Below, piece by piece: positions 1 to 64,000 of a stretch of DNA of 64,000 nt. Under the pieces are notes generated by a model that searched no databases, was not told the origin of the DNA, and saw only the letters and a program-made list of their open reading frames with translations. A program made the translations under genes and the position numbers. This DNA comes from Typha latifolia (Eukaryota; Streptophyta; Magnoliopsida; Poales; Typhaceae): assembly GCA_019914945.1 (NCBI GenBank), contig CM034103.1:8246001-8310000 (forward strand). Direction: 5' to 3'. Position 1 is the first letter of the stretch. Each line of letters opens with the position of its first letter.

Positions 1-772
1 TTCACACAGACCGAGAGCCGCATTCACAAATGTGTTCAAACGCGGGTACTGCGTTCACACAGACCGAGAGCTGCGTTCACAAATGCGTTCGAACGCAACC
101 TGAAGAATTCAAGTTGTCGCGTTCGAACGCACTCGGGCCCGTTCGAACGCACCTGAGTTCAAGTCATGCCGTTCGAACGCACCCGGGTCGCGTTCGAACG
201 CACCAACGAAGTTTGATAAAATTGGACTTTCGTGAGTACGGATAAGACTTGGATTTGTGAGTATGGATAAGACTTGGATTTGGCTCTATCTTTGAGATCA
301 TATATAAAGATTGTGATGCCCTATCTTTAGGGAGGTTGAAGAAGCATTATTGAAGGAGACTTCTTGAGGCTACATCGGTTCTTCAACTAACAAGGTTCCA
401 CTCATCTACAAATCTTAATCTTTTGTCTTAAGGGCTATCTAGACGAAAGATCAATCTCGAGGGTTACTGAGATTGGACTTCAATCACGAGAAGCAGTGAA
501 TCGTGGGTTCTAGCGAGCAAGACTGAGATGAACAAAGTTGTTTGGATCGACGGGTTGTTTTGTGAGTCAGTCTTGTAACTGCTACTATTCTAGTGATTGG
601 TTTTGATCCGAGTTTGGATCCGTGGTTTTTTCCCGTTTGGGTTTTTCCACGTTAAAATCTTGGCGTTCATCTCTGCTTTCGTTTTTAATATTTCTTCCGA
701 CTTTTACTTAAGCAAACGAGTGAGATCATTGCCTAGTGTTTAGATACATACGTGTGTCTAGGGGTTTTTTCA
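1..772 (+). mobile_element. 5' LTR (left end cut off by the window) of SIRE-like Copia element C1
   Basis: The right end is fixed by the terminal CA at 771-772 followed two bases later by a tRNA-iMet-type primer-binding site. The left part (1-230) is a minisatellite of roughly 53-bp units built from GCGTTCAC and GCGTTCGAACGC words. Two copies of a GGATAAGACTTGGATTT word follow (about 241-290), then a TATA box at 301-308. The 3' LTR pieces of the same element lie at 12192-12483 and 21539-21717, and a relative is at 35980-36836. The LTR start (TG) is outside the window. Confidence 0.85.
301..308 (+). promoter_or_regulatory. TATA box of C1 LTR
   Basis: TATATAAA lies downstream of the palindrome array and about 470 bases before the LTR end. 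The same position in the C2 LTR has TATATAA (36366-36372). It is the probable core promoter for the C1 transcript; the transcription start is inferred, not seen. Confidence 0.6.
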
Positions 773-774
773 AT

Positions 775-786
775 TGGTATCAGAGC
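775..786 (+). other. Primer-binding site of C1
   Basis: TGGTATCAGAGC matches the 3' end complement of plant initiator methionine tRNA, the usual primer of plant Copia and Gypsy elements. It starts two bases after the LTR end. Confidence 0.9.
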
Positions 787-821
787 AAGTTCTCTCACCC
801 TTTGAGAGAGATCAGATAGGC

Positions 822-2600
822 ATGGATTTTCATAGAGATGGACCATCATCTATTAGACCTCCTATCCTAGATGGATCAAATTATGGATATTGGAAAGCTA
901 GGATGAGAGATTACTTGAAGTCTATAGATGAACGAGTATGGTTTGCCGTTGTGAACGGTTGGAGTCTACCAATGTACATGGTGGATGATAAACTTGCTGA
1001 TAAACCGATAGAGTCATAGGATAGGTCAGACTATGAAAAAGTTGGATGGAATAGCAAGGCAATAAATGCAATTTTTAGTTGTGTTTCCTCGGAAGAATTT
1101 AGAAGAATTTCTACTTGTGAGATAGCAAAAGAAGCTTGGACGATCTTAGAAACTACTCACGAAGGAACTATGGCTGTCAAACTTTCTAAACTTCAGAGGT
1201 TGACTACTAGTTTTAAAACTCTACGTATGGAGGAGAATGAGACTTTTGATGAGTTCTATGCAAAGCTAAGTGATATAGTCAACTCCAGTTTCAACCTAGG
1301 AGAGAAAATTTCTGAATTGTCCGTAAGATCCTTAGGTCTCTTCTAGAGAGGTTTCAGGCAAAAGTTACAGCTATTGAGGAAAGTAAGGACATCGATTATA
1401 TGAAAGTTGAACAATTGGTAGGAAATCTACAAACATTTGAGTCCAGCCTTTCAAAACTGAGGAAGTCCAGAGGGATTGCCCTATCCACAGTTGAACAAAG
1501 TATAGAGGAGTCTGATGATGAAGGTGATTTAGATGTTGAGATGTTGGCCATGTTCGTTAAAAAGTTTAATAAATTCTTTCGGAAGCCAAACAAGTTGAAT
1601 GCTGAAAAACTTGAGAAAAGCAAAGCTTTTGTGAAAAAGAAGAATACTGCAAGTTCGAACACAGGTGTGAGCAACAATGGTGTCAAACAGAAAATTAAGA
1701 ATTCTGAGAATAAAGTTCGATGCTTTGAATGTTCTGGTTTTGGTCACATAGTACAAGAATGCCCTAATCGCCTTAAGAAGAAGGGTAAAGCTATGAAAGT
1801 TACTTGGGATGACTCAGATGAATCTGATGGTGATTCTGGAAAAGACGAAGAAAACTTTGTAGCTTTTGCCTCTTCTCTACTTAATATTGATTTCGTTGTT
1901 GATACTGATAGTACAGATGATCAGGATATGTTACCAAACAAGAAGATGAATCTGAAATTCAAAATGCATATAATGACCTGTACCTGGAGTCGTTTAAACT
2001 CAAGAAAAGCAATCTTAGACTACATCAACGACTCAAGGTAATTGAACCAGAAAGAATTCAATTTGAGGAGAAGTACAAATTGGAACTTGAACGTGTCAAA
2101 GACCTTTCTGAACAACTTGACAATGCAAAAAATAAAATGAAGACTGATGAAATTGAACTAGAGCGACTGAATAAGGAAGTGACATTTCTAAAAGGGAAGA
2201 ACAAATTAGACAAGATTTTAAAAGCTCAGATTTCTGGAAAAGACAGGTATGGTATTGGATACTCTAGTAATTCAAATAATCAATAAAACTGTTTTTGTTT
2301 CTGCAGGTATACAAAATGAAAATAACTTGAGGTCATCGATCGCATTTTCAAAGCAATCTTGGATGAATGCTTCTAAACTGAAGGTGAATCTACAAACTGG
2401 TGAATCATCAACAGCACCAAAGGTAAACTTTAGTCACACTTCTCGACAAAAGGTGAGTAGAAAAGGGTTTATTCCGACATGCTATCATTGCGGCATTCTA
2501 GGGCATATTCGACCTCATTGCAAATTTTTGCAAAAACCTAGAACTGCTTTCATTTATGGGATAAAAACAAAGGCTATATGGGTCAAGAAAAGTGATTTGA
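822..2600 (+). pseudogene. Gag of C1, SIRE-like, with two zinc knuckles and a coiled coil; broken
   Basis: Structural protein that packages the element RNA. The start is ATG at 822, reading MDFHRDGPSSIRPP, and the same start is present in C2 at 36887. The UBN2-type gag region runs to about nt 1480. A first zinc knuckle (CFECSGFGHIVQEC, about 1720-1765) is followed by a charged coiled-coil stretch (about 2080-2270) and a second knuckle (CYHCGILGHIRPHC, about 2480-2520). A TGG-to-TAG stop at 1017-1019 and several frameshifts (near 1320, 1940, 2240) break the frame. The long gag with coiled coil and second knuckle is typical of the SIRE/Maximus lineage. The lineage call is family knowledge; the breaks are seen directly by comparison with C2. 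Confidence 0.85.
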
Positions 2601-4148
2601 AATGTTATGTTGTGCATACAGCCTTGAAAGCTTTAAATTCTGATTTGTGGTATTTAGACAGTGGTTGTTCAAGACATAGGTCGGGTGACAAGTCGTTATT
2701 TTCTAATTTTGAAAAACATGAAGGGGGAGTTGTGACATTTGGAGATGGTAATTCATCCAAGGTAATAGGTAAAGGAAAGATAAATTCTTCGGGGGTTCCT
2801 ATTCTTGAAAATGTTCTTTATGTTAAGGGCTTGAAAGCAAATCTTCTGAGCATTAGTCAATTTTGTGATGAAGATTATGAGGTAAAATTCTCCAAAAATG
2901 ATTGTACTATTTTAGATCATGGTGATAATGTTATATGTTATGGATCTAGAACATCTGATAATTGCTATGTTGTTGGAACGTCACATAAACTGAAATGTAA
3001 CAGTGCATCTTTTGACATTGCAGATCTTTAGCATCAACGTCTTGGACATGTGAATCACAAGGAATTATTTACTCTGTCCAAACAAGAAGTGGTAAGTGGA
3101 ATACCTAAGATGAAAGAAATGTCAAAAAGGGTTTGCGGTTCGTGTCAAATTGGAAAACAAACTAGGATTTCACACAAGAAGGTAAATGCAGCTACCACCG
3201 ACCGTGTGCTCCAATTAGTTCACATGGACTTGATGGGTCCAACAAAAACGGAAAGTCTTGGAGGTAAACGCTATATATTTTTAATGGTCGATAACCTTTG
3301 AAGTTTTTAAATCACTATGCTTAAAAATGTAGAATGAAAATCTACTACCCTAGTTAGGATTCGTTCTGATCATGGTAGAGAATTTGAAAATGAAAATTTT
3401 TCCATATTTTGCGATTCTCTTGGTATTCAACATGAATTTTCAGCTCCTATATCTCCACAACAGAACGGGATTGTGGAAAGAAAGAACCGAGTTGTGCAAG
3501 AAATGGCTAGGGTTATGCTTCACGCTAAAAAGGTTCCTCAAAAGGTTTTGGGCAGAGGTGGTCAATACAACGGTACATGTGATAAATCGTGTTTATCTAA
3601 GACCAGGTATAAAATTGACTGCATATGAAATCTAAAAAGGTAAGAAACCTAGTGTTAAATATTTTCGAGTTTTTGGTAGTAAATGCTATATCTTGCGTGA
3701 TCGAGAATATTTGACTAAATTTGACACTAGAAGTAACGAAGGCATCTTCTTAGGATATTCGAATAATAGTAGAGCCTACAGAGTATTTAATCTTGACACT
3801 TCTACTATGATGGAATCTGCTAATGTAATGATAGATGAATCCATGACTGATTTAACTGAAGCTACTCCTATTTCTATTTTTGCAGATACATATGACGAAG
3901 AAATAGGAAAGGAGCTTGATCTGGAAATTGAGAATCAGGACGAGGACAAAATCAAAATGAACAAAGATGAATGTAACGTATCGGAACCATTTGCCAGAGT
4001 GAAATCAAATCATCCACTGTCACAAGTTATCGGAGACGTAAATGAACCAATTAAAACAAGACGACAAATCCAAAGTGAGGTATCATTTACTTGTTATACA
4101 TCTTTTGACCCTAAAAATGTGAAGGAAGCATTGCTTTCGGGCATCTAG
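2600..4148 (+). pseudogene. Protease and integrase part of C1 pol; broken
   Basis: The aspartic protease core is visible as LWYLDSGCSRH near 2646-2680. A GAG-pre-integrase segment with HQRLGHVNHKE and CGSCQIGKQ (about 3030-3160) gives the HHCC zinc site. The integrase core shows HMDLMGP (first Asp, about 3225), RSDHGREF (second Asp, about 3365) and GIVERKNR (Glu, about 3470), so all three DDE residues survive. A Trp codon is a stop at 3029-3031, and frameshifts lie near 3300 and 3500-3690. The integrase C-terminal part, with GIFLGYSNNSRAYRVFN, runs to DPKNVKEALLSG at about 4140. The frame ends there, where minus-strand Gypsy sequence begins. The reverse transcriptase that should follow is missing. 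Confidence 0.85.
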
Positions 4149-4149
4149 A

Positions 4150-6080
4150 TAAGGCATCAACGATGCTATTTTTAGTCCCCTTTTTATAAATGATCTCGTA
4201 GTCATATCCAAGTAGCTTAGACACCCATCTCTATTGGGCTGGTGCGTGTATGCACTACCCAAAAAAGTATGGCAAACTCTTCTGATCCGTGCAAATCATG
4301 AAGCGTCGCTCGATGAGATAAGGCCTCCACTTGGTGATAGCATGGATGATGGCAAGCATCTCTCTTTCATAAGCAGATAGCATTTGTGATCGCACAGAAA
4401 GAGCCTTGCACATGTAGGCCACGTGCCTGCCCTCTTGCATTAAAACAGCCCCCACACCGACACTGGATGCATCGCACTTAATGGTGAACGGTTTGGTAAA
4501 ATCTGCTAAAGCAAGGACCGGGGCTGAGATCATTGCCTTCTTCAAGGCTTCTTTTGCTTTGTCCGTCCATGAAAATGCACCCTTTCATAGCAAGGCCGTG
4601 AGGGGAGCCGCCACCTTGCCATAGTTCGCTACAAACCGGCGATAGTAGCTGGTTAAACTGAGGAAACCACGTAGCTCTTTGGTAGTCTTTGGCAGCGACC
4701 AATCCACCATGCTCTGGATCTTCTTAGGGTCTGCTTCCATGCGATCTTTTTATATGATGTGACCCAGGTAGTTGACTCTTTGCTGCCCCCATGAACACTT
4801 GGAGTCCTTTACTTTTAACTCGTGTTGCTAAAGTAGAACAAGTACCATCCGAGATGCCCCATATTGCCTTAGATGAGCCTAAAGATATCATTCATTAAGC
4901 TCTGAAAGGTGGCTAGAGCATTGGTAAGACTGAAAGGCATAACAAGGAACTCATAGTGTCCATCATGAGTTCTAAACGCCATCTTGTGCACATCAGATGG
5001 TTCGACTCTGATTTGATGGTACCAGCTCTCAAATCCAGCTTTGAAAAATAGCATGCACTAGCCAATTCATCCAACAACTCTTCAATCACCGGGATGGGGT
5101 ACTAGTCTTTGACGGTGATGGAATTGAGAGCTCGATAGTCTACACAAAACCGCCACAACACATCTTTCTTCCACACAAGTAAGACTGGTGAAGAAGAGGA
5201 GCTTCTACTTGGCCTTATCACCTCGCTGGACAGCATCTCTTGGACCATCTTTGTTATAGCCTCCTTTTGGATGAATGGATATCAGTATGGCCTCACATTG
5301 GTTGGACCCGCTACTGGCATGATCTCGATGCAATAGTCTTCCGCCCTAGGTGGTGGCAGTCCATGAGGCTGCTGGAACACATCTTCAAATTCCTGCAAAA
5401 TAGCCTTTAAATCAGCGGGTAAGGGTGATGGATTATTCACATCTTGGGCCCCTTCGATGAGTTGTATGAGGAACCCGCGGCACCCGAGTTTCGGCAACCC
5501 TTCTACGGACTGTAGTGCTCCAAAGATTTCCACGTTTGATGCAGCCGTTAACTGGATCGGTTTGCCTTCGTATTTGAACTCCATCGCCATGGTGGTGAAG
5601 TTGAAGGTGATTGGTACAAGAATCCGAAGCCATTGCACCCCAAGCACCATGTCGGCTCCTCGAAGAGCCAACGGGTAAAGGTCAATTCGAAAGGCATGGC
5701 CCTAAATTTGTAGCTGGACCTTGTGGCACATGCCCTCAGTTCTCAACACAGTGCCATCTCTAATGATCACATCAAAGCCGTTAGAAGACTCTGACTCTAA
5801 TCCCAACCGCCTCACCATCCGTAAATCCATAAAATTGTGGGTGCTTCCTGAATTAATAAGAATTAATACCTTTTTCTTCTTAATCATACCTTCGACCTGA
5901 AGAGTTTTCGGAGTCGATTCGCCGGCAAGCGAATGAAAGGAGAGTTTGGCTTGAACTTCCAACGGGTTGTCATCTTCGGTGTAGCCCACTTCTTCCACTT
6001 GTTGCTCCTCAAGATCTTCAATAGGATTCTCCTCAATCATCTCTTCCATGAGCATGATGGCTGCGGGCTGTTTGGCACAT
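4150..6080 (-). pseudogene. Protease, reverse transcriptase and RNase H of GypC
   Basis: Protease: the expected D-S/T-G-STHNF motif reads NSGSTHNFMD near 5850-5820, so the catalytic Asp is Asn. RT: WRFCVDYRALNSITVKD (about 5160-5110), then [24 protein letters not shown] (about 5020-4940) and [21 protein letters not shown] (about 4940-4885). RNase H: FTIKCDASSVGVGAVLMQEG (about 4490-4430) to the ADALSR-like end at 4150. The RT active-site YxDD region is destroyed between about 4870 and 4700 by frameshifts. Stops are scattered throughout, so this copy is inactive. Confidence 0.8.
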
Positions 6081-6099
6081 TTATGGCCTGGTGTGAAGC

Positions 6100-7233
6100 G
6101 CTTGTCGCAATAGAAGCATAAACCCTTCAAATGCTGATCTTCGACCTCCGCTGGTGTGAGGCATCGCCCTGTCACCCTTGGCTGTCCCCTAGAGTCAGGG
6201 CCTATCCATGGTGGGTTTGGTCGATTAAGGTTTAGCCGAACCCACCCCGAACGCGCCACTCTCGAGACCGATGGTCTAGGGTTAACAAGCGGGTCCATAA
6301 CGCTCCAAGTGGGGCGGTGAGTAGCCTTCAATTCCTTTATCTTTTCTTCCATTATTTGAGCCGCTAAAAATGCCTCTAGCAAGGTTGTAGGACGAGTAGC
6401 TTTGACTTTCGCTTGGATATCACGACGAAGCCCGGATATGAAAGTACTTTTGAGTGCTGAGTCTGACCATGCGGGGACTCTATTGCTGATTCTTTCGAAC
6501 TCCTCTTAATAGGCTCTTATAGAAGTCTTTTGGGTTAGTTTTGTCAAAGTGGCTTGGGAGTCTTCATAGTCGGAAGGTTCGAAATGCACACAAAGCGCAT
6601 CGATGAGCTCCTCCCAAGTGGCAAAGGGGCATGCACGATGCGTTGCTTGATACCATCTCACCACTATGTCTTCTAGCACCTTTTGGTGATTAGGTGCCCC
6701 TTGATAAGTGAAGAATTGCTCCACCCTATAAATCCAATCCAACGGGTCACCACAACTGAACTTAGGAAAATCGATTATGGTGCAGGGTTGTAGCATTTGG
6801 TCACGCCCATTCTCGTGTCCTCGGTAAAGCGACTCTTGTTGTTGGACCCTTGGCTGATGTGGGGGCTCCTCCTCTGGATGTGGGGCCATAGGTTCCCTCG
6901 AGTGCAGGGGAGGTAAGTCGGTTCGTCGTGCTGTCGCCAAGGTGCCCCCAGGATCGGTCCTCGTTGGTTCCCCTCTCTAGGTAAGAGGGGCTCTTCATGT
7001 CTTCAATGGCACTCAGGGGTACGCCTTGGAGGGTATTCATTCCTATTAGCAAGGGTGGCCTTGATCTCCAACAATGTTTGCGCCATTAGTGCTAGGGTTT
7101 GCGCGAGATCAAGTGGGCCTTCTGTCCGTCCTCGTGAACTCTGAGGGGATGGGGATCTTGACATAGCCATGTGGTCCATCTCCATGCGTTGATCACTTAC
7201 TTGCTTCGCCGCCTTGGATCTTGTGGTAGCCAT
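6100..7233 (-). pseudogene. Gag of GypC
   Basis: The start is ATG at 7233, 20 bases after the PBS; relatives in this window also start with M-x-T-T-R-S (GypJ at 49562, A-minus at 47125). The retrotransposon gag core is seen around 6770-6506 (DWIYRVEQFFTYQG, VVRWYQATHRA, WEELIDALCVHFEPS). A single CX2CX4HX4C-like box (CFYCDKRFTPGHKC) lies near 6115-6075 (on the minus strand). Frame changes near 6980 and a stop near 6510 break it. Confidence 0.75.
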
Positions 7234-7252
7234 AATGGTCTAAGGAAAGTTG

Positions 7253-7264
7253 GCTCTGATACTA
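7253..7264 (-). other. Primer-binding site of GypC
   Basis: On the minus strand TAGTATCAGAGC, one base from the consensus TGGTATCAGAGC, lies two bases from the LTR end at 7267 and 20 bases before the gag ATG. Confidence 0.75.
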
Positions 7265-7266
7265 GT

Positions 7267-7907
7267 TGTTACGAACCGACCTAATTCTATCTGCAACGGT
7301 TCTGGACTCGATGAAGCACATAACTTCAAAGAGGATCTGCGAGTAATCTAACCAACGGATCCTCCTGGATTTTGAATATATTGTTGCCCTTGTAGAGAGC
7401 TTTCCAATGAATCTAAGATCAGAAGATTTGGAGGGTCAGATATCAAGATATCAACCGAATAGTGGTCGAAGGTCAATTAGATCCTAGCTTAATAGCCCTC
7501 CAATGGCTACATGGATGTTAGGTTTAGTTCTTGGTATGAAAGGGGAGAAGTTATTGTGGAAGAGGGTGGTTAGAAGCTGGAAGAGGCCGACCAAAGACTT
7601 GGGCGGTGGAAAAAGGGAGGTAGGAGAGGGCGTCAATGGCTAGAGACAAGTAGAGAAGAAGATAAAGGCCAAAGCCAATTCTGATATCATCATGAGACCT
7701 CAATTAGGGTTTCCTCCATATTTATATAGAGGCTCACCCTATGAACTCCTCACTTAGTTAAACAACTCCAAACAACCTTAACAATTCCTAACAAAACTCA
7801 CACTTTCACCGCGGTGCATTCGAACGCGCTCGACTGTGTTCGAACACAAAATTTTTGTTCTCCGTCGATACAAACATTGTGCAGGCATTCGAACGGCCCA
7901 ATTCCGT
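7267..7907 (-). mobile_element. LTR of GypC (minus strand, outer end truncated)
   Basis: The inner boundary is TGTTACG at 7267, next to the PBS. On the minus strand it contains a TATA box (plus-strand TATTTATATAG, about 7718-7728). Upstream of that (7805-7900) are words related to GCGTTCGAACGC. The outer end is lost: C1 RNase H coding sequence resumes at about 7908 with KRIIKYV. No terminal CA or target duplication can be fixed at that side. Confidence 0.65.
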
Positions 7908-8448
7908 GAAACGTATCATAAAATATGTCGGTGACATAGTTGACTCAGGTATCTGATTTACTTATGACTTGGGAGCTATCATATCTGGATACACGGATTC
8001 TAATTGGGCAGGTTCATGTGATGATAGAAAAAGTACCTCAGGTGGATGTTTTTATATTGGAAATAATCTAGTTGTTTGGCACAATAAGAAATAAAACTCG
8101 ATATCCTTATCTACTGCGGAGGCCGAGTACATTGCAGTGGGAAGTTATTGTTCTCAGTTACTATGGATAAAACAGATGGTCAAAGATTACGGCATTGAAC
8201 AAGATACTATGGTGCTTTATTGTGACAACATGAGTGCTATTAATATATCGAAAAATCCTGTTCAATACTCGCATACAAAACATATTGATATCCGACATCA
8301 TTTTATACGCGAGTTAGTTGAAGACAAAATAATAGAACCAGAACATATTGAGACGGAGAAACAGTTGGGTGATCTGTTTACAAAACCTTTGGATTTACAA
8401 AGATTTGAGTATCTTTGTACTTCTTTAGGGATTTGTGCTTTGGATTGA
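7908..8448 (+). pseudogene. RNase H C-terminal part of C1 pol
   Basis: The frame reads GYTDSNWAGSCDDRKSTSGG, then SLSTAEAEYIAVGSYCSQ and YCDNMSAINISKNPV, then HTKHIDIRHHFIRE, and ends DLFTKPLDLQRFEYL...GICALD and a stop at 8446-8448. These are the standard Copia RNase H blocks. An in-frame stop lies near 8092-8094. The stretch from 8137 to 8448 is open. It is in the same orientation as the 822-4148 part, showing that both belong to one element split by GypC. Confidence 0.9.
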
Positions 8449-8745
8449 TTTTTTTTTATTTTGGTTTGCGTGTTTTTTATTTTATTTCATTTTTTTAGGT
8501 TTTCTTTTACTTTGAAATTTTCTCTTTGATTTTAGTTTCAGATTTATCGAGAGTTTTTGTCATAAAAGAAAATTTGATGCACTCCTAGATTCAATAATAT
8601 ACTCTTGACATATAAATACGATTTTTCTCTTGATTATGAGTTATTATAGTCAATTTTGTCATCTTATAGTATATTGTATCATTTCTAATTTATTCACACT
8701 CTCGACTTCTATGATAATTAAACTAAATTTAATTCACTCATAACG
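8449..8745 (+). other. C1 spacer after pol, up to the A1 insertion
   Basis: T-rich non-coding sequence homologous to 38749-39058 in C2. It ends with TAACG (8741-8745), the left copy of the target duplication of LTR A1. No gene is seen. Confidence 0.7.
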
Positions 8746-9762
8746 TGATACGATTCAGACTTCACCGACGTCGTCTCGAGCATGGATTCACTTTAGGAGT
8801 ATTTTTATTTCATGTTTTAGTGTTTAATTTCCATTAAAATAAGTTTTCTGTACGTCGCGTTCGAACGCTGGTGGAGTGAATTCGAACGCGGTTTGTGAAT
8901 GGGGTTGTGAACGTGGTGAAGAGAATGTACTGTGCGTTCGAACGCGGTGTGTTCGAATGCACTGTGAACGCCTGCATCGCGTTCACAAATATCGACAGGC
9001 GCGTTCGAACGCCTGCATCGCGTTCGCAAATACAGAAGAGCGAACTCGGTGCGTTCGAACGCGGTCGGGCGAGTTCGTACGCGGTCGACGAAAATTGTGT
9101 TTTTAGGGTTAATTTGAGTTGTTGGTTAGCCTATAAAAGGATGTGGTAGGCAACCAAATTGATTATTGATTATTGAGATTGAGTTTTGCCTTGCCTCCTT
9201 CGTCTTCTTCGCTCCCGTTCTCTCAATCCCCGGCGACGCCGCTTCTAACCTCCCTCGTCCGGCTAATCACCCTAGTTCCTTAGGGGTGGCCCTTTTCTCC
9301 CCCTTCGTCCAATCTATCCAACACTTGCCCTAATCCTTCCATCAACCACAACCCTTCCACCATCACTTTTCACCGGTGCCACCACATTAACGCCGGTGCA
9401 CCTTCAACCACCATTACCTAGGATTACGTGCCTCCATCCACGGATCCAAAACATACCATCTGACCTTTGTCCACAAATCGGACGATATCTCGAGATTCCC
9501 ACATCCGATTCGCCTGAAACTAGATTTGTTGGAAAGCTCTTTTCTGGGGCTACAACATATCAAAGTTTCACGTCGATCTGACGGTGGCATATTTCAGGAT
9601 CTTATTTCAAAGTTCCGTGCCAGATCTAGTCCAGATCAAGAATTGGAAGAGATTCACCAAAAAGGCGGGATCGTATCAAGCTGGTATCAGAGCTCTATAG
9701 CCAGAGGCGTGATCGTATCAAGCTAGTATAAGAGCTCCATAGCCAGAGGCATGATCGTAACA
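8746..9762 (+). mobile_element. Solo Gypsy LTR A1 with 5-bp target duplication, ending in two PBS-bearing 42-bp units
   Basis: It begins TGATACGATT and ends CGTAACA. It is flanked by TAACG at 8741-8745 and 9763-9767. The homologous place in C2 (39054-39058) has a single TAACG and no insert, which confirms both ends. It contains a palindrome array (about 8855-9085) and TATAAAA at 9132-9138. At 9669-9678 the sequence reaches GATCGTATCA, the expected LTR end, but continues for exactly two 42-bp units (9679-9720, 9721-9762), each holding a primer-binding-site-like word, before the target duplication. Confidence 0.9.
9679..9762 (+). repeat. Two 42-bp units carrying reiterated primer-binding sites at the end of LTR A1
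   Basis: Unit 1 has TGGTATCAGAGC at 9682-9693 and ends TGATCGTATCA. Unit 2 has the decayed TAGTATAAGAGC at 9724-9735 and ends TGATCGTAACA. Both lie inside the target duplication, so they were part of the integrated DNA or arose within it. The same 42-bp unit occurs at 52696-52737 and in reverse at 47167-47250. Confidence 0.85.
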
Positions 9763-9767
9763 TAACG

Positions 9768-10824
9768 TGTGTATATTCTTGAGTGAGCATGACATCATGA
9801 AATTTTTTTTTAAATAGCTCACTATTGACTTTGATTTTCACAGTTTGACCTCATGTGTGAAAGCCATCATTGCACCTATATGGTTTAAGTATATTAAAAG
9901 AAATTACAGGAAAAATTCCTATTCTGTTATGGAGAATAAGTCGAAAACTGCAAATTTAAATACTAAGTTGGTTTGACTACTGTGTTATATCATTGCTTAA
10001 ATAGGAAAGTTTATTTAAGAAGAATGTTTCATGTTATCTATGTTCAATTTACATATGTAAATTGTTATGATCAATCAAGATTAATTTAATTTTAAATGAT
10101 TCATTAGAATTGATTATAATATGCTTTTGATGATTTGATTGATCTGTGTATGACTTATTTCATTTGATTGTCATATTCTATTCTTGAATCTATTTTGAAT
10201 TTCTAGAAGTGCATCTCTAAAAAGATTTTTTATTTTTTATTTCTTAGATTTTTTTACTTAAAAAAAAGGGGCCGTTTGAACGCAGATTTTTGAGTTCGAA
10301 TGCGATGACTGACGCGTTCGAACATGCAGACCGGTGCGTTTGAACGCACTCGAGGGTTCTTTAAATATTACGTTTGAACCTAAGGGTTTTCATCTTCCAT
10401 CTTCCGAACCCTAGAAACCCTTCATTTTCTCCCTTTCAAATCTTCATGATCTTGGTCTTTTTCATCAAATTTCTCACTACAAACCCTTTTAGAGGGTAGT
10501 TTTCCTCCGGATCTAGCGTCTTTTAGCCGAATCTTTTAGTTTTTCTTCACTTTTGCGAGGTATGATCATTCATCAATTTTCTTATTTTTTTATTCAATTG
10601 AGTCTCTTGATCTTGATTGATTTCGTGCGTTTTCGAGTTTTGATCACGTTAAAGTTAATATCTTAATGTTTCTTGTGCGATTGAACGTGATATCTTAGCG
10701 TTTTCAAGTTGAAGATGGATTTCATTTAGGGCCTTCATGGTTTCTTGAATTTTTTGGATTTCTTGTTATCTTTTTGTTTGCTTTCGGCATGTATTGAATC
10801 TTGCAACTTGTTTTTTTCTCAAGA
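9768..10824 (+). other. C1 long spacer between pol and ORF3
   Basis: Non-coding and AT-rich, homologous to about 39059-40020 in C2. A small group of decayed GCGTTCGAACGC words (10270-10350) lies in it. The stretch near 10380-10560 (TCATCTTCCATCTTCC onward, to TTGCGAGGTATGATC) resembles a leader or splice-acceptor region for ORF3, but no splice site was established. Confidence 0.5.
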
Positions 10825-11829
10825 ATGCCTAGAAAAGCTACAGTTTCCAAGAAACCAAGGCCTCCTTCGTCACTTACTTCGGCTCCCAAGTTTTTTACAT
10901 CTACGGCTGCAGGGCGATATAAACATAATTTTGGCACTCGACCTGTTATCTGTGAACGGCTAGTGGTCATTTCTAATTTTTCAGCCTTGGGGATGAGCAG
11001 GATTGCATATGTGGAAGTTGTTAGGGAATTTTTCAGTAATGCCACGGTTTTAGGACATTGTATACGTTCTACTGTCCGTGGGGTTTCGATATACTTGGAC
11101 TCCAATGTTATTCGTGCTGAACTCCAACTTCCTGATGGCGAGTTTCAGTATCCATCGTCTGCTCCACTTTCTGATGTCAAAGAATATGCTGGTATTGTGC
11201 TAATCAAAGGGGAACGTTGGAAGGAAAACATGATGCCTCATGCGAAACTGACATCAGTGGCTCGCATGCTTCACCTGCTTTGTCTGTACAATGACACCCC
11301 CAAGACTCTACATTCCAGTATTAGTTCGGATCGTGCCTTCCTCCTTCATGCGATGTTGTCGTGAGTTTCGTTGATTTAGGCTGCGGTGATCTACGATTCC
11401 ATTCTAATAGCTGCAGAGAAAGAAACGCCTCGTGAAGGGATGCCAATTGGCATATTTATTACCAACATGTGCACTTAGAGTGGGGTGCAAGTGGATGCCT
11501 CGGAAGCTTCGCTTACTTCGCAAAAACTGTTGGATCGGATAACTCTTAAGCGGAGTTAAGCTCATGATCAGTCGTCTCCTCTCAAGCCGTCCTCTTCCGC
11601 CGCTGGACGTTTATCACACCTCGACATTTCTGATGACAGTTCTGACGATGACTCATCTCACACCGAGGGAGAGTTACCACAGTTCTCTGACCGTTTCGAT
11701 CAGCTTAGCACTCAAGTGCAGGACCTCCATTCGGTCGTGAATGATTTATGAGCTGAGCAAGCTCGTCAGGGGACTGTACTCGACTCCGTGTTGTCGATTC
11801 TTCATCGTCAGTTCCCTCCAAGTTCCTAG
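10825..11829 (+). pseudogene. ORF3 of C1 in the env-like position; resembles the plant transposon-protein domain family
   Basis: The start is ATG at 10825 (MPRKATVSKKPRPP). The open part runs to 11364 and includes SNATVLGHCIRSTVRGVSIY and WKENMMPHAKLTSVARMLHL. Beyond the stop the same frame continues with AAVIYDSILIAAEKE, an acidic Ser/Asp run (SDDSSDDDSS, near 11620-11660) and a heptad-like segment with AEQARQGTVLDSVLSILHRQ, ending at a stop at 11827-11829. Several stops interrupt it. SIRE/Maximus elements often carry an extra ORF here, loosely called env-like. No signal peptide or membrane segment is visible, so an envelope function is not supported. The assignment to the plant transposon-protein family is from memory of similar annotations. 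Confidence 0.6.
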
Positions 11830-12180
11830 TCTTTGGCATTTGTGTCAAAAATGGGGAGAGTGTGTAGTGTGTGGTGAGTTTAGACGCGCGTTTAAAGTTG
11901 AGTTTACTGGTGTAGGGGGAGTGTTGGCATAGGGGGAGTTTACTAGAGTTTACTGGTTTATGTTTACTGCATAATAACTTTGCTTGAGTACTTGTGAACT
12001 TATGCTTGCTTGATAATGTGTGTTTGGATTGTTATTCATTTCTAGTTATTTTCACTTGATCTTGGATTGGTATATGTTTATTTGCAGGGATTGATGTGCT
12101 AAAAGTACTAGACTTGTTGAATGCTCATTTTGAATTCTTTGTAATATCTTGTAAACTAGATGTTTTGTCACAAATTGTCA
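11830..12180 (+). other. C1 3' untranslated region
   Basis: Non-coding. It contains several GGGGGAG-type purine runs (about 11845, 11915, 11930) before the polypurine tract. No gene is seen. Confidence 0.5.
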
Positions 12181-12190
12181 AAGGGGGAGA
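12179..12190 (+). other. Polypurine tract of C1
   Basis: AAAGGGGGAGA immediately precedes TTGTTAGG, where the 3' LTR starts (TG at 12192). This is the plus-strand primer position expected for an LTR element. Confidence 0.75.
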
Positions 12191-12191
12191 T

Positions 12192-12483
12192 TGTTAGGTT
12201 TTTAATTGTTGGCAATTGTGTATAAAATATTCTAAGTGTATTTTTACATGTATATAAGCTTTATATAAGTCTAGAATATCTCTAGTTTGAAGAATTGCAA
12301 GATTATTAGAGAAAAGCTGTTGAGTTCACAGCGCGTTCACAAATGCGTTCGAATGCGGTGCGTTCACAAACGCATTCGAACGTGGGTACCTGTGTTCACA
12401 CAGACCGAGAGCTACGTTCACAAATGCGTTCGAACGCGGGTACTTGCGTTCACACAGACCGAGAGTTGCGTTCACACAGACCG
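12192..12483 (+). mobile_element. 3' LTR of C1, left piece
   Basis: It starts TGTTAGG after the polypurine tract. It enters the same GCGTTCACAAA/GCGTTCGAACGC minisatellite as window positions 1-100 and stops at CACACAGACCGAG, where GypB sequence takes over. The join shares CGAG with both partners. The missing middle of the LTR (equivalent to about 70-590 of the 5' LTR) is not in the window. Confidence 0.8.
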
Positions 12484-14113
12484 AGGCGTGATCGATATCG
12501 TAGTAGCGTGAACGAGTGGTGGTTTGGTATTTGCAGTGGGGTGAGTAGTCTTATCCCCTAGACGCCTTTCTCAAATTAGGTTATAGTATATATGATGTAC
12601 ATGCATGTTTTGGCCTCCAGCATGATTATATGATTTTATCTAGAGATGATTACAGTCGAGCATATTTTATCATGCATTCAATTATGCTGATTTGGGATAT
12701 GAGTACATTGGTGATATATATAGAGATGATTAGAGATGATTCTACTGTTATGATTGTTTACTGAATTGATCTGTAGCATAAGTATGCATGTGTTGACGAT
12801 ACAGTTGGAGACTACATTGCATCATTTTCTCTTGATTCCTATTCCACCTAAATTTTTGTTAGGCATTGACTTGTTATCGTACTTGATATATGCATTTGCT
12901 ATGTCATTTAGAAGGAAAGCATGAAATGTGATTGATAGGATAGTTGATAGAAAGCGTGAGGATACCCGAGTGGGCGCGAGGGTTAGGACGCGCTTGGTGG
13001 ATGATTGATCGCTCGACATAGTCGCGATCCTGTTGGCCTTACGTCTGAGGTCGTTAGTCTGTGTGCGCAGCAGACATTCGGACACATGCCGTTCGCCAAG
13101 GCATATGTGGCGAGTTATCCTCACGAGATTTCTATCAACTATGTGTGTGCCCGGTCTGGATGGATGTTGATACCCTAGCAGGTGGCGGGGTATGATTATA
13201 TTTGAGATACTCCTTGCGGATGACAGAGTATGCTCTGAGCCTTCGGGCATGATGTTGAGACCGGGTACCGGGTGTTGACTGTGCACAGTGGTCTAGTATG
13301 ACGATATTATACCGAGATGTCGGTAATGATCGTGATGTTAAGAAATGCATATGACTTCATTATTATCTGACATACTTGATTATTGAGTGGTCAATATACA
13401 TCATATATAATTGTATCTGATATCATAGCATTGTCAGGGTCGGCATGCATCATGTGTCATATTTGAGAGAGAGTTATGATGATCATATGACGTGGTGATC
13501 TGTTTATTCATTGTCGAGGATTATGTATTTTTATCATTTATGACATGACATGTTATCTATATTTCATTTATGTAGTATTGAGGACACATTCATTTACTCA
13601 TTCATGACATGATACTCTTTCGATTCATATTATTCAAGTACTTCTTGATTTACTCTTGTTTTCTACTTTCCAAAAATCCAGGTGATCGAGAAGAGCAGGA
13701 TACTCCCTTAGAGGTCTTGTTGGTGCGTGAGGAGTAAGGTGTGTTTAGTGTTGTATGCCAGTTGAGTTATCTTATCTGATGTAATAGTTGACATCCTCCG
13801 AAGTGTATCTGTATCATTGTCTTATACTTTAGAATGTGACTTTGTACTTGTATAATTATGTATATACCTCTGTTATGTATATGTAGTTGTAAAAAGCTCT
13901 TGATGATGTGTTGTGGCCTGTGTGGGGCCCAAGTAAGGTTATCTGTATGCTGTTGACAGTTAGACTTGAGTTATTCTTAGTTTAGATATTGTGGAGAAAA
14001 TTATGATGTTGCTACGTGTTTATTTGATTGTCAGTAGCAAACCGATTGGTCAGGTGCTATGCATGTGCCGTGTGGGCTCGTGCTATGCACGTGTTTAGAG
14101 TGTGGGTGTCACA
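12480..14113 (+). repeat. 5' LTR of GypB (5'-truncated)
   Basis: Matches 20171-21538 almost base for base from the GATCGATATCGTAGTAGCG word onward. It ends in TGTCACA, nine bases before the PBS. It lacks the GC-rich and CT-rich first 1.2 kb that is present in the 3' LTR. Confidence 0.85.
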
Positions 14114-14121
14114 TTTTAGAG

Positions 14122-14133
14122 TGGTATGAGAGC
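14122..14133 (+). other. Primer-binding site of GypB
   Basis: TGGTATGAGAGC, one substitution from the iMet consensus, lies nine bases after the LTR end. Confidence 0.75.
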
Positions 14134-14291
14134 CTAGGTTTGTTAAGTATCCGGCATATCATCAAGAGCTTTTGTACATTGTCACCTTGAGTCTAGGAAA
14201 ATACTGCGGTCTTAGGGTTACGCAAGAGATAAATTTTAGAATTTTACTTGATCACTAATCAGTTGATGAATTTGATCATTTCTACAGAAAG

Positions 14292-15600
14292 ATGCCACCC
14301 CGTCGCAGAGGTTCAGAGTCTAGGGCGACCTCTACAGCTGAGGCCCCTACTGAGACTCCAGAAGTTCCTCCATCCGTAGAGTTGCGTGATCCTATTTCGC
14401 GCCTTTTGGACAGTCAAGAAAGACTTATTGAGGAAATCCTTCGAGGTAGAGGAGCTGGCATATCAGCAGAAAGTTCTGAGCTGCCTCCTACAGCGGGCAT
14501 CACCTTAAATAAGTTTATGCAGTTGAACCCCCCGATTTACAGTGGAGGTGTTGATCCACTGGAGGCCAGTGGATGGTTATCGGACATAGAGAAAATGTTG
14601 GATACTTTAGGATGTAATGATCAACAGAAGGTAGCCTTTGCTGCCTTTATGCTCAGAGGTGAGGCAGAACAATGGTGGAAAGATACAGAAAGACTGATAA
14701 AATCAAGGATAGGGGACGCTGTCGTCACTTGGGAGTTATTTCTGGATGCCTTTGATCAAAAGCATTTTCCAGCTTGGAGGAAAGAAAAAATGGAAGAAGA
14801 ATTTCTACATTTACGTCAGGGTCCTATGACGGTAGCAGAGTACGAGGTCAAATTTAATGCTTTAGCCCATTTTGTACCCCATCAAGTTCCAAATGAAGCA
14901 GCCAAAACTCGACGCTTCAAGCATGGGCTGAATTATGCTATACGTCAGAGCTTGGAGGCAGCAGGCCTCATCCCTTATGCTGATACAGTAGAGAGGGCGA
15001 TGGCACTTGAGGGGGTGATTCAGGAGAAGAGGGCTATGGAAGCTCGGCGATCTGGGACACAGTCTGGGCGAGGCGGGAGTTCTATAGTTCCTTCTACTAG
15101 CCAGAGCCTACCGCCTTCGCAGTCACAGTGTCGCCTTTCTTACCATCCTTATCGGGGAAGTTCTAGTGCTGGTTCATCTACTAACAAATCTGATTTACGA
15201 GGATCTGGAGGACTTAGCCAAGTAGTGTCTCAGGTTAGTGTGACTGGACCACTTTCCGGGGGCAGAGGAAGTGGATTGGTTGGTGGGTCACCAGTGAGGA
15301 GTCGTAGCTGTTTCGGGTGTGGGAAGTTTGGGCATCATCTTCGAGATTGCCCCAACCCACGTTTATGCTACGAGTGTGGGCAGCCTGGTCATATCCGTCG
15401 TGATTGTCCACGCGCCGCCACCGCCCCAATTTCTGCTGCTGCAACATCTTCTAGAACTGCATCTTTTGGGGTATCTGCTATGGCTGGCCGAGGCAGAGGA
15501 GTTAGCGGGGCAACTTCCTTTCAGTCTGGTCGAAAGTCTAGAGGTGGTCGGATCTTCGCGATGATGGAGCACGATGCTTTGGCATCTAATGATGTGGCCA
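14292..15600 (+). pseudogene. Gag of GypB
   Basis: The start is ATG at 14292, reading MPPRRRGSESRAT, the usual opening of Tekay/Del gag. The gag core includes EASGWLSDIEKMLDTLGC and EQWWKDTERL (about residues 95-150). Two zinc knuckles, CFGCGKFGHHLRDC and CYECGQPGHIRRDC, lie at about residues 340-372 after a Ser/Gly-rich linker. This part of the frame is open, and it runs without a break into protease, as expected for a single gag-pol polyprotein. It is classed as a pseudogene only because the pol part downstream is broken. Confidence 0.85.
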
Positions 15601-18600
15601 CAGGTACTCTGAATTTATTTTCTCGTACAGCAAGAGTTTTGTTTGATCCGGGTGCCACACATTCTTTTATTTCTAGTTCTTTTGCTTGCCATTCTGATAT
15701 TCAAATGGAACCTTTAGAGGATATTCTGTTGATTGCCACACCAGTGGGAGAGACAATTGTTATTGATTCGGCTTATAAATCTTGCATAGTTAGTTTTGGT
15801 GATAGAGAGTTCAAAGTAGATCTTTTGCCACTAGAGCTGACTGATTTTGATGTTATCTTGGGGATGGATTGGCTAGCTGCATATCATGCCAACATAGATT
15901 GCTATAGAAAGGAAATTGTAATGAATTTAGCTGATGGAGCAGAATATAGAATTAAGGGCGATAAATCCAGCAACCCTATGAAGATAATCTCTGCATTTGA
16001 AGCCTATATGTTACTAAAGAAAGGATGTTCAGGTGTTTTAGCTTGTCTGTCAGGGGATACTGATAAACAGATTAAATTAGAAAATGTTCGAGTTGTTAAA
16101 GATTTTCCTGATGTTTTCCCAGATGATCTCCCCGGATTACCCCCGGACAGGGAAGTAAACTTTTCAATTGATCTAGCTCCTGATACCTCACCTATTTCTA
16201 AAGCTCCCTATAGAATGGCACCAATAGAATTGAAGAACTTAAGGTATAGTTGGAAGAACTACTACTGGAAGGCTTCATAAGACCTAGTGTCTCTCCTTGG
16301 GGAGCACCTGTTCTTTTTGTTAAGAAGAAGGATGGGACACTCAGGCTGTGTATAGACTATAGACAACTGAACCAAGTGACAATAAAAAAATAAATATCCT
16401 TTACCTCGCATTGATGATTTGTTTGATTAGTTAAAGGGAGCTAGAGTATTCTCTAAAATAGACTTGAGGACTGGTTACCATCAGTTAAAAGTTCGTGAGG
16501 AGGATATTTCTAAAACTGCCTTTCGTACTAGGTATGGACATTATGAGTTTTTGGTCATGCCATTTGGATTGACCAATGCTCCAGCTGTCTTCATGGATCG
16601 ATGAATAGAGTTTTTCAACCTTATTTGGATCAGTTTGTAATAGTTTTCATTGATGATATACTAATATATTCAGCTAGTGAGGAAGAACATGAGTATCACT
16701 TGAGGTTAATTCTCTAGATCTTGAGAGAAAAGAAGTTATTTGCCAAATTTTCAAAATGTGAGTTCTGGCTAGATCAGGTAGTCTTCCTAGGACATGTTGT
16801 ATCACAGGAAGGGATCAGTGTGGATCAGTCCAAAATAGATGTTGTATTGAAATGGAGTCAACCAACTAATATCACGGAAGTGCGTAGTTTTTTTGGTTTG
16901 GCTAGATATTATAGGAGGTTTGTAGAAGGGTATGCAAAGATAGCTATGCCCTTTACCAGGTTGACTCGGAAGAATCAAAGGTTTGAGTGGAATGAAGAGT
17001 GTGAAAATAGTTTTCAAGAATTAAAAAGAAGATCGAATCGTGCACCAATTCTGATTATTCCTTCCAGTGGAATAGGATTTCAAGTGTATTGTGATGCCTC
17101 ACGTAAAGGATTAGGTTGTGTTTTAATGCAGAATGGTAATATAGTGGCTTATGCATCTAGGCAGTTAAAAGATTATGAACAGAATTATCCTACTCATGAT
17201 TTAGAATTGGCTACTGTAGTGTTTGCTTTAAAGATTTGGCGACACTATCTATATAGGGAAAAATATGAAATTTTTACAGATCATAAAAGTCTTAAATATT
17301 TGTTTACTCAGAAAGAACTTAATTTGCGGCAAAGGAGATGGTTGGAATTAGTGAAGGATTATGATTGTACTATAAATTACCATCCTGGTAAAGCAAATGT
17401 TGTTGCAGATGCCTTAAGTAGGAAGTCAGCTGGGAGTCTAGCATTTTTAATTACCCAACAAACTATGATACTTAAGGATCTGCAAAGGCTAGAAGTTCCA
17501 ATTGTGGCCAAGGGTGGTGCAGTTGGTTTACTTGCACAATTTACTGTCAAACCTACATTGATAGATAGAATTAGTGCATCTCAGAAGACTGATATTAAGG
17601 TTATACAAATTGTGAAACAAGTGCAGAATTCCAGTAAACTAGATTTCTCTATAGACTCTACCGGGATACTGCGTTTTAGAGGTAGATTATATGTTCCTAA
17701 TTGTGAAGGACTTAGAAATGAAATTTTAAATGAAACTCATGCTTCTGCTTATGCTATGCACCCCAGGGGAACAAAAATGTATCATGAGTTGAAGAAGAAA
17801 TTCTGGTGGGAAGGAATGAAAAGAAATATTGGGGAATTTGTAGCTAAGTGTTTGACTTGTCAGCAAGTCAAGATTGAGCATCAAAGGTCTGCAGGCGCAC
17901 TACAACCTTTGCAGATTCCTGAATGGAAATGGGAACACATTAATATGGATTTTGTGACAGGATTACCAAAGACATAGAAAGGGAAGAATGCAATTTGGGT
18001 GATTATTGATAGATTAACCAAGTCAGCACATTTTTTACCAGTTAGTACTACTGATTCAATGGAAAAGTTAGCTATCTTGTTTAGAGATGAAATTTTTGCT
18101 CACCATGGAATTCCTATTAGTATCACTTTAGATAGAGATCCTCGTTTTGTGTTTAGATTTTGGAAGCAGTTTCATCAGTCTTTTGGAACAAAACTATAAT
18201 TTAGTACAGCTTATCATCCTCAGACAGACGGTCAATCTGAGCGTACTATTCAATCATTAGAGGATATGTTGAGAGCTTGTGTAATTGATTTTGGTTTGGG
18301 CTGGGACAAATACTTACCCTTGACAGAGTTTGCTTATAATAACAGCTATCATGCTAGTATTGGTATGCCTCCCTATGAAGCATTATATGGCAGAAATGCA
18401 AAGTCACCAATCGATTGGGAAGAAGTTGGAGAAAAGAAGGTTGAAAACTCAATACTAGTGCAAGCTACAGTTGAGAAGATAAAGATAATTAGAGAACATA
18501 TGAAGGTGGCACAAAGTAGACAGAAAAGTTATGCTGATAATAGAAGGCGTGATTTGGAGTTTCAGGTTGGAGATAAAGTGTTCTTAAGAGTTTCACCTTG

Positions 18601-18921
18601 GAAGGGTGTGTTTCGCTTTGGAAAGAAAGGAAAGTTAAGTCCTAGGTATATAGGACCTTATGAGATTCTTGGACGAGTGGGGCCTGTAGCTTATAGAGTA
18701 GCTTTACCCCCTGATTTAGCACAAATTTATAATGTGTTCCACGTGTGAGTGCTAAGGAAATATATATCAGATCCTTCACATGTGATTCATTATGACCCAG
18801 TTCAGCTACAGCAAAATTTATCATATGAAGAGCAGCCTGTGGAGGAACCATGCAGTAGAAGAGGCTTCTTGGGAACGTGAAGATGAGATACGATCCAAAT
18901 ATCCAGAATTGTTTAGAGGTA
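15600..18921 (+). pseudogene. Pol of GypB: protease, RT, RNase H, integrase; multiple lesions
   Basis: Protease: LFDPGATHSFIS near 15640, then [40 protein letters not shown] (about 16300), [10 protein letters not shown] (about 16645-16675, the Y/FxDD site intact). RNase [17 protein letters not shown] (about 17087), closing with [10 protein letters not shown] (about 17400). Integrase: zinc site ending CLTCQQVK, then [11 protein letters not shown] (first Asp), LDRDPRF (second Asp) and DGQSERTIQSLE (Glu). Lesions: loss of one base near 16238, an extra A near 16390, a lost base near 16603, and stops at 16247, 16428, 16715, 17975, 18197 and 18746. Most of these stops fall where the family has Gln. 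Confidence 0.85.
18749..18921 (+). pseudogene. Remnant chromodomain region at the GypB integrase C terminus
   Basis: After the stop at 18746-18748 the frame reads VLRKYISDPSHVIHYDPVQL and YEEQPV, the standard lead into a chromovirus chromodomain. The next codons, one frame over, are WRNHAVEEASWEREDEIRSK and then YPELF, the domain's last helix. The intervening strands, normally about 20 residues carrying aromatic-cage residues, are missing, so the histone-binding fold cannot form. Direct reading gives the junction; the expected middle is family knowledge. Confidence 0.7.
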
Positions 18922-18948
18922 TGTAAATTTTGAGGTCGAAATTTTTAT

Positions 18949-18964
18949 AAGGGGGGAAGGAAAA
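18949..18964 (+). other. Polypurine tract of GypB
   Basis: AAGGGGGGAAGGAAAA directly precedes TGTAATAACCC, the 3' LTR start at 18965. The mirror arrangement occurs at 61017-61032 for the minus-strand element. Confidence 0.8.
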
Positions 18965-19163
18965 TGTAATAACCCAAGGTTAAAAAAAAATTAATTAATT
19001 ATTCCTGCACTGCATGGCACGACAGCTCGTGCCATGCAGTGGCAGCCGAGATGGGCGCCACGCGCCCCAAGGGCGGGCCCGGCCAACCTGGCCGAGCCAG
19101 CTGGCACGGTGGGCCCCCGCCGCCGCCGCAGCCTTCCTCCCCACCGCCTCTCTCCCCCTTTTC

Positions 19164-19211
<48 letters not shown>

Positions 19212-21538
19212 GAGCTCTCTCTGACCTTTCTCTCTTTCTCTCTCTCTCTCAAACACTCTCTCTCTTTACCCACTGTCGCCGCCACCTCCTCTAGCTCCGG
19301 TGAGCCTCCCTCCCTCTCTCTCTCTGCCTTCCTCTCTCCCTCTCTCTACCTCTCTCTCTCTATTTCTCTTTTTCTCCTTGTCGGCTTCCTCTCGGAACCG
19401 CCGGAGGATTGAGCCGTCGACGAGAGGCCGGCCGCTGAGTGGCCACCAGCGGCCGCACCCCTCCCCCATGGCCCAACCCTCTTCTTTCTTTTTCTTTCCT
19501 CTTCTTCTTCTTCTTCTTCTTCTCTTCCTTCTTCCTCTCCTCCTCCTCCTTCTTCCCTTCTCTCCTCTGTCTGCACCCTACAAGTGGTGCTGGGCTCGGC
19601 CCAGCGCCCTTGCAGCGCCAGGCGCTGGGCTCGGCCCAGCGCCTTGCTGTGCATGGTGCTGGGCTGAGCCCAGCACTATATGCAATTCTATTTTCTATTT
19701 TTTTTTCTCTCTCTTCTCTTTCTATATATATATATATATATGCACAATTAGGTTAACTTAGTTAATTTAATGTAATTAAGTTATACAAATTAAATATAAT
19801 TATATCATAGCTAGTATATAGTTCTAATTATACCATGTTTAGCAAAATGCCTGCAATATAAATTACTATTTTAATCCTAAGGAATTTTTAGGGTTATGTA
19901 CGTATATTCTTACGTAATTAATTGCAGTAACTTAATTCTTATTTTCTTAATTATCAAAGAGAATAATAGACAAATAAAATATATTCTAAATACACAAATA
20001 AATAATATAATTATGATTAATAAATAACAAAAACAAATATTTGAAGAGTACATAATTACAATAAGAAACTATTCTTTTGTCTGGTTAATTTTAAATTAAT
20101 AGAAAGACTGGCATATTTGCTATAAATAATTTCAGATCCCGACCCCCCTGTTCAAGATTCCGTGGACTTAGCTATCGAGGCATGATCGATATCGTAGTAG
20201 CGTGAATAAGTGGTGGTTTGGTATTTGCAGTGGGGTGAGTAGTCTTATCCCCTAGACGCCTTTCTCAAATTAGGTTATAGTATATATGATGTACATGCAT
20301 GTTTTGGCCTCCAGCATGATTATATGATTTTATCTAGAGATGATTACAGTCGAGCATATTTTATCATGCATTCAATTATGCTGATTTGGGATATGAGTAC
20401 ATTGGTGATATATATAGAGATAATTAGAGATGATTCTACTGTTATGATTGTTTACCGAGTTGATCTGTAGCATAAGTATGCATGTGTTAACGATACAGTT
20501 GGAGACTACATTGCATCATTTTCTCTTGACTCCTATTCCACCTAAATTTCTGTTAGGCATTGACTTGTTATCGTACTGGATATATGCATTTGCTCTGTCA
20601 TTTAGAAGGAAAGCATGAAATGTGATTGATAGGATAGTTGATAGAAAGCGTGAGGATACCCGAGTGGGCGCGAGGGTTAGGACGCGCTTGGTGGATGATT
20701 GATCGCTCGACATAGTCGCGATGCTGTTGGCCTTCTGTTCGAGGTCGTTAGTCTGTGTGCGCAACAGACATTCGGACACATGCCGTTCGCCAAGGCATAT
20801 GTGGCGAGTTATCCTCATGAGATTTCTATCAACTATGTGTGTGCCCGGTCTGGATGGATGTTGATACCCTAGCAGGTGACGGGGTATGATTATATTTGAG
20901 ATACTCCTTGCGGATGACAGAGTATACTCTGAGCCTTCGGGCATGATGTTGAGACCGGGTACCGGGTGTTGACTATGCACAGTGGTCTAGTATGACGATA
21001 TTATATCGAGATGTCGGTAATGATCGTGATGTTAAGAAATGCATATGACTTCATTATTATTTGACATACCTGATTATTGAGTGGTCAATATACATCATAT
21101 ATAATTGTATCTGATATCATAGCATTGTCAGGGTCGGCATGCATCATGTGTCATATTTGAGAGAGAGTTATGATGATCATATGACGTGGTGATCTACTTA
21201 TTCATTGTCGAAGATTATGTATTTTTATCATTTATGACATGACATGTTATCTATATTTCATTTATGTAGTATTGAGGACACATTCATTTACTCATTCATG
21301 ACATGATACTCTTTCTGATTCATATTATTCAGTACTTGATTTACTCTCTATTTAGCATCACTGATTTGGGGTAAGGTCTATTCACTGAGCCTTTAGCTCA
21401 TGACTCTCTTGTTTTCTACTTTCCAAAAACCCAGGTGATCGAGAAGAGCAGGATACTCCCTTAGAGGTCTTGCTGGTGCGTGAGGAGTAGGGTGTGGTTA
21501 GTGTTGTATGCCTGTTGAGTTATCTTATCTGATGTAGT
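18965..21538 (+). repeat. 3' LTR of GypB (3'-truncated)
   Basis: It starts TGTAATAACCC. The first 1.2 kb holds a GC-rich block (19050-19130), CT microsatellites, repeated GGGCTCGGCCCAGCGCC words (19590-19670) and an AT-rich block. From 20171 it is homologous to 12480-13790. It breaks off at GATGTAGTAG, where C1 LTR sequence (TGATTGGTTTTGATCC) begins. The last 330 or so bases of the LTR are missing. Confidence 0.8.
19150..19380 (+). repeat. CT-rich microsatellite block in the GypB LTR
   Basis: Nearly pure (CT)n at 19166-19208 followed by interrupted CT tracts to about 19380, then (TTC)n near 19500-19550. A complementary (GA)n block occupies the same LTR region of the minus-strand element (60620-60800), so the block is a family trait. 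The frames across it are composition artefacts. Confidence 0.85.
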
Positions 21539-21717
21539 AGTGATTGGTTTTGATCCGAGTTTGGATCCGTGGTTTTTTTCCATTTGGGTTTTTCATGTTA
21601 AAATCTTGGTGTTCATCTCTGCTTTTATTCTTAATATTTCTACGGACTTTTACTTAAGCGAACAAGTGATATCATTGCGTAGTATTTAGATACATACTTG
21701 TGTCTAGGGATTTTTCA
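21539..21717 (+). mobile_element. 3' LTR of C1, right piece and right end of C1
   Basis: Homologous to about 593-772 of the 5' LTR (TGATTGGTTTTGATCCGAGT onward) and ends at the same TTTTTTCA, here GATTTTTCA. The base after 21717 is C1's right flank; the first five flank bases are GAATG. The matching left copy lies outside the window, so the duplication cannot be checked. Confidence 0.8.
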
Positions 21718-22320
21718 GAATGAAAATTTCTCTGAATTTCTTGTTGCATATCTTTGATAAAATTTGTCATGTTTCAGTTTTGTGTACGAATTGTGTGAGT
21801 CCTTAGATGATGAAAACTATGGTAAAAATCGTGTTTTGTCTAATTACTGAAATTTCCATTCGAATGGGTTATTGTTGGTCATTCAAACGGATTGATGTGC
21901 CACTGATAATTTTGGTTGAATTGCTAGAGTCCACTCCAATGAACTCTAGCCATACGAACATGATTTCTTTCTTCCTTCCTCCCACGAGTTTCACTTATGC
22001 CATTCGAAAAGACTAGATCTCTTTTGAACAACTTATGGGTGAGGATTTCAAAACTGTTTGAAATGGTTCATTTCTCTCATTCCCTCTTTTCTCATTCCCT
22101 TTTTCTTTTATCTTCTCTTCTTTGCTCTCCACCATCTCATGCCCTCGAAACTTTTGGATTCCTCGAGTAACCGTAATTTAATCTGGATTTAAAGAATGAT
22201 TTTTATTTCCTCATGATTGGTTTGTTCCTTTTGGATTTCATACTTTTCATTTTGACTTTTTCCTTTGGATTAAATGTTGCACATTTCTTGTTGGTTTGGA
22301 AAGAATCATGCCTAGCAAAA
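21718..22320 (+). other. Spacer of an E-family Copia, leading to a short ORF3-like start
   Basis: Non-coding, with a CT-rich stretch near 22070-22140. It ends at ATGCCTAGCAAAA (22308), which resembles the ORF3 start of C1 (ATGCCTAGAAAAG). C1 therefore appears to have inserted into an older SIRE-like element. The homology is weak and was judged by eye only. Confidence 0.4.
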
Positions 22321-22442
22321 GTTTGCTGTTTCTAAGAACACTTGTGAAAATTAGACTTCGGGGGAAGAATTCATTCGAACGGTTTGCTGTTGCTAAGAAC
22401 ACTTGTGAAAATTAGACTTCGCAAGAAGAATCCATTCGAACA
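22321..22442. repeat. 61-bp tandem duplication
   Basis: GTTTGCTGTT...CATTCGAAC at 22321-22381 is repeated at 22382-22442 with a few changes. It spans the join between the ORF3-like start and minus-strand E-family LTR. Confidence 0.75.
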
Positions 22443-22790
22443 GAATGATCCCATTCGACCAGAAAAGCATCTTTTAAATCCAAGCTATGCTTTTGGTTTT
22501 TACAATAAAATCTATCTAGTTACAACTCATAGGGTTTTGTTTTGTCACAAATTAGCCAATTACAAGTGCTAACAACTCCCCCTTTGGCAATTTTATGACA
22601 AAACCAAAAACTCTGTTAAGTACATTGATTCCACAGTTACAAACATCCCATTAGACTAAGGCACACACTTTGATAGTAGAAAAACCCTTAAAACACTAAA
22701 ACTACTACACCAATTGCACATAAGTGTGGAAGATTTGATAATAAGAAAATAAGTGTGAAAGCTTAGACAAAAGCTGAAGAATAGAAAACT
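22346..22790 (-). mobile_element. E-family Copia fragment, minus strand: 3' end, polypurine tract and LTR start
   Basis: On the minus strand it reads 3' spacer, polypurine CAAAGGGGGAG (about 22577-22590), then TTGTTAGCACTTGTAATTGG, the LTR start. It is the reverse counterpart of 26000-26249 and of 43180-43423. The LTR is cut off after about 230 bases at the duplicated segment. Confidence 0.65.
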
Positions 22791-22839
22791 TCTCAAAGTA
22801 CCTCCTTTGATGCAAATCGATTCACCATGAGTTGAGAAC

Positions 22840-24320
22840 CTCTTGCACCCACACTAGAAGCCTTAAACCAGTTCGAATGTGATATGCACGGCTTGATGAA
22901 ATGTCTCAGCAGAGAGCTAGTGGCTATCAAATGTGACAAAGGCGTTAGAACAAGATTTTCTAGAGAGTTCACTATGTCCAACCTGGGAAAGACGTTCGAA
23001 CGGATGGCTAAAGCCTTCAAACATTGGAAACCCATTCATATGAGCTTTTGGAATGTGATGTGGAACTTTAAGCTGTTCAAACGCTCTAGATCTAGTTCAA
23101 ACAGTTTTGTTAAGTTTGCTCTCACTAGTCTAAATTATATTTTTCTAGAGGCTATTTTTATGGGAATATAAAAGGGCAATTTGAAAAGGTGAGGAACACC
23201 TTTATAGGTGTAACTGTTACTAATAGTTTGTTTGCAGAAAAAAATAAAGGTTCTAGTTAGTCAAAGGAGCAAGTCTCGGGATGGAGGGTTCGAATGCCCT
23301 CAAGGCCGTTCGAACGCTCAACGACGAGGTTCCTAGATTAGAAGTTTTATTTTATTATTTTTACTTATCTTGAGCAATAGAACTCGTGCCATAAGTATAT
23401 TGCTAAGTCTAGTCAAGTCGAGGAGCCACTTATAAATATATGTGGTATGCACCTGAATTTTCTTCTTTGATTATTGAAGTTATTGCAAGATCATCTCCTT
23501 CCTCCTTATTCGACTACCTCCAAGCTTTGAAACCCTAGCCTTTATCTAGGATCTTCATTGCTGCCTTCCTCTTTGTCTAGCTGAACCTCCTTGTCTCTAA
23601 AGAACAGCCATACTTCTTCTCTATCCCTTTCCTACAGACTACGTTGACTTCCACCATTGTCATTTCTACCACCTTGCCTGAACTCTAGGCCATTCACCAC
23701 CACGCCTCTTCGGCCTCCCTTTTTCATGATCCATCCCCGATAGATTCGTCCTCCATCTTGAATCTATCTCAATCTCAAAAGTATTCGACCATCTAATTAT
23801 TTGATCTTGAGTTACATATTAACTTTAGAGATCCACGGTAACCCTACGTTTCTGTTTGCAATTTAGACTTGTAGTTTTGTGGGGTTTGGAAGGTGAACGT
23901 TACAATGAACTACACTAAAGAGAAGAGAGATGCTTTTGAAAATGCTAGAAGCTTGAAGAAACTAGAGTCATCTCATGCTCATTTAGTCCAACATTAAAGA
24001 AGATACTTGAGATTGTCTCAAGGGTCACTGAGGCTGATTTACTACCTTAGGCGGTGTATTAAGGGGAGTAAAGCAACACACTATCGTGATGATTACGGGT
24101 AATAGCAATTGATTTATAAGTGTTCTTGTAACCACTAAATCTATTGTATTTAGTTTTACCTCATAGAAGAGGTATATTTTTTCACTCTAGTTGAAAAAGG
24201 TTTTTCAACGTTAAATTTGTCTTGTTTATACTTATTTTATTCTAATATTTTAATATATAAATTGGTCCCAATAGTATTGTTCTTCATCTAGTAAGTGTTT
24301 AATTTTTTCAATATAAGCAA
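22840..24320 (+). mobile_element. E-family LTR, copy a, interrupted by an LTR-like insert
   Basis: Homologous to 29245-30262 and, in reverse, 42290-43336. It carries decayed TTCGAACG words, the TATAAAAGGGCAA promoter word (about 23168) and the closing GTAAGTGTTTAATTTTTTCA. About 695 bases at 23209-23904 are absent from both other copies. The sequence then goes directly into AAGCAATGGAAGTAGA without an intact PBS. Confidence 0.65.
23209..23904 (+). mobile_element. LTR-like insert in E copy a
   Basis: It begins TGTAACTG and ends CGTTACA. Inside are a GTTCGAATG/GTTCGAACGC pair (23288-23320), TATAAATATATG (about 23432) and a CT-rich leader resembling the Gypsy LTRs of this window. It is absent at the equivalent places near 29820 and 42715. 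No clear 5-bp duplication was found, so the ends are approximate. Confidence 0.5.
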
Positions 24321-25585
24321 TGGAAGTAGACGGGTCATACAAATCATAGCTCAATCTTCCAAATAGACCTTGTTTAAACAAAAAAATTTAAAATTGATGT
24401 GGTTAAAATGGTACATTATGGGTGGATGTACACACAAGAAATTGCAAACAATTATTACAATGAGAATAGCTAGTTACACTATAAGTTTTATGGCAAAGTT
24501 CTAGAAAAATAATATGAACTTTCTTAGGCAATGGAAAGAAATAACATCATAAGATCCAACTAATCTATAGAAGACTATAAACAACGTAGTCGCGGTAAGT
24601 GAGGAGTGGTACCAAATGGTGACAACAATGACGACGGAACGAGGAAGCAAGAATAATGAGGAGAGACGACAACAAAAGGACGAAGCGACGACGACAAAGA
24701 TAGGGGAAGGCGGCAACAACAAAGGAGAAGATAGTGGCTATGGAAGAATGCAATAGGAGGGCACAGGGGCAATGTTCTGGCTCGGTGAGATTTGGGAATG
24801 GCGAAGGCAAGTAGGCTTTTTGTCTGCGATGATACCCATTTTTTGTTAAAGTACACTCCTTTTTTTAGTTAAGGGATGTAGACTTAAACAACTTAAAATA
24901 GTATCGAGGAGAGGATCATGGAACAAGATTTTACGTGGGCGGATAAAATGGATTTTGATTTTTTGATATTCTCACCCAATATTTTTGTAAAAGTGCATTC
25001 CCTCTCTTACTCAAATAGTTTATACTTAAATAACTAAAAAGGGTATGCATATCAAATACAATAGCGGATTAGGGAAGGAGATATTTCATGGGTATGACCT
25101 GATTTGATTTCAGTAGGTAAATATTCTCACCCAATGTTTATAAACCTACATTCTTTTGCTACTTAAAGGTTGCATTTAAATAAATTAAATGAGTATATAT
25201 ATCAAATTTAAGAGAAGAAGAATAGGAACAACCAATGAGTATTTTATGTGTTGTTTTAGTTTTGACTTGTTAATATTATTCTCATCCAATTTTTATAAAT
25301 TTACACTTTCTATTTTAATTAAAATATGTACAACTTAATAAATTAAAAGAGTATATATATAAAATATAATTGCTATTATATAAGAACAAATAGTGGCATT
25401 TGTAAATTATCACTATAAATATATAATTGTTACTATATAAAAACAAATAATAGCGTGCATAAATTGTCACTAAAAATATAAAAGTTTGTTAGTAAAACAA
25501 ACATAATAGCAACATTTCTTTATACATCTTTATTTTATTTACTTACGAAGGCTATTATGTCTAAAGGTAGTAGTAATGTAAAAAA
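24321..25585 (+). other. E-family interior, copy a: conserved non-coding block
   Basis: Homologous to 30263-31610 and in part, reversed, to 41640-42260. It includes a GC-richer patch with Ser/Leu-rich antisense frames (24570-24780) and an AT-rich part with repeated TAGTGACATTTATAAATCATCAC-like words (25370-25500). No domain was recognised. The antisense frames differ between copies and look non-coding. Confidence 0.5.
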
Positions 25586-25589
25586 GTAG

Positions 25590-26214
25590 CTCCTCCCAAT
25601 TGGTCATGCCTCTGCACCTTAGAGTTCGAGTATCTCCTCTCGGCTTTCCATCATTGAGAATTCTTTGGCTAAACTCTCCTCTTCTCTTTAACAGATCCCT
25701 GTTGAGCAAACGAGGCAGATTGATGAGCAAGCTTGTCAAGGGATTGTGTTAAATGACTTATTGGCCTTGTTTTAGTAACGTTTCCCTCTAGCTTAGGTTG
25801 TCTTCTTTGTCAATTCCATGCAAAAGGAGGAGTGTGGTCTTTGTGAAGACCTTTGGTGTTTTTAGTGTGTGATGAATTTTGGTGTGTAATGAGTGTGTTA
25901 TGCTTGACATTGTGTGTTAAATGTTTATGAATATATTTATGGATTCTTATGAATGATTATATACAACATGTTAGTCGTCATTGTTAACTATCTAGTTCAT
26001 GTTGTATTGCTATTATTCAGGTTTTGTCTAAGTTTTCACACTTATTCTTTTATTATCAAATCTTCCACACTTATATGCATTTGGTATAATAGTTTAAGTG
26101 TTTGCATAGTTTACTATCAAAGTGTGTGTCTTAGACTAATAGTATGTTTGTAACCCTAGAATCAATCTACTTAATGGAGTTTTTGGTTTTGTCATGAAAT
26201 TGTCAAAGAGGGAG
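25590..26214 (+). pseudogene. E-family ORF3 tail, 3' region and polypurine tract
   Basis: The stretch at about 25690-25795 reads EQACQGIVLNDLLALF and RFPSS, matching the C1 ORF3 end (EQARQGTVLDSVLSILHRQF and PPSS). A 3' region and the polypurine word CAAAGAGGGAG (26204-26214) follow. This supports E as a SIRE-like family with the same third ORF. It is heavily decayed. Confidence 0.5.
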
Positions 26215-26218
26215 TTTT

Positions 26219-26249
26219 GTTAGCACTTATAATTGACTAATTTGTGACA
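26219..26249 (+). mobile_element. Start of an E-family 3' LTR, truncated
   Basis: TGTTAGCACTTATAATTGAC matches the LTR start at 43336 and 22575 (both minus). Only about 30 bases remain before minus-strand sequence of another LTR begins. Confidence 0.6.
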
Positions 26250-26870
26250 AATCAATTATATGAGTGGGTGGCTCATAGAGGTAGATGGTGGCTAAGGTTT
26301 AAACATAGAGATAGGGTTTCTAACTTAGATCTACTCATAGAAAAAATAGAAGGCTGCAATTGAAAGTAATGCTAGGTAAAGAAACTTAACTTCACTTAAT
26401 ATTCATTCAAGGCATTCATGCCATAAATTAGAGCTGCACTCCACATATTTATATATGCTAATCCTAAATTGACTCAAACTAGAATTTACTTTAAGGGCTT
26501 ACATTAAAGATAAATATGACCTAGAGATAAATATGACTTAGCTAAATCGGTTCCTTATTCTTTTCGGAATGTTTCTTCATTTTATCATAGATAGAGTCTG
26601 AATCTAGAGAAACCTAAATACGAAAGTTGTAGGTCATAACATCGTCGATCTTCTCCAAGTGGTTTTATAATATTCGAACAACTACTGAATCTATATAATA
26701 TTTTCCAAAAACGCACCAGAAGTTAACTAAACTGAACTTAGCTAATTAAATAAACTCTAACAAATTTAGACTCTGACTAAACTACATAAGTAGAATAAAT
26801 AAGATAACTAGATTCGATCTATCATGCCCAATGTCCTTATAATGTGATCCGATTTGATTCGGATCACATC
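26250..26870 (-). mobile_element. Gypsy-type LTR fragment, minus strand, H-like
   Basis: Read on the minus strand it begins near TGTGATCCGAATCAAATCGG and shares the order and many words of LTR H (53088 onward), including AGGATTTTATTTAATTAGG-like and TATAAATATGTGGA promoter words. The 3' end is lost where it joins the E LTR stub. No target duplication was found. Confidence 0.5.
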
Positions 26871-27242
26871 ATAATTTCATTTTAGTCTAAAAATAATAGA
26901 CCAATATACCCTTCTACCCATACTAATTTCTCCTCCCCTCATCTTCATTCTCCCTCCTCGTTCTCTCTCTCCCCGACGACACTACTGCCCATGACGACGA
27001 TGGCGCATAAGCAAGAGGGGCTCTGTTCACTGGCAGTGTGCCCTCTGCATCCACGCCATTGCGGATTAACTTAGAGAAAACAAGATATATAGTATCTTGA
27101 CAACTAAATTTATATGTGGTTTAAAACCCACCAATCTCTAAGCATTCAAATTTTTTGTAGAATTGTGATCAATTTTATTCAAATAATGTCTGTAGCATCC
27201 AAATAGACACAGGACAATAGTTCAAATAACAACAAACACACA
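26871..27242. other. Unassigned non-coding stretch
   Basis: CT-rich at 26930-26985 with a CGACGAC run, otherwise AT-rich. I see no gene, repeat or element end in it. Confidence 0.4.
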
Positions 27243-27250
27243 TTTCTCAC

Positions 27251-28272
27251 TAGGGGTGTAAACGAGCCAAGCCTAAGCGAGCCGGCTCTAGCTCAGGCTC
27301 AGCTCAAAATTAATTTCGAACCTCAAATTTAGGCTCAAGCTCAGCTCTATTCAACTCGAGCCGAGCCAAACCGAGCTCAGATCGAGTTTGAGCCGAGCCC
27401 GACCTTTATTAGAGGAGGAGGAGGAGGAGGCAATGGCAGCGGTGAAGTGGATGGTGGTGAAGAAGTCTGACGCTAGGATCTTCTTCAGCTTCTCCCTCAA
27501 AACTGCATCTCGAATCAATCAAACCAAAATACCAAATACTCTAAACCCACCATGACCAAAGAGATCAACAAATCACAAGTCCAAATAGCAGATACTCCAC
27601 GGAACCCTTAGCTCTCTTCTCCTCATATTTCGGTGGTGGCAACGGCGACGGTGGTGAGGGGAGACCTCCTAGGGGCACAGCGAGGGGGAGGCGTAGCTTC
27701 TCGAGCTCGTCGATGAAGGCAGTGACGAAGGGCTTGGAGAAGACTACTTTCTACTCCTTGCTAAGAGGTTTCCCTCCGGCAAGGCTCTCCTCCATCGGGA
27801 TGATGCGCGGCTTGTCAATGGAGGATGAGGCGGCGACAGCTGGATGAGGAGGACGAGGCGGCAACCGATTGAGGAGGAGGACGAGGCGGCGACGGCTTGA
27901 TGAGGAGGATGAGGCGGCGACCGATTGAGGAGGAGGACAAGGCGGCGACCGAAGGAGGAGGACGAGGTGACGACGGCTTGAGGAGGAGGACGACGAGGTA
28001 GCGATGGCTTGAGGGGGAGGACGATGAGGTGCAACTGAGTGAGGGTAAGATTTGGGAAATTTAAGCTGTGTGACTGTTGAATAGTGATTTTTTTATATAA
28101 ACCGAGCCTATCGAGCTGAGCCTGAGCGAGCCGACTCAAGCTCAGGCTCGGCTCGAAATTAATTTTGAGCCTCAAATTTAGGCTCAGGCTCGGCTCAGCT
28201 CACATTGAGCCGAGCTGAGCCCGAGCTTCAGACGAGCCGAGCCCGAGCTGCTCGTTTATTTTGACAGCCCTA
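27251..28272. mobile_element. hAT-like non-autonomous DNA transposon with 8-bp target duplication
   Basis: It begins TAGGGGTGTAAACGAGCC and ends GCTCGTTTATTTTGACAGCCCTA, which are imperfect inverted repeats. The flanks are TTTCTCAC (27243-27250) and TTACTCAC (28273-28280), matching at 7 of 8 positions, as for the hAT superfamily. About 80-150 bases next to each end are rich in GAGCC and GCTCGGCTC words in direct orientation. The middle holds GC-rich sequence unlike its surroundings and a minisatellite. There is no transposase frame. Confidence 0.7.
27800..28030. repeat. GA/GC-rich minisatellite inside the hAT-like element
   Basis: Irregular repeats of about 30-36 bases built on GAGGAGGACGAGGCGGCGAC, six or more units. 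The antisense frame over it (about 27744-28175) is a Pro/Ser-rich product of the repeat and is not taken as a gene. Confidence 0.75.
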
Positions 28273-28280
28273 TTACTCAC

Positions 28281-28714
28281 TTGCAGACAATAATAATATG
28301 AGGACATACTTTAGCCTAAAGGTCTAACACCAATATCACAACTATTAATCTCATCAACATCCCTTATTCAGCCATTAACCACTAATATGAAGGTCGCCAA
28401 AGGGAATGTAGCCATAGATGCTTTTTGATATTTCATTGGAAAAAAAAAGAACAGTATCAGATTCAGCAACAGAGATGAAAGGATTTCCTTGATACTAGAC
28501 AATCCAATTTGTCTCGTTTATTAAATTCCATAAGTATATGGCTTCAAACTCCATATAGGACAACATAAGAATCATACAACATGACTCCAAACAGGGAAGT
28601 GATCAAACCACTCAGTCTTGGCCTATAGGATGGCTGCATCCATGCCACCGTGGTTTGGCATGTGGACATCCTCCATGAGCTCGGCCATTGCATCTAGAAT
28701 GACTATAGCATGAG
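28281..28714. other. Non-coding stretch before the F-box fragment
   Basis: AT-rich. The last part (28610-28714) contains GCATCC and GGCATGTGG words that may be decayed sequence of the same gene fragment. No frame or element was recognised. Confidence 0.35.
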
Positions 28715-28935
28715 ATGATGGTTATGGCATGTGGCGCAACGTCGCCTAGGGCCATTGCCGCTCTCTGCATTCATGCTGTCGAGGTCGAGCACTTGGACGC
28801 TCTCCGTGGGCTCAGGAACGTGGATGCTCTCCCCGAGATCGGTCACTGCCTCCAGGACGGCTATGGCATGCAACGCAATGTCACCAAGGGCCGCCGCCTC
28901 CTCGTCCACGCCAATGGTGTAGTGGTTCAAGTCAA
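28715..28935 (+). pseudogene. Fragment of a plant F-box/MYND-finger protein (Sel1-like repeat part)
   Basis: The frame reads HAVEVEHLDALRGLRNVDAL, then PEIGHCLQDGYGMQRNVTKG and RRLLVHANGVV. The words HVDAL...ELGHCLQDGYGV and GRRLLVQAN are characteristic of the Sel1-like repeats in plant F-box proteins with a C-terminal MYND zinc finger (At1g67340 type). Only about 60 residues remain. The F-box, the MYND finger and any promoter are absent, and the GC content is far above the surroundings. It is probably a captured or retro-copied exon fragment. The assignment is from memory of the family and needs a protein search. Confidence 0.5.
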
Positions 28936-29244
28936 GAGGACGAAGGAGGAGAGGGAGGCACAGTTCTCAATGATAGGTGGTTGGGTTTGCCGAAGGAGGA
29001 GGGTGGGGCTTAAAAAACTATAGGTTTACTGAGGGTATTTAAGTAATTTTATATTTGGTTATTTTGCTAGCTAAATTGATGAGCTATTTAACTTATTAGG
29101 GGTATAATTGTTATTCGGCATTTTTTGTCACAGTCATTAGCAATTTCATTTGCTCCAAAGTTTAGAGAGGGGACATTGTAACCTAAAAAAATTTAGAGGG
29201 TCCTCATGAAGACCGAGTATATTTGACGGGGTGTAGATGTAATT
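28936..29244. other. Unassigned non-coding stretch
   Basis: An AT-rich segment with no frame or recognisable element between the F-box fragment and E copy b. Confidence 0.4.
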
Positions 29245-30262
29245 AACTCTAGATTTTATTATAAAGATAAAAAGTGTAGCTTGGATCTAAAAGAAGTTCT
29301 CCTATTTGAACATGATTATTTGTTTGAAAGGATTCTTCCTACGAAGTTTGATTTCCATAAGTGTTGGAAATTTGTTCAAATGGTTTTATGGAAGGCTATT
29401 TAGTTTGAACGTGATATGCACAGCTTGATGAAATGTATCAGTAAAGAGCAAGAGGCCACCCAATGTGGGAAAGATGTTTGAACGAGATTTTCTAAAAATC
29501 CCACCATGTCCAACATGGGATAAGCATTTAGATGAGACTTTTCGTAAAGCCCACTGTGTTCAACATGGGATAGAATTCGAACAAGATTTACGAGAGAGTT
29601 CAATGTGTCTTACATAAAAAAAAGGTGTTTAAATGGATGGCTAAAGAGTTCAAACATTAAAAATCCGTTCGAACGAGTTTTTGGAACGTAATATGGAACT
29701 ACAACCCATTCAAACGATTTTCTTATGTTTGCTCTTATTGGTCCAAATTAAGTTTTTCTAGAGGCTATATTTCTAGCGATATAAAAGGGCAACTTGAAAA
29801 GGTGCCGAGCACTTCTAATGATTATATTGCGCTACACTAGGAGAAGAGAGAGATGCTAGAAATTTGAAGATATTGGAGACATGTCATGCTCATTTAGTCC
29901 AAGAATGAAGAAGATACTTGCGATTGCCTCAAAGATCGTTGAGTCTAAGCAATGACCTTTAGGGTCAACAAGGTTGAAGACCAAGCACAAGAGACAATAT
30001 ATTGAGCGGAGACTAGAAATATACTATTGTGACAATTACGGGTAATAACAATCGATTTATAGGTGCTCTTGTAATTGCTAAATCCATAGTGCTTGGTTTT
30101 ACCTCGTAGAAAAGGTATTTTTTTTTCACCATTGTATTAAAATAGTTTTTTCGATGTTTAGTTTGTGTTGTTTGTGAGTGTTTCGTTCTAATCTTTTAAT
30201 TCGTAAATGGTCTCGTTAGTAGTGTTTTTCGTGTAGTAAGTGTTTTAGTCTTTTCAATATAA
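29245..30262 (+). mobile_element. E-family LTR, copy b
   Basis: Homologous to 22840-24320 without the 695-bp insert, and to 43336-42290 in reverse. It contains about four tandem units of roughly 50 bases with CCCAC-TGT-CAACATGGGATA words (29450-29620). The promoter word GATATAAAAGGGCAACTTG lies at about 29778, and it closes with GTGTTTTAGTCTTTTCA. The LTR start is missing. Confidence 0.7.
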
Positions 30263-31610
30263 GCAATGGAAGTAGATGGAACATATAAATTAGAGTCTGC
30301 TCTTCTTGTCTAAACAAAAATTAAAATTGATATGGTTAAAATGGTACATTATGGGGTGGATGTACATAGAAGAAATTGCCAATATGGGTTTTCAAATTTC
30401 TCAACAAAACACAAACATGTAGACAGTGAATAAGTGGACAAACAATTATTAGAGTGAGAATAGGTTGCTACATTGTAAGTCTTATGGTAGAGTTCTAGAA
30501 AAATAATATAAAATTTCTTAGACAATGGGAGGAAATAACATCATAAGGTCCCACTAATTTATCAAAGAAGACTATAAACAATGTAGTTGCGCTGGGGGAT
30601 GAGCGGTACCAAATGGCGACAACGACGATGATGGAAAGAGGAAGCAAAGATGATGAAGAAAGACAACGATGGGAGGAGGAGGTGGTGGAAGGAGGAAGCG
30701 ACATCGACAGGGAGAGGTGGCGATGACAAAAGAGGGAGACGATGGCTATGGAATAAGGCAATTACATGGGCATGAAAAGGCTCTGTGAGATTTGGGAACG
30801 ATAAAAGCATGTAAGTTTTTTTGTTTAGGGTGCACATAGGGCAATTTTTATTAAAGTGCACTCCCTTTTTTAGTTAAATAATGTATATTTAAAAAACTTA
30901 AAAAATATTTTTATCAAATAAAGGATTGGATCACCAAACAATATTTTTTGTAAGCAGATAAATTGGACTTTGATTGGTTGATATTCTCACCAATATTTTT
31001 TTTTGTTGTAAAAATGCATTGTCTCGGGTGTATACTTAAATAACTTAAAAGGCATGTATATCAAATATAATAGAGGAATAGGGAATGAGATATTTAATAG
31101 GTATGACCTTATTTGATTTTAGTGGGTTAATATTCTTACCTAATATTTATAAACGTACACTCACTCCACTACTTAAAGGTTGCATTTAAATAAATTAAAT
31201 GAGTATATATATATCAATGTTAACAAAAGAGTAGAAACAATTAATGAGGATTTCATGGGCTTTTAGTTTTGGTGGGTTAATATTCTCACCATATTTTATA
31301 AATTTACATTTCCATTTTTAATTAAATGATGTATAATTAAATAATTTAAAAGAGTGTGTATATATCAAATATAATTGCTATTATGTAATAACAAATAGTG
31401 ACATTTATAAATCATCACTAAAAATATATAATTGCTGCAATATAAGAACAAATAATAACATTTATAAATCATTACTAAAAAATATAAAATTTGTTATTAA
31501 AACAAATGTAATAGCAATATTTCTTTATACATCACTATTTTATTTACTTATGAAGACTATTATGTGTAAATGTAGTGGTAGAGTAAAAAAGAGTTATAAA
31601 CTTAAAATTT
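30263..31610 (+). other. E-family interior, copy b: conserved non-coding block
   Basis: Runs parallel to 24321-25585, beginning ATATAAGCAATGGAAGTAGA and ending near TATTATGTGTAAATGTAGTGG. It has no intact PBS after the LTR and no recognisable gag or pol. The antisense Ser-rich frames at 30495-30861 correspond to those in copy a but differ in sequence. Confidence 0.5.
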
Positions 31611-32802
31611 GCTATCGTATAATTTTTACACTAGTAAATATTTTAATTTGCTACTAAAAATTTGTTGCTAAATATAATAATTATTATAGAGATACAAAGC
31701 ATAAAAGTTTAGAGAGATAAAATTCCTAAATCGATTAGGTTTATAGATATGGAAGGTTAAATCCCAAATCGAAGTCAAATTAAAAGTCAAAGTAAGAAAA
31801 TTAAATAGCACCGAGATGGCATATGCAGGACAGTAAATAAAAGTTCTAATTAAAAAAGTATTTGAGGATTCCTTTCGCGGCTTGTCCTCCAATGAATCAA
31901 GGATATTCTTAACCTTTATTTAAAGAGATGAAAACTAGAGGTTAGATTACCAATTAGAAAAGAAGACTCAAGAAATTCTAATCTCATCTTAGATGAGTTC
32001 TCTAGCTTCCGCATAGAGTTTATATTCCATCTTTGAGTGATGAGACTTTTACAATTCTCCAATTGATTTGGCTATAACTAAGGATGTTTTAGTAGCACTA
32101 GAATGAACTAAAACGTTCATCGACATCAAACACATTGACACACACACACACTTTAGAAGATTGATTCGTCACTTTAAGTTCTAACTAGAGCCAATCTTTT
32201 TCGCAAGAGTAGTTAATAAGATAAATCATATTCAAGAGGTTACTTAAGAACTAGGGCATTGGAGTACTGAGAATATTTTTTGGATGCATTATTGTGCGCT
32301 GTAGATATGAGCATTTTTATGGATGTATTATTGTGATAATGAATGACGTATATAACATGTTGCATTCTTTTTTACACTGTTTTTAGTATAGTTATTAGAT
32401 AGAAATGGACATTGACCTAGCCAGGGGTTGGATTACTAGGTTATTGGTTTAACGAGTGGTTCACCCCATCGGATTGCTTATTTTTTAAAAAATATTTAAA
32501 TAATATATAGATAGGTTGATATAATTCTAAAATTAATAAAAGATATCTAGAAATGTAGTATTATTGTATGTATATCCCTCGCAATATATGTTATTTTTAT
32601 AGATATTCTTATTGTTATTTTCAAATTCAGTCATTTAATATAAAAATATTAACTAAGAGAAATACTTGAAAATAAAAATAAGGATATTTTTATCTTTTTA
32701 AATTTTAAATTATTCAAATTTTAATGGTAGTTTACTCCAAGCGGTGTTCATGCAAACAATAAAGATTTTAAAAGATTTCCTTCCAAATTTTTATATTTCA
32801 AG
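31611..32802. other. AT-rich intergenic stretch
   Basis: No gene is seen. A CACACACACAC run lies at about 32142-32152. The part from 32400 (CTAGCCAGGGGTTGGATT) to 33370 (GTCCGACCAGTTGG) has scattered matching words at its two ends and could be an old mobile element, but no ends or target duplication could be fixed. Confidence 0.4.
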
Positions 32803-33220
32803 AGATATATATGTAAATATAAACTTTAGATAGACATACAAGCAAATAAGGAACTTTTTAAGAGTATATCTACAAGAAACCTAATTTCATAACACCAAAT
32901 ATGTTATAAACTAAATATTTTCAAAATTTAAGGACTAAAATACCATTATGATATAGAAAACAATAATTAAATATTAAAGATAATTATTTAACTTTGCAAA
33001 AATAGTTGACTAGATATATATGTAAATATAAACTTTAGATAGACATACAAGCAAATAAGGAACTTTTTAAGAGTATATCTACAAGAACCCTAATTTCAAA
33101 ACACCAAATATGTTATAAAGTAAATATTTTCAAAATTTAAGGACTAAAATACCATTATGATATAGAAAACAATAATTAAATATTAAAGATAATTATTTAA
33201 CTTTGCAAAAATAGTTGACT
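32803..33220 (+). repeat. 209-bp tandem duplication
   Basis: 32803-33011 and 33012-33220 are near-identical direct copies beginning AGATATATATGTAAATATA and ending GCAAAAATAGTTGACT. Only a handful of base differences were seen (for example around 32880 against 33089), which implies a recent duplication. Confidence 0.9.
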
Positions 33221-34520
33221 AGATCGATTTGCCATAAATTAGCCGGGTTGCATGGGTCACTAGTTTAACTTACCGAGTTAATCAATTTTTATCGAGTCGA
33301 TTGCTTATCCGACCTAATAACAAAACCAAATCGATTTAGTAGTCAGTTCATCGATTCACTAGTCCGACCAGTTGGTTTTGTCCGATTCCAGTAATTATGG
33401 CTTTTAGACTATAGAGGTGAAAACGTGTACAGCTTTATACTCACTACCTTTTAGTTGAAATATTTTTAGGTTAGTAGATGATCCCGATTTCGTGAAGGAG
33501 TTGGCATGGATTACTTTTAGTTCTTTTATTTATCTTATTATTATAAAGTAAATTAAATAAATTATAGCCCCTACGTGGGCATATGTATCTAAGGTGTATT
33601 TTGGGATTCTTTTTGCTTATATTATTTCTAAAAATGTTATATTTTTCTCTTATATATTGTGTTATAATATTGACTAATAGGTCACATGAAAACTATGTGG
33701 ATTTTATCAACATAAGAGGTTATTTAGTAGCGGTTGTTTCATCATTAATAAAAAATGTTAAAACACAAAAATGCCCTCTTTAATACAGCGTATAAAGGGT
33801 ATAATAATATTTCTCTTTCTTTATACCCGAAAAAAAATAAGGGTATAAAAATTTCATGATAGCTGATAAATGGAAAATGTGATGACAAACTAATGAAAGA
33901 GAAATTTGAGAGATCTCTAAATAGTTTGGAGGGTTTATGTTCCCAAAAAAGAAAAGCACAAGTCGCTATTCAATAGTTTAGATGGTCAAAGTTGAATATA
34001 TATTTTTTTTCGTGAAGCAAAAGAAGGTACCACGTAAACGTTTTCGTTATGCTGTTGCTGTACACAACTGCGCGTACAGCATTGAAGACATTAGATATGT
34101 CTTGCTTTTGCAAGTATATATAACGACAGTGATATTATGTATGTATTTGTTGTTTAATATCTGAAAATAACAGCGTTTTGCTTAATTTGCTAATTCTTTT
34201 AAGATCTATGTGGCAACGTTTTCTAATCATATATGACCTGGTGGCTGGTGCTACTTCATATAGCTAGCTTGGTGACGTAGGTGTGGACCGAGTGGATGTA
34301 AATCTAACTAAAAGAGGGAGTTTCTTGGGAATGGATTAGAAGGAATTAAACGGGATAGAAATTTTAGCATATTTAATATTTCAAAGCCTGAGTAATTTAT
34401 TTCATTGCAAGCATCTTTACGTATAAATTGCTGCCCAGCTACATAGAAGACCGGGCTATATATTGGCTGACAGAATGCATATCGCAAATTAAATATTGAT
34501 CAAGTCTATCCTCCAAGCAC
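33221..34520. other. Intergenic stretch and upstream region of the cysteine-protease gene
   Basis: AT-rich with no convincing gene. Short open frames at 33583-33783 and 33982-34164 have no recognisable content. The last few hundred bases should contain the protease promoter; no specific factor site was identified beyond the TATA box. Confidence 0.45.
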
Positions 34521-34527
34521 TATATAA
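34521..34527 (+). promoter_or_regulatory. TATA box of the cysteine-protease gene
   Basis: TATATAA lies 80 bases before the start codon in an AAGCACTATATAAACGC context. Start of transcription would be expected around 34550, giving a 5' leader of about 55 bases. Confidence 0.65.
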
Positions 34528-34606
34528 ACGCACCTTATCCTAACGAGTTCAATATCGCCAAAAAAGAAATAATCCTTCTACTCTTAATACAGTTGGAGCA
34601 TCGATC

Positions 34607-35979
34607 ATGGCTTCTTGCCTCTATTTCTTTTCTCTTTTCCTTGTTATTTGCACGTTATTTGCAGGTCCAGTAGTCTCCGATGGCAGCTATGACGAAGCCA
34701 TGAAAGCGAGGCATGAGCAATGGATGGCTCAATATAAGCGAGTCTACACCAATGCGGAGGAGAAGCAACGTCGTTTCCGGGTGTTTAAGAGCAATGTTGA
34801 ATACATAGAGTCCTCAAATAATAAACCTGGACAGAGCTACAATCTGACTGTAAACCAGTTTGCGGACTTAACCAATGAGGAATTCATGGTCACTCATGGC
34901 GGACTAAAGGTCACAAATGCTTCCAGGCAACCGACGTCGTTTATGTACGCAAACTTTTCTGCACCACCTAGGGTAGATTGGAGGCTCAGAGGTGCAGTGA
35001 CTGAAATTAAGAACCAAGGATCATGTGGTAAGGCAATCTGCCGAACAATTTCTTTTCTTTTATTTTTATTCCCCCAGTTCTTCAGAGCTAACAAACTGAT
35101 TTATATATAAATTTGGTTTACCCTCCAATATGTACTGCTGGTTTCTTATGAGCTGATCCTTACACATTACAAATTCTCTGTTCTTTTCTTGTTTCAGAAA
35201 TGTTCCTCAATTCATCTTTTTCTTCCTGTTTATTTGAGAAATATCATTCATTATTATTCTTTTCCTTCAACGCGCACTAGTTACTCGGTGCATTTCCTCC
35301 TCTTAGTTAAAAACTATACAGTAGTCTCAGATATATCTGTTATAATATATATAACGTTTTAACTTTGTTGACCTTCTTGTAAATTAAATCATGCATGCCA
35401 TGGAAGAAAGTTTATTGGTTAATTAGTATTTGAGTCTATATCTCGTGCTAATGCTAAATGTTGCTTTTCTATAAAATACATATAGGATCTTGTTGGGCAT
35501 TTTCTGCAGTAGCAGCAATTGAAGGAATATTTAAAATCAGGAGAGGAAATCTAATCTCTTTGTCAGAGCAAGAACTAGTGGATTGCGACTTCTTTGATTC
35601 TAGATGTAATGGTGGCTTAATGGACAATGCATTCAACTTCGTCATACTAAACAGAGGTATCGATTCTGAATCAAACTATCCATATCAAGGATATCAAAGC
35701 AATTGCAACGTGAGGAACCTATTGCTGAATCACGTAGCGACCATTAGACGCTATCAAAAGGTGCCTCGCAATAGTGAACCGGCACTCATGAGAGCTGTTG
35801 CAAGACAACCTGTGTCAGTTGGAATAGATGCCGGTGGTTATGATTTCCAATTCTATCATTCTGGTGTCTTCAGAGGTAATTGTGGGACTAGTCTAAATCA
35901 TGGAGTTACAGTTGTTGGTTATGGGATAGATAGCAAACGAACAAAGTATTGGATAGTGAAGAACTCATGGGGCAAAGGA
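34607..35979 (+). pseudogene. Papain-like cysteine protease (SAG39/SAG12-type), 5' and central part, cut by Copia C2
   Basis: Secreted or vacuolar C1A protease. The start is ATG at 34607 in GATCATGGC. A hydrophobic signal peptide covers residues 1-24. The I29 inhibitor propeptide (about 35-95) shows HEQWMAQYKRVY and NQFADLTNEEF, and the mature enzyme begins near PPRVDW. Exon 1 ends at 35027 (GT at 35028). Exon 2 starts at 35486 after AG, restoring [11 protein letters not shown] with the catalytic Cys near residue 143. [10 protein letters not shown] and the catalytic His ([11 protein letters not shown]) and Asn (VKNSWGKG) follow. The frame then runs at 35979-35980 into C2 LTR sequence and adds unrelated residues. 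The missing C terminus is at 40828-40923. The split makes a normal product unlikely. Confidence 0.9.
35028..35485 (+). other. Intron 1 of the cysteine-protease gene
   Basis: GTAAGG at the donor and TATATAG at the acceptor, 458 bases, T-rich. It is placed within the GSC|GSCWAF junction, and the split codon G|GA rejoins exactly. An intron at this place is common in plant C1A proteases. Confidence 0.9.
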
Positions 35980-36836
35980 GTACTGCGTTCACAAACGAGT
36001 TCGAACGCGGGTACTGCGTTCGCACAGACCGAGAGCAGCGTTCACAAACGAGTTCGAACGCGGGTACTGAGTTCACACAGAGTAGTGTTCACAAACGAGT
36101 TCGAACGCTACGGATAAGATTAGGATTTGGCTCTATCTTGAAGATCGTGAGTACGGATAAGATTTGGATTTGGCTCTATCTTGTACTTTCATGAGTGCGG
36201 ATAAGATTTGGATTTTGCTCTATCTTCAAGATCGTGAGTACGGATAAGATTTGGATTTGGCTCTATCTTGTACTTTCGTGAGTACGGATAAGATTAGGAT
36301 TTGGCTCTATCTTGTACTTTCGTGAGTACGGATAAGATTTGGATTTGGCTCTATCTTGGAGATCATATATAAGGATTGTGAAACCCTATCTCTAGGTGGT
36401 TGAAGAAGCATTATTGAAGGAGACTTCTTGAGGCTACATCGGTTCTTCAACTAACAAGGCTCTTCTCATCTAAAAATCTTAATATTTCGTCTTAAGGGCT
36501 ATCTAGACGAAAGATCAATCTCGAGGGTTACTGAGATTGGACTTCAATCACGAGAAGCGATGAATCGTGGGTTCTAGCGAGCAAGACTGAGAGGAACAAA
36601 GTCGTTTGGATCGACGGGTTGTTTTGAGAGTCAGTCTTGTAACTGCTACTATTCTAGTGATTGATTTTGATCCGAGTTTGGATCCGTGGTTTTTTCCCAT
36701 TTGGGTTTTTCCACGTTAAAATCTTGGCGTTCATCTCTACTTTCATTTTTAATGTTTCTTCCGACTTTAACTTAAGCGAACGAGCGAGATCATTGCCTAG
36801 TGTTTAGATACATACTTGTGTCTAGGGGTTTTTTCA
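35980..36836 (+). repeat. 5' LTR of C2 (start missing)
   Basis: Begins inside the GCGTTCGAACGC minisatellite (GTACTGCGTTCACAAACG) and ends CA at 36835-36836. TATATAA is at 36366-36372. Apart from the expanded repeat at 36108-36362 it follows the C1 LTR closely. Confidence 0.85.
36108..36362 (+). repeat. Six tandem 43-45-bp units just upstream of the C2 LTR TATA box
   Basis: The word CGGATAAGATT recurs at about 36111, 36154, 36198, 36241, 36284 and 36329, each followed by GGATTTGGCTCTATCTT. The C1 LTR has only two, at about 240 and 266. The array stops right at the TATA box. Confidence 0.9.
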
Positions 36837-36839
36837 ATT

Positions 36840-36851
36840 TGGTATCAGAGC
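36840..36851 (+). other. Primer-binding site of C2
   Basis: TGGTATCAGAGC, intact, four bases after the LTR end. Confidence 0.9.
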
Positions 36852-36886
36852 AGGTTCTCTCACCCTTTGAGAGAGATCAAATAGGC

Positions 36887-38748
36887 ATGGATTTTCATAG
36901 AGATGGACTATCATCTATTAGACCTCCTATTCTAGATGGATCAAATTATGGATATTGGAAAGCTAGGATGAGAGCTTATTTGAAGTCTATAGATGAGCGA
37001 GTATGGATGGCCATTGTGAACGGTTGGAGTCCACCAATGTACATGGTGGATGATAAACTTGCTGATAAACCGATAGATTCATGGGATAGGTCAGACTATG
37101 AAAAAGTTGGATAGAATAGCAAGGCAATAAATGCAATTTTTAGTTGTGTTTCCTCAGAAGCTTGTATAAATTTAGAAGAATTTATACTTGTGAGATAGCA
37201 AAAGAAGCTTGGACGATCTTAGAAACAACTCATGAAGGAACTATGGCTGTAAAACTTTCAAAACTTCAGATGTTGACTACTAGTTTTGAAACCCTGCGTA
37301 TGAAGGAGAATGAGACATTTGATGAGTTCTATGCAAAGCTGAGTGATATAGTCAACTCCAGTTTCAACCTAGGAGAGAAAATTTCTGAAAACAGAATTGT
37401 CCGTAAGATCCTTAGGTCTCTTCCAGAAAGGTTTCAGACAAAAGTTACAGCTATTGAGGAAAGTAAGGATATCGATTCTATGAAAGTTGAACAATTGGTA
37501 GGAAATCTACAAACATTTGAGTCCAGTCTTTCAAAACCAAGGAAGTCCAAAGGGATGGCCCTATCCACAGTTGAACAAAATTTAGAGGAGTCTGATGATG
37601 AAGGTGATTTAGATGTTGAGATGTTGACCAAGTTTGTCAAAAAGTTCAATAAATTTTTTCGGAAGCCAAACAAGTTGAATGCTAAAAAACTTGATAAAAG
37701 CAAAGCCTTTGTGAAAAAGAAGAATACTGTGAGTTCAAATACAAGTGGTACCAACAACAATGTCAAACAGAAAAATAAAATTCTGAGAATAAAGTTCAAT
37801 GTTTTGAATGTTCTAGTTTTGGACACATCGCACAAGAATGCCCTAATCGCCTTAAGAAGAAGGGTAAAGCTATGAAAGTTACTTGGGATGACTCGGATGA
37901 ATCGATGATGATTACGGAAAAGACGAAGAAAACTTTGTAGCTTTTGCCTTTTCTCTACTTAATATTGATTCCGTTATTGATACTGATAGTACAGATGATC
38001 AGGATATGTTACCAGCTGAAGAAGATGAATCTGAAATTCAAAAGGCATATAATGATCTATACCTGGAGTCGTTTAAACTTAAGAAAAGCAATCTTAGACT
38101 ACATCAACGACTCAAGGTAATTGAACCAGAAAGAATTAAATTTGAGGAGAAGTACAAATTGGAGCTTGAACGTGTCAAAGACCTTTCTGAACAACTTGAC
38201 AATGCCAAAAATAAAATGAAGGCTGATGAAATTGAACTAGAGCGATTGAATAAGGAAGTGACATTTCTAAAAGGGAAGAACAAACTTGATGAGATTCTAA
38301 AAGCTCAGATCTCTGGAAAAGACAGGTATGGTGTTGGATACACTGGTAATTCAAATAATAAAAAAACTGTATTTGTTTCTGCAGGTATACAAAATAAGGA
38401 ATACTTGAAGCCAACAACCGCATTTACAAAGCAATCCTAGATGAACCCTTCTAAACAGAACTTGAATATACAAACTGGTGAATCTTCGACGGTACCAAAG
38501 GCAAACTCTAGTCACACTCCTCGACAAAAGGTGAGTAGAAAAAGGTTTGTTCCGACATGCTATCATTGCGGCATTCTAGGGCATATTCGACCTTATTGCA
38601 AACTTTTGCAAAAACCTAGAAGTGCTTTTATTTATGGGATGAAAACAAAGGCCATATGGGTCAAGAAAAGTGATTTGTTTACAAAACCTTTGGATTTACA
38701 GAGATTTGAGTATCTTCGTACTTCTTTAGGAATTTGTGCTTTGGATTG
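36887..38748 (+). pseudogene. Gag of C2 joined to the RNase H tail by an internal deletion
   Basis: The start is ATG at 36887 (MDFHRDGLSSIRPP). It shows the same domain order as C1 gag: UBN2-type core, first zinc knuckle (near 37800, frame-disrupted), coiled coil (38006-38390) and second knuckle CYHCGILGHIRPYC (about 38560). A Trp codon is TAG at about 37111 and there are frameshifts near 37160, 37780 and 37905. The last open frame (38441-38748) passes from KTKAIWVKKSDL straight into FTKPLDLQRFEYL, which in C1 are about 5.8 kb apart. GTGATTTG and GTGATCTG at the two C1 sites suggest a microhomology deletion. Confidence 0.85.
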
Positions 38749-40215
38749 ATTTTCTTTTTGTTTTGGTTTGCATGTTTCATTTTTATGAGTTTTTTTCGTT
38801 TCTTTTTAGGTTTTATTTTACTCTGAAATTTTCTTTGCTTTTAGTTTCAGATTTGTCGAGAGTTTTTGCTAAAAATAAAAAAAAAAAAAAAATGATGCAC
38901 TCCTAGATTCAATAATATACTCGACATAAAAATATGATTTTTCTCTTGATTATGAGTTATTATAGTCAATTTTGTCATCTTGTAGTATATTATTTCAATT
39001 TTGATTTTGTCACTCCCTCGACTTCTATAATAATAAAAAGTTTAATGCACTCATAACGTATGTGTATTATTGTGTGAGCATGATATCATAAATATTTTTT
39101 TAAATAGCTCACTATTAACTTTGATTTGCACAGTTTGACCTCATGCTTAGTCATAAAAAATATGTTCATAAAAGATCAATGAAAAGGGCTACAATGAGTT
39201 AGTGTGAAAGCCATCTTGTTTCGAGTCCAGTTTGACTCAGTACATTATATGCAAATTCAAAAAAAAATATATGTGAATTTCTTCTTGCACTTTGTTTGAT
39301 TTGTATTACAAGAAAAGGGCTACCTACTCATGTGTGAAAGTCATCATTGCACCTATATTGGTTTATGTATAAAAAATAATACAGGAAAATTCCTGTTATG
39401 TTATGGAGAATAAGTCGAAAAGTGCAAAATTTCAATACTAAGTCGGTTTGACTACTGTGTTGCATCATTGTTTATATAGAAAAGTTTGTTTAAAAAGATT
39501 GGTTCATGTTATCTATGCTCATCTTGCATATGCATATCGTTATGATCAATCAAGATTAATTTAATTTTGAGTGATGGATTAGAATTGATTATAATATGCT
39601 CTTGATGATTTGATTGATCTGTGTATGACTTATTTCATTTGATTGTCATATTCTATGTCTTGAATCTATTTTGAATTTCTAGAAGTGCATCTCCAAAAAA
39701 TTTTTTGATTTGTTTTAGTTTAAATTTTAAAACAAAAATCCAAATCCTCAAGATCTTCATCTTTTTCATCAAAATTTTCACCTCAAACCCTTTTAATGTC
39801 TTTTGGCCGAAACTTCAAGATTTTCTTCACTTTTTGCGAGGTATGATCATTCATCAATTTTCTTATTTTTTTTTATTCAATTAAGTCTCTTGATCTTGAT
39901 TGATTTCGTGCGATTTCGAGTTTTGATCATGTTAAAGTTAATATCTTGATGTTTCTTGTGCGATTGAATGTGATATCTTAGCGTTTTCAAGTGAAAGATG
40001 GGTTTCAATTAGGGCCTTCATGGTTTCTTCATCGTCAGTTCCCTCCGAGTTCCTAGTCTTTGGCATTTGTGTCAAAAAGGGGGAGAGTGTCTAGTGTGTC
40101 GTGTGTGGTGTGAGTTTAAAGTTTTAGAGTTTACGTGTGTAGGGGGAGCATGGCAATAGGGGGAGTTTATTAGAGTCTTTCTGTCTTTCTAATCTTGCTT
40201 ATAACTTTGCCTGAG
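38749..40215 (+). other. C2 3' spacer with ORF3 deleted
   Basis: Follows C1 8449-8745 and 9763-10750 without LTR A1. Near 40026 it then jumps from TTCATGGTTTCTT to CATCGTCAGTTCCCTCC, the end of C1 ORF3, deleting nearly all of that frame. Another jump at about 40215 skips the polypurine tract and LTR start. TAACG at 39054-39058 is the empty site for A1. There is an A-run at 38875-38893. Confidence 0.75.
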
Positions 40216-40472
40216 AGCAAGACTGAGAGGAACAAAGTCGTTTGGATCGACGAGTTGTTTTGAGAGTCGGTCTTGTAACTGCTACTATTCTAGTGATTGG
40301 TTTTGATCCGAGTTTGGATCCGTGGTTTTTTCCCATTTGGGTTTTTCCACGTTAAAATCTTGGCGTTCATCTCTACTTTCGTTTTTAATGTTTCTTCCGA
40401 CTTTAACTTAAGCGAACGAGCGAGATCATTGCCTAGTGTTTAGATACATACTTGTGTCTAGGGGTTTTTTCA
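40216..40472 (+). repeat. 3' LTR of C2 (right 257 bases)
   Basis: GAGCAAGACTGAGAGGAACA to CTAGGGGTTTTTTCA, matching 36580-36836. Protease coding sequence begins at the next base. Confidence 0.85.
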
Positions 40473-40923
40473 CAATGCATTCAACTTCGTCATACTAAAC
40501 AGAGGTATCGATTCTGAATCAAACTATCCATATCAAGGATATCAAAGCAATTGCAACGTGAGGAACCTATTGCTGAATCACGTAGCGACCATTAGACGCT
40601 ATCAAAAGGTGCCTCGCAATAGTGAACCGGCACTCATGAGAGCTGTTGCCGACAACCCGTGTCGCTTGGAATAGATGCCGGTGGTTATGATTTCCAATTC
40701 TATCATTCTGGTGTCTTCGAGAGGTAATTGTGGGACTAGTCTAAATCATGGAGTTACAGTTGTTGGTTATGGGATAGATAGCAAACGAACAAAGTATTGG
40801 ATAGTGAAGAACTCATGGGGCAAAGGATGGGGCGACAACGGTTATATTTTGATGCAAAAGGACATAGCTGCACCTGAAGGGTTGTGTGGAATTGCAATGC
40901 TGGCCTCATATCCCACGTTGTGA
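40473..40923 (+). pseudogene. 3' part of the cysteine-protease gene, including a second copy of 355 bp
   Basis: 40473-40827 repeats 35625-35979 almost exactly. It then continues with the true C terminus, [20 protein letters not shown] and [12 protein letters not shown], stop at 40921-40923. Compared with the left copy, one base is lost near 40650 and one gained near 40718, so about 70 bases are out of frame. The catalytic His and Asn region is intact. There is no promoter or start for this part; it is the stranded 3' end of the gene split by C2. Confidence 0.85.
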
Positions 40924-41098
40924 GAAGAAAATGTGTACCAAATACTTGATCCCCATATGTGGTGTGCGAGTTCAATTGTTGTGATCTTCATGAGTGAAAG
41001 TGTGAAAAATAAATTATGTGAGGGTGAGAGTTCTGGAAAATATTATATATGTCAATAATGGTTCTGGAATAGCTTTGCAAGCACTATAATATCGAATG

Positions 41099-41104
41099 AA
41101 TAAA
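41099..41104 (+). terminator. Candidate polyadenylation signal of the cysteine-protease gene
   Basis: AATAAA about 180 bases after the stop codon, in a T/A-rich context typical of plant 3' ends. It is inferred only from sequence and position. Confidence 0.45.
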
Positions 41105-41639
41105 ACAATTATGATTTGTTTGTTTCATTGGTTGAAATAGATATAACATTTACGGATATACTAGGCTAGATCAAGAATCATACGATGCCCATAAAATGTT
41201 TATTGCATCCTTCTATATTTAGCGAAATTATTTTTAATAGCAGTTATATATAATAATTTCTCTAATACATATAACTGATTTAGACTGCACAACATATTTC
41301 AAAGTGTTTTGTGTTCATGAATTTATCATGACATAAAATTACACTAAAAACATAAAATAATAGAAATCACCCTTAAATGACTTAAGTAAATCAATTACAT
41401 GAAATTCGATTAGGCCAAAAGCATATATCAATCAAATTCGACCAAAACATCCATCCAGAATACTTGATATACATCAATAAAATCTAATAGTAAGGGTCTA
41501 AATGTAAAGTCATGAAAACATGCCCCTCTAATCCATAGCTAGAGATTAATGATTTTCAAAAAGCTCCCCTAGCCCGTGACCCGATGAGATCACTCAAGGA
41601 CATCATCTTTAAAGGCTGTAGTGAGATCATTTTTTCACA
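41105..41639. other. Non-coding flank of the protease gene
   Basis: AT-rich. No gene, repeat or element end is seen before the minus-strand E copy begins. Confidence 0.4.
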
Positions 41640-43423
41640 AATTAGCAGATTTTATGAAAATTCTGCTATTGCGTTCGAATGACCAAAATTTATATACTTT
41701 AATAAAAATTAAATGAAAATATCAATCCAAACAAAAAATCTGCATGCCTCTAACGTTCCCAAATCTCAGAGAGCCTTCTCATTGCACTGTGTGCTCTCCT
41801 ATTGCCTTTTTCTATAGTCATTGTCGCCACCTTCCGTCATCGCCACCCCTCCCTATCATTGTCGCTTCCTCCTTCTGCCGCCTCCTCCTTTTGTTATCAT
41901 TGTCGTTGTTGTCATTTGGTACCGCTCTTCCCTTGCCACAACAACGTAGTTTATAGTCTTCTATAGGTTAGTGGGATCTTATGGCATTATTTCTTTCCAT
42001 TTAGTAAGAAATTTCATACTATTTTTATGGAACTCAGCCATAAAATTTACAATGTTACAACCTATTCTCACTCTAATAATTGTTTGTGCACCTATTCACT
42101 GTCTACATGTTTATGTTTTGATAAGGAATTTGAAAACTCATATTGGCAATTCTTTCTATGTACATCCACCCATAATGTATCATTTTAACCATATCAATTT
42201 TAATTTATGTTTAGACAAGTCTGTTTGGAAGACTGAACTCTGATTTATCTAATCCGTCTACTTCCATAGCTTATATTGAAAAACTGGACGTTTACTAGAT
42301 GAAGAACACTATTAATGGAATCGTTAGCAATTAAAAGATTAGAAGGAATCACTCACAAGAACTCAAATTTGGCATGGAAAAACTATTTTCATCTGATAGT
42401 GAAAAAACCACATACCTCTTCTATGAGATAAAACTAAGTATTATAGATTTAGCGGTTACAAGAATACTTACAAATTAATTGTTATTACCCGCAATCTTTA
42501 TGATAGTATTTTACTTGACTCCACTCAATACACCACCTATTATGCTTGGTCCCTAACCTTGTTGACCCTAATTGTCGTAGCTCAGCCTCGGTGACCCTAG
42601 AGGCAATCTTAAGTATCTTTTTCAATCTTGGACTAAATAAGCATGACATGACTCCAGTATCATCAAGCTTTTAGCATCTCCCAAAGCATCTCTCTCCTCT
42701 CAAGTGTAGCTCAATGTAACCTTCAGATGTGCTCCTCACATTTCAAGTTGCCCTTTTATATCGCAAGAAATATAGCCTCTAAATATACCTAATTGGACCA
42801 ATGAAAACAAACTTAACAAAATAGTTCAAACCAAATCTAGAGCATTCAAATACGGTGAAGTTCCACATTATATTCCAAAAACTCATTCAAATGTGTTTCC
42901 AACGTTTGATCTCTTTAGCCATCCGTTGGAATGCCTTTCCTACATTGGACACAGTGAACTCTTTAGAAAATCTTGTTTGAGCGTCTATCCCACGTTGGAC
43001 ACAGTGAGCTTTATAAAAAAATCTCATTTAAACACTTATCCCACGTTGGACATAGTGGGTTTTCTAAAAAAAACCTTGTTTGAACATCTTTCCCACATTA
43101 GATAGCTACTTACTTTCAGTTGATACGTTTTATCAGCTTGTGCATATCACGTTCCAACTAAACAACATTCTGAGAAAACTTCACGGGAAGAATCCTTTCG
43201 AACGGACTATTCAAATTGGAGAGCTTCTTTAAGATCCAATCTATGCTTTTGATCTTTAAAATAAAATCCAACTAGCTACAACTTATAGGGTTTTGTATTG
43301 TCACAAATTAGCCAATTACAAGTGCTAACAAACTCCCCTTTGACAATTTCGTGACAACACCAAAACCTCCATTAAGTATATTCATTCTAGGGATATAAAC
43401 ATACTATTAGACAAAGGCACATG
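41640..43423 (-). mobile_element. E-family copy c, minus strand: 3' region, LTR, then 5' interior
   Basis: On the minus strand it reads a 3' spacer (43423-43350), the polypurine word CAAAGGGGAG, LTR from TTAGCACTTGTAATTGGC (43336) to TTTTTCA (about 42290), then CTATGGAAGTAGACGG and the conserved non-coding interior down to about 41640. An LTR with a polypurine tract before it and interior after it is the arrangement interior-LTR-interior, as left by recombination between neighbouring copies. The LTR has about four units of 52-57 bases with CCCACGTTGGACA words (42940-43105). Confidence 0.65.
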
Positions 43424-43975
43424 TGATACGTTTAGTTAGGATCTTTTCTTACTGCATTAGTTATTTATTTCATTAAAATAAAATTTCTGTAAGTCGCGTT
43501 CGAACGCAGGTTGAGTCACGTTCGAACGCAGGTTGAGTCACGTTCGAACGCCCTTGCGAACGCCTATATCAGGTTCGTAAATACAGAGAACGCATATTGT
43601 GCATTCGAACGCAGTCGGGTGAGTTCGAACGCCTACATCGCATTCGCACATACAGAGAACATCTTGTGGTGCGTTCGAACGCGATCGGCGAGAATCCTCT
43701 AGAATTAGGGTTACATATTATTTTAGGACTTATTGGCTAGCCTCTCTATATATGTGGATGGCAGCCAAATTCATTATGCTATTGGATTATTGATTTCTTG
43801 CCTCTCTATCATCTATATACCATAATCTCCCTCCTCTCTCTTCACCAACCTTCCACCTCTACCGTTGGCAAAGTTTCTTCTAACTTCTAATCTCCCTCGA
43901 CTGTCGAGCCACCCCTCTTCTTTGGGATCTCGACCACTTTGTTCTCTTTGAGATCTTTAGTTTGAGAATCTATCA
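43424..43975 (+). mobile_element. 5' LTR of GypF
   Basis: It begins TGATACGTTTAG and ends CTATCA at 43975, 552 bases. A palindrome array (43497-43690) lies upstream of TATATAT (43747-43753). A CT-rich leader follows. It is related in layout and words to LTRs A, G and H. Confidence 0.75.
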
Positions 43976-43978
43976 ATT

Positions 43979-43990
43979 TGCTATCAGAGC
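43979..43990 (+). other. Primer-binding site of GypF
   Basis: TGCTATCAGAGC, one base from consensus, three bases after the LTR end. Only one copy is present here. Confidence 0.75.
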
Positions 43991-44013
43991 TGGCGAACCT
44001 CAAACCTCCATTA

Positions 44014-45130
44014 ATGGTTGAAATAAGGAAGATGATATCAACAAGGAGACCTATTAAGAGCACACCGACAAGGAAAGACTCAATCCATGATAACCCTAAC
44101 CGTGAGGCCGATTCCTTTGGAGCAACCATGACAGGACCGAATCAACCAACGTTCATGAGTGCGAATATGGATGAACTTAGGGGCATGTTCCATACATTGA
44201 TGCATAGAGTTGACTCAATTCAAAATGATCACAATGATTTGAAGGAATATGTCATGAACCGATTTGATTCGTCATCTCCTCGACAACGATCGGAGTTTCA
44301 AGAAGGACCAACGGTGGGACCTCATCGAACTGATATCCCACAGGTCCAAGTGCATCATGCAAGTGTCAATGATCCCCTCTTACCTATGCCCACACATCAT
44401 TCCCCACCTCCATTGCAAAATCGAAGACCGACGGTGGTGGAACCCGAGAGGCGTGCGGCACTCGTGCGCTTCATCGATGAGGAGGATTGGCACTTTGAGG
44501 ATGATGTTGATCCCTTTGGAGATGGTGATAGACGAGCTCAAAGATTTAGAGAATAGAATCAACTTGCACAAATGTTTAGACATGAACCAAGGATCTTTCG
44601 CGAACCCGACAATGCTATTCGGGGGAGAACCGCACGCTTGGATTTCCCAAAATTCTAAGGCGCTGATCTAACGAATTGGGTGTTTTAAGGTGAACAATAT
44701 TTTGATTGTCAAGGTATAGTGGAAGATACAAAGGTCCAGATGGCAAGCTTTCACCTCTAAGGAACGGCATTGCATTGGTATGGATCGGTTATTTGTGGTG
44801 GAGGATTTATCGGATGGACTGATTTTTGTAGGAGGATTACACGCAGATTTGGGACAGCGGCATATGAAGAATTTACTGCCACATTAAGCAAGATGGTTCA
44901 AAGGATGACCATATTGGAGTACCAAGCTGAGTTTGAGAGAGTTAGTAGTCGTTGTGAGCCACCTTGGCCCGAACCGACATTAATGAGCACATTTATTTTA
45001 GGGCTGCAGGATGAGATTCAGGCAGATATTCGTGCTCTTTGTCCTACTACTCTTGAGGAGGCCTTTGAGAAGGCCGTGAGGATGGAGCAAAAATATAAGG
45101 CTCTAAAGATGGCAGCGAAAACCAATTAGG
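44014..45130 (+). pseudogene. Gag of GypF
   Basis: The start is ATG at 44014 (MVEIRKMISTRRP). A predicted helical region with MDELRGMFHTLMHRVDS is followed by a Pro-rich linker. The gag core (ALHWYGSV, WTDFCRRITRRFGTAAYEEF, MSTFILGLQDEIQADIRALC) runs to a stop at 45127-45129. Stops and frame changes occur at about 44554, 44660 and 44758. It is a Ty3/Gypsy capsid of the same general type as GypC and GypJ. Confidence 0.75.
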
Positions 45131-45219
45131 GCAACCGAGAAAGGTGATTTGCACTTAGAACGCCAGTTGGAAAATCTACGGTTTCAAAAACAGCGGCTAC
45201 GAGTACTAGACCACGACCA

Positions 45220-47020
45220 CCTTTGAAACCTTCTTCCAATGTTAGAGGAGGCACAAGACCCCTCGTTCGAACTCTCACACCTATCCAGGTGGAGGAGCGA
45301 ATAGCGAAGAGCTTTTGCTTTCAATGTGATGAGCGTTTCACCCCCGATCATCATTGTTCTAAACCTATCGGGAGTGTGATGCTTATAGATGGTCTTGAGA
45401 AGGATGATGAGGTTGTTGATGATGGAGAGTGTCTAGAGGAGGTCCATAAGGAGGCCGTTGAGGTGGGTGCAGAAGAAGATATCCAAGCTAAACTTTCGAT
45501 GCATGCATATTCGGGTACTTCCACGCCGAGGACGTTACGTGTAGACGGACTCGTTAGAAAGCATTGTGTGCACATCCTCATCAATTCGGAGAGTACACAC
45601 AACTTTCTAGATGAGAGGTTAGTGAGGAGATTGGGTTTGGTTGCCAAACCGACCATGGGATTTGACGTTGCTACTGGAGAGGGCACGAAGCTTAAGGCGG
45701 AGAGCTTGTGTTGCCGGGTCGGTATACGGGTGCAAGGACACGACATCATTGTAGACTTGTATCCGTTAGCACTGTGAGGAGCGGACATTGTCCTTGGTAC
45801 TCAGTGGTTACAGAGTTTGGGACCCATCACATTTGATTTTTGGAGCATGTGGATAAAATTTAAATAAGGAAACAAAGATGTGCGGCTTGATAGCGTTCGG
45901 TCTTTGCCGATTCCTGTGATGCAGCCTATAATGGGGCTGCCTTGTGCATATGATTTGGCCTATCTTTTTTAGTTAGGACCAGCAGGAGATAAGCCTCAAA
46001 CGAGTTCAGGTACTACCATTGAATTGTCTAATTTAGTAGATAACTTTTCTGGACTGTTTGAGGAGCCACAGGAGTTGCCACCAAGGAGAGCGGTGGACCA
46101 TCACATAGAGAATGTACCTGAGGCTACACTAGCAAACATGAGGCCAGATTAGTATCCACATGTGCAAAAAGAAGTTTTCTCAAAGGTGGTAGCCAAGATG
46201 TTGGAGCAAGGTCTCATTCAACTAAGTCATAGCTCATACTCAACCCCATGCTATTGGTGCGAAAAAAGACGGGACATAACATTTTTGTGTCGACTATCAA
46301 GCATTAAATGCTATTACCATCAAGGATCGGTGTCCTATTCCGATTATCGAGGAGTTGCTGGACGAGCTTGCACGGGTAGTCAATATTCAGCAAGCTTGAC
46401 TTCAGGGCTGAGTATCATCAAATTAGAGTTCACCCGACGAATATGCACAAAACTACGTTTCAAACTCCAAACGGGTATTACGAGTTCCGGGTGATGCCTT
46501 TTGGTCTCACCAATGCTCTAGCTACCTTTCAAGGCCTTCTGAATGATATATTTCTGCCTCTCTTGAGAAGGTATATCTTGGTATTTTTTGACGACGTTTT
46601 TGTGTAGAACAAGACTGAATTGGAGCATTGGAGGTATTTGGAGGATGTGCTGAAATTGTTGAAGCAAAACCAATTGATGATTAAGAAGTCCAAGTGCATA
46701 TGAGGAGTGCCACAACTGGGGTATTTAGGCCACATCATTTTAGCGGATGGTGTAGTGGCGATTAAAAGGTTGCATGCATGACTGCTTGGCCTATTCCTAC
46801 TACTACCACCGGATTGAGAGGATTTTTGGGGCTGACAGGATATTATCGTCGATTCATTGCTAGATATGGCAAGATCGCTGCTCCTCTCACTTCGGCACAG
46901 CGGAGATGGATCACAAAATTGTTGGGGTATGATTATGTAATACAATACAAGAAGTGAACGGAAAATAGAGCAGCGGATGCAGTATTGTGCAAAACCGATA
47001 TCGCCGAGCTTGCACTATCG
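45220..47020 (+). pseudogene. Protease, RT and RNase H end of GypF, heavily decayed
   Basis: A zinc-box-like CFQCDERFTPDHHC lies near 45322. Protease has NSESTHNFLDERLVRRLGL near 45585, so both the Asp and the Gly of D-S/T-G are lost. RT is recognisable in several frames: KVVAKMLEQGLIQLSHSSYS (46180), the MPFGLTNA region (about 46494-46520) and the FFDD site (about 46586). RNase H is mostly deleted: a GFLGLTGYYRRFIARYG-like word (46810-46870) is followed within 60 bases by a HYKK...AADA word. The minus-strand A element begins near 47021. Confidence 0.7.
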
Positions 47021-48168
47021 GGCGGTTCCACGGGTGGAAGTCCTTGCAATCGTTTCTCCCTCCTCTATTGGGAGAATCTCTTCTTCATCATCTCGCCGTG
47101 CAGCCATGGATCTGGTTGTCGTCATTGGAAGCGCTTATCCGAGGAAAGGTGGCTCTGATACCAGCTTGATACGATCTTCTCTTTGGGGCTAAGGCTCTGA
47201 TACCAAATTGATACAATCTCACCTCTGACTATGGAGCTCTGATACCAGCTTGATACGATCTCTCCTTTAGGGCTAAAGATTGATCTTTTCTAATTCTCAG
47301 ATCTGGACTAGATCTGGTACGAAACTTTGAAATAAGATCCCAAAATATTCCACCGTTGGATCGATGTGAAATTTTGATATGTTGTCGCTCTAGAAAAGTT
47401 CTTTCCAAAAAATCAAGTTTCAGGCGAATCGGAGTTGGGGATCTCGAGATATGGTTCGTTTAGTGGACGAACATCAGGATGCTCTATTTTGGATCCGTGG
47501 ATGGAGGCATGAGATCCTAGGTAATGGTGGATGGTGGAGGACTGGCGTTAATGGGGTGGCACTAGTGAAAAGTGATGGTGGAAGGGTTTTGGTTGATGGA
47601 AGGATTAGGGCAAGTGTGGGATAGATTGGACGAAGGGGGAGAAGAGGGCCACCCCTAAGGAACTAGGGTGATTAGCCGGACGAGGGAGGTTAGAAGCGGC
47701 GTCGCCGGGGATTGAGAGAACGGGAGCGAAGAAGACGAAGGAGGCAAGGCAAAACTCAATCTCAATAATCAATAATAATTTTGGTTGCCCTACACATCCT
47801 TTTATAGGCTAACCAACAACTCACATTAACCCTAAAACACAATTTTCGCCGACCGCGTTCGAACGCACCGAATTAGCTCTTCTAGATTTGCGAACGCGAT
47901 GCAGGCGTTCGAACGCGTGATTGAACGCGCCTGTCGGTATTTGCGAACGCGATGCAGGCGTTCACAGTGCGTTCGAACGCACAGTACATTCTCTTCTCCA
48001 CGTTCACAACCCCGTTCACAAACCGCGTTCAAACTCACTCCACCCGCATTCGAACGCGACTTACAAAAAACTTATTTTAATGGAAATTAAACATTAAAAC
48101 ATGAAATAAAAATACTCCTAAAGTGAATCCATGTTCGAGACGACATCGGTGAAGTCCGAATCGTATCA
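47021..48168 (-). mobile_element. A-minus: 5' end of an A-family Gypsy (LTR, three PBS copies, gag start), inserted in GypF
   Basis: On the minus strand the LTR runs from TGATACGATTCGG (48168) to GATCGTATCA (47251), 918 bases. It has TATAAAA (47806-47800) and a palindrome array upstream of it (47855-48060). Three PBS copies follow at exact 42-bp spacing (plus-strand 47236-47247, 47194-47205, 47152-47163). The gag start is ATG at 47125 (MTTTRSMAARRDDEE) and the body stops after about 35 codons. GypF integrase resumes on the other side at 48169. The 3' part of the inserted element is missing. Confidence 0.8.
47152..47250 (-). repeat. Three primer-binding sites at exact 42-bp spacing
   Basis: GCTCTGATACCA (the reverse of TGGTATCAGAGC) at 47152, 47194 and 47236. 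All three 12-mers are intact, while the bases between have diverged. The unit length equals that in A1 and A2. Confidence 0.9.
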
Positions 48169-48400
48169 TGAGGGTGTCTTGAGGACTTAGAGGAGGATAT
48201 CTCATTGTTGCACATGGCCAGGAATGAGGCGGGATGTGAAGAGTTTTGTCCGTGCTTGCGAAGTCTGTCAAAGGGCTAAGGCAACAACATTGAAATCGAC
48301 CGGATTGCTTGCAAAGTCTGTCAAAGGGCTAAGGCAACCACATTGAAATAGACCGGATTGCTTGCGAAGTCTGTCAAAGGGCTAAGGCAACCACATGCAC
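48169..48400 (+). pseudogene. Integrase zinc-binding fragment of GypF with a 53-bp triplication
   Basis: Reads MRRDVKSFVRACEVCQRAKA, the C..C half of the Gypsy integrase HHCC domain. GCTTGCGAAGTCTGTCAAAG starts at 48254, 48307 (one change) and 48360, three tandem copies with a 53-base period, which shifts frame each time. Sequence then passes to an unrelated LTR tail. Confidence 0.75.
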
Positions 48401-48674
48401 CCAATCCATCACTATTATCATCTCTTTTATCCCATCGTCACCATCACCTGCCACCTCCACTTTCATCCCAATTTTGTGTATTTTTGTCCCAGGTGCAATC
48501 AGAATCTGCAAATGACATGAATACCAAAAACGTAGATTAGGAACAGATCGACCACCACCATTTTCGTACTTTTCTATCCATGGTAGAATATTTTAAGATT
48601 ATTTTTCTCCTACTACGCAGAGTATTTTCTTACCTCCAAGGCTAATTAGGTAGTAGACACTCGGTTCATATCAA
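48400..48674 (+). mobile_element. LTR tail of GypJ (5'-truncated)
   Basis: A CT-rich leader with CACCATCACCTGCCACC, related to the ends of LTRs G (49240-49330) and H (53700-53790). It ends CATATCA just before a PBS. The upstream part of the LTR is missing. Confidence 0.55.
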
Positions 48675-48675
48675 G

Positions 48676-48687
48676 TGGTATTAGAGC
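48676..48687 (+). other. Primer-binding site of GypJ
   Basis: TGGTATTAGAGC, one base from consensus. Four bases later (48691) the solo LTR G interrupts the leader; the leader resumes at 49547 and reaches the gag ATG at 49562. Confidence 0.75.
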
Positions 48688-48695
48688 CATCGTTC

Positions 48696-49546
48696 TGATA
48701 CACTTAGTTAAGATCTTTTCTTATTGTATCAGTTGTTTATTTTTATTAACATAAAATTCCTGTAGGTTGCATTTGAACGTAGGAGGGGTCGCGTTCAAAC
48801 GCCCTTGCGAATGCCTGCATCAGGTTCGTAAATACAGAGAATGCGAAAAGTGTGTTCAAACGCAGTCGGGCTAGTTCGAATGCTTGCATCACATTCGCAC
48901 ATACGAAGAACGTATTTTGTGCACTCGAACGCGATTAGGCGGGTTCGAACGTGATCGGCAGGAATCCTTTAGAATTATGGTTACTTATTATTTTAGGACT
49001 TGTGGGCTAGCCTCTATAAATATGTGGATGGCAGCCAACTTCATTATGCTATTGGATTATTGATTTCTTGCCTCCTATCTTCTCTCTAGACTCTCCCTCC
49101 TCCCTCTTCACCATCTTTCCAGCTCTTCCATTGGCAAAGTTTCTCCTAACTTCTAATCTCTCTTGTCTGTCGAGTCACCCCTCTTCTTTGGGATCTCGAC
49201 CACTTCGTTCCCTTCGTCTATATCCCTTAATTACATCCACCATCCACCATCCACCTTCATCTCCATACTCATCCATAACCCTAATATCCACTCCACCCGT
49301 CACCACCACCATCACCCACGTTATTCCATGCTTTCATCCCTGTTGTAGGTCGTATCATTGAAGGGCATAAATACGAAAGTTGTAGATCAGGAAATTAAGA
49401 ATCTAATACAATTAGTTTTATAATTTGCTAACTACAGAAGAATATCTAATGAATATTTTTCCACAGTTGCGCGGACTGCTTCCCGCAATAAATTCAGATC
49501 TTAAGAAATTATTCTGTAGTCGACCTTTTGGTACAAGAACCCATCA
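48696..49546 (+). mobile_element. Solo Gypsy LTR G with 5-bp target duplication
   Basis: It begins TGATACACTTAG and ends CCCATCA, 851 bases. CGTTC flanks it at 48691-48695 and 49547-49551. It carries a decayed palindrome array (48770-48960), TATAAATA (49015-49022) and a CT-rich leader. No PBS copy lies within it, in contrast to A1 and H. It sits between the PBS and the gag ATG of GypJ. Confidence 0.9.
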
Positions 49547-49561
49547 CGTTCCTTGGACACC

Positions 49562-50790
49562 ATGCCAACAACTAGATCTATGGCATCGAGACCCAATGAA
49601 GGCACCTCCGCTGACCAACCCAAACTCACCGGCTAGAACTTCTCCAACCACCTCCACAGTCAACTCAGATCTGATCGAGATGTCTGCGGACATGATGGAG
49701 ACATAATGAGCTATGCAAGCATCAACGGAAGCCATGGCTCAAGTCCTCTTAGGCACACCAAAGGGTACGGCGGGGACAGAGTTCCCTACTCGAGCCCGGG
49801 CTGCACCACAATGGAACCACATTTTCGCAAAGGGACACCGTCTCTGCCATTCCATACCAGGCGGGAGGAAGATCATGAAAACCCCATGGGTGGCCATGCC
49901 AAGAGGCCTTTACTGTCGGCTGGAAAGCGTAATGTACCACCGTTAGATTTTCATCGCGATCGAGCATCGAATCCACCACTCCACGATGATGATGATGAGT
50001 GGGAGGATTATAAAGAACTAGTGATCCCTCGAGACCATCCTAGGGATGCTAGATTAAACCCAAGGGAAAGAAGGCCCAACTGACATGAAGAAGAAGAACA
50101 TGGCGTTTGTGTAGGGACTGTTAGCCTCAACTTCTGACCCTTCAATAGAGGAGACCCACTCGATTGGGTTTATCGAGTGGAGCAATTCTTCGAGTACCAA
50201 AGAACACCTAATGCACAAAAGGTGTTGTTGGCATCCTTTGATCTTGAAGATATTGCCATTCGATGGAACTAGGCCACAAATCGAGCTCAACATTATTGAA
50301 CATGGGAGGAGTTCGCTGATGCTATTTGTGTCAGATTTGGACCCTCTTATGAAGATTTCCAAGCTAACCCAAAGGACTACAGTGAGAGCATATTAAGAGG
50401 AGTTCGAGCATGTTAGCAATCTAGTGTGGGGCTGGTCGGATTCCGAACACAAGAGCACATTCATTAGTGGTCTTAGGCGGGACATTCAAGCCGAAGTGAA
50501 GGTTGCTCGACCAACAACATTGCTTGAGGCTTTTGCAATAGGTCAATTGATGGAAGAGAAGCTTCGAGAGCTTCAGTTAGCAGCAAAAGGGGTTAGAGCA
50601 CCACAGAGTTTAGAGGAGTGCCTCGGCAAACCGCAGCCGCATATCATGTGTTAGCAGCTCCACTGAGGACAACAAGTGCAAGATCACTTCCATGGCCACA
50701 ACCAGAGGTGAGAGGACCTCACTGAAAGAAGAGCTAAAGGGTTGTGTTTTTATTATGATGAGTGATTCACTCCCAAGCACAAATGTGCCC
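49562..50790 (+). pseudogene. Gag of GypJ
   Basis: The start is ATG at 49562 (MPTTRSMASRPNEGTS). Gag core with GDPLDWVYRVEQFFEYQ (about 50150) and WEEFADAICVRFG (about 50310), then STFISGLRRDIQAEVKVARP (50457), typical of this Gypsy group. A zinc-box remnant CFYYDE-FTPKHKC lies near 50743-50780, its second Cys codon being Tyr. Stops at about 49634, 50083 and 50272 and frameshifts break it. Confidence 0.75.
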
Positions 50791-50891
50791 AATAGGCGGC
50801 CATGGTGATGGTGTTGGATGAAGCAGAGGATGTAGAGGAAGAGGAAATGGTGGAAGGTGAACTAGAGGACTTGGCGTTAGACTAGGAAGCC

Positions 50892-51815
50892 TTGGAGAGC
50901 AGCGAGGAGGTCTATGCCGAGATATCCATGCATGCATACATTGGTGCTAATGCACCTGGGACTCTTCAGGTCGATGGCACTGTGAAGAACCAAACAGTGA
51001 GGATCCTCATGGACACCGGGAGCACTCACAACTTTATGGATGAGCATGTGGTCAAGAAGATAGGAATGGCTATAGACGCTACCTCTAGGTTCGATATAGC
51101 TTTGGGAGATGGCATGACGCTCCGGGCGAACGGCGTATGTCGAGGGGTTCTTTTAAAGATTTATGGCAATTCCTTCATCTTGGCAGCTGGCATTATATTG
51201 GGGACTCAATGGATGCAAAGTTTGAGCTCGGTGATCTTTGACTTCTCAGAAATGTGGATGGACTTCAAATGAAGTGGCAAATGAGTGCGGTTCGATGGAA
51301 TTTGACCGCGACTTAGAGCCCAACTTCAGTCGATGGTGGGACTGCCAAAGGCTAGATGCCATGGATTTCTAATGCAATTAATCCAAAGTCAAGTAGACCA
51401 TACAAAGGAAGAAGTACCAACTAATTTGTCCACCTTACTGAAGAAATTCAGCGAGGTGTTTAAAGAGCCATGTGGCATGCCGCCGACTTGACCCTAAGAC
51501 CACCGCATTGAGATTACTCCCAAAGCGCAACTGGCTAATGTGTGGCCCTACCGGTAGCCATTTGTGTAAACGTAAGAGATCACAAGGCTTGTCAAAGAGA
51601 TGATGGACAATGAAATCATCCAACTGAGTCAGAGCTCGTACTTGTTACCGGTGCTCCTAGTTTGGAATATGGACGGAACATGGCAATTTTGCATGGATTA
51701 CCGTGCACTCAATATCATCAGTGTGAAGGATAGGTATCCCATCCCCGTCATTGAAGAACTCTTGGACGAGTTCTTAGGGGCCTCTTACTTCAGCAAGTTA
51801 GACTTGCGAACCGGT
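50892..51815 (+). pseudogene. Protease and 5' part of the GypJ reverse transcriptase
   Basis: The protease frame 50892-51272 is open and keeps the active site, RILMDTGSTHNFMDEHVVKK, with the ILGTQWMQSL block near its end. RT begins after a stretch with stops (51275-51590): MDNEIIQLSQSSYL, WQFCMDYRALNIISVKDRYP, then [20 protein letters not shown]. The frame ends where LTR A2 starts. This is the best preserved protease of the three Gypsy bodies in this group, but the reading frame is not continuous with gag or RT. Confidence 0.8.
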
Positions 51816-52737
51816 TGATACGATTCGGACTTCACCGACGTCGTCTCGAGCATTGATTCACTTTAGGAGTATTTTTATTTCATGTTTTAGTGTTTAATTT
51901 CCATTAAAATAAGTTTTCTGTAAGTCGCGTTCGAATGCGGGTGGAGTGAGTTCGAACGGGGTTGTGAACGTGGTGAAGAGAATGTACTGTGCGTTCGAAC
52001 GCGGTGCGTTCGAACGCACTGTAAACGCCTGCATCGCGTTCGCAAATCCAGAAGAGCGAACTCGGTGCGTTCGAACGCGGTCAGGCGAGTTCGAACGTGG
52101 TCGACGAAAATTGTGTTTTTAGGGTTAATTTGAGTTGTTGGTCAGCCTATAAAAGGATGTGGTAGGCAACCAAATTGATTATTGATTATTGAGATTGAGT
52201 TTTGCCTTGCCTCCTTCATCTTCTTCGCTCCCGTTTCTCTCAATCCCCGGCGACGCCGCTTCTAACCTCCCTCGTCCGGCTAATCACCCTAGTCCCTTAG
52301 GGGTGGCCCTCTTCTCCCCCTTCGTCCAATCTATCCAACACTTGCCTTAATCCTTCCATTAACAACAACCCTTCCACCATCACTTTTCACCGGTGCCACC
52401 ACATTAACGCCGGTCCACCTTCAACCACCATTACCTAGGATCACATGCCTCCATCCACGGTTCCAAAACAAGACTATCGATGTTCGTCCACTAAACGAAC
52501 GATATCTCGAGATCCCCAACTCCGATTCGCCTGAAAATTAATTTGTTGGAAAGCTCTTTTTCGGGCCTATCAAAATTTCACGTCGATCCGATGGCGGAAT
52601 ATTTCAGAATCTTATTTCAAAGTTCCGTACCAGATCTAGTCCAGATCAAGAATTGGAAGAGATCGACCCTTCACCAAAAAGGCGAGATCGTATCAAGCTG
52701 GTATCAGAGCTCCATAGCCAGAGGCGTGATCGTATCA
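51816..52737 (+). mobile_element. LTR A2 inserted in GypJ RT, ending in one PBS-bearing 42-bp unit
   Basis: It begins TGATACGATTCGG. The standard LTR end GATCGTATCA is at 52686-52695, followed by one 42-bp unit (52696-52737) with TGGTATCAGAGC at 52699-52710 and a second GATCGTATCA. RT coding resumes at once. TATAAAA at 52148-52154 lies downstream of a palindrome array (51925-52110). Flanking bases CCGGT and CCACC do not form a convincing target duplication. Confidence 0.8.
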
Positions 52738-52889
52738 CCACCTACCAGCAAATCTGCATGAGGCTCGAGGATGTGCACAAGACCGCATTTCACACACATG
52801 ACAGGCATTATGAGTTCAAGTTCATGCCTTTTGGACTCACTAATGCCCCCTCCACCATCCAATGGTTGATGAATGACGTCTTGAATTAG
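52738..52889 (+). pseudogene. Continuation of the GypJ reverse transcriptase
   Basis: Reads YQQICMRLEDVHKTAFHTHD, then [20 protein letters not shown] and DVLN. This is the segment that follows FSKLDLRTG in Gypsy RT, so A2 split one domain. GypJ sequence ends at the stop (52887-52889), where LINE-like sequence begins. Confidence 0.8.
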
Positions 52890-53087
52890 GAGAAACCTAT
52901 TCCTAAGATGGTCCCTATGAAATGCTCTAAAGATAAAAATGTGAATATGAGGAACTATATGAAAGATGTGCATGGAGGAACACCTGAGGTGTTCAATGAT
53001 CAGGTAAAGGGTCAGAAGGTGAAGGAAGAAGTGCAGATGAAAAAAATGAAGATTTGAAAGGAAAGAAAAAAAATGGTAGAAGACTAG
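52890..53087 (+). pseudogene. Probable L1-type LINE ORF1 fragment
   Basis: Lys-rich frame with PKMVPMKCSKDKNVNMRNYM and QVKGQKVKEEVQMKKMKI, ending at LTR H. It is assigned to the LINE because H carries a target duplication (ACTAG) and similar Lys/Glu-rich frame sequence continues beyond it into a LINE endonuclease. No definite domain was recognised. Confidence 0.45.
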
Positions 53088-54074
53088 TGATACGAATCGG
53101 ATCAAATTGGATCACACCAAAAAGATATTAGGCTCAATGGATTGAGTCTAATTATCTTATTTGGTTATTTGATTTAGTTAGAGTCTTAGTAGGTTAGGAT
53201 TTTATTTAATTAGGTAAATCTATCTCTGCGCAATTTTAGAAAAATATTCGTATAATATTCTGCATATATCCAAATAATATCAAACCAGTTGGATAAGGTC
53301 GCTAACCTCCCAATCTACAACTTTGATATTCATAACCTCTAGATTCGGAATCTATCTGTGACAAAAGGAAAGCTTAATCCGAGAGGTAATCGGAGAAGAT
53401 AAGGAATATTGGTTTAGTTGGTTTGTTAGAGTTTCATATTGTTTTAGGACTTATTGGCTAGCCTCTATAAATATGTGGATGACAGCCAACTTTATTATGC
53501 TATTGGATTATTGATTTCTTGCCTCCTATCTTCTCTCTAGACTCGTCTCTCCTCCCTCTTCACCATCCTTCCACATTTACTGTTACCATCCTTCCACATC
53601 TACCGTTGACAAGGTTTCTCCTCGCTTCTAAGCTCCCTCGACTATCGAGTCACCCCTCTTCTTTGGGATCTCGACCACTTCATTCGCTTCGTCTACTTTG
53701 TTTAATCACTTCCACAATCCACCCTCATCTCTATACCCATCCATAACCCTAATATCCACTCCACCGTTACCACCACCATTACCCACGTTATTCCATGTTT
53801 TCGTCCCTGCTACAGTTCGAATTTGCGAAGGGCATACATATAAAAGTTGTAGATTTGGAAATTATGGATCCAACCCAGTTGATTTAGTAATTTTATGACT
53901 ACCGGAGAATATTTGACGAATAGTTTCCCACATTTGTGCGGACTACTTCCTGCAATCAATTCAGATATTAATGAATTATTCCATAGCCGATCTTTTGGTT
54001 CCAGATCCTATCAATTTAGTATCAGAGCCTATCAATTGGTATCAGAGCCTATCATTTGGTATCAGAGCCTAATA
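53088..54074 (+). mobile_element. Solo Gypsy LTR H with 5-bp target duplication, ending in three PBS copies
   Basis: It begins TGATACGAATCGG. ACTAG flanks it at 53083-53087 and 54075-54079. The expected LTR end CCTATCA is at 54007-54013, but three further units follow: 54014-54034, 54035-54054 and 54055-54074, each with a GTATCAGAGCC word. The last ends CCTAATA, a decayed CCTATCA. The TATAAATATG promoter word is near 53466. It has no clear palindrome array. Confidence 0.85.
54014..54074 (+). repeat. Three tandem 20-21-bp units with primer-binding sites
   Basis: TAGTATCAGAGC, TGGTATCAGAGC and TGGTATCAGAGC, each followed by CTATCA or its decayed form. All lie inside the ACTAG target duplication. 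Confidence 0.85.
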
Positions 54075-54714
54075 ACTAGTTTGTTAATTCCTCAGAAGCT
54101 AAACCTCAAAGTGAGGAATTGAAAGATGAAAAGATGGTAATATTAGAGAAAATATGGATGGGGAGAAAGATTGCAATTGAGAAAGAAACTTGGAACAAAA
54201 TGGTAGAGAGAGGGAAAGCTATTGAAAATGAATCGAAAGAGCTAGAAGTTCAACAAATGGATGAAGAAGAAGAAAATCAGGAAAATTAGCAGATGACAGT
54301 ATATTCAATACTAGATGTGGAACCATTTTAATCATATGGAACTCCAGTGACTAAAAAATATGCTAGGAAGAAGGCCAATAAATCACCTAAGGTGCCAACG
54401 AGAAGAAGCATAAGAAACATTGTTAAGCAGAGAGGACAGGAGAAACAATTCGACAGCAAATAGAAATGGGCAAGGCTGAAGCTTTGGAAATTACTGGAAA
54501 AAAGAGATCCCATCTAGGTAAAGACCACTTTTAACTCTGTTTGTGTTTCTCTAAATTTTCAGATGATGAATTATATTCAATAGCTCATACATGTGGCATT
54601 AGTTTAGGTAATACCCAAGAGGAATATAAAGATTTTAAGAGCCCTCAAGAGGGAGAGAGCAGAAAAATACATAAACTCTCTAAGTAAATTCAGAGAAGAG
54701 GAGATTCAAACTGA
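54075..54714 (+). pseudogene. L1-type LINE ORF1 C-terminal part
   Basis: A frame with ETWNKMVERGKAIENESKEL, then YGTPVTKKYARKKANKSPKV and PTRRSIRNIVKQRGQ, a basic tail as in plant L1 ORF1 proteins. Three or four stops interrupt it. It lies directly upstream of ORF2 in the same orientation. Confidence 0.5.
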
Positions 54715-55940
54715 ATGAAGGGTCTTTTCTAGAATATCAGAGGTATGGGATTACATGAGAAAAGAAAAAGAATCAAAGAGTTGATTACCCAAGAAGAGCT
54801 GGATTTTATTTGTATAGAGGAAACAAAATTTGAGATTTGCAATGATAGAATGCTTCTGACTATGGGTGGCAATAGGATCAGATGTTGGTCTTATCTGCCT
54901 TTAGTTGGGGCCTCTAATGGAATTCTAATTGGTGTGAATGATGACAATCTTGCTGCGGTAGATTGGAAAAGTGGTACTCACGCAATTTCTGTTAAAGTTT
55001 GTAATAGAGATGATCAGACAAATTGGATTCTTACTAATGTTTATGGTCCTTAAGACTGGAAAGAGAGAGATCATGTGGCAAGAGCTGAAGGATATAAAGA
55101 TGTGGGGAGAAAATAAGTGGTTGTTGGGAGGAGATTTCAATGCTACTAGATATGAGAGGGACAAGAAAGGAAAAAAGTGCAGTAATAAAGAAAGTATAAT
55201 CTTTAATAATGTGATAAATGACTTAGAGGTTCTAGAAATGAAACTCGCAGGGTGAAGATTCTCTTGGTCTAACCTGAGGGATGATCCAGTCTTTGCTCTG
55301 TTGGATAGAGTGTTTGCCTCTACTGATCGGTAGGCAGTCTATCCTTTGACTGTGATCAAAGCCTTACCAAGGATCTTCTCAGATCATGTTCCTCTGCTAA
55401 TAGATACTGTGGTTAAGAAGCCTAGGGCTCATGTGTTCATATTAGAACAGTTTTAGTTTTGCAAAGAAGATTTTGACAAGCTGGTTAGAAAGTAGTGGTC
55501 TCATGAGACAGAAGGGTCTTATGCTATTGAAATTTGGAATAAAAATAATAAGAAATTGAGACAAAGTATGAGAGGTTGGAGTCAGAATATTAAAAGAGAA
55601 GATCAGGCTTAGAAAAAAATGATACAGATTGTTAATCAGCTGGATCTAGTGGAAGAGAACAGAAATTTATATCCTGATAAGATAATAATAAGAGAAAATA
55701 CTAAGATGCAACTTTATCAGCTTTATAGAGAAGAGGAACTGAGATGGCAACAGAGGTTGAGACAATTATGGTTGACTGCGGGTGATTTGAATACTGCTTA
55801 TTTTCATAAGGTGGCTAATGGTAGAAAAAGAAGAAATTCTATCTTCTCCCTTCAGATTGAAGGGCAACACACTTGGAATCAGCAGAAAATTAGAGAGAAC
55901 ATTACCGAATACTATGAAAATCTATTTGGAACAGTGAATA
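54715..55940 (+). pseudogene. L1-type LINE ORF2, endonuclease and linker; RT missing
   Basis: The start is ATG at 54715 (MKGLF, stop, NIRGMGLHEKRKRI). The AP-type endonuclease shows the N-terminal WNIRG-like block, FICIEETKFE, TNVYGP, LLGGDFNATRY (about 55120-55160), RRFSWSNLRDDPVFALLDRV (frame change, about 55255) and SDHVPLL (about 55380), in the order expected for plant L1. Then comes the linker with WLTAGDLNTAYFHKVANGRK (about 55770) and ITEYYENLFG (about 55900). The RT that should come next is absent, because Copia LTR sequence begins at about 55950-55990. Stops at 55051 and later. Confidence 0.85.
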
Positions 55941-55949
55941 CTATTAAAA

Positions 55950-56669
55950 ATTGGCTCAAATTCAGTTTCAGCAAAATATCAGCATTTTTGTGCCACGCGT
56001 TCGAACGGGCCCTAGGGGCGTTCGAACGCGGGCTCCAGACAAAGACCAGTCTGTGATGCAGGCGTTCGAATGGCCCCAGCCGCGTTCGAACGCGAGCCAA
56101 CCCGAGAGCAGCAGTTTCTGTCGGCGTTCGAACGGGGCTTTGGCCGTTCAAACGCCAGTCTGCATTTGCACTAGGCGCGTTCGAACGCGCCCCAAGGGCA
56201 TTCGAACGCGACGCGGAAAAAACCCAATTCTGAACCGGGCCTATAAATAGAAATGTTGGGTTTTAAGGTTGAGTGTCGGCATTTTGCAAGAGAGAAAAGC
56301 TTATAGGGGAGAGCCACCATTGTTTAGAGAGATATTAGAGTTGTAATCTCTTTGTATTTGAAGATTTGCATAGTGGATTGAAGATTGCTTCGCCCGTGGA
56401 CGTAGGCACATCGCCGAACCACGTAAATCGTGTCTCTCCCTCTTTTCTCTTTATGGTTTGCATTGATTTGCTGTTCATGTTTGTGATTACCTTGGGTATT
56501 TGAAGTTCTCTACAACTAGCATCTTGCATTTGGAGTTCTCACATAGATATTGATATTAGCTTTGCTAATATTTGGTTTGCCCCAAATTATTGCTATTCCA
56601 CTTGGATTTGTTTGAGGGTGAAGGGTATTGCTTCCGCTTCCTTCACCCATTTGAGTATTTTGCACAACA
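55950..56669 (+). mobile_element. 5' LTR of a Tork-like Copia (T1), start unresolved
   Basis: It ends ACAACA at 56669, three bases before the PBS. GCGTTCGAACGC words and variants (55998-56215, at least eight) are followed by TATAAATA at 56242-56249. The left border against the LINE could not be fixed; it lies between about 55940 and 55990. Confidence 0.7.
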
Positions 56670-56672
56670 ATT

Positions 56673-56684
56673 TGGTATCAGAGC
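56673..56684 (+). other. Primer-binding site of T1
   Basis: TGGTATCAGAGC, intact, three bases after the LTR. Confidence 0.9.
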
Positions 56685-56757
56685 TTCAAGGTCTCAAACC
56701 TAGGGCTTTGAATTTGGGGATAGCTTTGAATTTTGGGGATAGCATTGATTTGCAAAT

Positions 56758-57872
56758 ATGTCGGGATCATCAAAATTGGGGAAACTTATTTCTAATGCAA
56801 AGTTTGATGTAGAGAAATTTGATAGCACCAATAACTTTGGAATGTGGCAATGTGAAGTGATGGACGTCTTGTTTCAACAAGAGTTGGACATCACCTTGGG
56901 GGAGAAGCCAAAAGATATATCTGAGTGGGATTGGGAGAAAATGAACCGGCAAGCTTGCAGCTCCATTCGACTTTGTCTAGCAAAGGATCAAAAGTACTTT
57001 GTGATGAAGGAGACCTCGGCGAAGAGCTTGTGGAAGAAATTGGAGGACAAGTTTATGACTAAGAGCATTGAGAATAGGCTCTATTTGAAGAAGAAGTTTT
57101 TCCGATTTCAGTACAAGGTTGGAATGCCTATGGCTGAGCATTTGAATGCCTTCAACAAGTTACTTGCGGATTTGCAAAATTTGGATGTGGAAATTTTGGA
57201 TGAAGACAAAGCCTTGGTATTGTTGAATTCGTTGCCCGATGTATATGATCATTTGACCACTACCCTACTGTATGGAAAAGAATCTATTCGTTATGATGAT
57301 ATTGCAAATGCATTGATCAATAATGAATATCGCAAGATGGATAAGCAGGTTCACACAGACTCTCCATCTGAAGCATTGACAGTGGGTGGTAGATTGAAAA
57401 CAGGAAAGTTTAGCAAGCGGAGTGGATCGTCCAGTAGAGACATTCCTGCTAGAGATGAATGTTCATATTGTCACAACAAAGGGCATTGGAAAAAGGATTG
57501 TCCGGCTTTGAATGGCAAGGATCTGCAGAAGGGAAAGGCAAATGTGGCCGATCTTGAAGATGAGCTTGATGATTTGGATTTGGATATTGCACTTAGCAGT
57601 TCATCTGTACCATATCATACAGATGAGTGGATTTTGGATTCGGGTTGCACTTATCATATGTGTCCTCATCGAGATTGGTTTTGCACTTTTGAAGAACTGG
57701 GCAATAGCATGGTTTTTATGGGTAATGATAGTACCTGTAAAATTGAAGGAATTGGCACAGTTCGTTTGCAGTTGCATGATGGATTAGTGAGAGAGTTGAC
57801 GGGGGTACGATATGTCCCTCATTTGAAGAAGAATCTCATCTCATTGAGCGCATTGGAATCCAAAGGCTTCAC
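56758..57872 (+). CDS. Gag-protease part of the Tork-like Copia T1, open to the insertion point
   Basis: The start is ATG at 56758 (MSGSSKLGKLISNAKFDVEK). The gag core shows FDSTNNFGMWQCEVMDVLFQ and SLWKKLEDKFMTKSIENRLY (about residues 20-110) and LLNSLPDVYDHLTTTLLYGK. Zinc knuckle CSYCHNKGHWKKDC lies at about residues 236-249. Protease has WILDSGCTYHMCPHRDWF at about 291 with the DSG active site. About 371 codons are open, ending at KGFTVT where a minus-strand LTR is inserted. The frame continues briefly into that LTR to 58017, which adds meaningless residues. Integrase and RT are not in the window. The lack of any lesion makes T1 the youngest coding body here. Confidence 0.9.
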
Positions 57873-60625
57873 TGTAACGCCCCCGGCAGGGCACGTGCAC
57901 GCCCACGCGCCCACACGGCACGCACGGCGCACGCGACAAGTCGGGCGAGGCCCATCACGCACAGATACTCTCCTGAGCACATATAATCATGACATCATCG
58001 AAAAAATATCCTGCTAACCTATTCATGATTACATAATCCATCGCCAAATAAATCATACTCTTAACCAAATAAACCTGTTAACATATGAATATCAAAGTCC
58101 ACAATAATATACACTAGACTGCTACACAATCTGGCAGGGCCCACACAGGCCACAACAAACCATCAAGATACCATTAAACAACTGATACAAGAGTACACTA
58201 TGATTCGACCTGTATTATACAAATCATCGTCTAATACAAAAGAGTACAAATATCAAATACTAGTACAACTTAATTCCTATATAAACCACCATCTATACCA
58301 TCTCGCATCTATAGCTCACCTCATCATCACTCTAAAATATCTTCTCAAGATATCTCAGGTTGCTATCACGTACCACAAACCTGAGGGGTTAGAAAAGAAA
58401 TAAAGAGAGTCATGAGCAAAAGGCTCAGTGAATAGACCTTACCCCGAATCAGTGATGCCAAACAGAGAGTAAATCATATACTGGATAATATGAATTAGAA
58501 AGCAACATCATGTCATGAATGAGTATATAAATGCATCCTCAATAATACATAATTGAAAAGTAGATAATATGTCATACTGATAAAAGTATACAATCTTCGA
58601 CAATGAATAAATAAATCTCCATGTCATATGATCATCATAACTCTCTATCAAATATGATATATGATGCATGCCGACCATGATCATGCGATGATATCAAATG
58701 CAACCATATATGATATATATTGACCCCTCAATAATTAGTTATGTCAGATAAAAATAAAATCATATGCATTTCTCAACATCACGATCATCACCGACATCTC
58801 GGTATAGTATCATCATAGTAGACCACTGTGCACAGTCAACACCCGGTACCCGATCTCAACATCATGCCCGAAGGCTCAGAGCATACTTTGCCATCCGCAA
58901 AGAGTATCTCAAATATAATCATACCCTGCCATCCGCTAGGGTATCAACATCCATCCAGACCGGGCACACACATAGTTGATAGAAACCTCGTGAGGATAAC
59001 TCGCCATATATGCCCTGGCGAACAGCATGTGTCCGAATGTCTGCTGTGCACACAGACTAACGACCTCAGATGTAAGGCCAATAGGATCGCGACCATGTCG
59101 AGCGATCAATCATCCACCAAGCGCGTCCTAACCCTCGCGCCCACTCGGGTATCCTCACGCTTTCTATCAACTATCCTATCAATCACATTTCATGCTTTTC
59201 TTCTAAATGACAAATTATATGCATATATCCAGTACGATAACAAGTCAATGCATAACAGGAATTTAGGTGGAATAGAAATCAAGAGAAAATGATGCAATGT
59301 AGTCTCCAACTGTATCGTCAACACATGCATACTCATGCTAATCTATTACATGCATACTCATGCTACGAGATCAACTCGGTAAACAATCATAACAAAGAGA
59401 ATCATCTCGATTATCTCTATATATATCACCAATGTACTCTTATTCTAAATCGCCGTAATCGAATGCATGATAAAATATGCTCGACTATAATCATCTCTAG
59501 ATAAAATCATATAATCATGCTGGAGGTCAAAACATGCATATACACAAATATATAATGTAACCTAATTTGAGAAAGGCGTCTAAAGGATAAGACTACTCAC
59601 AGTCTGATAAGAAGACACGAACCACACATCTCTCACGTCCGTTAGTCAAATATCAACTCATTGTCAGGATCCACGAGGTCTCACATAAGGGGTTCGGGGT
59701 CTGAAAATATTTAAATGATATGATGTCAGCCGTTTATCCCATTTAGAATTCATTGGTGTAAAATATAATAAATTATTTGATTTTATTAAATAACTTGATA
59801 TACATTATATATATATAATTATGATAACCTTATTCAATTATTTGGCAATTATTACTTTTACTTAACTAGTTACTAATCATACATATATTAATCATTATTC
59901 ATAAATTCAAAAGTAATTATCTGAGCTCAGCATTTTATTGCATAAAAAATAATATATAATAATAATAAGGTGCTAGAAACACATTGAATACTCAAATGTA
60001 TTAAATATATATGCATGTATAAGCATACATAAACGTTAATAGAAACTTATAAAATTTAATTATTTTTAATAGAACTAACTATATAAAATATAAGATTATT
60101 ATCAATACGATTACATGTATTAATCTAATAAATAGTGGCAAAACTATATATAATCATATGTAAGTACTTATAACTATAATTAATAAATTATTATACTAAT
60201 AATACTTAGCTAATACTTATGTTAGTGAGTATAAATTATCAAAATAATCAATCATTTAGATAACTGATTTACCTATATTTTAGAAACTAAATCATATGAT
60301 TAATATAAACAAATAAAAAAAAAGGGAGCAATCCCTTGTCATAGTGTTGGGCTCGGCACTACACTTTCTGATCTTTGGGGCCGAGCCCAAACTATTGCGA
60401 GAAGGAAAGAAAACTGAGGAAGATGAAGAAGAAGAAAGAAGGAGGAGAAAGAAAGGAAGAAGAAGAAGAAGAGAAGAGAAGAGAAGAAAAGAGAAGAAGG
60501 GAAGAAGGAGGAGGGAGAGTGCGGACCCGGGCCGGGGGACGGCACCGGCACACGGTGGCCAGGCCAGCCGCCGGCCTCTCGCCGGCGGCTCGGCTCGACG
60601 GGCCCGAGCCCAAGGTAAGAAAAAA

Positions 60626-60680
<55 letters not shown>

Positions 60681-61016
60681 AGAGAGAAGAGGAGAAAGAG
60701 CTCACCGGCGCTCGTGGAGGTGGCGGCGGCGGCGATAGTCCGGCCTCGGCGAGAGAGAGGGAGGGAGAGAGAGAGAGAGAGAGAGAAATTTAAAGAGAGA
60801 GAGAGAGGGCGGTGGGAGGTTGGCGGTAGCTATGGCGGCGCTGGGCCCGCCGCTACCAGACGGCCGCAGCCGGTTGGCTGCGGCGACGCGAGGGGGGGTG
60901 CGTGGCACCACCCCCACGCAGCCCCACTGCATGGGCACGAAGCCGGTCACACTGTGGCCGGCCACGTCGTGCCCATGCAATTTTTTTTTTTTTTTTTTTG
61001 GGATTGGGTTGTTACA
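57873..61016 (-). mobile_element. LTR of a minus-strand non-autonomous element, related to the GypB LTR
   Basis: Plus-strand TGTAACGCCCCC at 57873 and GTTGTTACA ending at 61016, 3144 bases. The stretch 58430-59580 is the reverse of GypB LTR 12490-13700. The outer part (60340-61000) has the GC-rich, GA-rich and GGGCTCGGC composition expected of the GypB LTR start, but differs in sequence. It is inserted in T1 after GGCTTCAC. The other end of the element is outside the window, so the target duplication cannot be checked. Confidence 0.8.
60417..60800. repeat. GA-rich microsatellite block in the minus-strand LTR
   Basis: GAAGAAGA and GGAGAAG runs at 60417-60520, (GA)n at 60625-60680 and again at 60760-60800. 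The counterpart of the CT block at 19150-19380 in GypB. Confidence 0.85.
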
Positions 61017-61032
61017 TTTTCCTTCCCCTCTT
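61017..61032 (-). other. Polypurine tract of the minus-strand element
   Basis: On the minus strand, AGAGGGGAAGGAAAA directly precedes TGTAACAACCC. About 25 bases further upstream (GGTCGAAATTTGTATAA) also match the sequence before the GypB polypurine tract. Confidence 0.75.
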
Positions 61033-64000
61033 ATACAAATTTCGACCCCGAAATTTAAATCACACTGGTATTTTAAGAAACTCTACAAATCTAATTTTAG
61101 TAGCTTCTAATCAAATCGACAATTGCACAATCTTACTTTTTCAAATCTATAACTTATACCACCACAAGTAGCTCCCTTACAAAAATTAACTTTTCTAGAT
61201 CTAAGTCAGTCAGGTAATCATACCATATCTATACACATCAATAATACCACTGTTTTGCAAGAAAGAGTACATTCATTCTACCATATAAAAAGTGTTGTCA
61301 TCTATTAAGTAAATCATATTCTACTCCAAAATACCTCAAGCTATCCCAATTTTATCACTTTTCCTGCTAACTACCACAATACACATCGTAATGCCATAAT
61401 CACCTATGATTATACGATACAACCTATTTAAGTAAATTATCTCCAATCTACTGAATTAATATTCCGATTCCAAATATACACAATGGATTGTCCCTCAATA
61501 CAATCACTAATACCAAGTAGAACGATAAATACAAGTTATTTCAAAACATCCGAAATACTTAACTCATGTTTCTCTTCCTAAACAAATAATCTCACTAATC
61601 TAAACATACTCAGCATCATCCGATATCCTCATAAAATTTAGGCTATAGCACAAACTCTCTTATTTAAAGTGCATTGCTCATATGCTTAAACTATTATACA
61701 AATTACTAGGTAAATCAATATAAGAGATCATACCTATCCATATAAGATCACAATATCAACGTGTATTCATAATACATTCTTAAAAGTAACATGCAGTGCA
61801 ACAAATCCAACCTAGCAATGTAAATCCTAATGCACCCTCAATGGAATTTATATCCTCTTTTGATTCATAACATTATATTCCTTCTTAATCTGTAATATCT
61901 AAAAGGTTAAATCCAACTATCTCAAGAAACATACATGATAAACTTTATAATGATCATTCTATCAATTACTTCTATGTCCAAACTATTCACTCCTCGATTC
62001 ACATAATTCCAGTTTGATCATTATTTATTTAATTACCATCACTACTAGTATATCCACCAAAATATCACTTAATGATATCGGTATTCAGATCCAGAGACTA
62101 TCTACTGAGTTCTACGAAGTAATCTAATAATCTCTTCAATATCTTGATAGATATAAAATTCAATTCATAATATTAATCCACTGCCACACAAATATTTACT
62201 AATCTATCATATTTGATCTTTAAGAATACATAACACATCATAGACCAATCCACAAAATTATTGTACGTGAACTAAAGCTACTAAGATTAATCTCCAGAAT
62301 TGGTAATGCTAATATGATCTGCTAATAAAATAACTGACACTAACTAATTCATATAGATTGGAGGACATCCAAAAATATAAATTATAACTTTCTCGCAACT
62401 TTAACTTTGCAATTTACTAAAAGATCAAACTTTTACAAACTATAATAGAACCAATCATAAAGTCATTATCTTCCAATTATGAAATCATTATCTCCCAATC
62501 AAATATCTTTATCTAAAGACTTAAATGTAACCTGTAAGTCTTTACAATCATTAAGATCAATCTCATCATTCTAAAATGTTCGCTCAATAATCTTCAGTAA
62601 TAATCGAACATATAAGCCAACGGTTAAACAAATACTAACATAATCATCATTTTTTTTTTTGTATACATCATTATCTGTTTATCTTCTAGCAGTATAATAA
62701 ACATCCATCGATACACTGTATATGAAATATCATAGTCCTCTATATTCCTTTCATTGCCGTCCTATGCAGCAATTAGTTCAACTTCCAAACCATCTCTAAG
62801 TCATAACAAATGATCAAATCTATAGGCTCTATGAATAACTCTATCAAATTATCTCTCCAATTAGTATCCTCAAAACAACTAACATGTCAAAAACATATAA
62901 TATCTCAATTTAACATCTGTACCAACATATCTCATTCCTAATTAAATCACTTAAACCTCTTATTTCTTCAAAAGTCTCAATTTAATATTCTATCACATCC
63001 TCTATACAAAGTCCATTATATATACTGCACAATTTAATCGTATAGTATCATCAGCATCCTTCTATAACATCGTTAATATCACCTAATAATCATAATAAAA
63101 TAAGTCTGTATATTTGTAATTAAAATTCATCACCCAACATACACGATCTTCAGGCTATAATATTCTTATCCTCTAAATCAATGTTCAAAACTAAACTAAT
63201 ACTCAAAATATACTTTCACTGTCATATATGCCATGAGATTATCAACTTAGTACTATCATCACCTTATATAATTTATTTCACTATCATACTTTCCATCTAA
63301 TCGTATTCACATAATTAGCAACTTCTAAACCAAACTTACTATCATGTCATCCAGAACTATATACCTTACGTCTTAACTACTGACATCACTCACAATCCAA
63401 TAACTGTATCCATGTCATATTTTTTATACCCATTATCCTATTTGGTAATCAACTCAAAGGTTTAAACGAGATGTTAATCCTCTAACAATATTGTTAGCTA
63501 CACATATCCCTACTAAATCACCCATCTTATCGATACAATCAAAATTTCACACCTAGTAACACAAATATCTTGCAAACATAATTTATCATACTAGTCATCC
63601 GAAAATTATTTTCTATATACAATCTACAATCATCTCTATCACAACACATAATTTCTTTTCCACTATACAAAATCATCATATGTCTTACTCATCCATCCAC
63701 AATCCATAATTATAACCCTCATAAAGATCAAAATAGTCTCTCTGCATATATATCTCTTTACATCAATCCCCTAATATCAAATATATCCATAAAAGATCAA
63801 AAATCCAAAAATATGCTATATCTGCTGAGAATAACTTCAAATCTACTTATAATAATCCTTCTGTACAAAATACATATCACCACATATTTACAAATTTCTA
63901 CACTTTATCACAACATATGAACAACTCTATATATCCAATATTATGCTCCACAGACTATGACACCTCAATATCAATATCAATGCATGATTTTAATAATACC
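61033..64000 (-). mobile_element. Interior of the minus-strand element, non-coding, strongly strand-skewed
   Basis: Almost 3 kb with no long frame on either strand and no gag, integrase or chromodomain words, although GypB integrase would be expected in this place. The plus strand is poor in G and rich in C: two sampled 60-base lines (63001 and 63301) have 5 and 4 G against 13 and 15 C. LTRs shared with an autonomous family, a long non-coding interior and a good polypurine tract fit a large retrotransposon derivative (LARD). The element continues beyond the window. Confidence 0.6.

Follow-up and report, generated by a model that had tools for sequence, protein, structure and literature searches.

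Arrays of a paired 12-bp palindrome upstream of the TATA box in three LTR retrotransposon lineages of Typha latifolia: a candidate host-factor module

Why is one and the same 12-bp palindrome repeated ahead of the promoter in LTR retrotransposons of separate lineages? The question is raised by a 64,000-nt stretch of the Typha latifolia genome (GCA_019914945.1, contig CM034103.1, positions 8,246,001 to 8,310,000), hereafter the window. The word, GCGTTCGAACGC, is centred on TTCGAA with GCG/CGC flanks. The window contains 19 exact copies and 61 copies at up to two mismatches (exact ones included), while 100 dinucleotide shuffles of the window gave a mean of 0.74 such matches and at most 3. Genome-wide we counted 14,944 exact copies and none of the reversed control word, against 0.7-1.1 expected under Markov models of order 1-3. 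As a check of arbitrary places, we scanned 140 kb in 14 pieces of 10 kb each, set at round coordinates, and four had matches at up to two mismatches: L007 and L011 a single two-mismatch match apiece, which is chance level, and L012 and L017 clusters flanked by Gypsy-group sequence, L017 also having one solitary match. As far as this sample reaches, the palindrome is not equally common outside LTRs, since the arbitrary stretches had no excess beyond LTR-type clusters. The literature searched did not bring up GCGTTCGAACGC in such elements: queries with GTTCGAAC and CGTTCGAACG gave no LTR-retrotransposon title among the matches listed, and the main text of a T. angustifolia paper (PMC12058305) contains neither "palindrom" nor "SIRE".

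All 11 clusters named by a first-pass annotation of the window were present, four of them (7816-7896, 23286-23317, 35997-36108 and 48791-48952) without an exact copy. In SIRE-like Copia elements, the U3 array of C1 (32..201, plus strand) holds six copies at up to two mismatches, three exact, with the TATA box at about 301 and the PBS at 775. That of C2 (35997..36108, plus) has three copies in a 53-bp unit and a PBS at 36840, and its TATA box at 36366 stands behind a 44-bp-unit repeat (36109-36358). A further SIRE-like LTR starts at about 12191, after GGGGGAGA at 12183, and its array (12345..12485, plus) is truncated by a nested GypB LTR from 12482. Gypsy arrays were found in GypC (7816..7896, minus strand; three decayed copies, a minus-strand TATA at about 7728, a PBS-like word with one mismatch at 7253, and a flank that matches locus L001), A1 (8857..9082, plus; seven copies, four exact, TATA 9132, PBS 9682), F (43496..43682, plus; six copies, two exact, TATA 43747, a PBS-like word with one mismatch at 43979), A-minus (47855..48057, minus; five copies, three exact, TATA about 47806, PBS 47236 on the minus strand), G (48791..48952, plus; four decayed copies, TATA 49015) and A2 (51927..52098, plus; six copies, three exact, TATA 52148, PBS 52699). 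The second Copia element, T1, carries eight copies, three exact (55997..56209, plus; TATA 56242, PBS 56673), arranged as four pairs whose gaps are 8-9 bp. An isolated pair with a gap of 8 bp (23286..23317, plus) has no assigned LTR. No palindrome at up to two mismatches lies in the two GypB LTR copies (12482-13788 and 20176-21541), as had been noted before. The GypB polyprotein has a Typha angustifolia match at 86% identity over 98%, and a papain search reached no more than 66% identity among the 120 matches listed.

The arrays take up a defined place in the promoter. From the last palindrome to the TATA box we measured about 100 bases in C1, 87 in GypC, 48-49 in A, 64 in F, 62 in G and 32 in T1, so the earlier description of 30-130 bases in most LTRs is correct, C2 (257) excepted. 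Among 14 PBS-oriented clusters, TATA[AT]A within 130 bp lay on the PBS side in 11 and on the opposite side in one, with a background of 0.36; cluster 47855 was omitted from this count because PBS-like words occur on both its sides. The proposed enrichment at TATA boxes did not appear in its simple genome-wide form, where TATAAA at 30-60 bp favoured neither side, with 287 cases upstream and 278 opposite. Gypsy-type promoter copies without the palindrome also occur (window 53431 onwards; L016:5966-6471).

The carriers had been described as unrelated families, and this stands in part. When the arrays were masked and the TATA-side flanks compared, Gypsy, SIRE-like and T1 loci fell into separate groups, which rules out that all carriers are one family; A, F, G and GypC, listed before as families of their own, make up one Gypsy set and are not independent here. 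Three lineages thus remain, namely Gypsy, SIRE-like Copia and the second Copia, T1. For this comparison, 23 of the first 24 loci around exact matches on sequence C1 were taken (8647258 was omitted), and in 22 of the 23 the flank matched that of another cluster in the set; the remaining locus, L021, is a solitary palindrome and lies outside the flank test. L002 (same place as L001) and single-copy clusters were left out of the grouping. A supposed extra lineage, "Family X" (TATAAAGAATCCTCGAG...), proved to be the SIRE-like internal region, which both L039 and the window show attached to the element's LTR. Pfam domains and layout, rather than a tree of reverse transcriptases, underlie the names SIRE and Gypsy, and the Sirevirus label of the C elements is based on gag, layout and arrays. 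An F reading frame (45148-45777) has RVP_2 above the Pfam cut-off, one of GypC has Ty3_capsid below it, and T1 encodes a copia-type gag and Pol_BBD (Pfam); BLASTP found no similarity between the gag of T1 and that of C2.

Furthermore, the palindromes are often spaced 19-22 bp apart in all three lineages. Counting spacings up to 80 bp, this class comprised 26 of 67 in Gypsy (in 17 of 20 loci, with 3.9 expected for an even spread), 15 of 70 in SIRE (7 of 10 loci; 4.1 expected) and 9 of 16 in T1 (3 of 3 loci; 0.9 expected), counts that are not independent because copies within a lineage are related. Throughout the genome, 276 of 1,528 exact pairs at gaps of 0-30 had a gap of 8-9, where 99 would be expected if even. 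Other gaps are favoured too, since among 50 pairs listed 21 had gaps of 8-10, 13 a gap of 22 and six a gap of 3. For longer spacings, helical phasing is weak beyond the first (jitter p 0.01).

Substitutions in the palindrome were analyzed in 261 copies with up to three mismatches. Transitions at CpG account for 182 of 372 substitutions, which bears out the CpG decay read from the window at first pass. Conservation is highest at T4, A8 and A9 (0.95-0.98) and lower at T5 and the CpG bases (0.78-0.90). Across 11 arrays of the window, drawn from all lineages, the CpG observed/expected ratio is 1.78, compared with 0.73 for the whole window; it is 1.65-1.77 in SIRE LTR arrays (from the ratio, without a formal island caller). 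A motif built from CpG raises such a ratio by itself. Palindromes of maize Sireviruses have reportedly been proposed as siRNA sources, and Bousios and colleagues, cited in PMC5311732, are said to have described them in 2016 as small-RNA hotspots of the LTR. Applied here, read-through RNA would fold into hairpins, be diced and guide methylation, and the arrays would be targets of host silencing. The CpG transitions are in keeping with this, as are unusually stable RNA folds in four of six array pieces (z between -5.4 and -6.7, against -1.9 and -0.8 in the remaining pair) and, in PMC5311732, a small-RNA mapping hotspot at the palindrome region of maize Copia LTRs. We nevertheless regard this origin as unlikely, as it leaves the fixed 12-bp word, the pairing at 20-21 bp and the place ahead of the TATA box in unrelated lineages unexplained, and the raised array CpG ratio, itself lifted by the motif, also speaks against it.

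Ahead of an internal gene, the SIRE-like element carries a further array and a TATA box. In the window, this array (10272..10347, plus) consists of four decayed copies with gaps of 8, 10 and 10 bp and precedes a gene fragment (10798..11364, plus; Transposase_32, PF20167, Pfam E 1.3e-14). It had been overlooked in the first-pass annotation. Its counterpart at L039:503-558 has two exact copies, with TATATA 14 bp downstream, and the equivalent gene matches PF20167 at E 1e-29. PF20167 is labelled "putative plant transposon protein"; else the gene gave only two Pfam matches below the cut-off and no known DNA-binding family. A gene behind its own array would fit an element-encoded factor that binds the motif against silencing, as VANC does for VANDAL, with the other families as free-riders. 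PMC5735166 describes motif arrays that expand through tandem duplication within the non-coding portions of TEs, and it reports VANC6 motifs in AT9TSD1 too, which is unrelated. The Pfam result, lacking a DNA-binding family, argues the other way, and we think such a factor improbable.

Besides the palindrome, further pieces are shared. A 21-bp half-site element, GCGTTCRCACANACMGAGARC, has 2,389 genome copies (reversed control 0) and is common to SIRE and Gypsy, with mixed forms in loci of both; one of the six loci taken for it, L045, matched no reference LTR. The spacers within SIRE and Gypsy pairs are alike, with a mean best match of 6.2 of 8 against 3.8 in the null, in a comparison that omits two gap-8 spacers (10272, 23286) and has the L022 spacer entered in the wrong orientation; the likeness is about equally strong with one side reversed. 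Gypsy and SIRE have no excess of common 7-mers (64, null 69), and the excess is confined to longer words. In L040, a SIRE array is joined to a Gypsy promoter at a GGGT microhomology next to the palindrome (read by eye). This joint pattern is a single occurrence genome-wide, and a local deletion involving adjacent elements may therefore account for it. T1 spacers showed no significant likeness to those of SIRE and Gypsy (p 0.06), and Gypsy and T1 have no common 10-mers besides the palindrome and half-site; what T1 has in common with SIRE is the palindrome together with its pair spacing and some short words, for example CAGACAGAGAGCA. ACMGAGARC (up to one mismatch), picked after inspection of the same arrays, lies mainly on the promoter strand in all three lineages (16/2, 13/0 and 4/0).

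Since half-site element and spacer are shared and one joint links the two, a transfer of the module between SIRE and Gypsy is supported. The first-pass annotation had left the choice between a common module, repeated acquisition and U3 transfer; a promoter-positioned module common to unrelated lineages stands and transfer has support between SIRE and Gypsy, with none for T1, which may have acquired the palindrome separately. The same observations could be read as neutral spread, in which recombination among nested elements happens to carry a U3 repeat from one LTR to another, and the repeat grows as a functionless minisatellite. The microhomology joint, the tandem units of 53-55 bp and the common spacer and half-site element agree with this. 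It does not, however, lead one to expect better-kept T4, A8 and A9, a side preference relative to the PBS, an equal pair distance in T1 despite its differing spacer letters, or a second array at the internal SIRE promoter, and we hold it to be quite unlikely. A tandem satellite is ruled out, as the arrays sit in LTR U3 regions and the units are family-specific.

We therefore return to the host-factor reading. Judged from sequence, it is probable, with considerable room for doubt, that the arrays serve one host factor as an enhancer of the RM-box type, which several LTR lineages possess and which was probably handed on between SIRE and Gypsy. The palindrome would be the site of a putative sequence-specific, probably dimeric DNA-binding factor of the host, and pairs 20-21 bp apart would correspond to two helical turns, so that two dimers could sit side by side on one DNA face. 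Occupied arrays, mostly 30-130 bp upstream of the TATA box, would drive or gate element transcription, and in the SIRE-like element the second array may serve ahead of the internal gene. The module would multiply through tandem duplication and probably went between SIRE-like Copia and Gypsy via U3-U3 recombination. The word, its position, the pair spacing, the three lineages and the additional shared pieces are seen directly in the sequence; that a protein binds, that it activates instead of repressing, and which way and by what route the module moved are what we infer from these patterns. A stricter version is less likely than not: one host factor acting on paired two-turn GCGTTCGAACGC sites would have been adopted by three or more LTR lineages in two superfamilies, via a portable cassette (the pair plus GCGTTCRCACANACMGAGARC) moved between Copia and Gypsy U3 regions. 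In that case, many LTR elements of the genome would be under one common switch. When the same box recurs in unrelated lineages of a single small genome and follows a spacing rule, it offers a defined factor probe and a natural test of whether retrotransposons swap pieces of their promoters or converge on a single host pathway.

Several known sites were compared with the palindrome, and those of VOZ and TFIIIC and the heat-shock element disagree with it. The VOZ site GCGT-N7-ACGC, which has a free centre, occurred at one place in 204 kb versus 22 for GCGT-N4-ACGC, and its free centre is contradicted by the palindrome centre, kept at 0.88-0.95 (261 copies). The TFIIIC B box of the tRNA T-loop is GTTCRANNC, with a C closing the loop; at this position 234 of 261 copies have G, and the window contained no tRNA. 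In the heat-shock element TTC and GAA are separated by two bases, whereas they adjoin in the palindrome. The LIN54/TCX CHR site is TTYRAA, which is matched by TTCGAA and its CpG-decay products, the GCG/CGC flanks lying outside that site word.

Host-factor sites are known from LTR elements, such as the Tnt1 U3 boxes and the Su(Hw) sites of Drosophila gypsy. To our knowledge, these and the ONSEN site have each been described from one family, and their sequences differ from GCGTTCGAACGC. The ONSEN heat-responsive element is likewise a host-factor site (PMC12786077, available part). VANC motifs resemble the present arrays as short motifs in tandem in TE non-coding DNA, including an unrelated TE, and differ in belonging to DNA transposons, in their words (YAGTATTAY, AGTTGTCC/AC) and in their element-encoded binder (PMC5735166, available parts). 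Maize Sirevirus palindromes reportedly share the palindrome-rich, variable LTR regulatory region and differ in word and in being of one lineage. The closest likeness, one that the first-pass annotation had not drawn, is to the Sirevirus RM boxes, palindromic CpG-forming repeats just upstream of the TATA box in the LTR, with highly identical copies and additional ones upstream of the envelope-like gene (PMC2829016, here and below in its available sections). Accordingly, the palindrome is repeated upstream of the TATA box in C-element LTRs (nine copies in L036, 16 in L004 and six in C1, at up to two mismatches), the clusters are CpG-rich, and the window C elements have array, TATA box, PBS, GGGGGAG tracts near the 3' LTR and an internal array. 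The arrays at 10272-10347 and L039:503-558 precede the PF20167 gene, whose place before the 3' LTR, where Sireviruses have the envelope-like gene, suggests that identity. On the other hand, GCGTTCGAACGC equals none of the 13 RM words and is without the CGG-CCG core, for which section 9 names one exception, Tnd-1. The 2010 RM paper dealt with one lineage and named no common binding factor in section 19, and it described RM as specific to Sireviruses and lacking in classic elements, whereas in the present genome the word is also carried by Gypsy elements and a second Copia lineage.

The 12-bp palindrome GCGTTCGAACGC occurs in 19 exact copies in the window. Allowing up to two mismatches raises the total, exact copies among them, to 61, compared with a mean of 0.74 and a maximum of 3 in 100 dinucleotide-preserving shuffles. 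The whole 214 Mb genome holds 14,944 exact copies against 0.7-1.1 expected from Markov models (orders 1 to 3); the reversed control word is absent. All 11 clusters listed in the first-pass annotation were recovered, four of which hold only mismatched copies, and an additional array was found at 10272-10347. Fourteen further stretches of 10 kb, placed at round coordinates and totalling 140 kb, were scanned. Four contained matches: L007 and L011 one lone match each, which is chance level, and L012 and L017 clusters with Gypsy-type flanks, L017 also one lone match. Around the first exact matches on contig C1, 22 of 23 loci had a flank matching another cluster; a lone palindrome (L021) stood outside this test. 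A 209-bp tandem duplication (32803-33224, 98% matches) does not lie in the LTR arrays.

The sole criterion for orienting clusters was a primer binding site (PBS) word, with at most one mismatch, at a distance of 100-800 bp; it gave a direction to 14 clusters and left the one at 47855 ambiguous. Within 130 bp, TATA[AT]A was found on the PBS side of 11 of the 14 and on the opposite side of one; the chance of finding it in a random stretch of that size is 36%. One of the three clusters lacking it (L020) has AAATATG in its place, and the others have TATA at 257 bp (window position 35997) and 311 bp (L026). Genome-wide, TATAAA 30-60 bases away was counted 287 times upstream versus 278 times on the opposite side, and thus TATAAA alone has no side preference. 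On visual inspection, one internal SIRE sequence makes up over half of the 100 opposite-side matches listed (of 278), and some others are Gypsy copies, whose promoter-strand TATA region reads TTTATA. Behind the A-type LTRs the PBS word is repeated with 42-bp spacing (47152-47236; 9682-9724).

Adjacent palindromes spaced by at most 120 bp lie 20 or 21 bp apart in 47 of 165 cases. Spacings of 19-22 bp account for 26 of 67 in Gypsy elements (17 of 20 loci; 3.9 expected), 15 of 70 in SIRE-like Copia elements (7 of 10 loci; 4.1 expected) and 9 of 16 in the second Copia lineage, T1 (3 of 3 loci; 0.9 expected), the expectation being an even distribution between 12 and 80. Genome-wide, 1,528 exact pairs have gaps of 0-30, including 276 with a gap of 8 or 9. 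Among 50 of these 1,528 pairs listed, 21 have gaps of 8-10, 13 a gap of 22 and six a gap of 3; a gap of 8-9 is not the sole favoured one. Helical phasing of longer spacings was weak. SIRE and Gypsy gap-8 spacers are alike (e.g., actcgggc and agtcgggc; likeness reached by 0 of 3,000 shuffles), about equally so with one side reversed. Likeness of T1 spacers to those of the other lineages was not significant (p 0.06), and T1 pairs keep the distance alone. Across 261 palindrome copies, T4, A8 and A9 are retained in 95-98% and T5 and the central CpG less often, in 88-89%; CpG transitions make up 182 of the 372 substitutions. One SIRE array (L004:1375-2117), built on a 55-bp unit and holding 16 palindromes (up to two mismatches), illustrates array growth.

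Comparison of TATA-side flanks with arrays masked yielded groups of Gypsy A/F/G (14 clusters), SIRE-like C (9), L020/L029/L037 (3), T1 (3) and GypC with L001 (2); two further clusters (L022/L031) match in their distal flanks and look alike by eye on the TATA side. On the distal side, L020/L029/L037 and L038 also join the Gypsy distal flank group. With palindromes masked, array comparison links the A, F, GypC and L022/L031 groups (scores 37-52, null maxima 23-30) and ties L020/L029/L037 weakly to them; direct comparison of A with GypC gave no link, its score being reached by 11 of 60 shuffles. On these array links and flank groups we count A, F, G, GypC, L022/L031 and L020/L029/L037 as one Gypsy set. 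Under the same masking, SIRE-Gypsy links were weak (30, 30 and 34 versus null maxima of 27, 28 and 32), and T1 scores against A, F and SIRE were reached by 2, 2 and 4 of 60 shuffles. Pfam identified RVP_2 in F, a sub-threshold Ty3 capsid in GypC and copia-type gag in C2 and T1, and BLASTP of the T1 gag against the C2 gag found no similarity. Flank groups, masked arrays, domains and gag comparison together indicate that the carriers are three lineages without detectable mutual flank similarity, the SIRE and Gypsy labels being based on Pfam domains and element layout. The end of the coding sequence that precedes one Gypsy A-type LTR (L044:201-350, minus-strand display) resembles, by eye only, a chromodomain tail, which, if genuine, would class the Gypsy group as chromoviruses. 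The GypB polyprotein has 86% identity to a Typha angustifolia protein, and the fifteen large contigs are in line with the 15 centromeric regions that have been reported in T. angustifolia (PMC12058305); the DNA is thus probably from a Typha species.

Both SIRE (GCGTTCACACAGACCGAGAGC) and Gypsy (GCGTTCGCACATACAGAGAAC) carry a second element, in which a half-site precedes ACMGAGARC. A pattern covering both forms matches 2,389 times in the genome (control 0), and mixed forms are present in both (L041, Gypsy; L042, SIRE); L045, bearing the Gypsy form, matches none of the reference LTRs. ACMGAGARC (up to one mismatch), a pattern drawn from part of the data in which it was counted, occurs 16, 13 and 4 times on the promoter strand of 18 Gypsy, 8 SIRE and 3 T1 arrays (shuffle maxima 4, 4 and 2) and 2, 0 and 0 times on the opposite strand. 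With palindromes and half-sites masked, Gypsy and SIRE have nine 10-mers in common (null 0.9, maximum 6), some of them decayed half-sites, SIRE and T1 seven (null 0.2, maximum 3) and Gypsy and T1 none; common 7-mers are not in excess in either Gypsy-SIRE or Gypsy-T1. Because SIRE and Gypsy have much in common beyond the palindrome, transfer of the module between them seems likelier than convergence. T1 may have obtained the palindrome either way. In L040, a SIRE LTR start and an array of 53-bp units extend as far as GCGTTCGAACGCGGGTTA and are followed by a Gypsy F/G promoter and the LTR part downstream of it. This joint demonstrates that U3 recombination of this kind occurs; its exact pattern is found at one place in the genome and does not demonstrate that a chimera spread.

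Position, spacing, core conservation and presence in three lineages speak for the arrays being a putative protein-binding enhancer module of RM-box type, the palindromic repeat of Sirevirus LTRs; both binding and effect are what we infer. Against this stand palindrome-free Gypsy-type promoter copies, the unique joint, TATAAA without side preference and the weak long-range helical phasing. One such F/G-type copy (53431-54068) has no palindrome upstream, and since its match to G begins exactly at the promoter it looks 5'-truncated; it carries the PBS word three times at 20 bp intervals (54017, 54037, 54057). Another sequence (L016:5966-6471) resembles the Gypsy-group promoter and downstream part, and its 10-kb stretch contains no palindrome even when two mismatches are allowed. 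Array RNA folds strongly in four of six pieces, so the arrays may have a small-RNA role, possibly alongside the enhancer role.

The order in L039 is an array ending in GCGTTCGAACGC-N10-GCGTTCGAACGC, then TATATA, then a PF20167 gene, then a GGGGGAGA tract, and last a SIRE-type LTR that holds an array as well; a decayed counterpart of this layout lies at 9850-12357. Papain-family cysteine protease gene pieces flank the SIRE-like C2 element on both sides (34544-36000 and 40472-40827), a 356-bp piece (35624-35979) recurring at 40472-40827 at 98%. Sirevirus RM boxes sit in the LTR and the linker (PMC2829016), and the SIRE-like element has the same LTR and linker layout but a different word.
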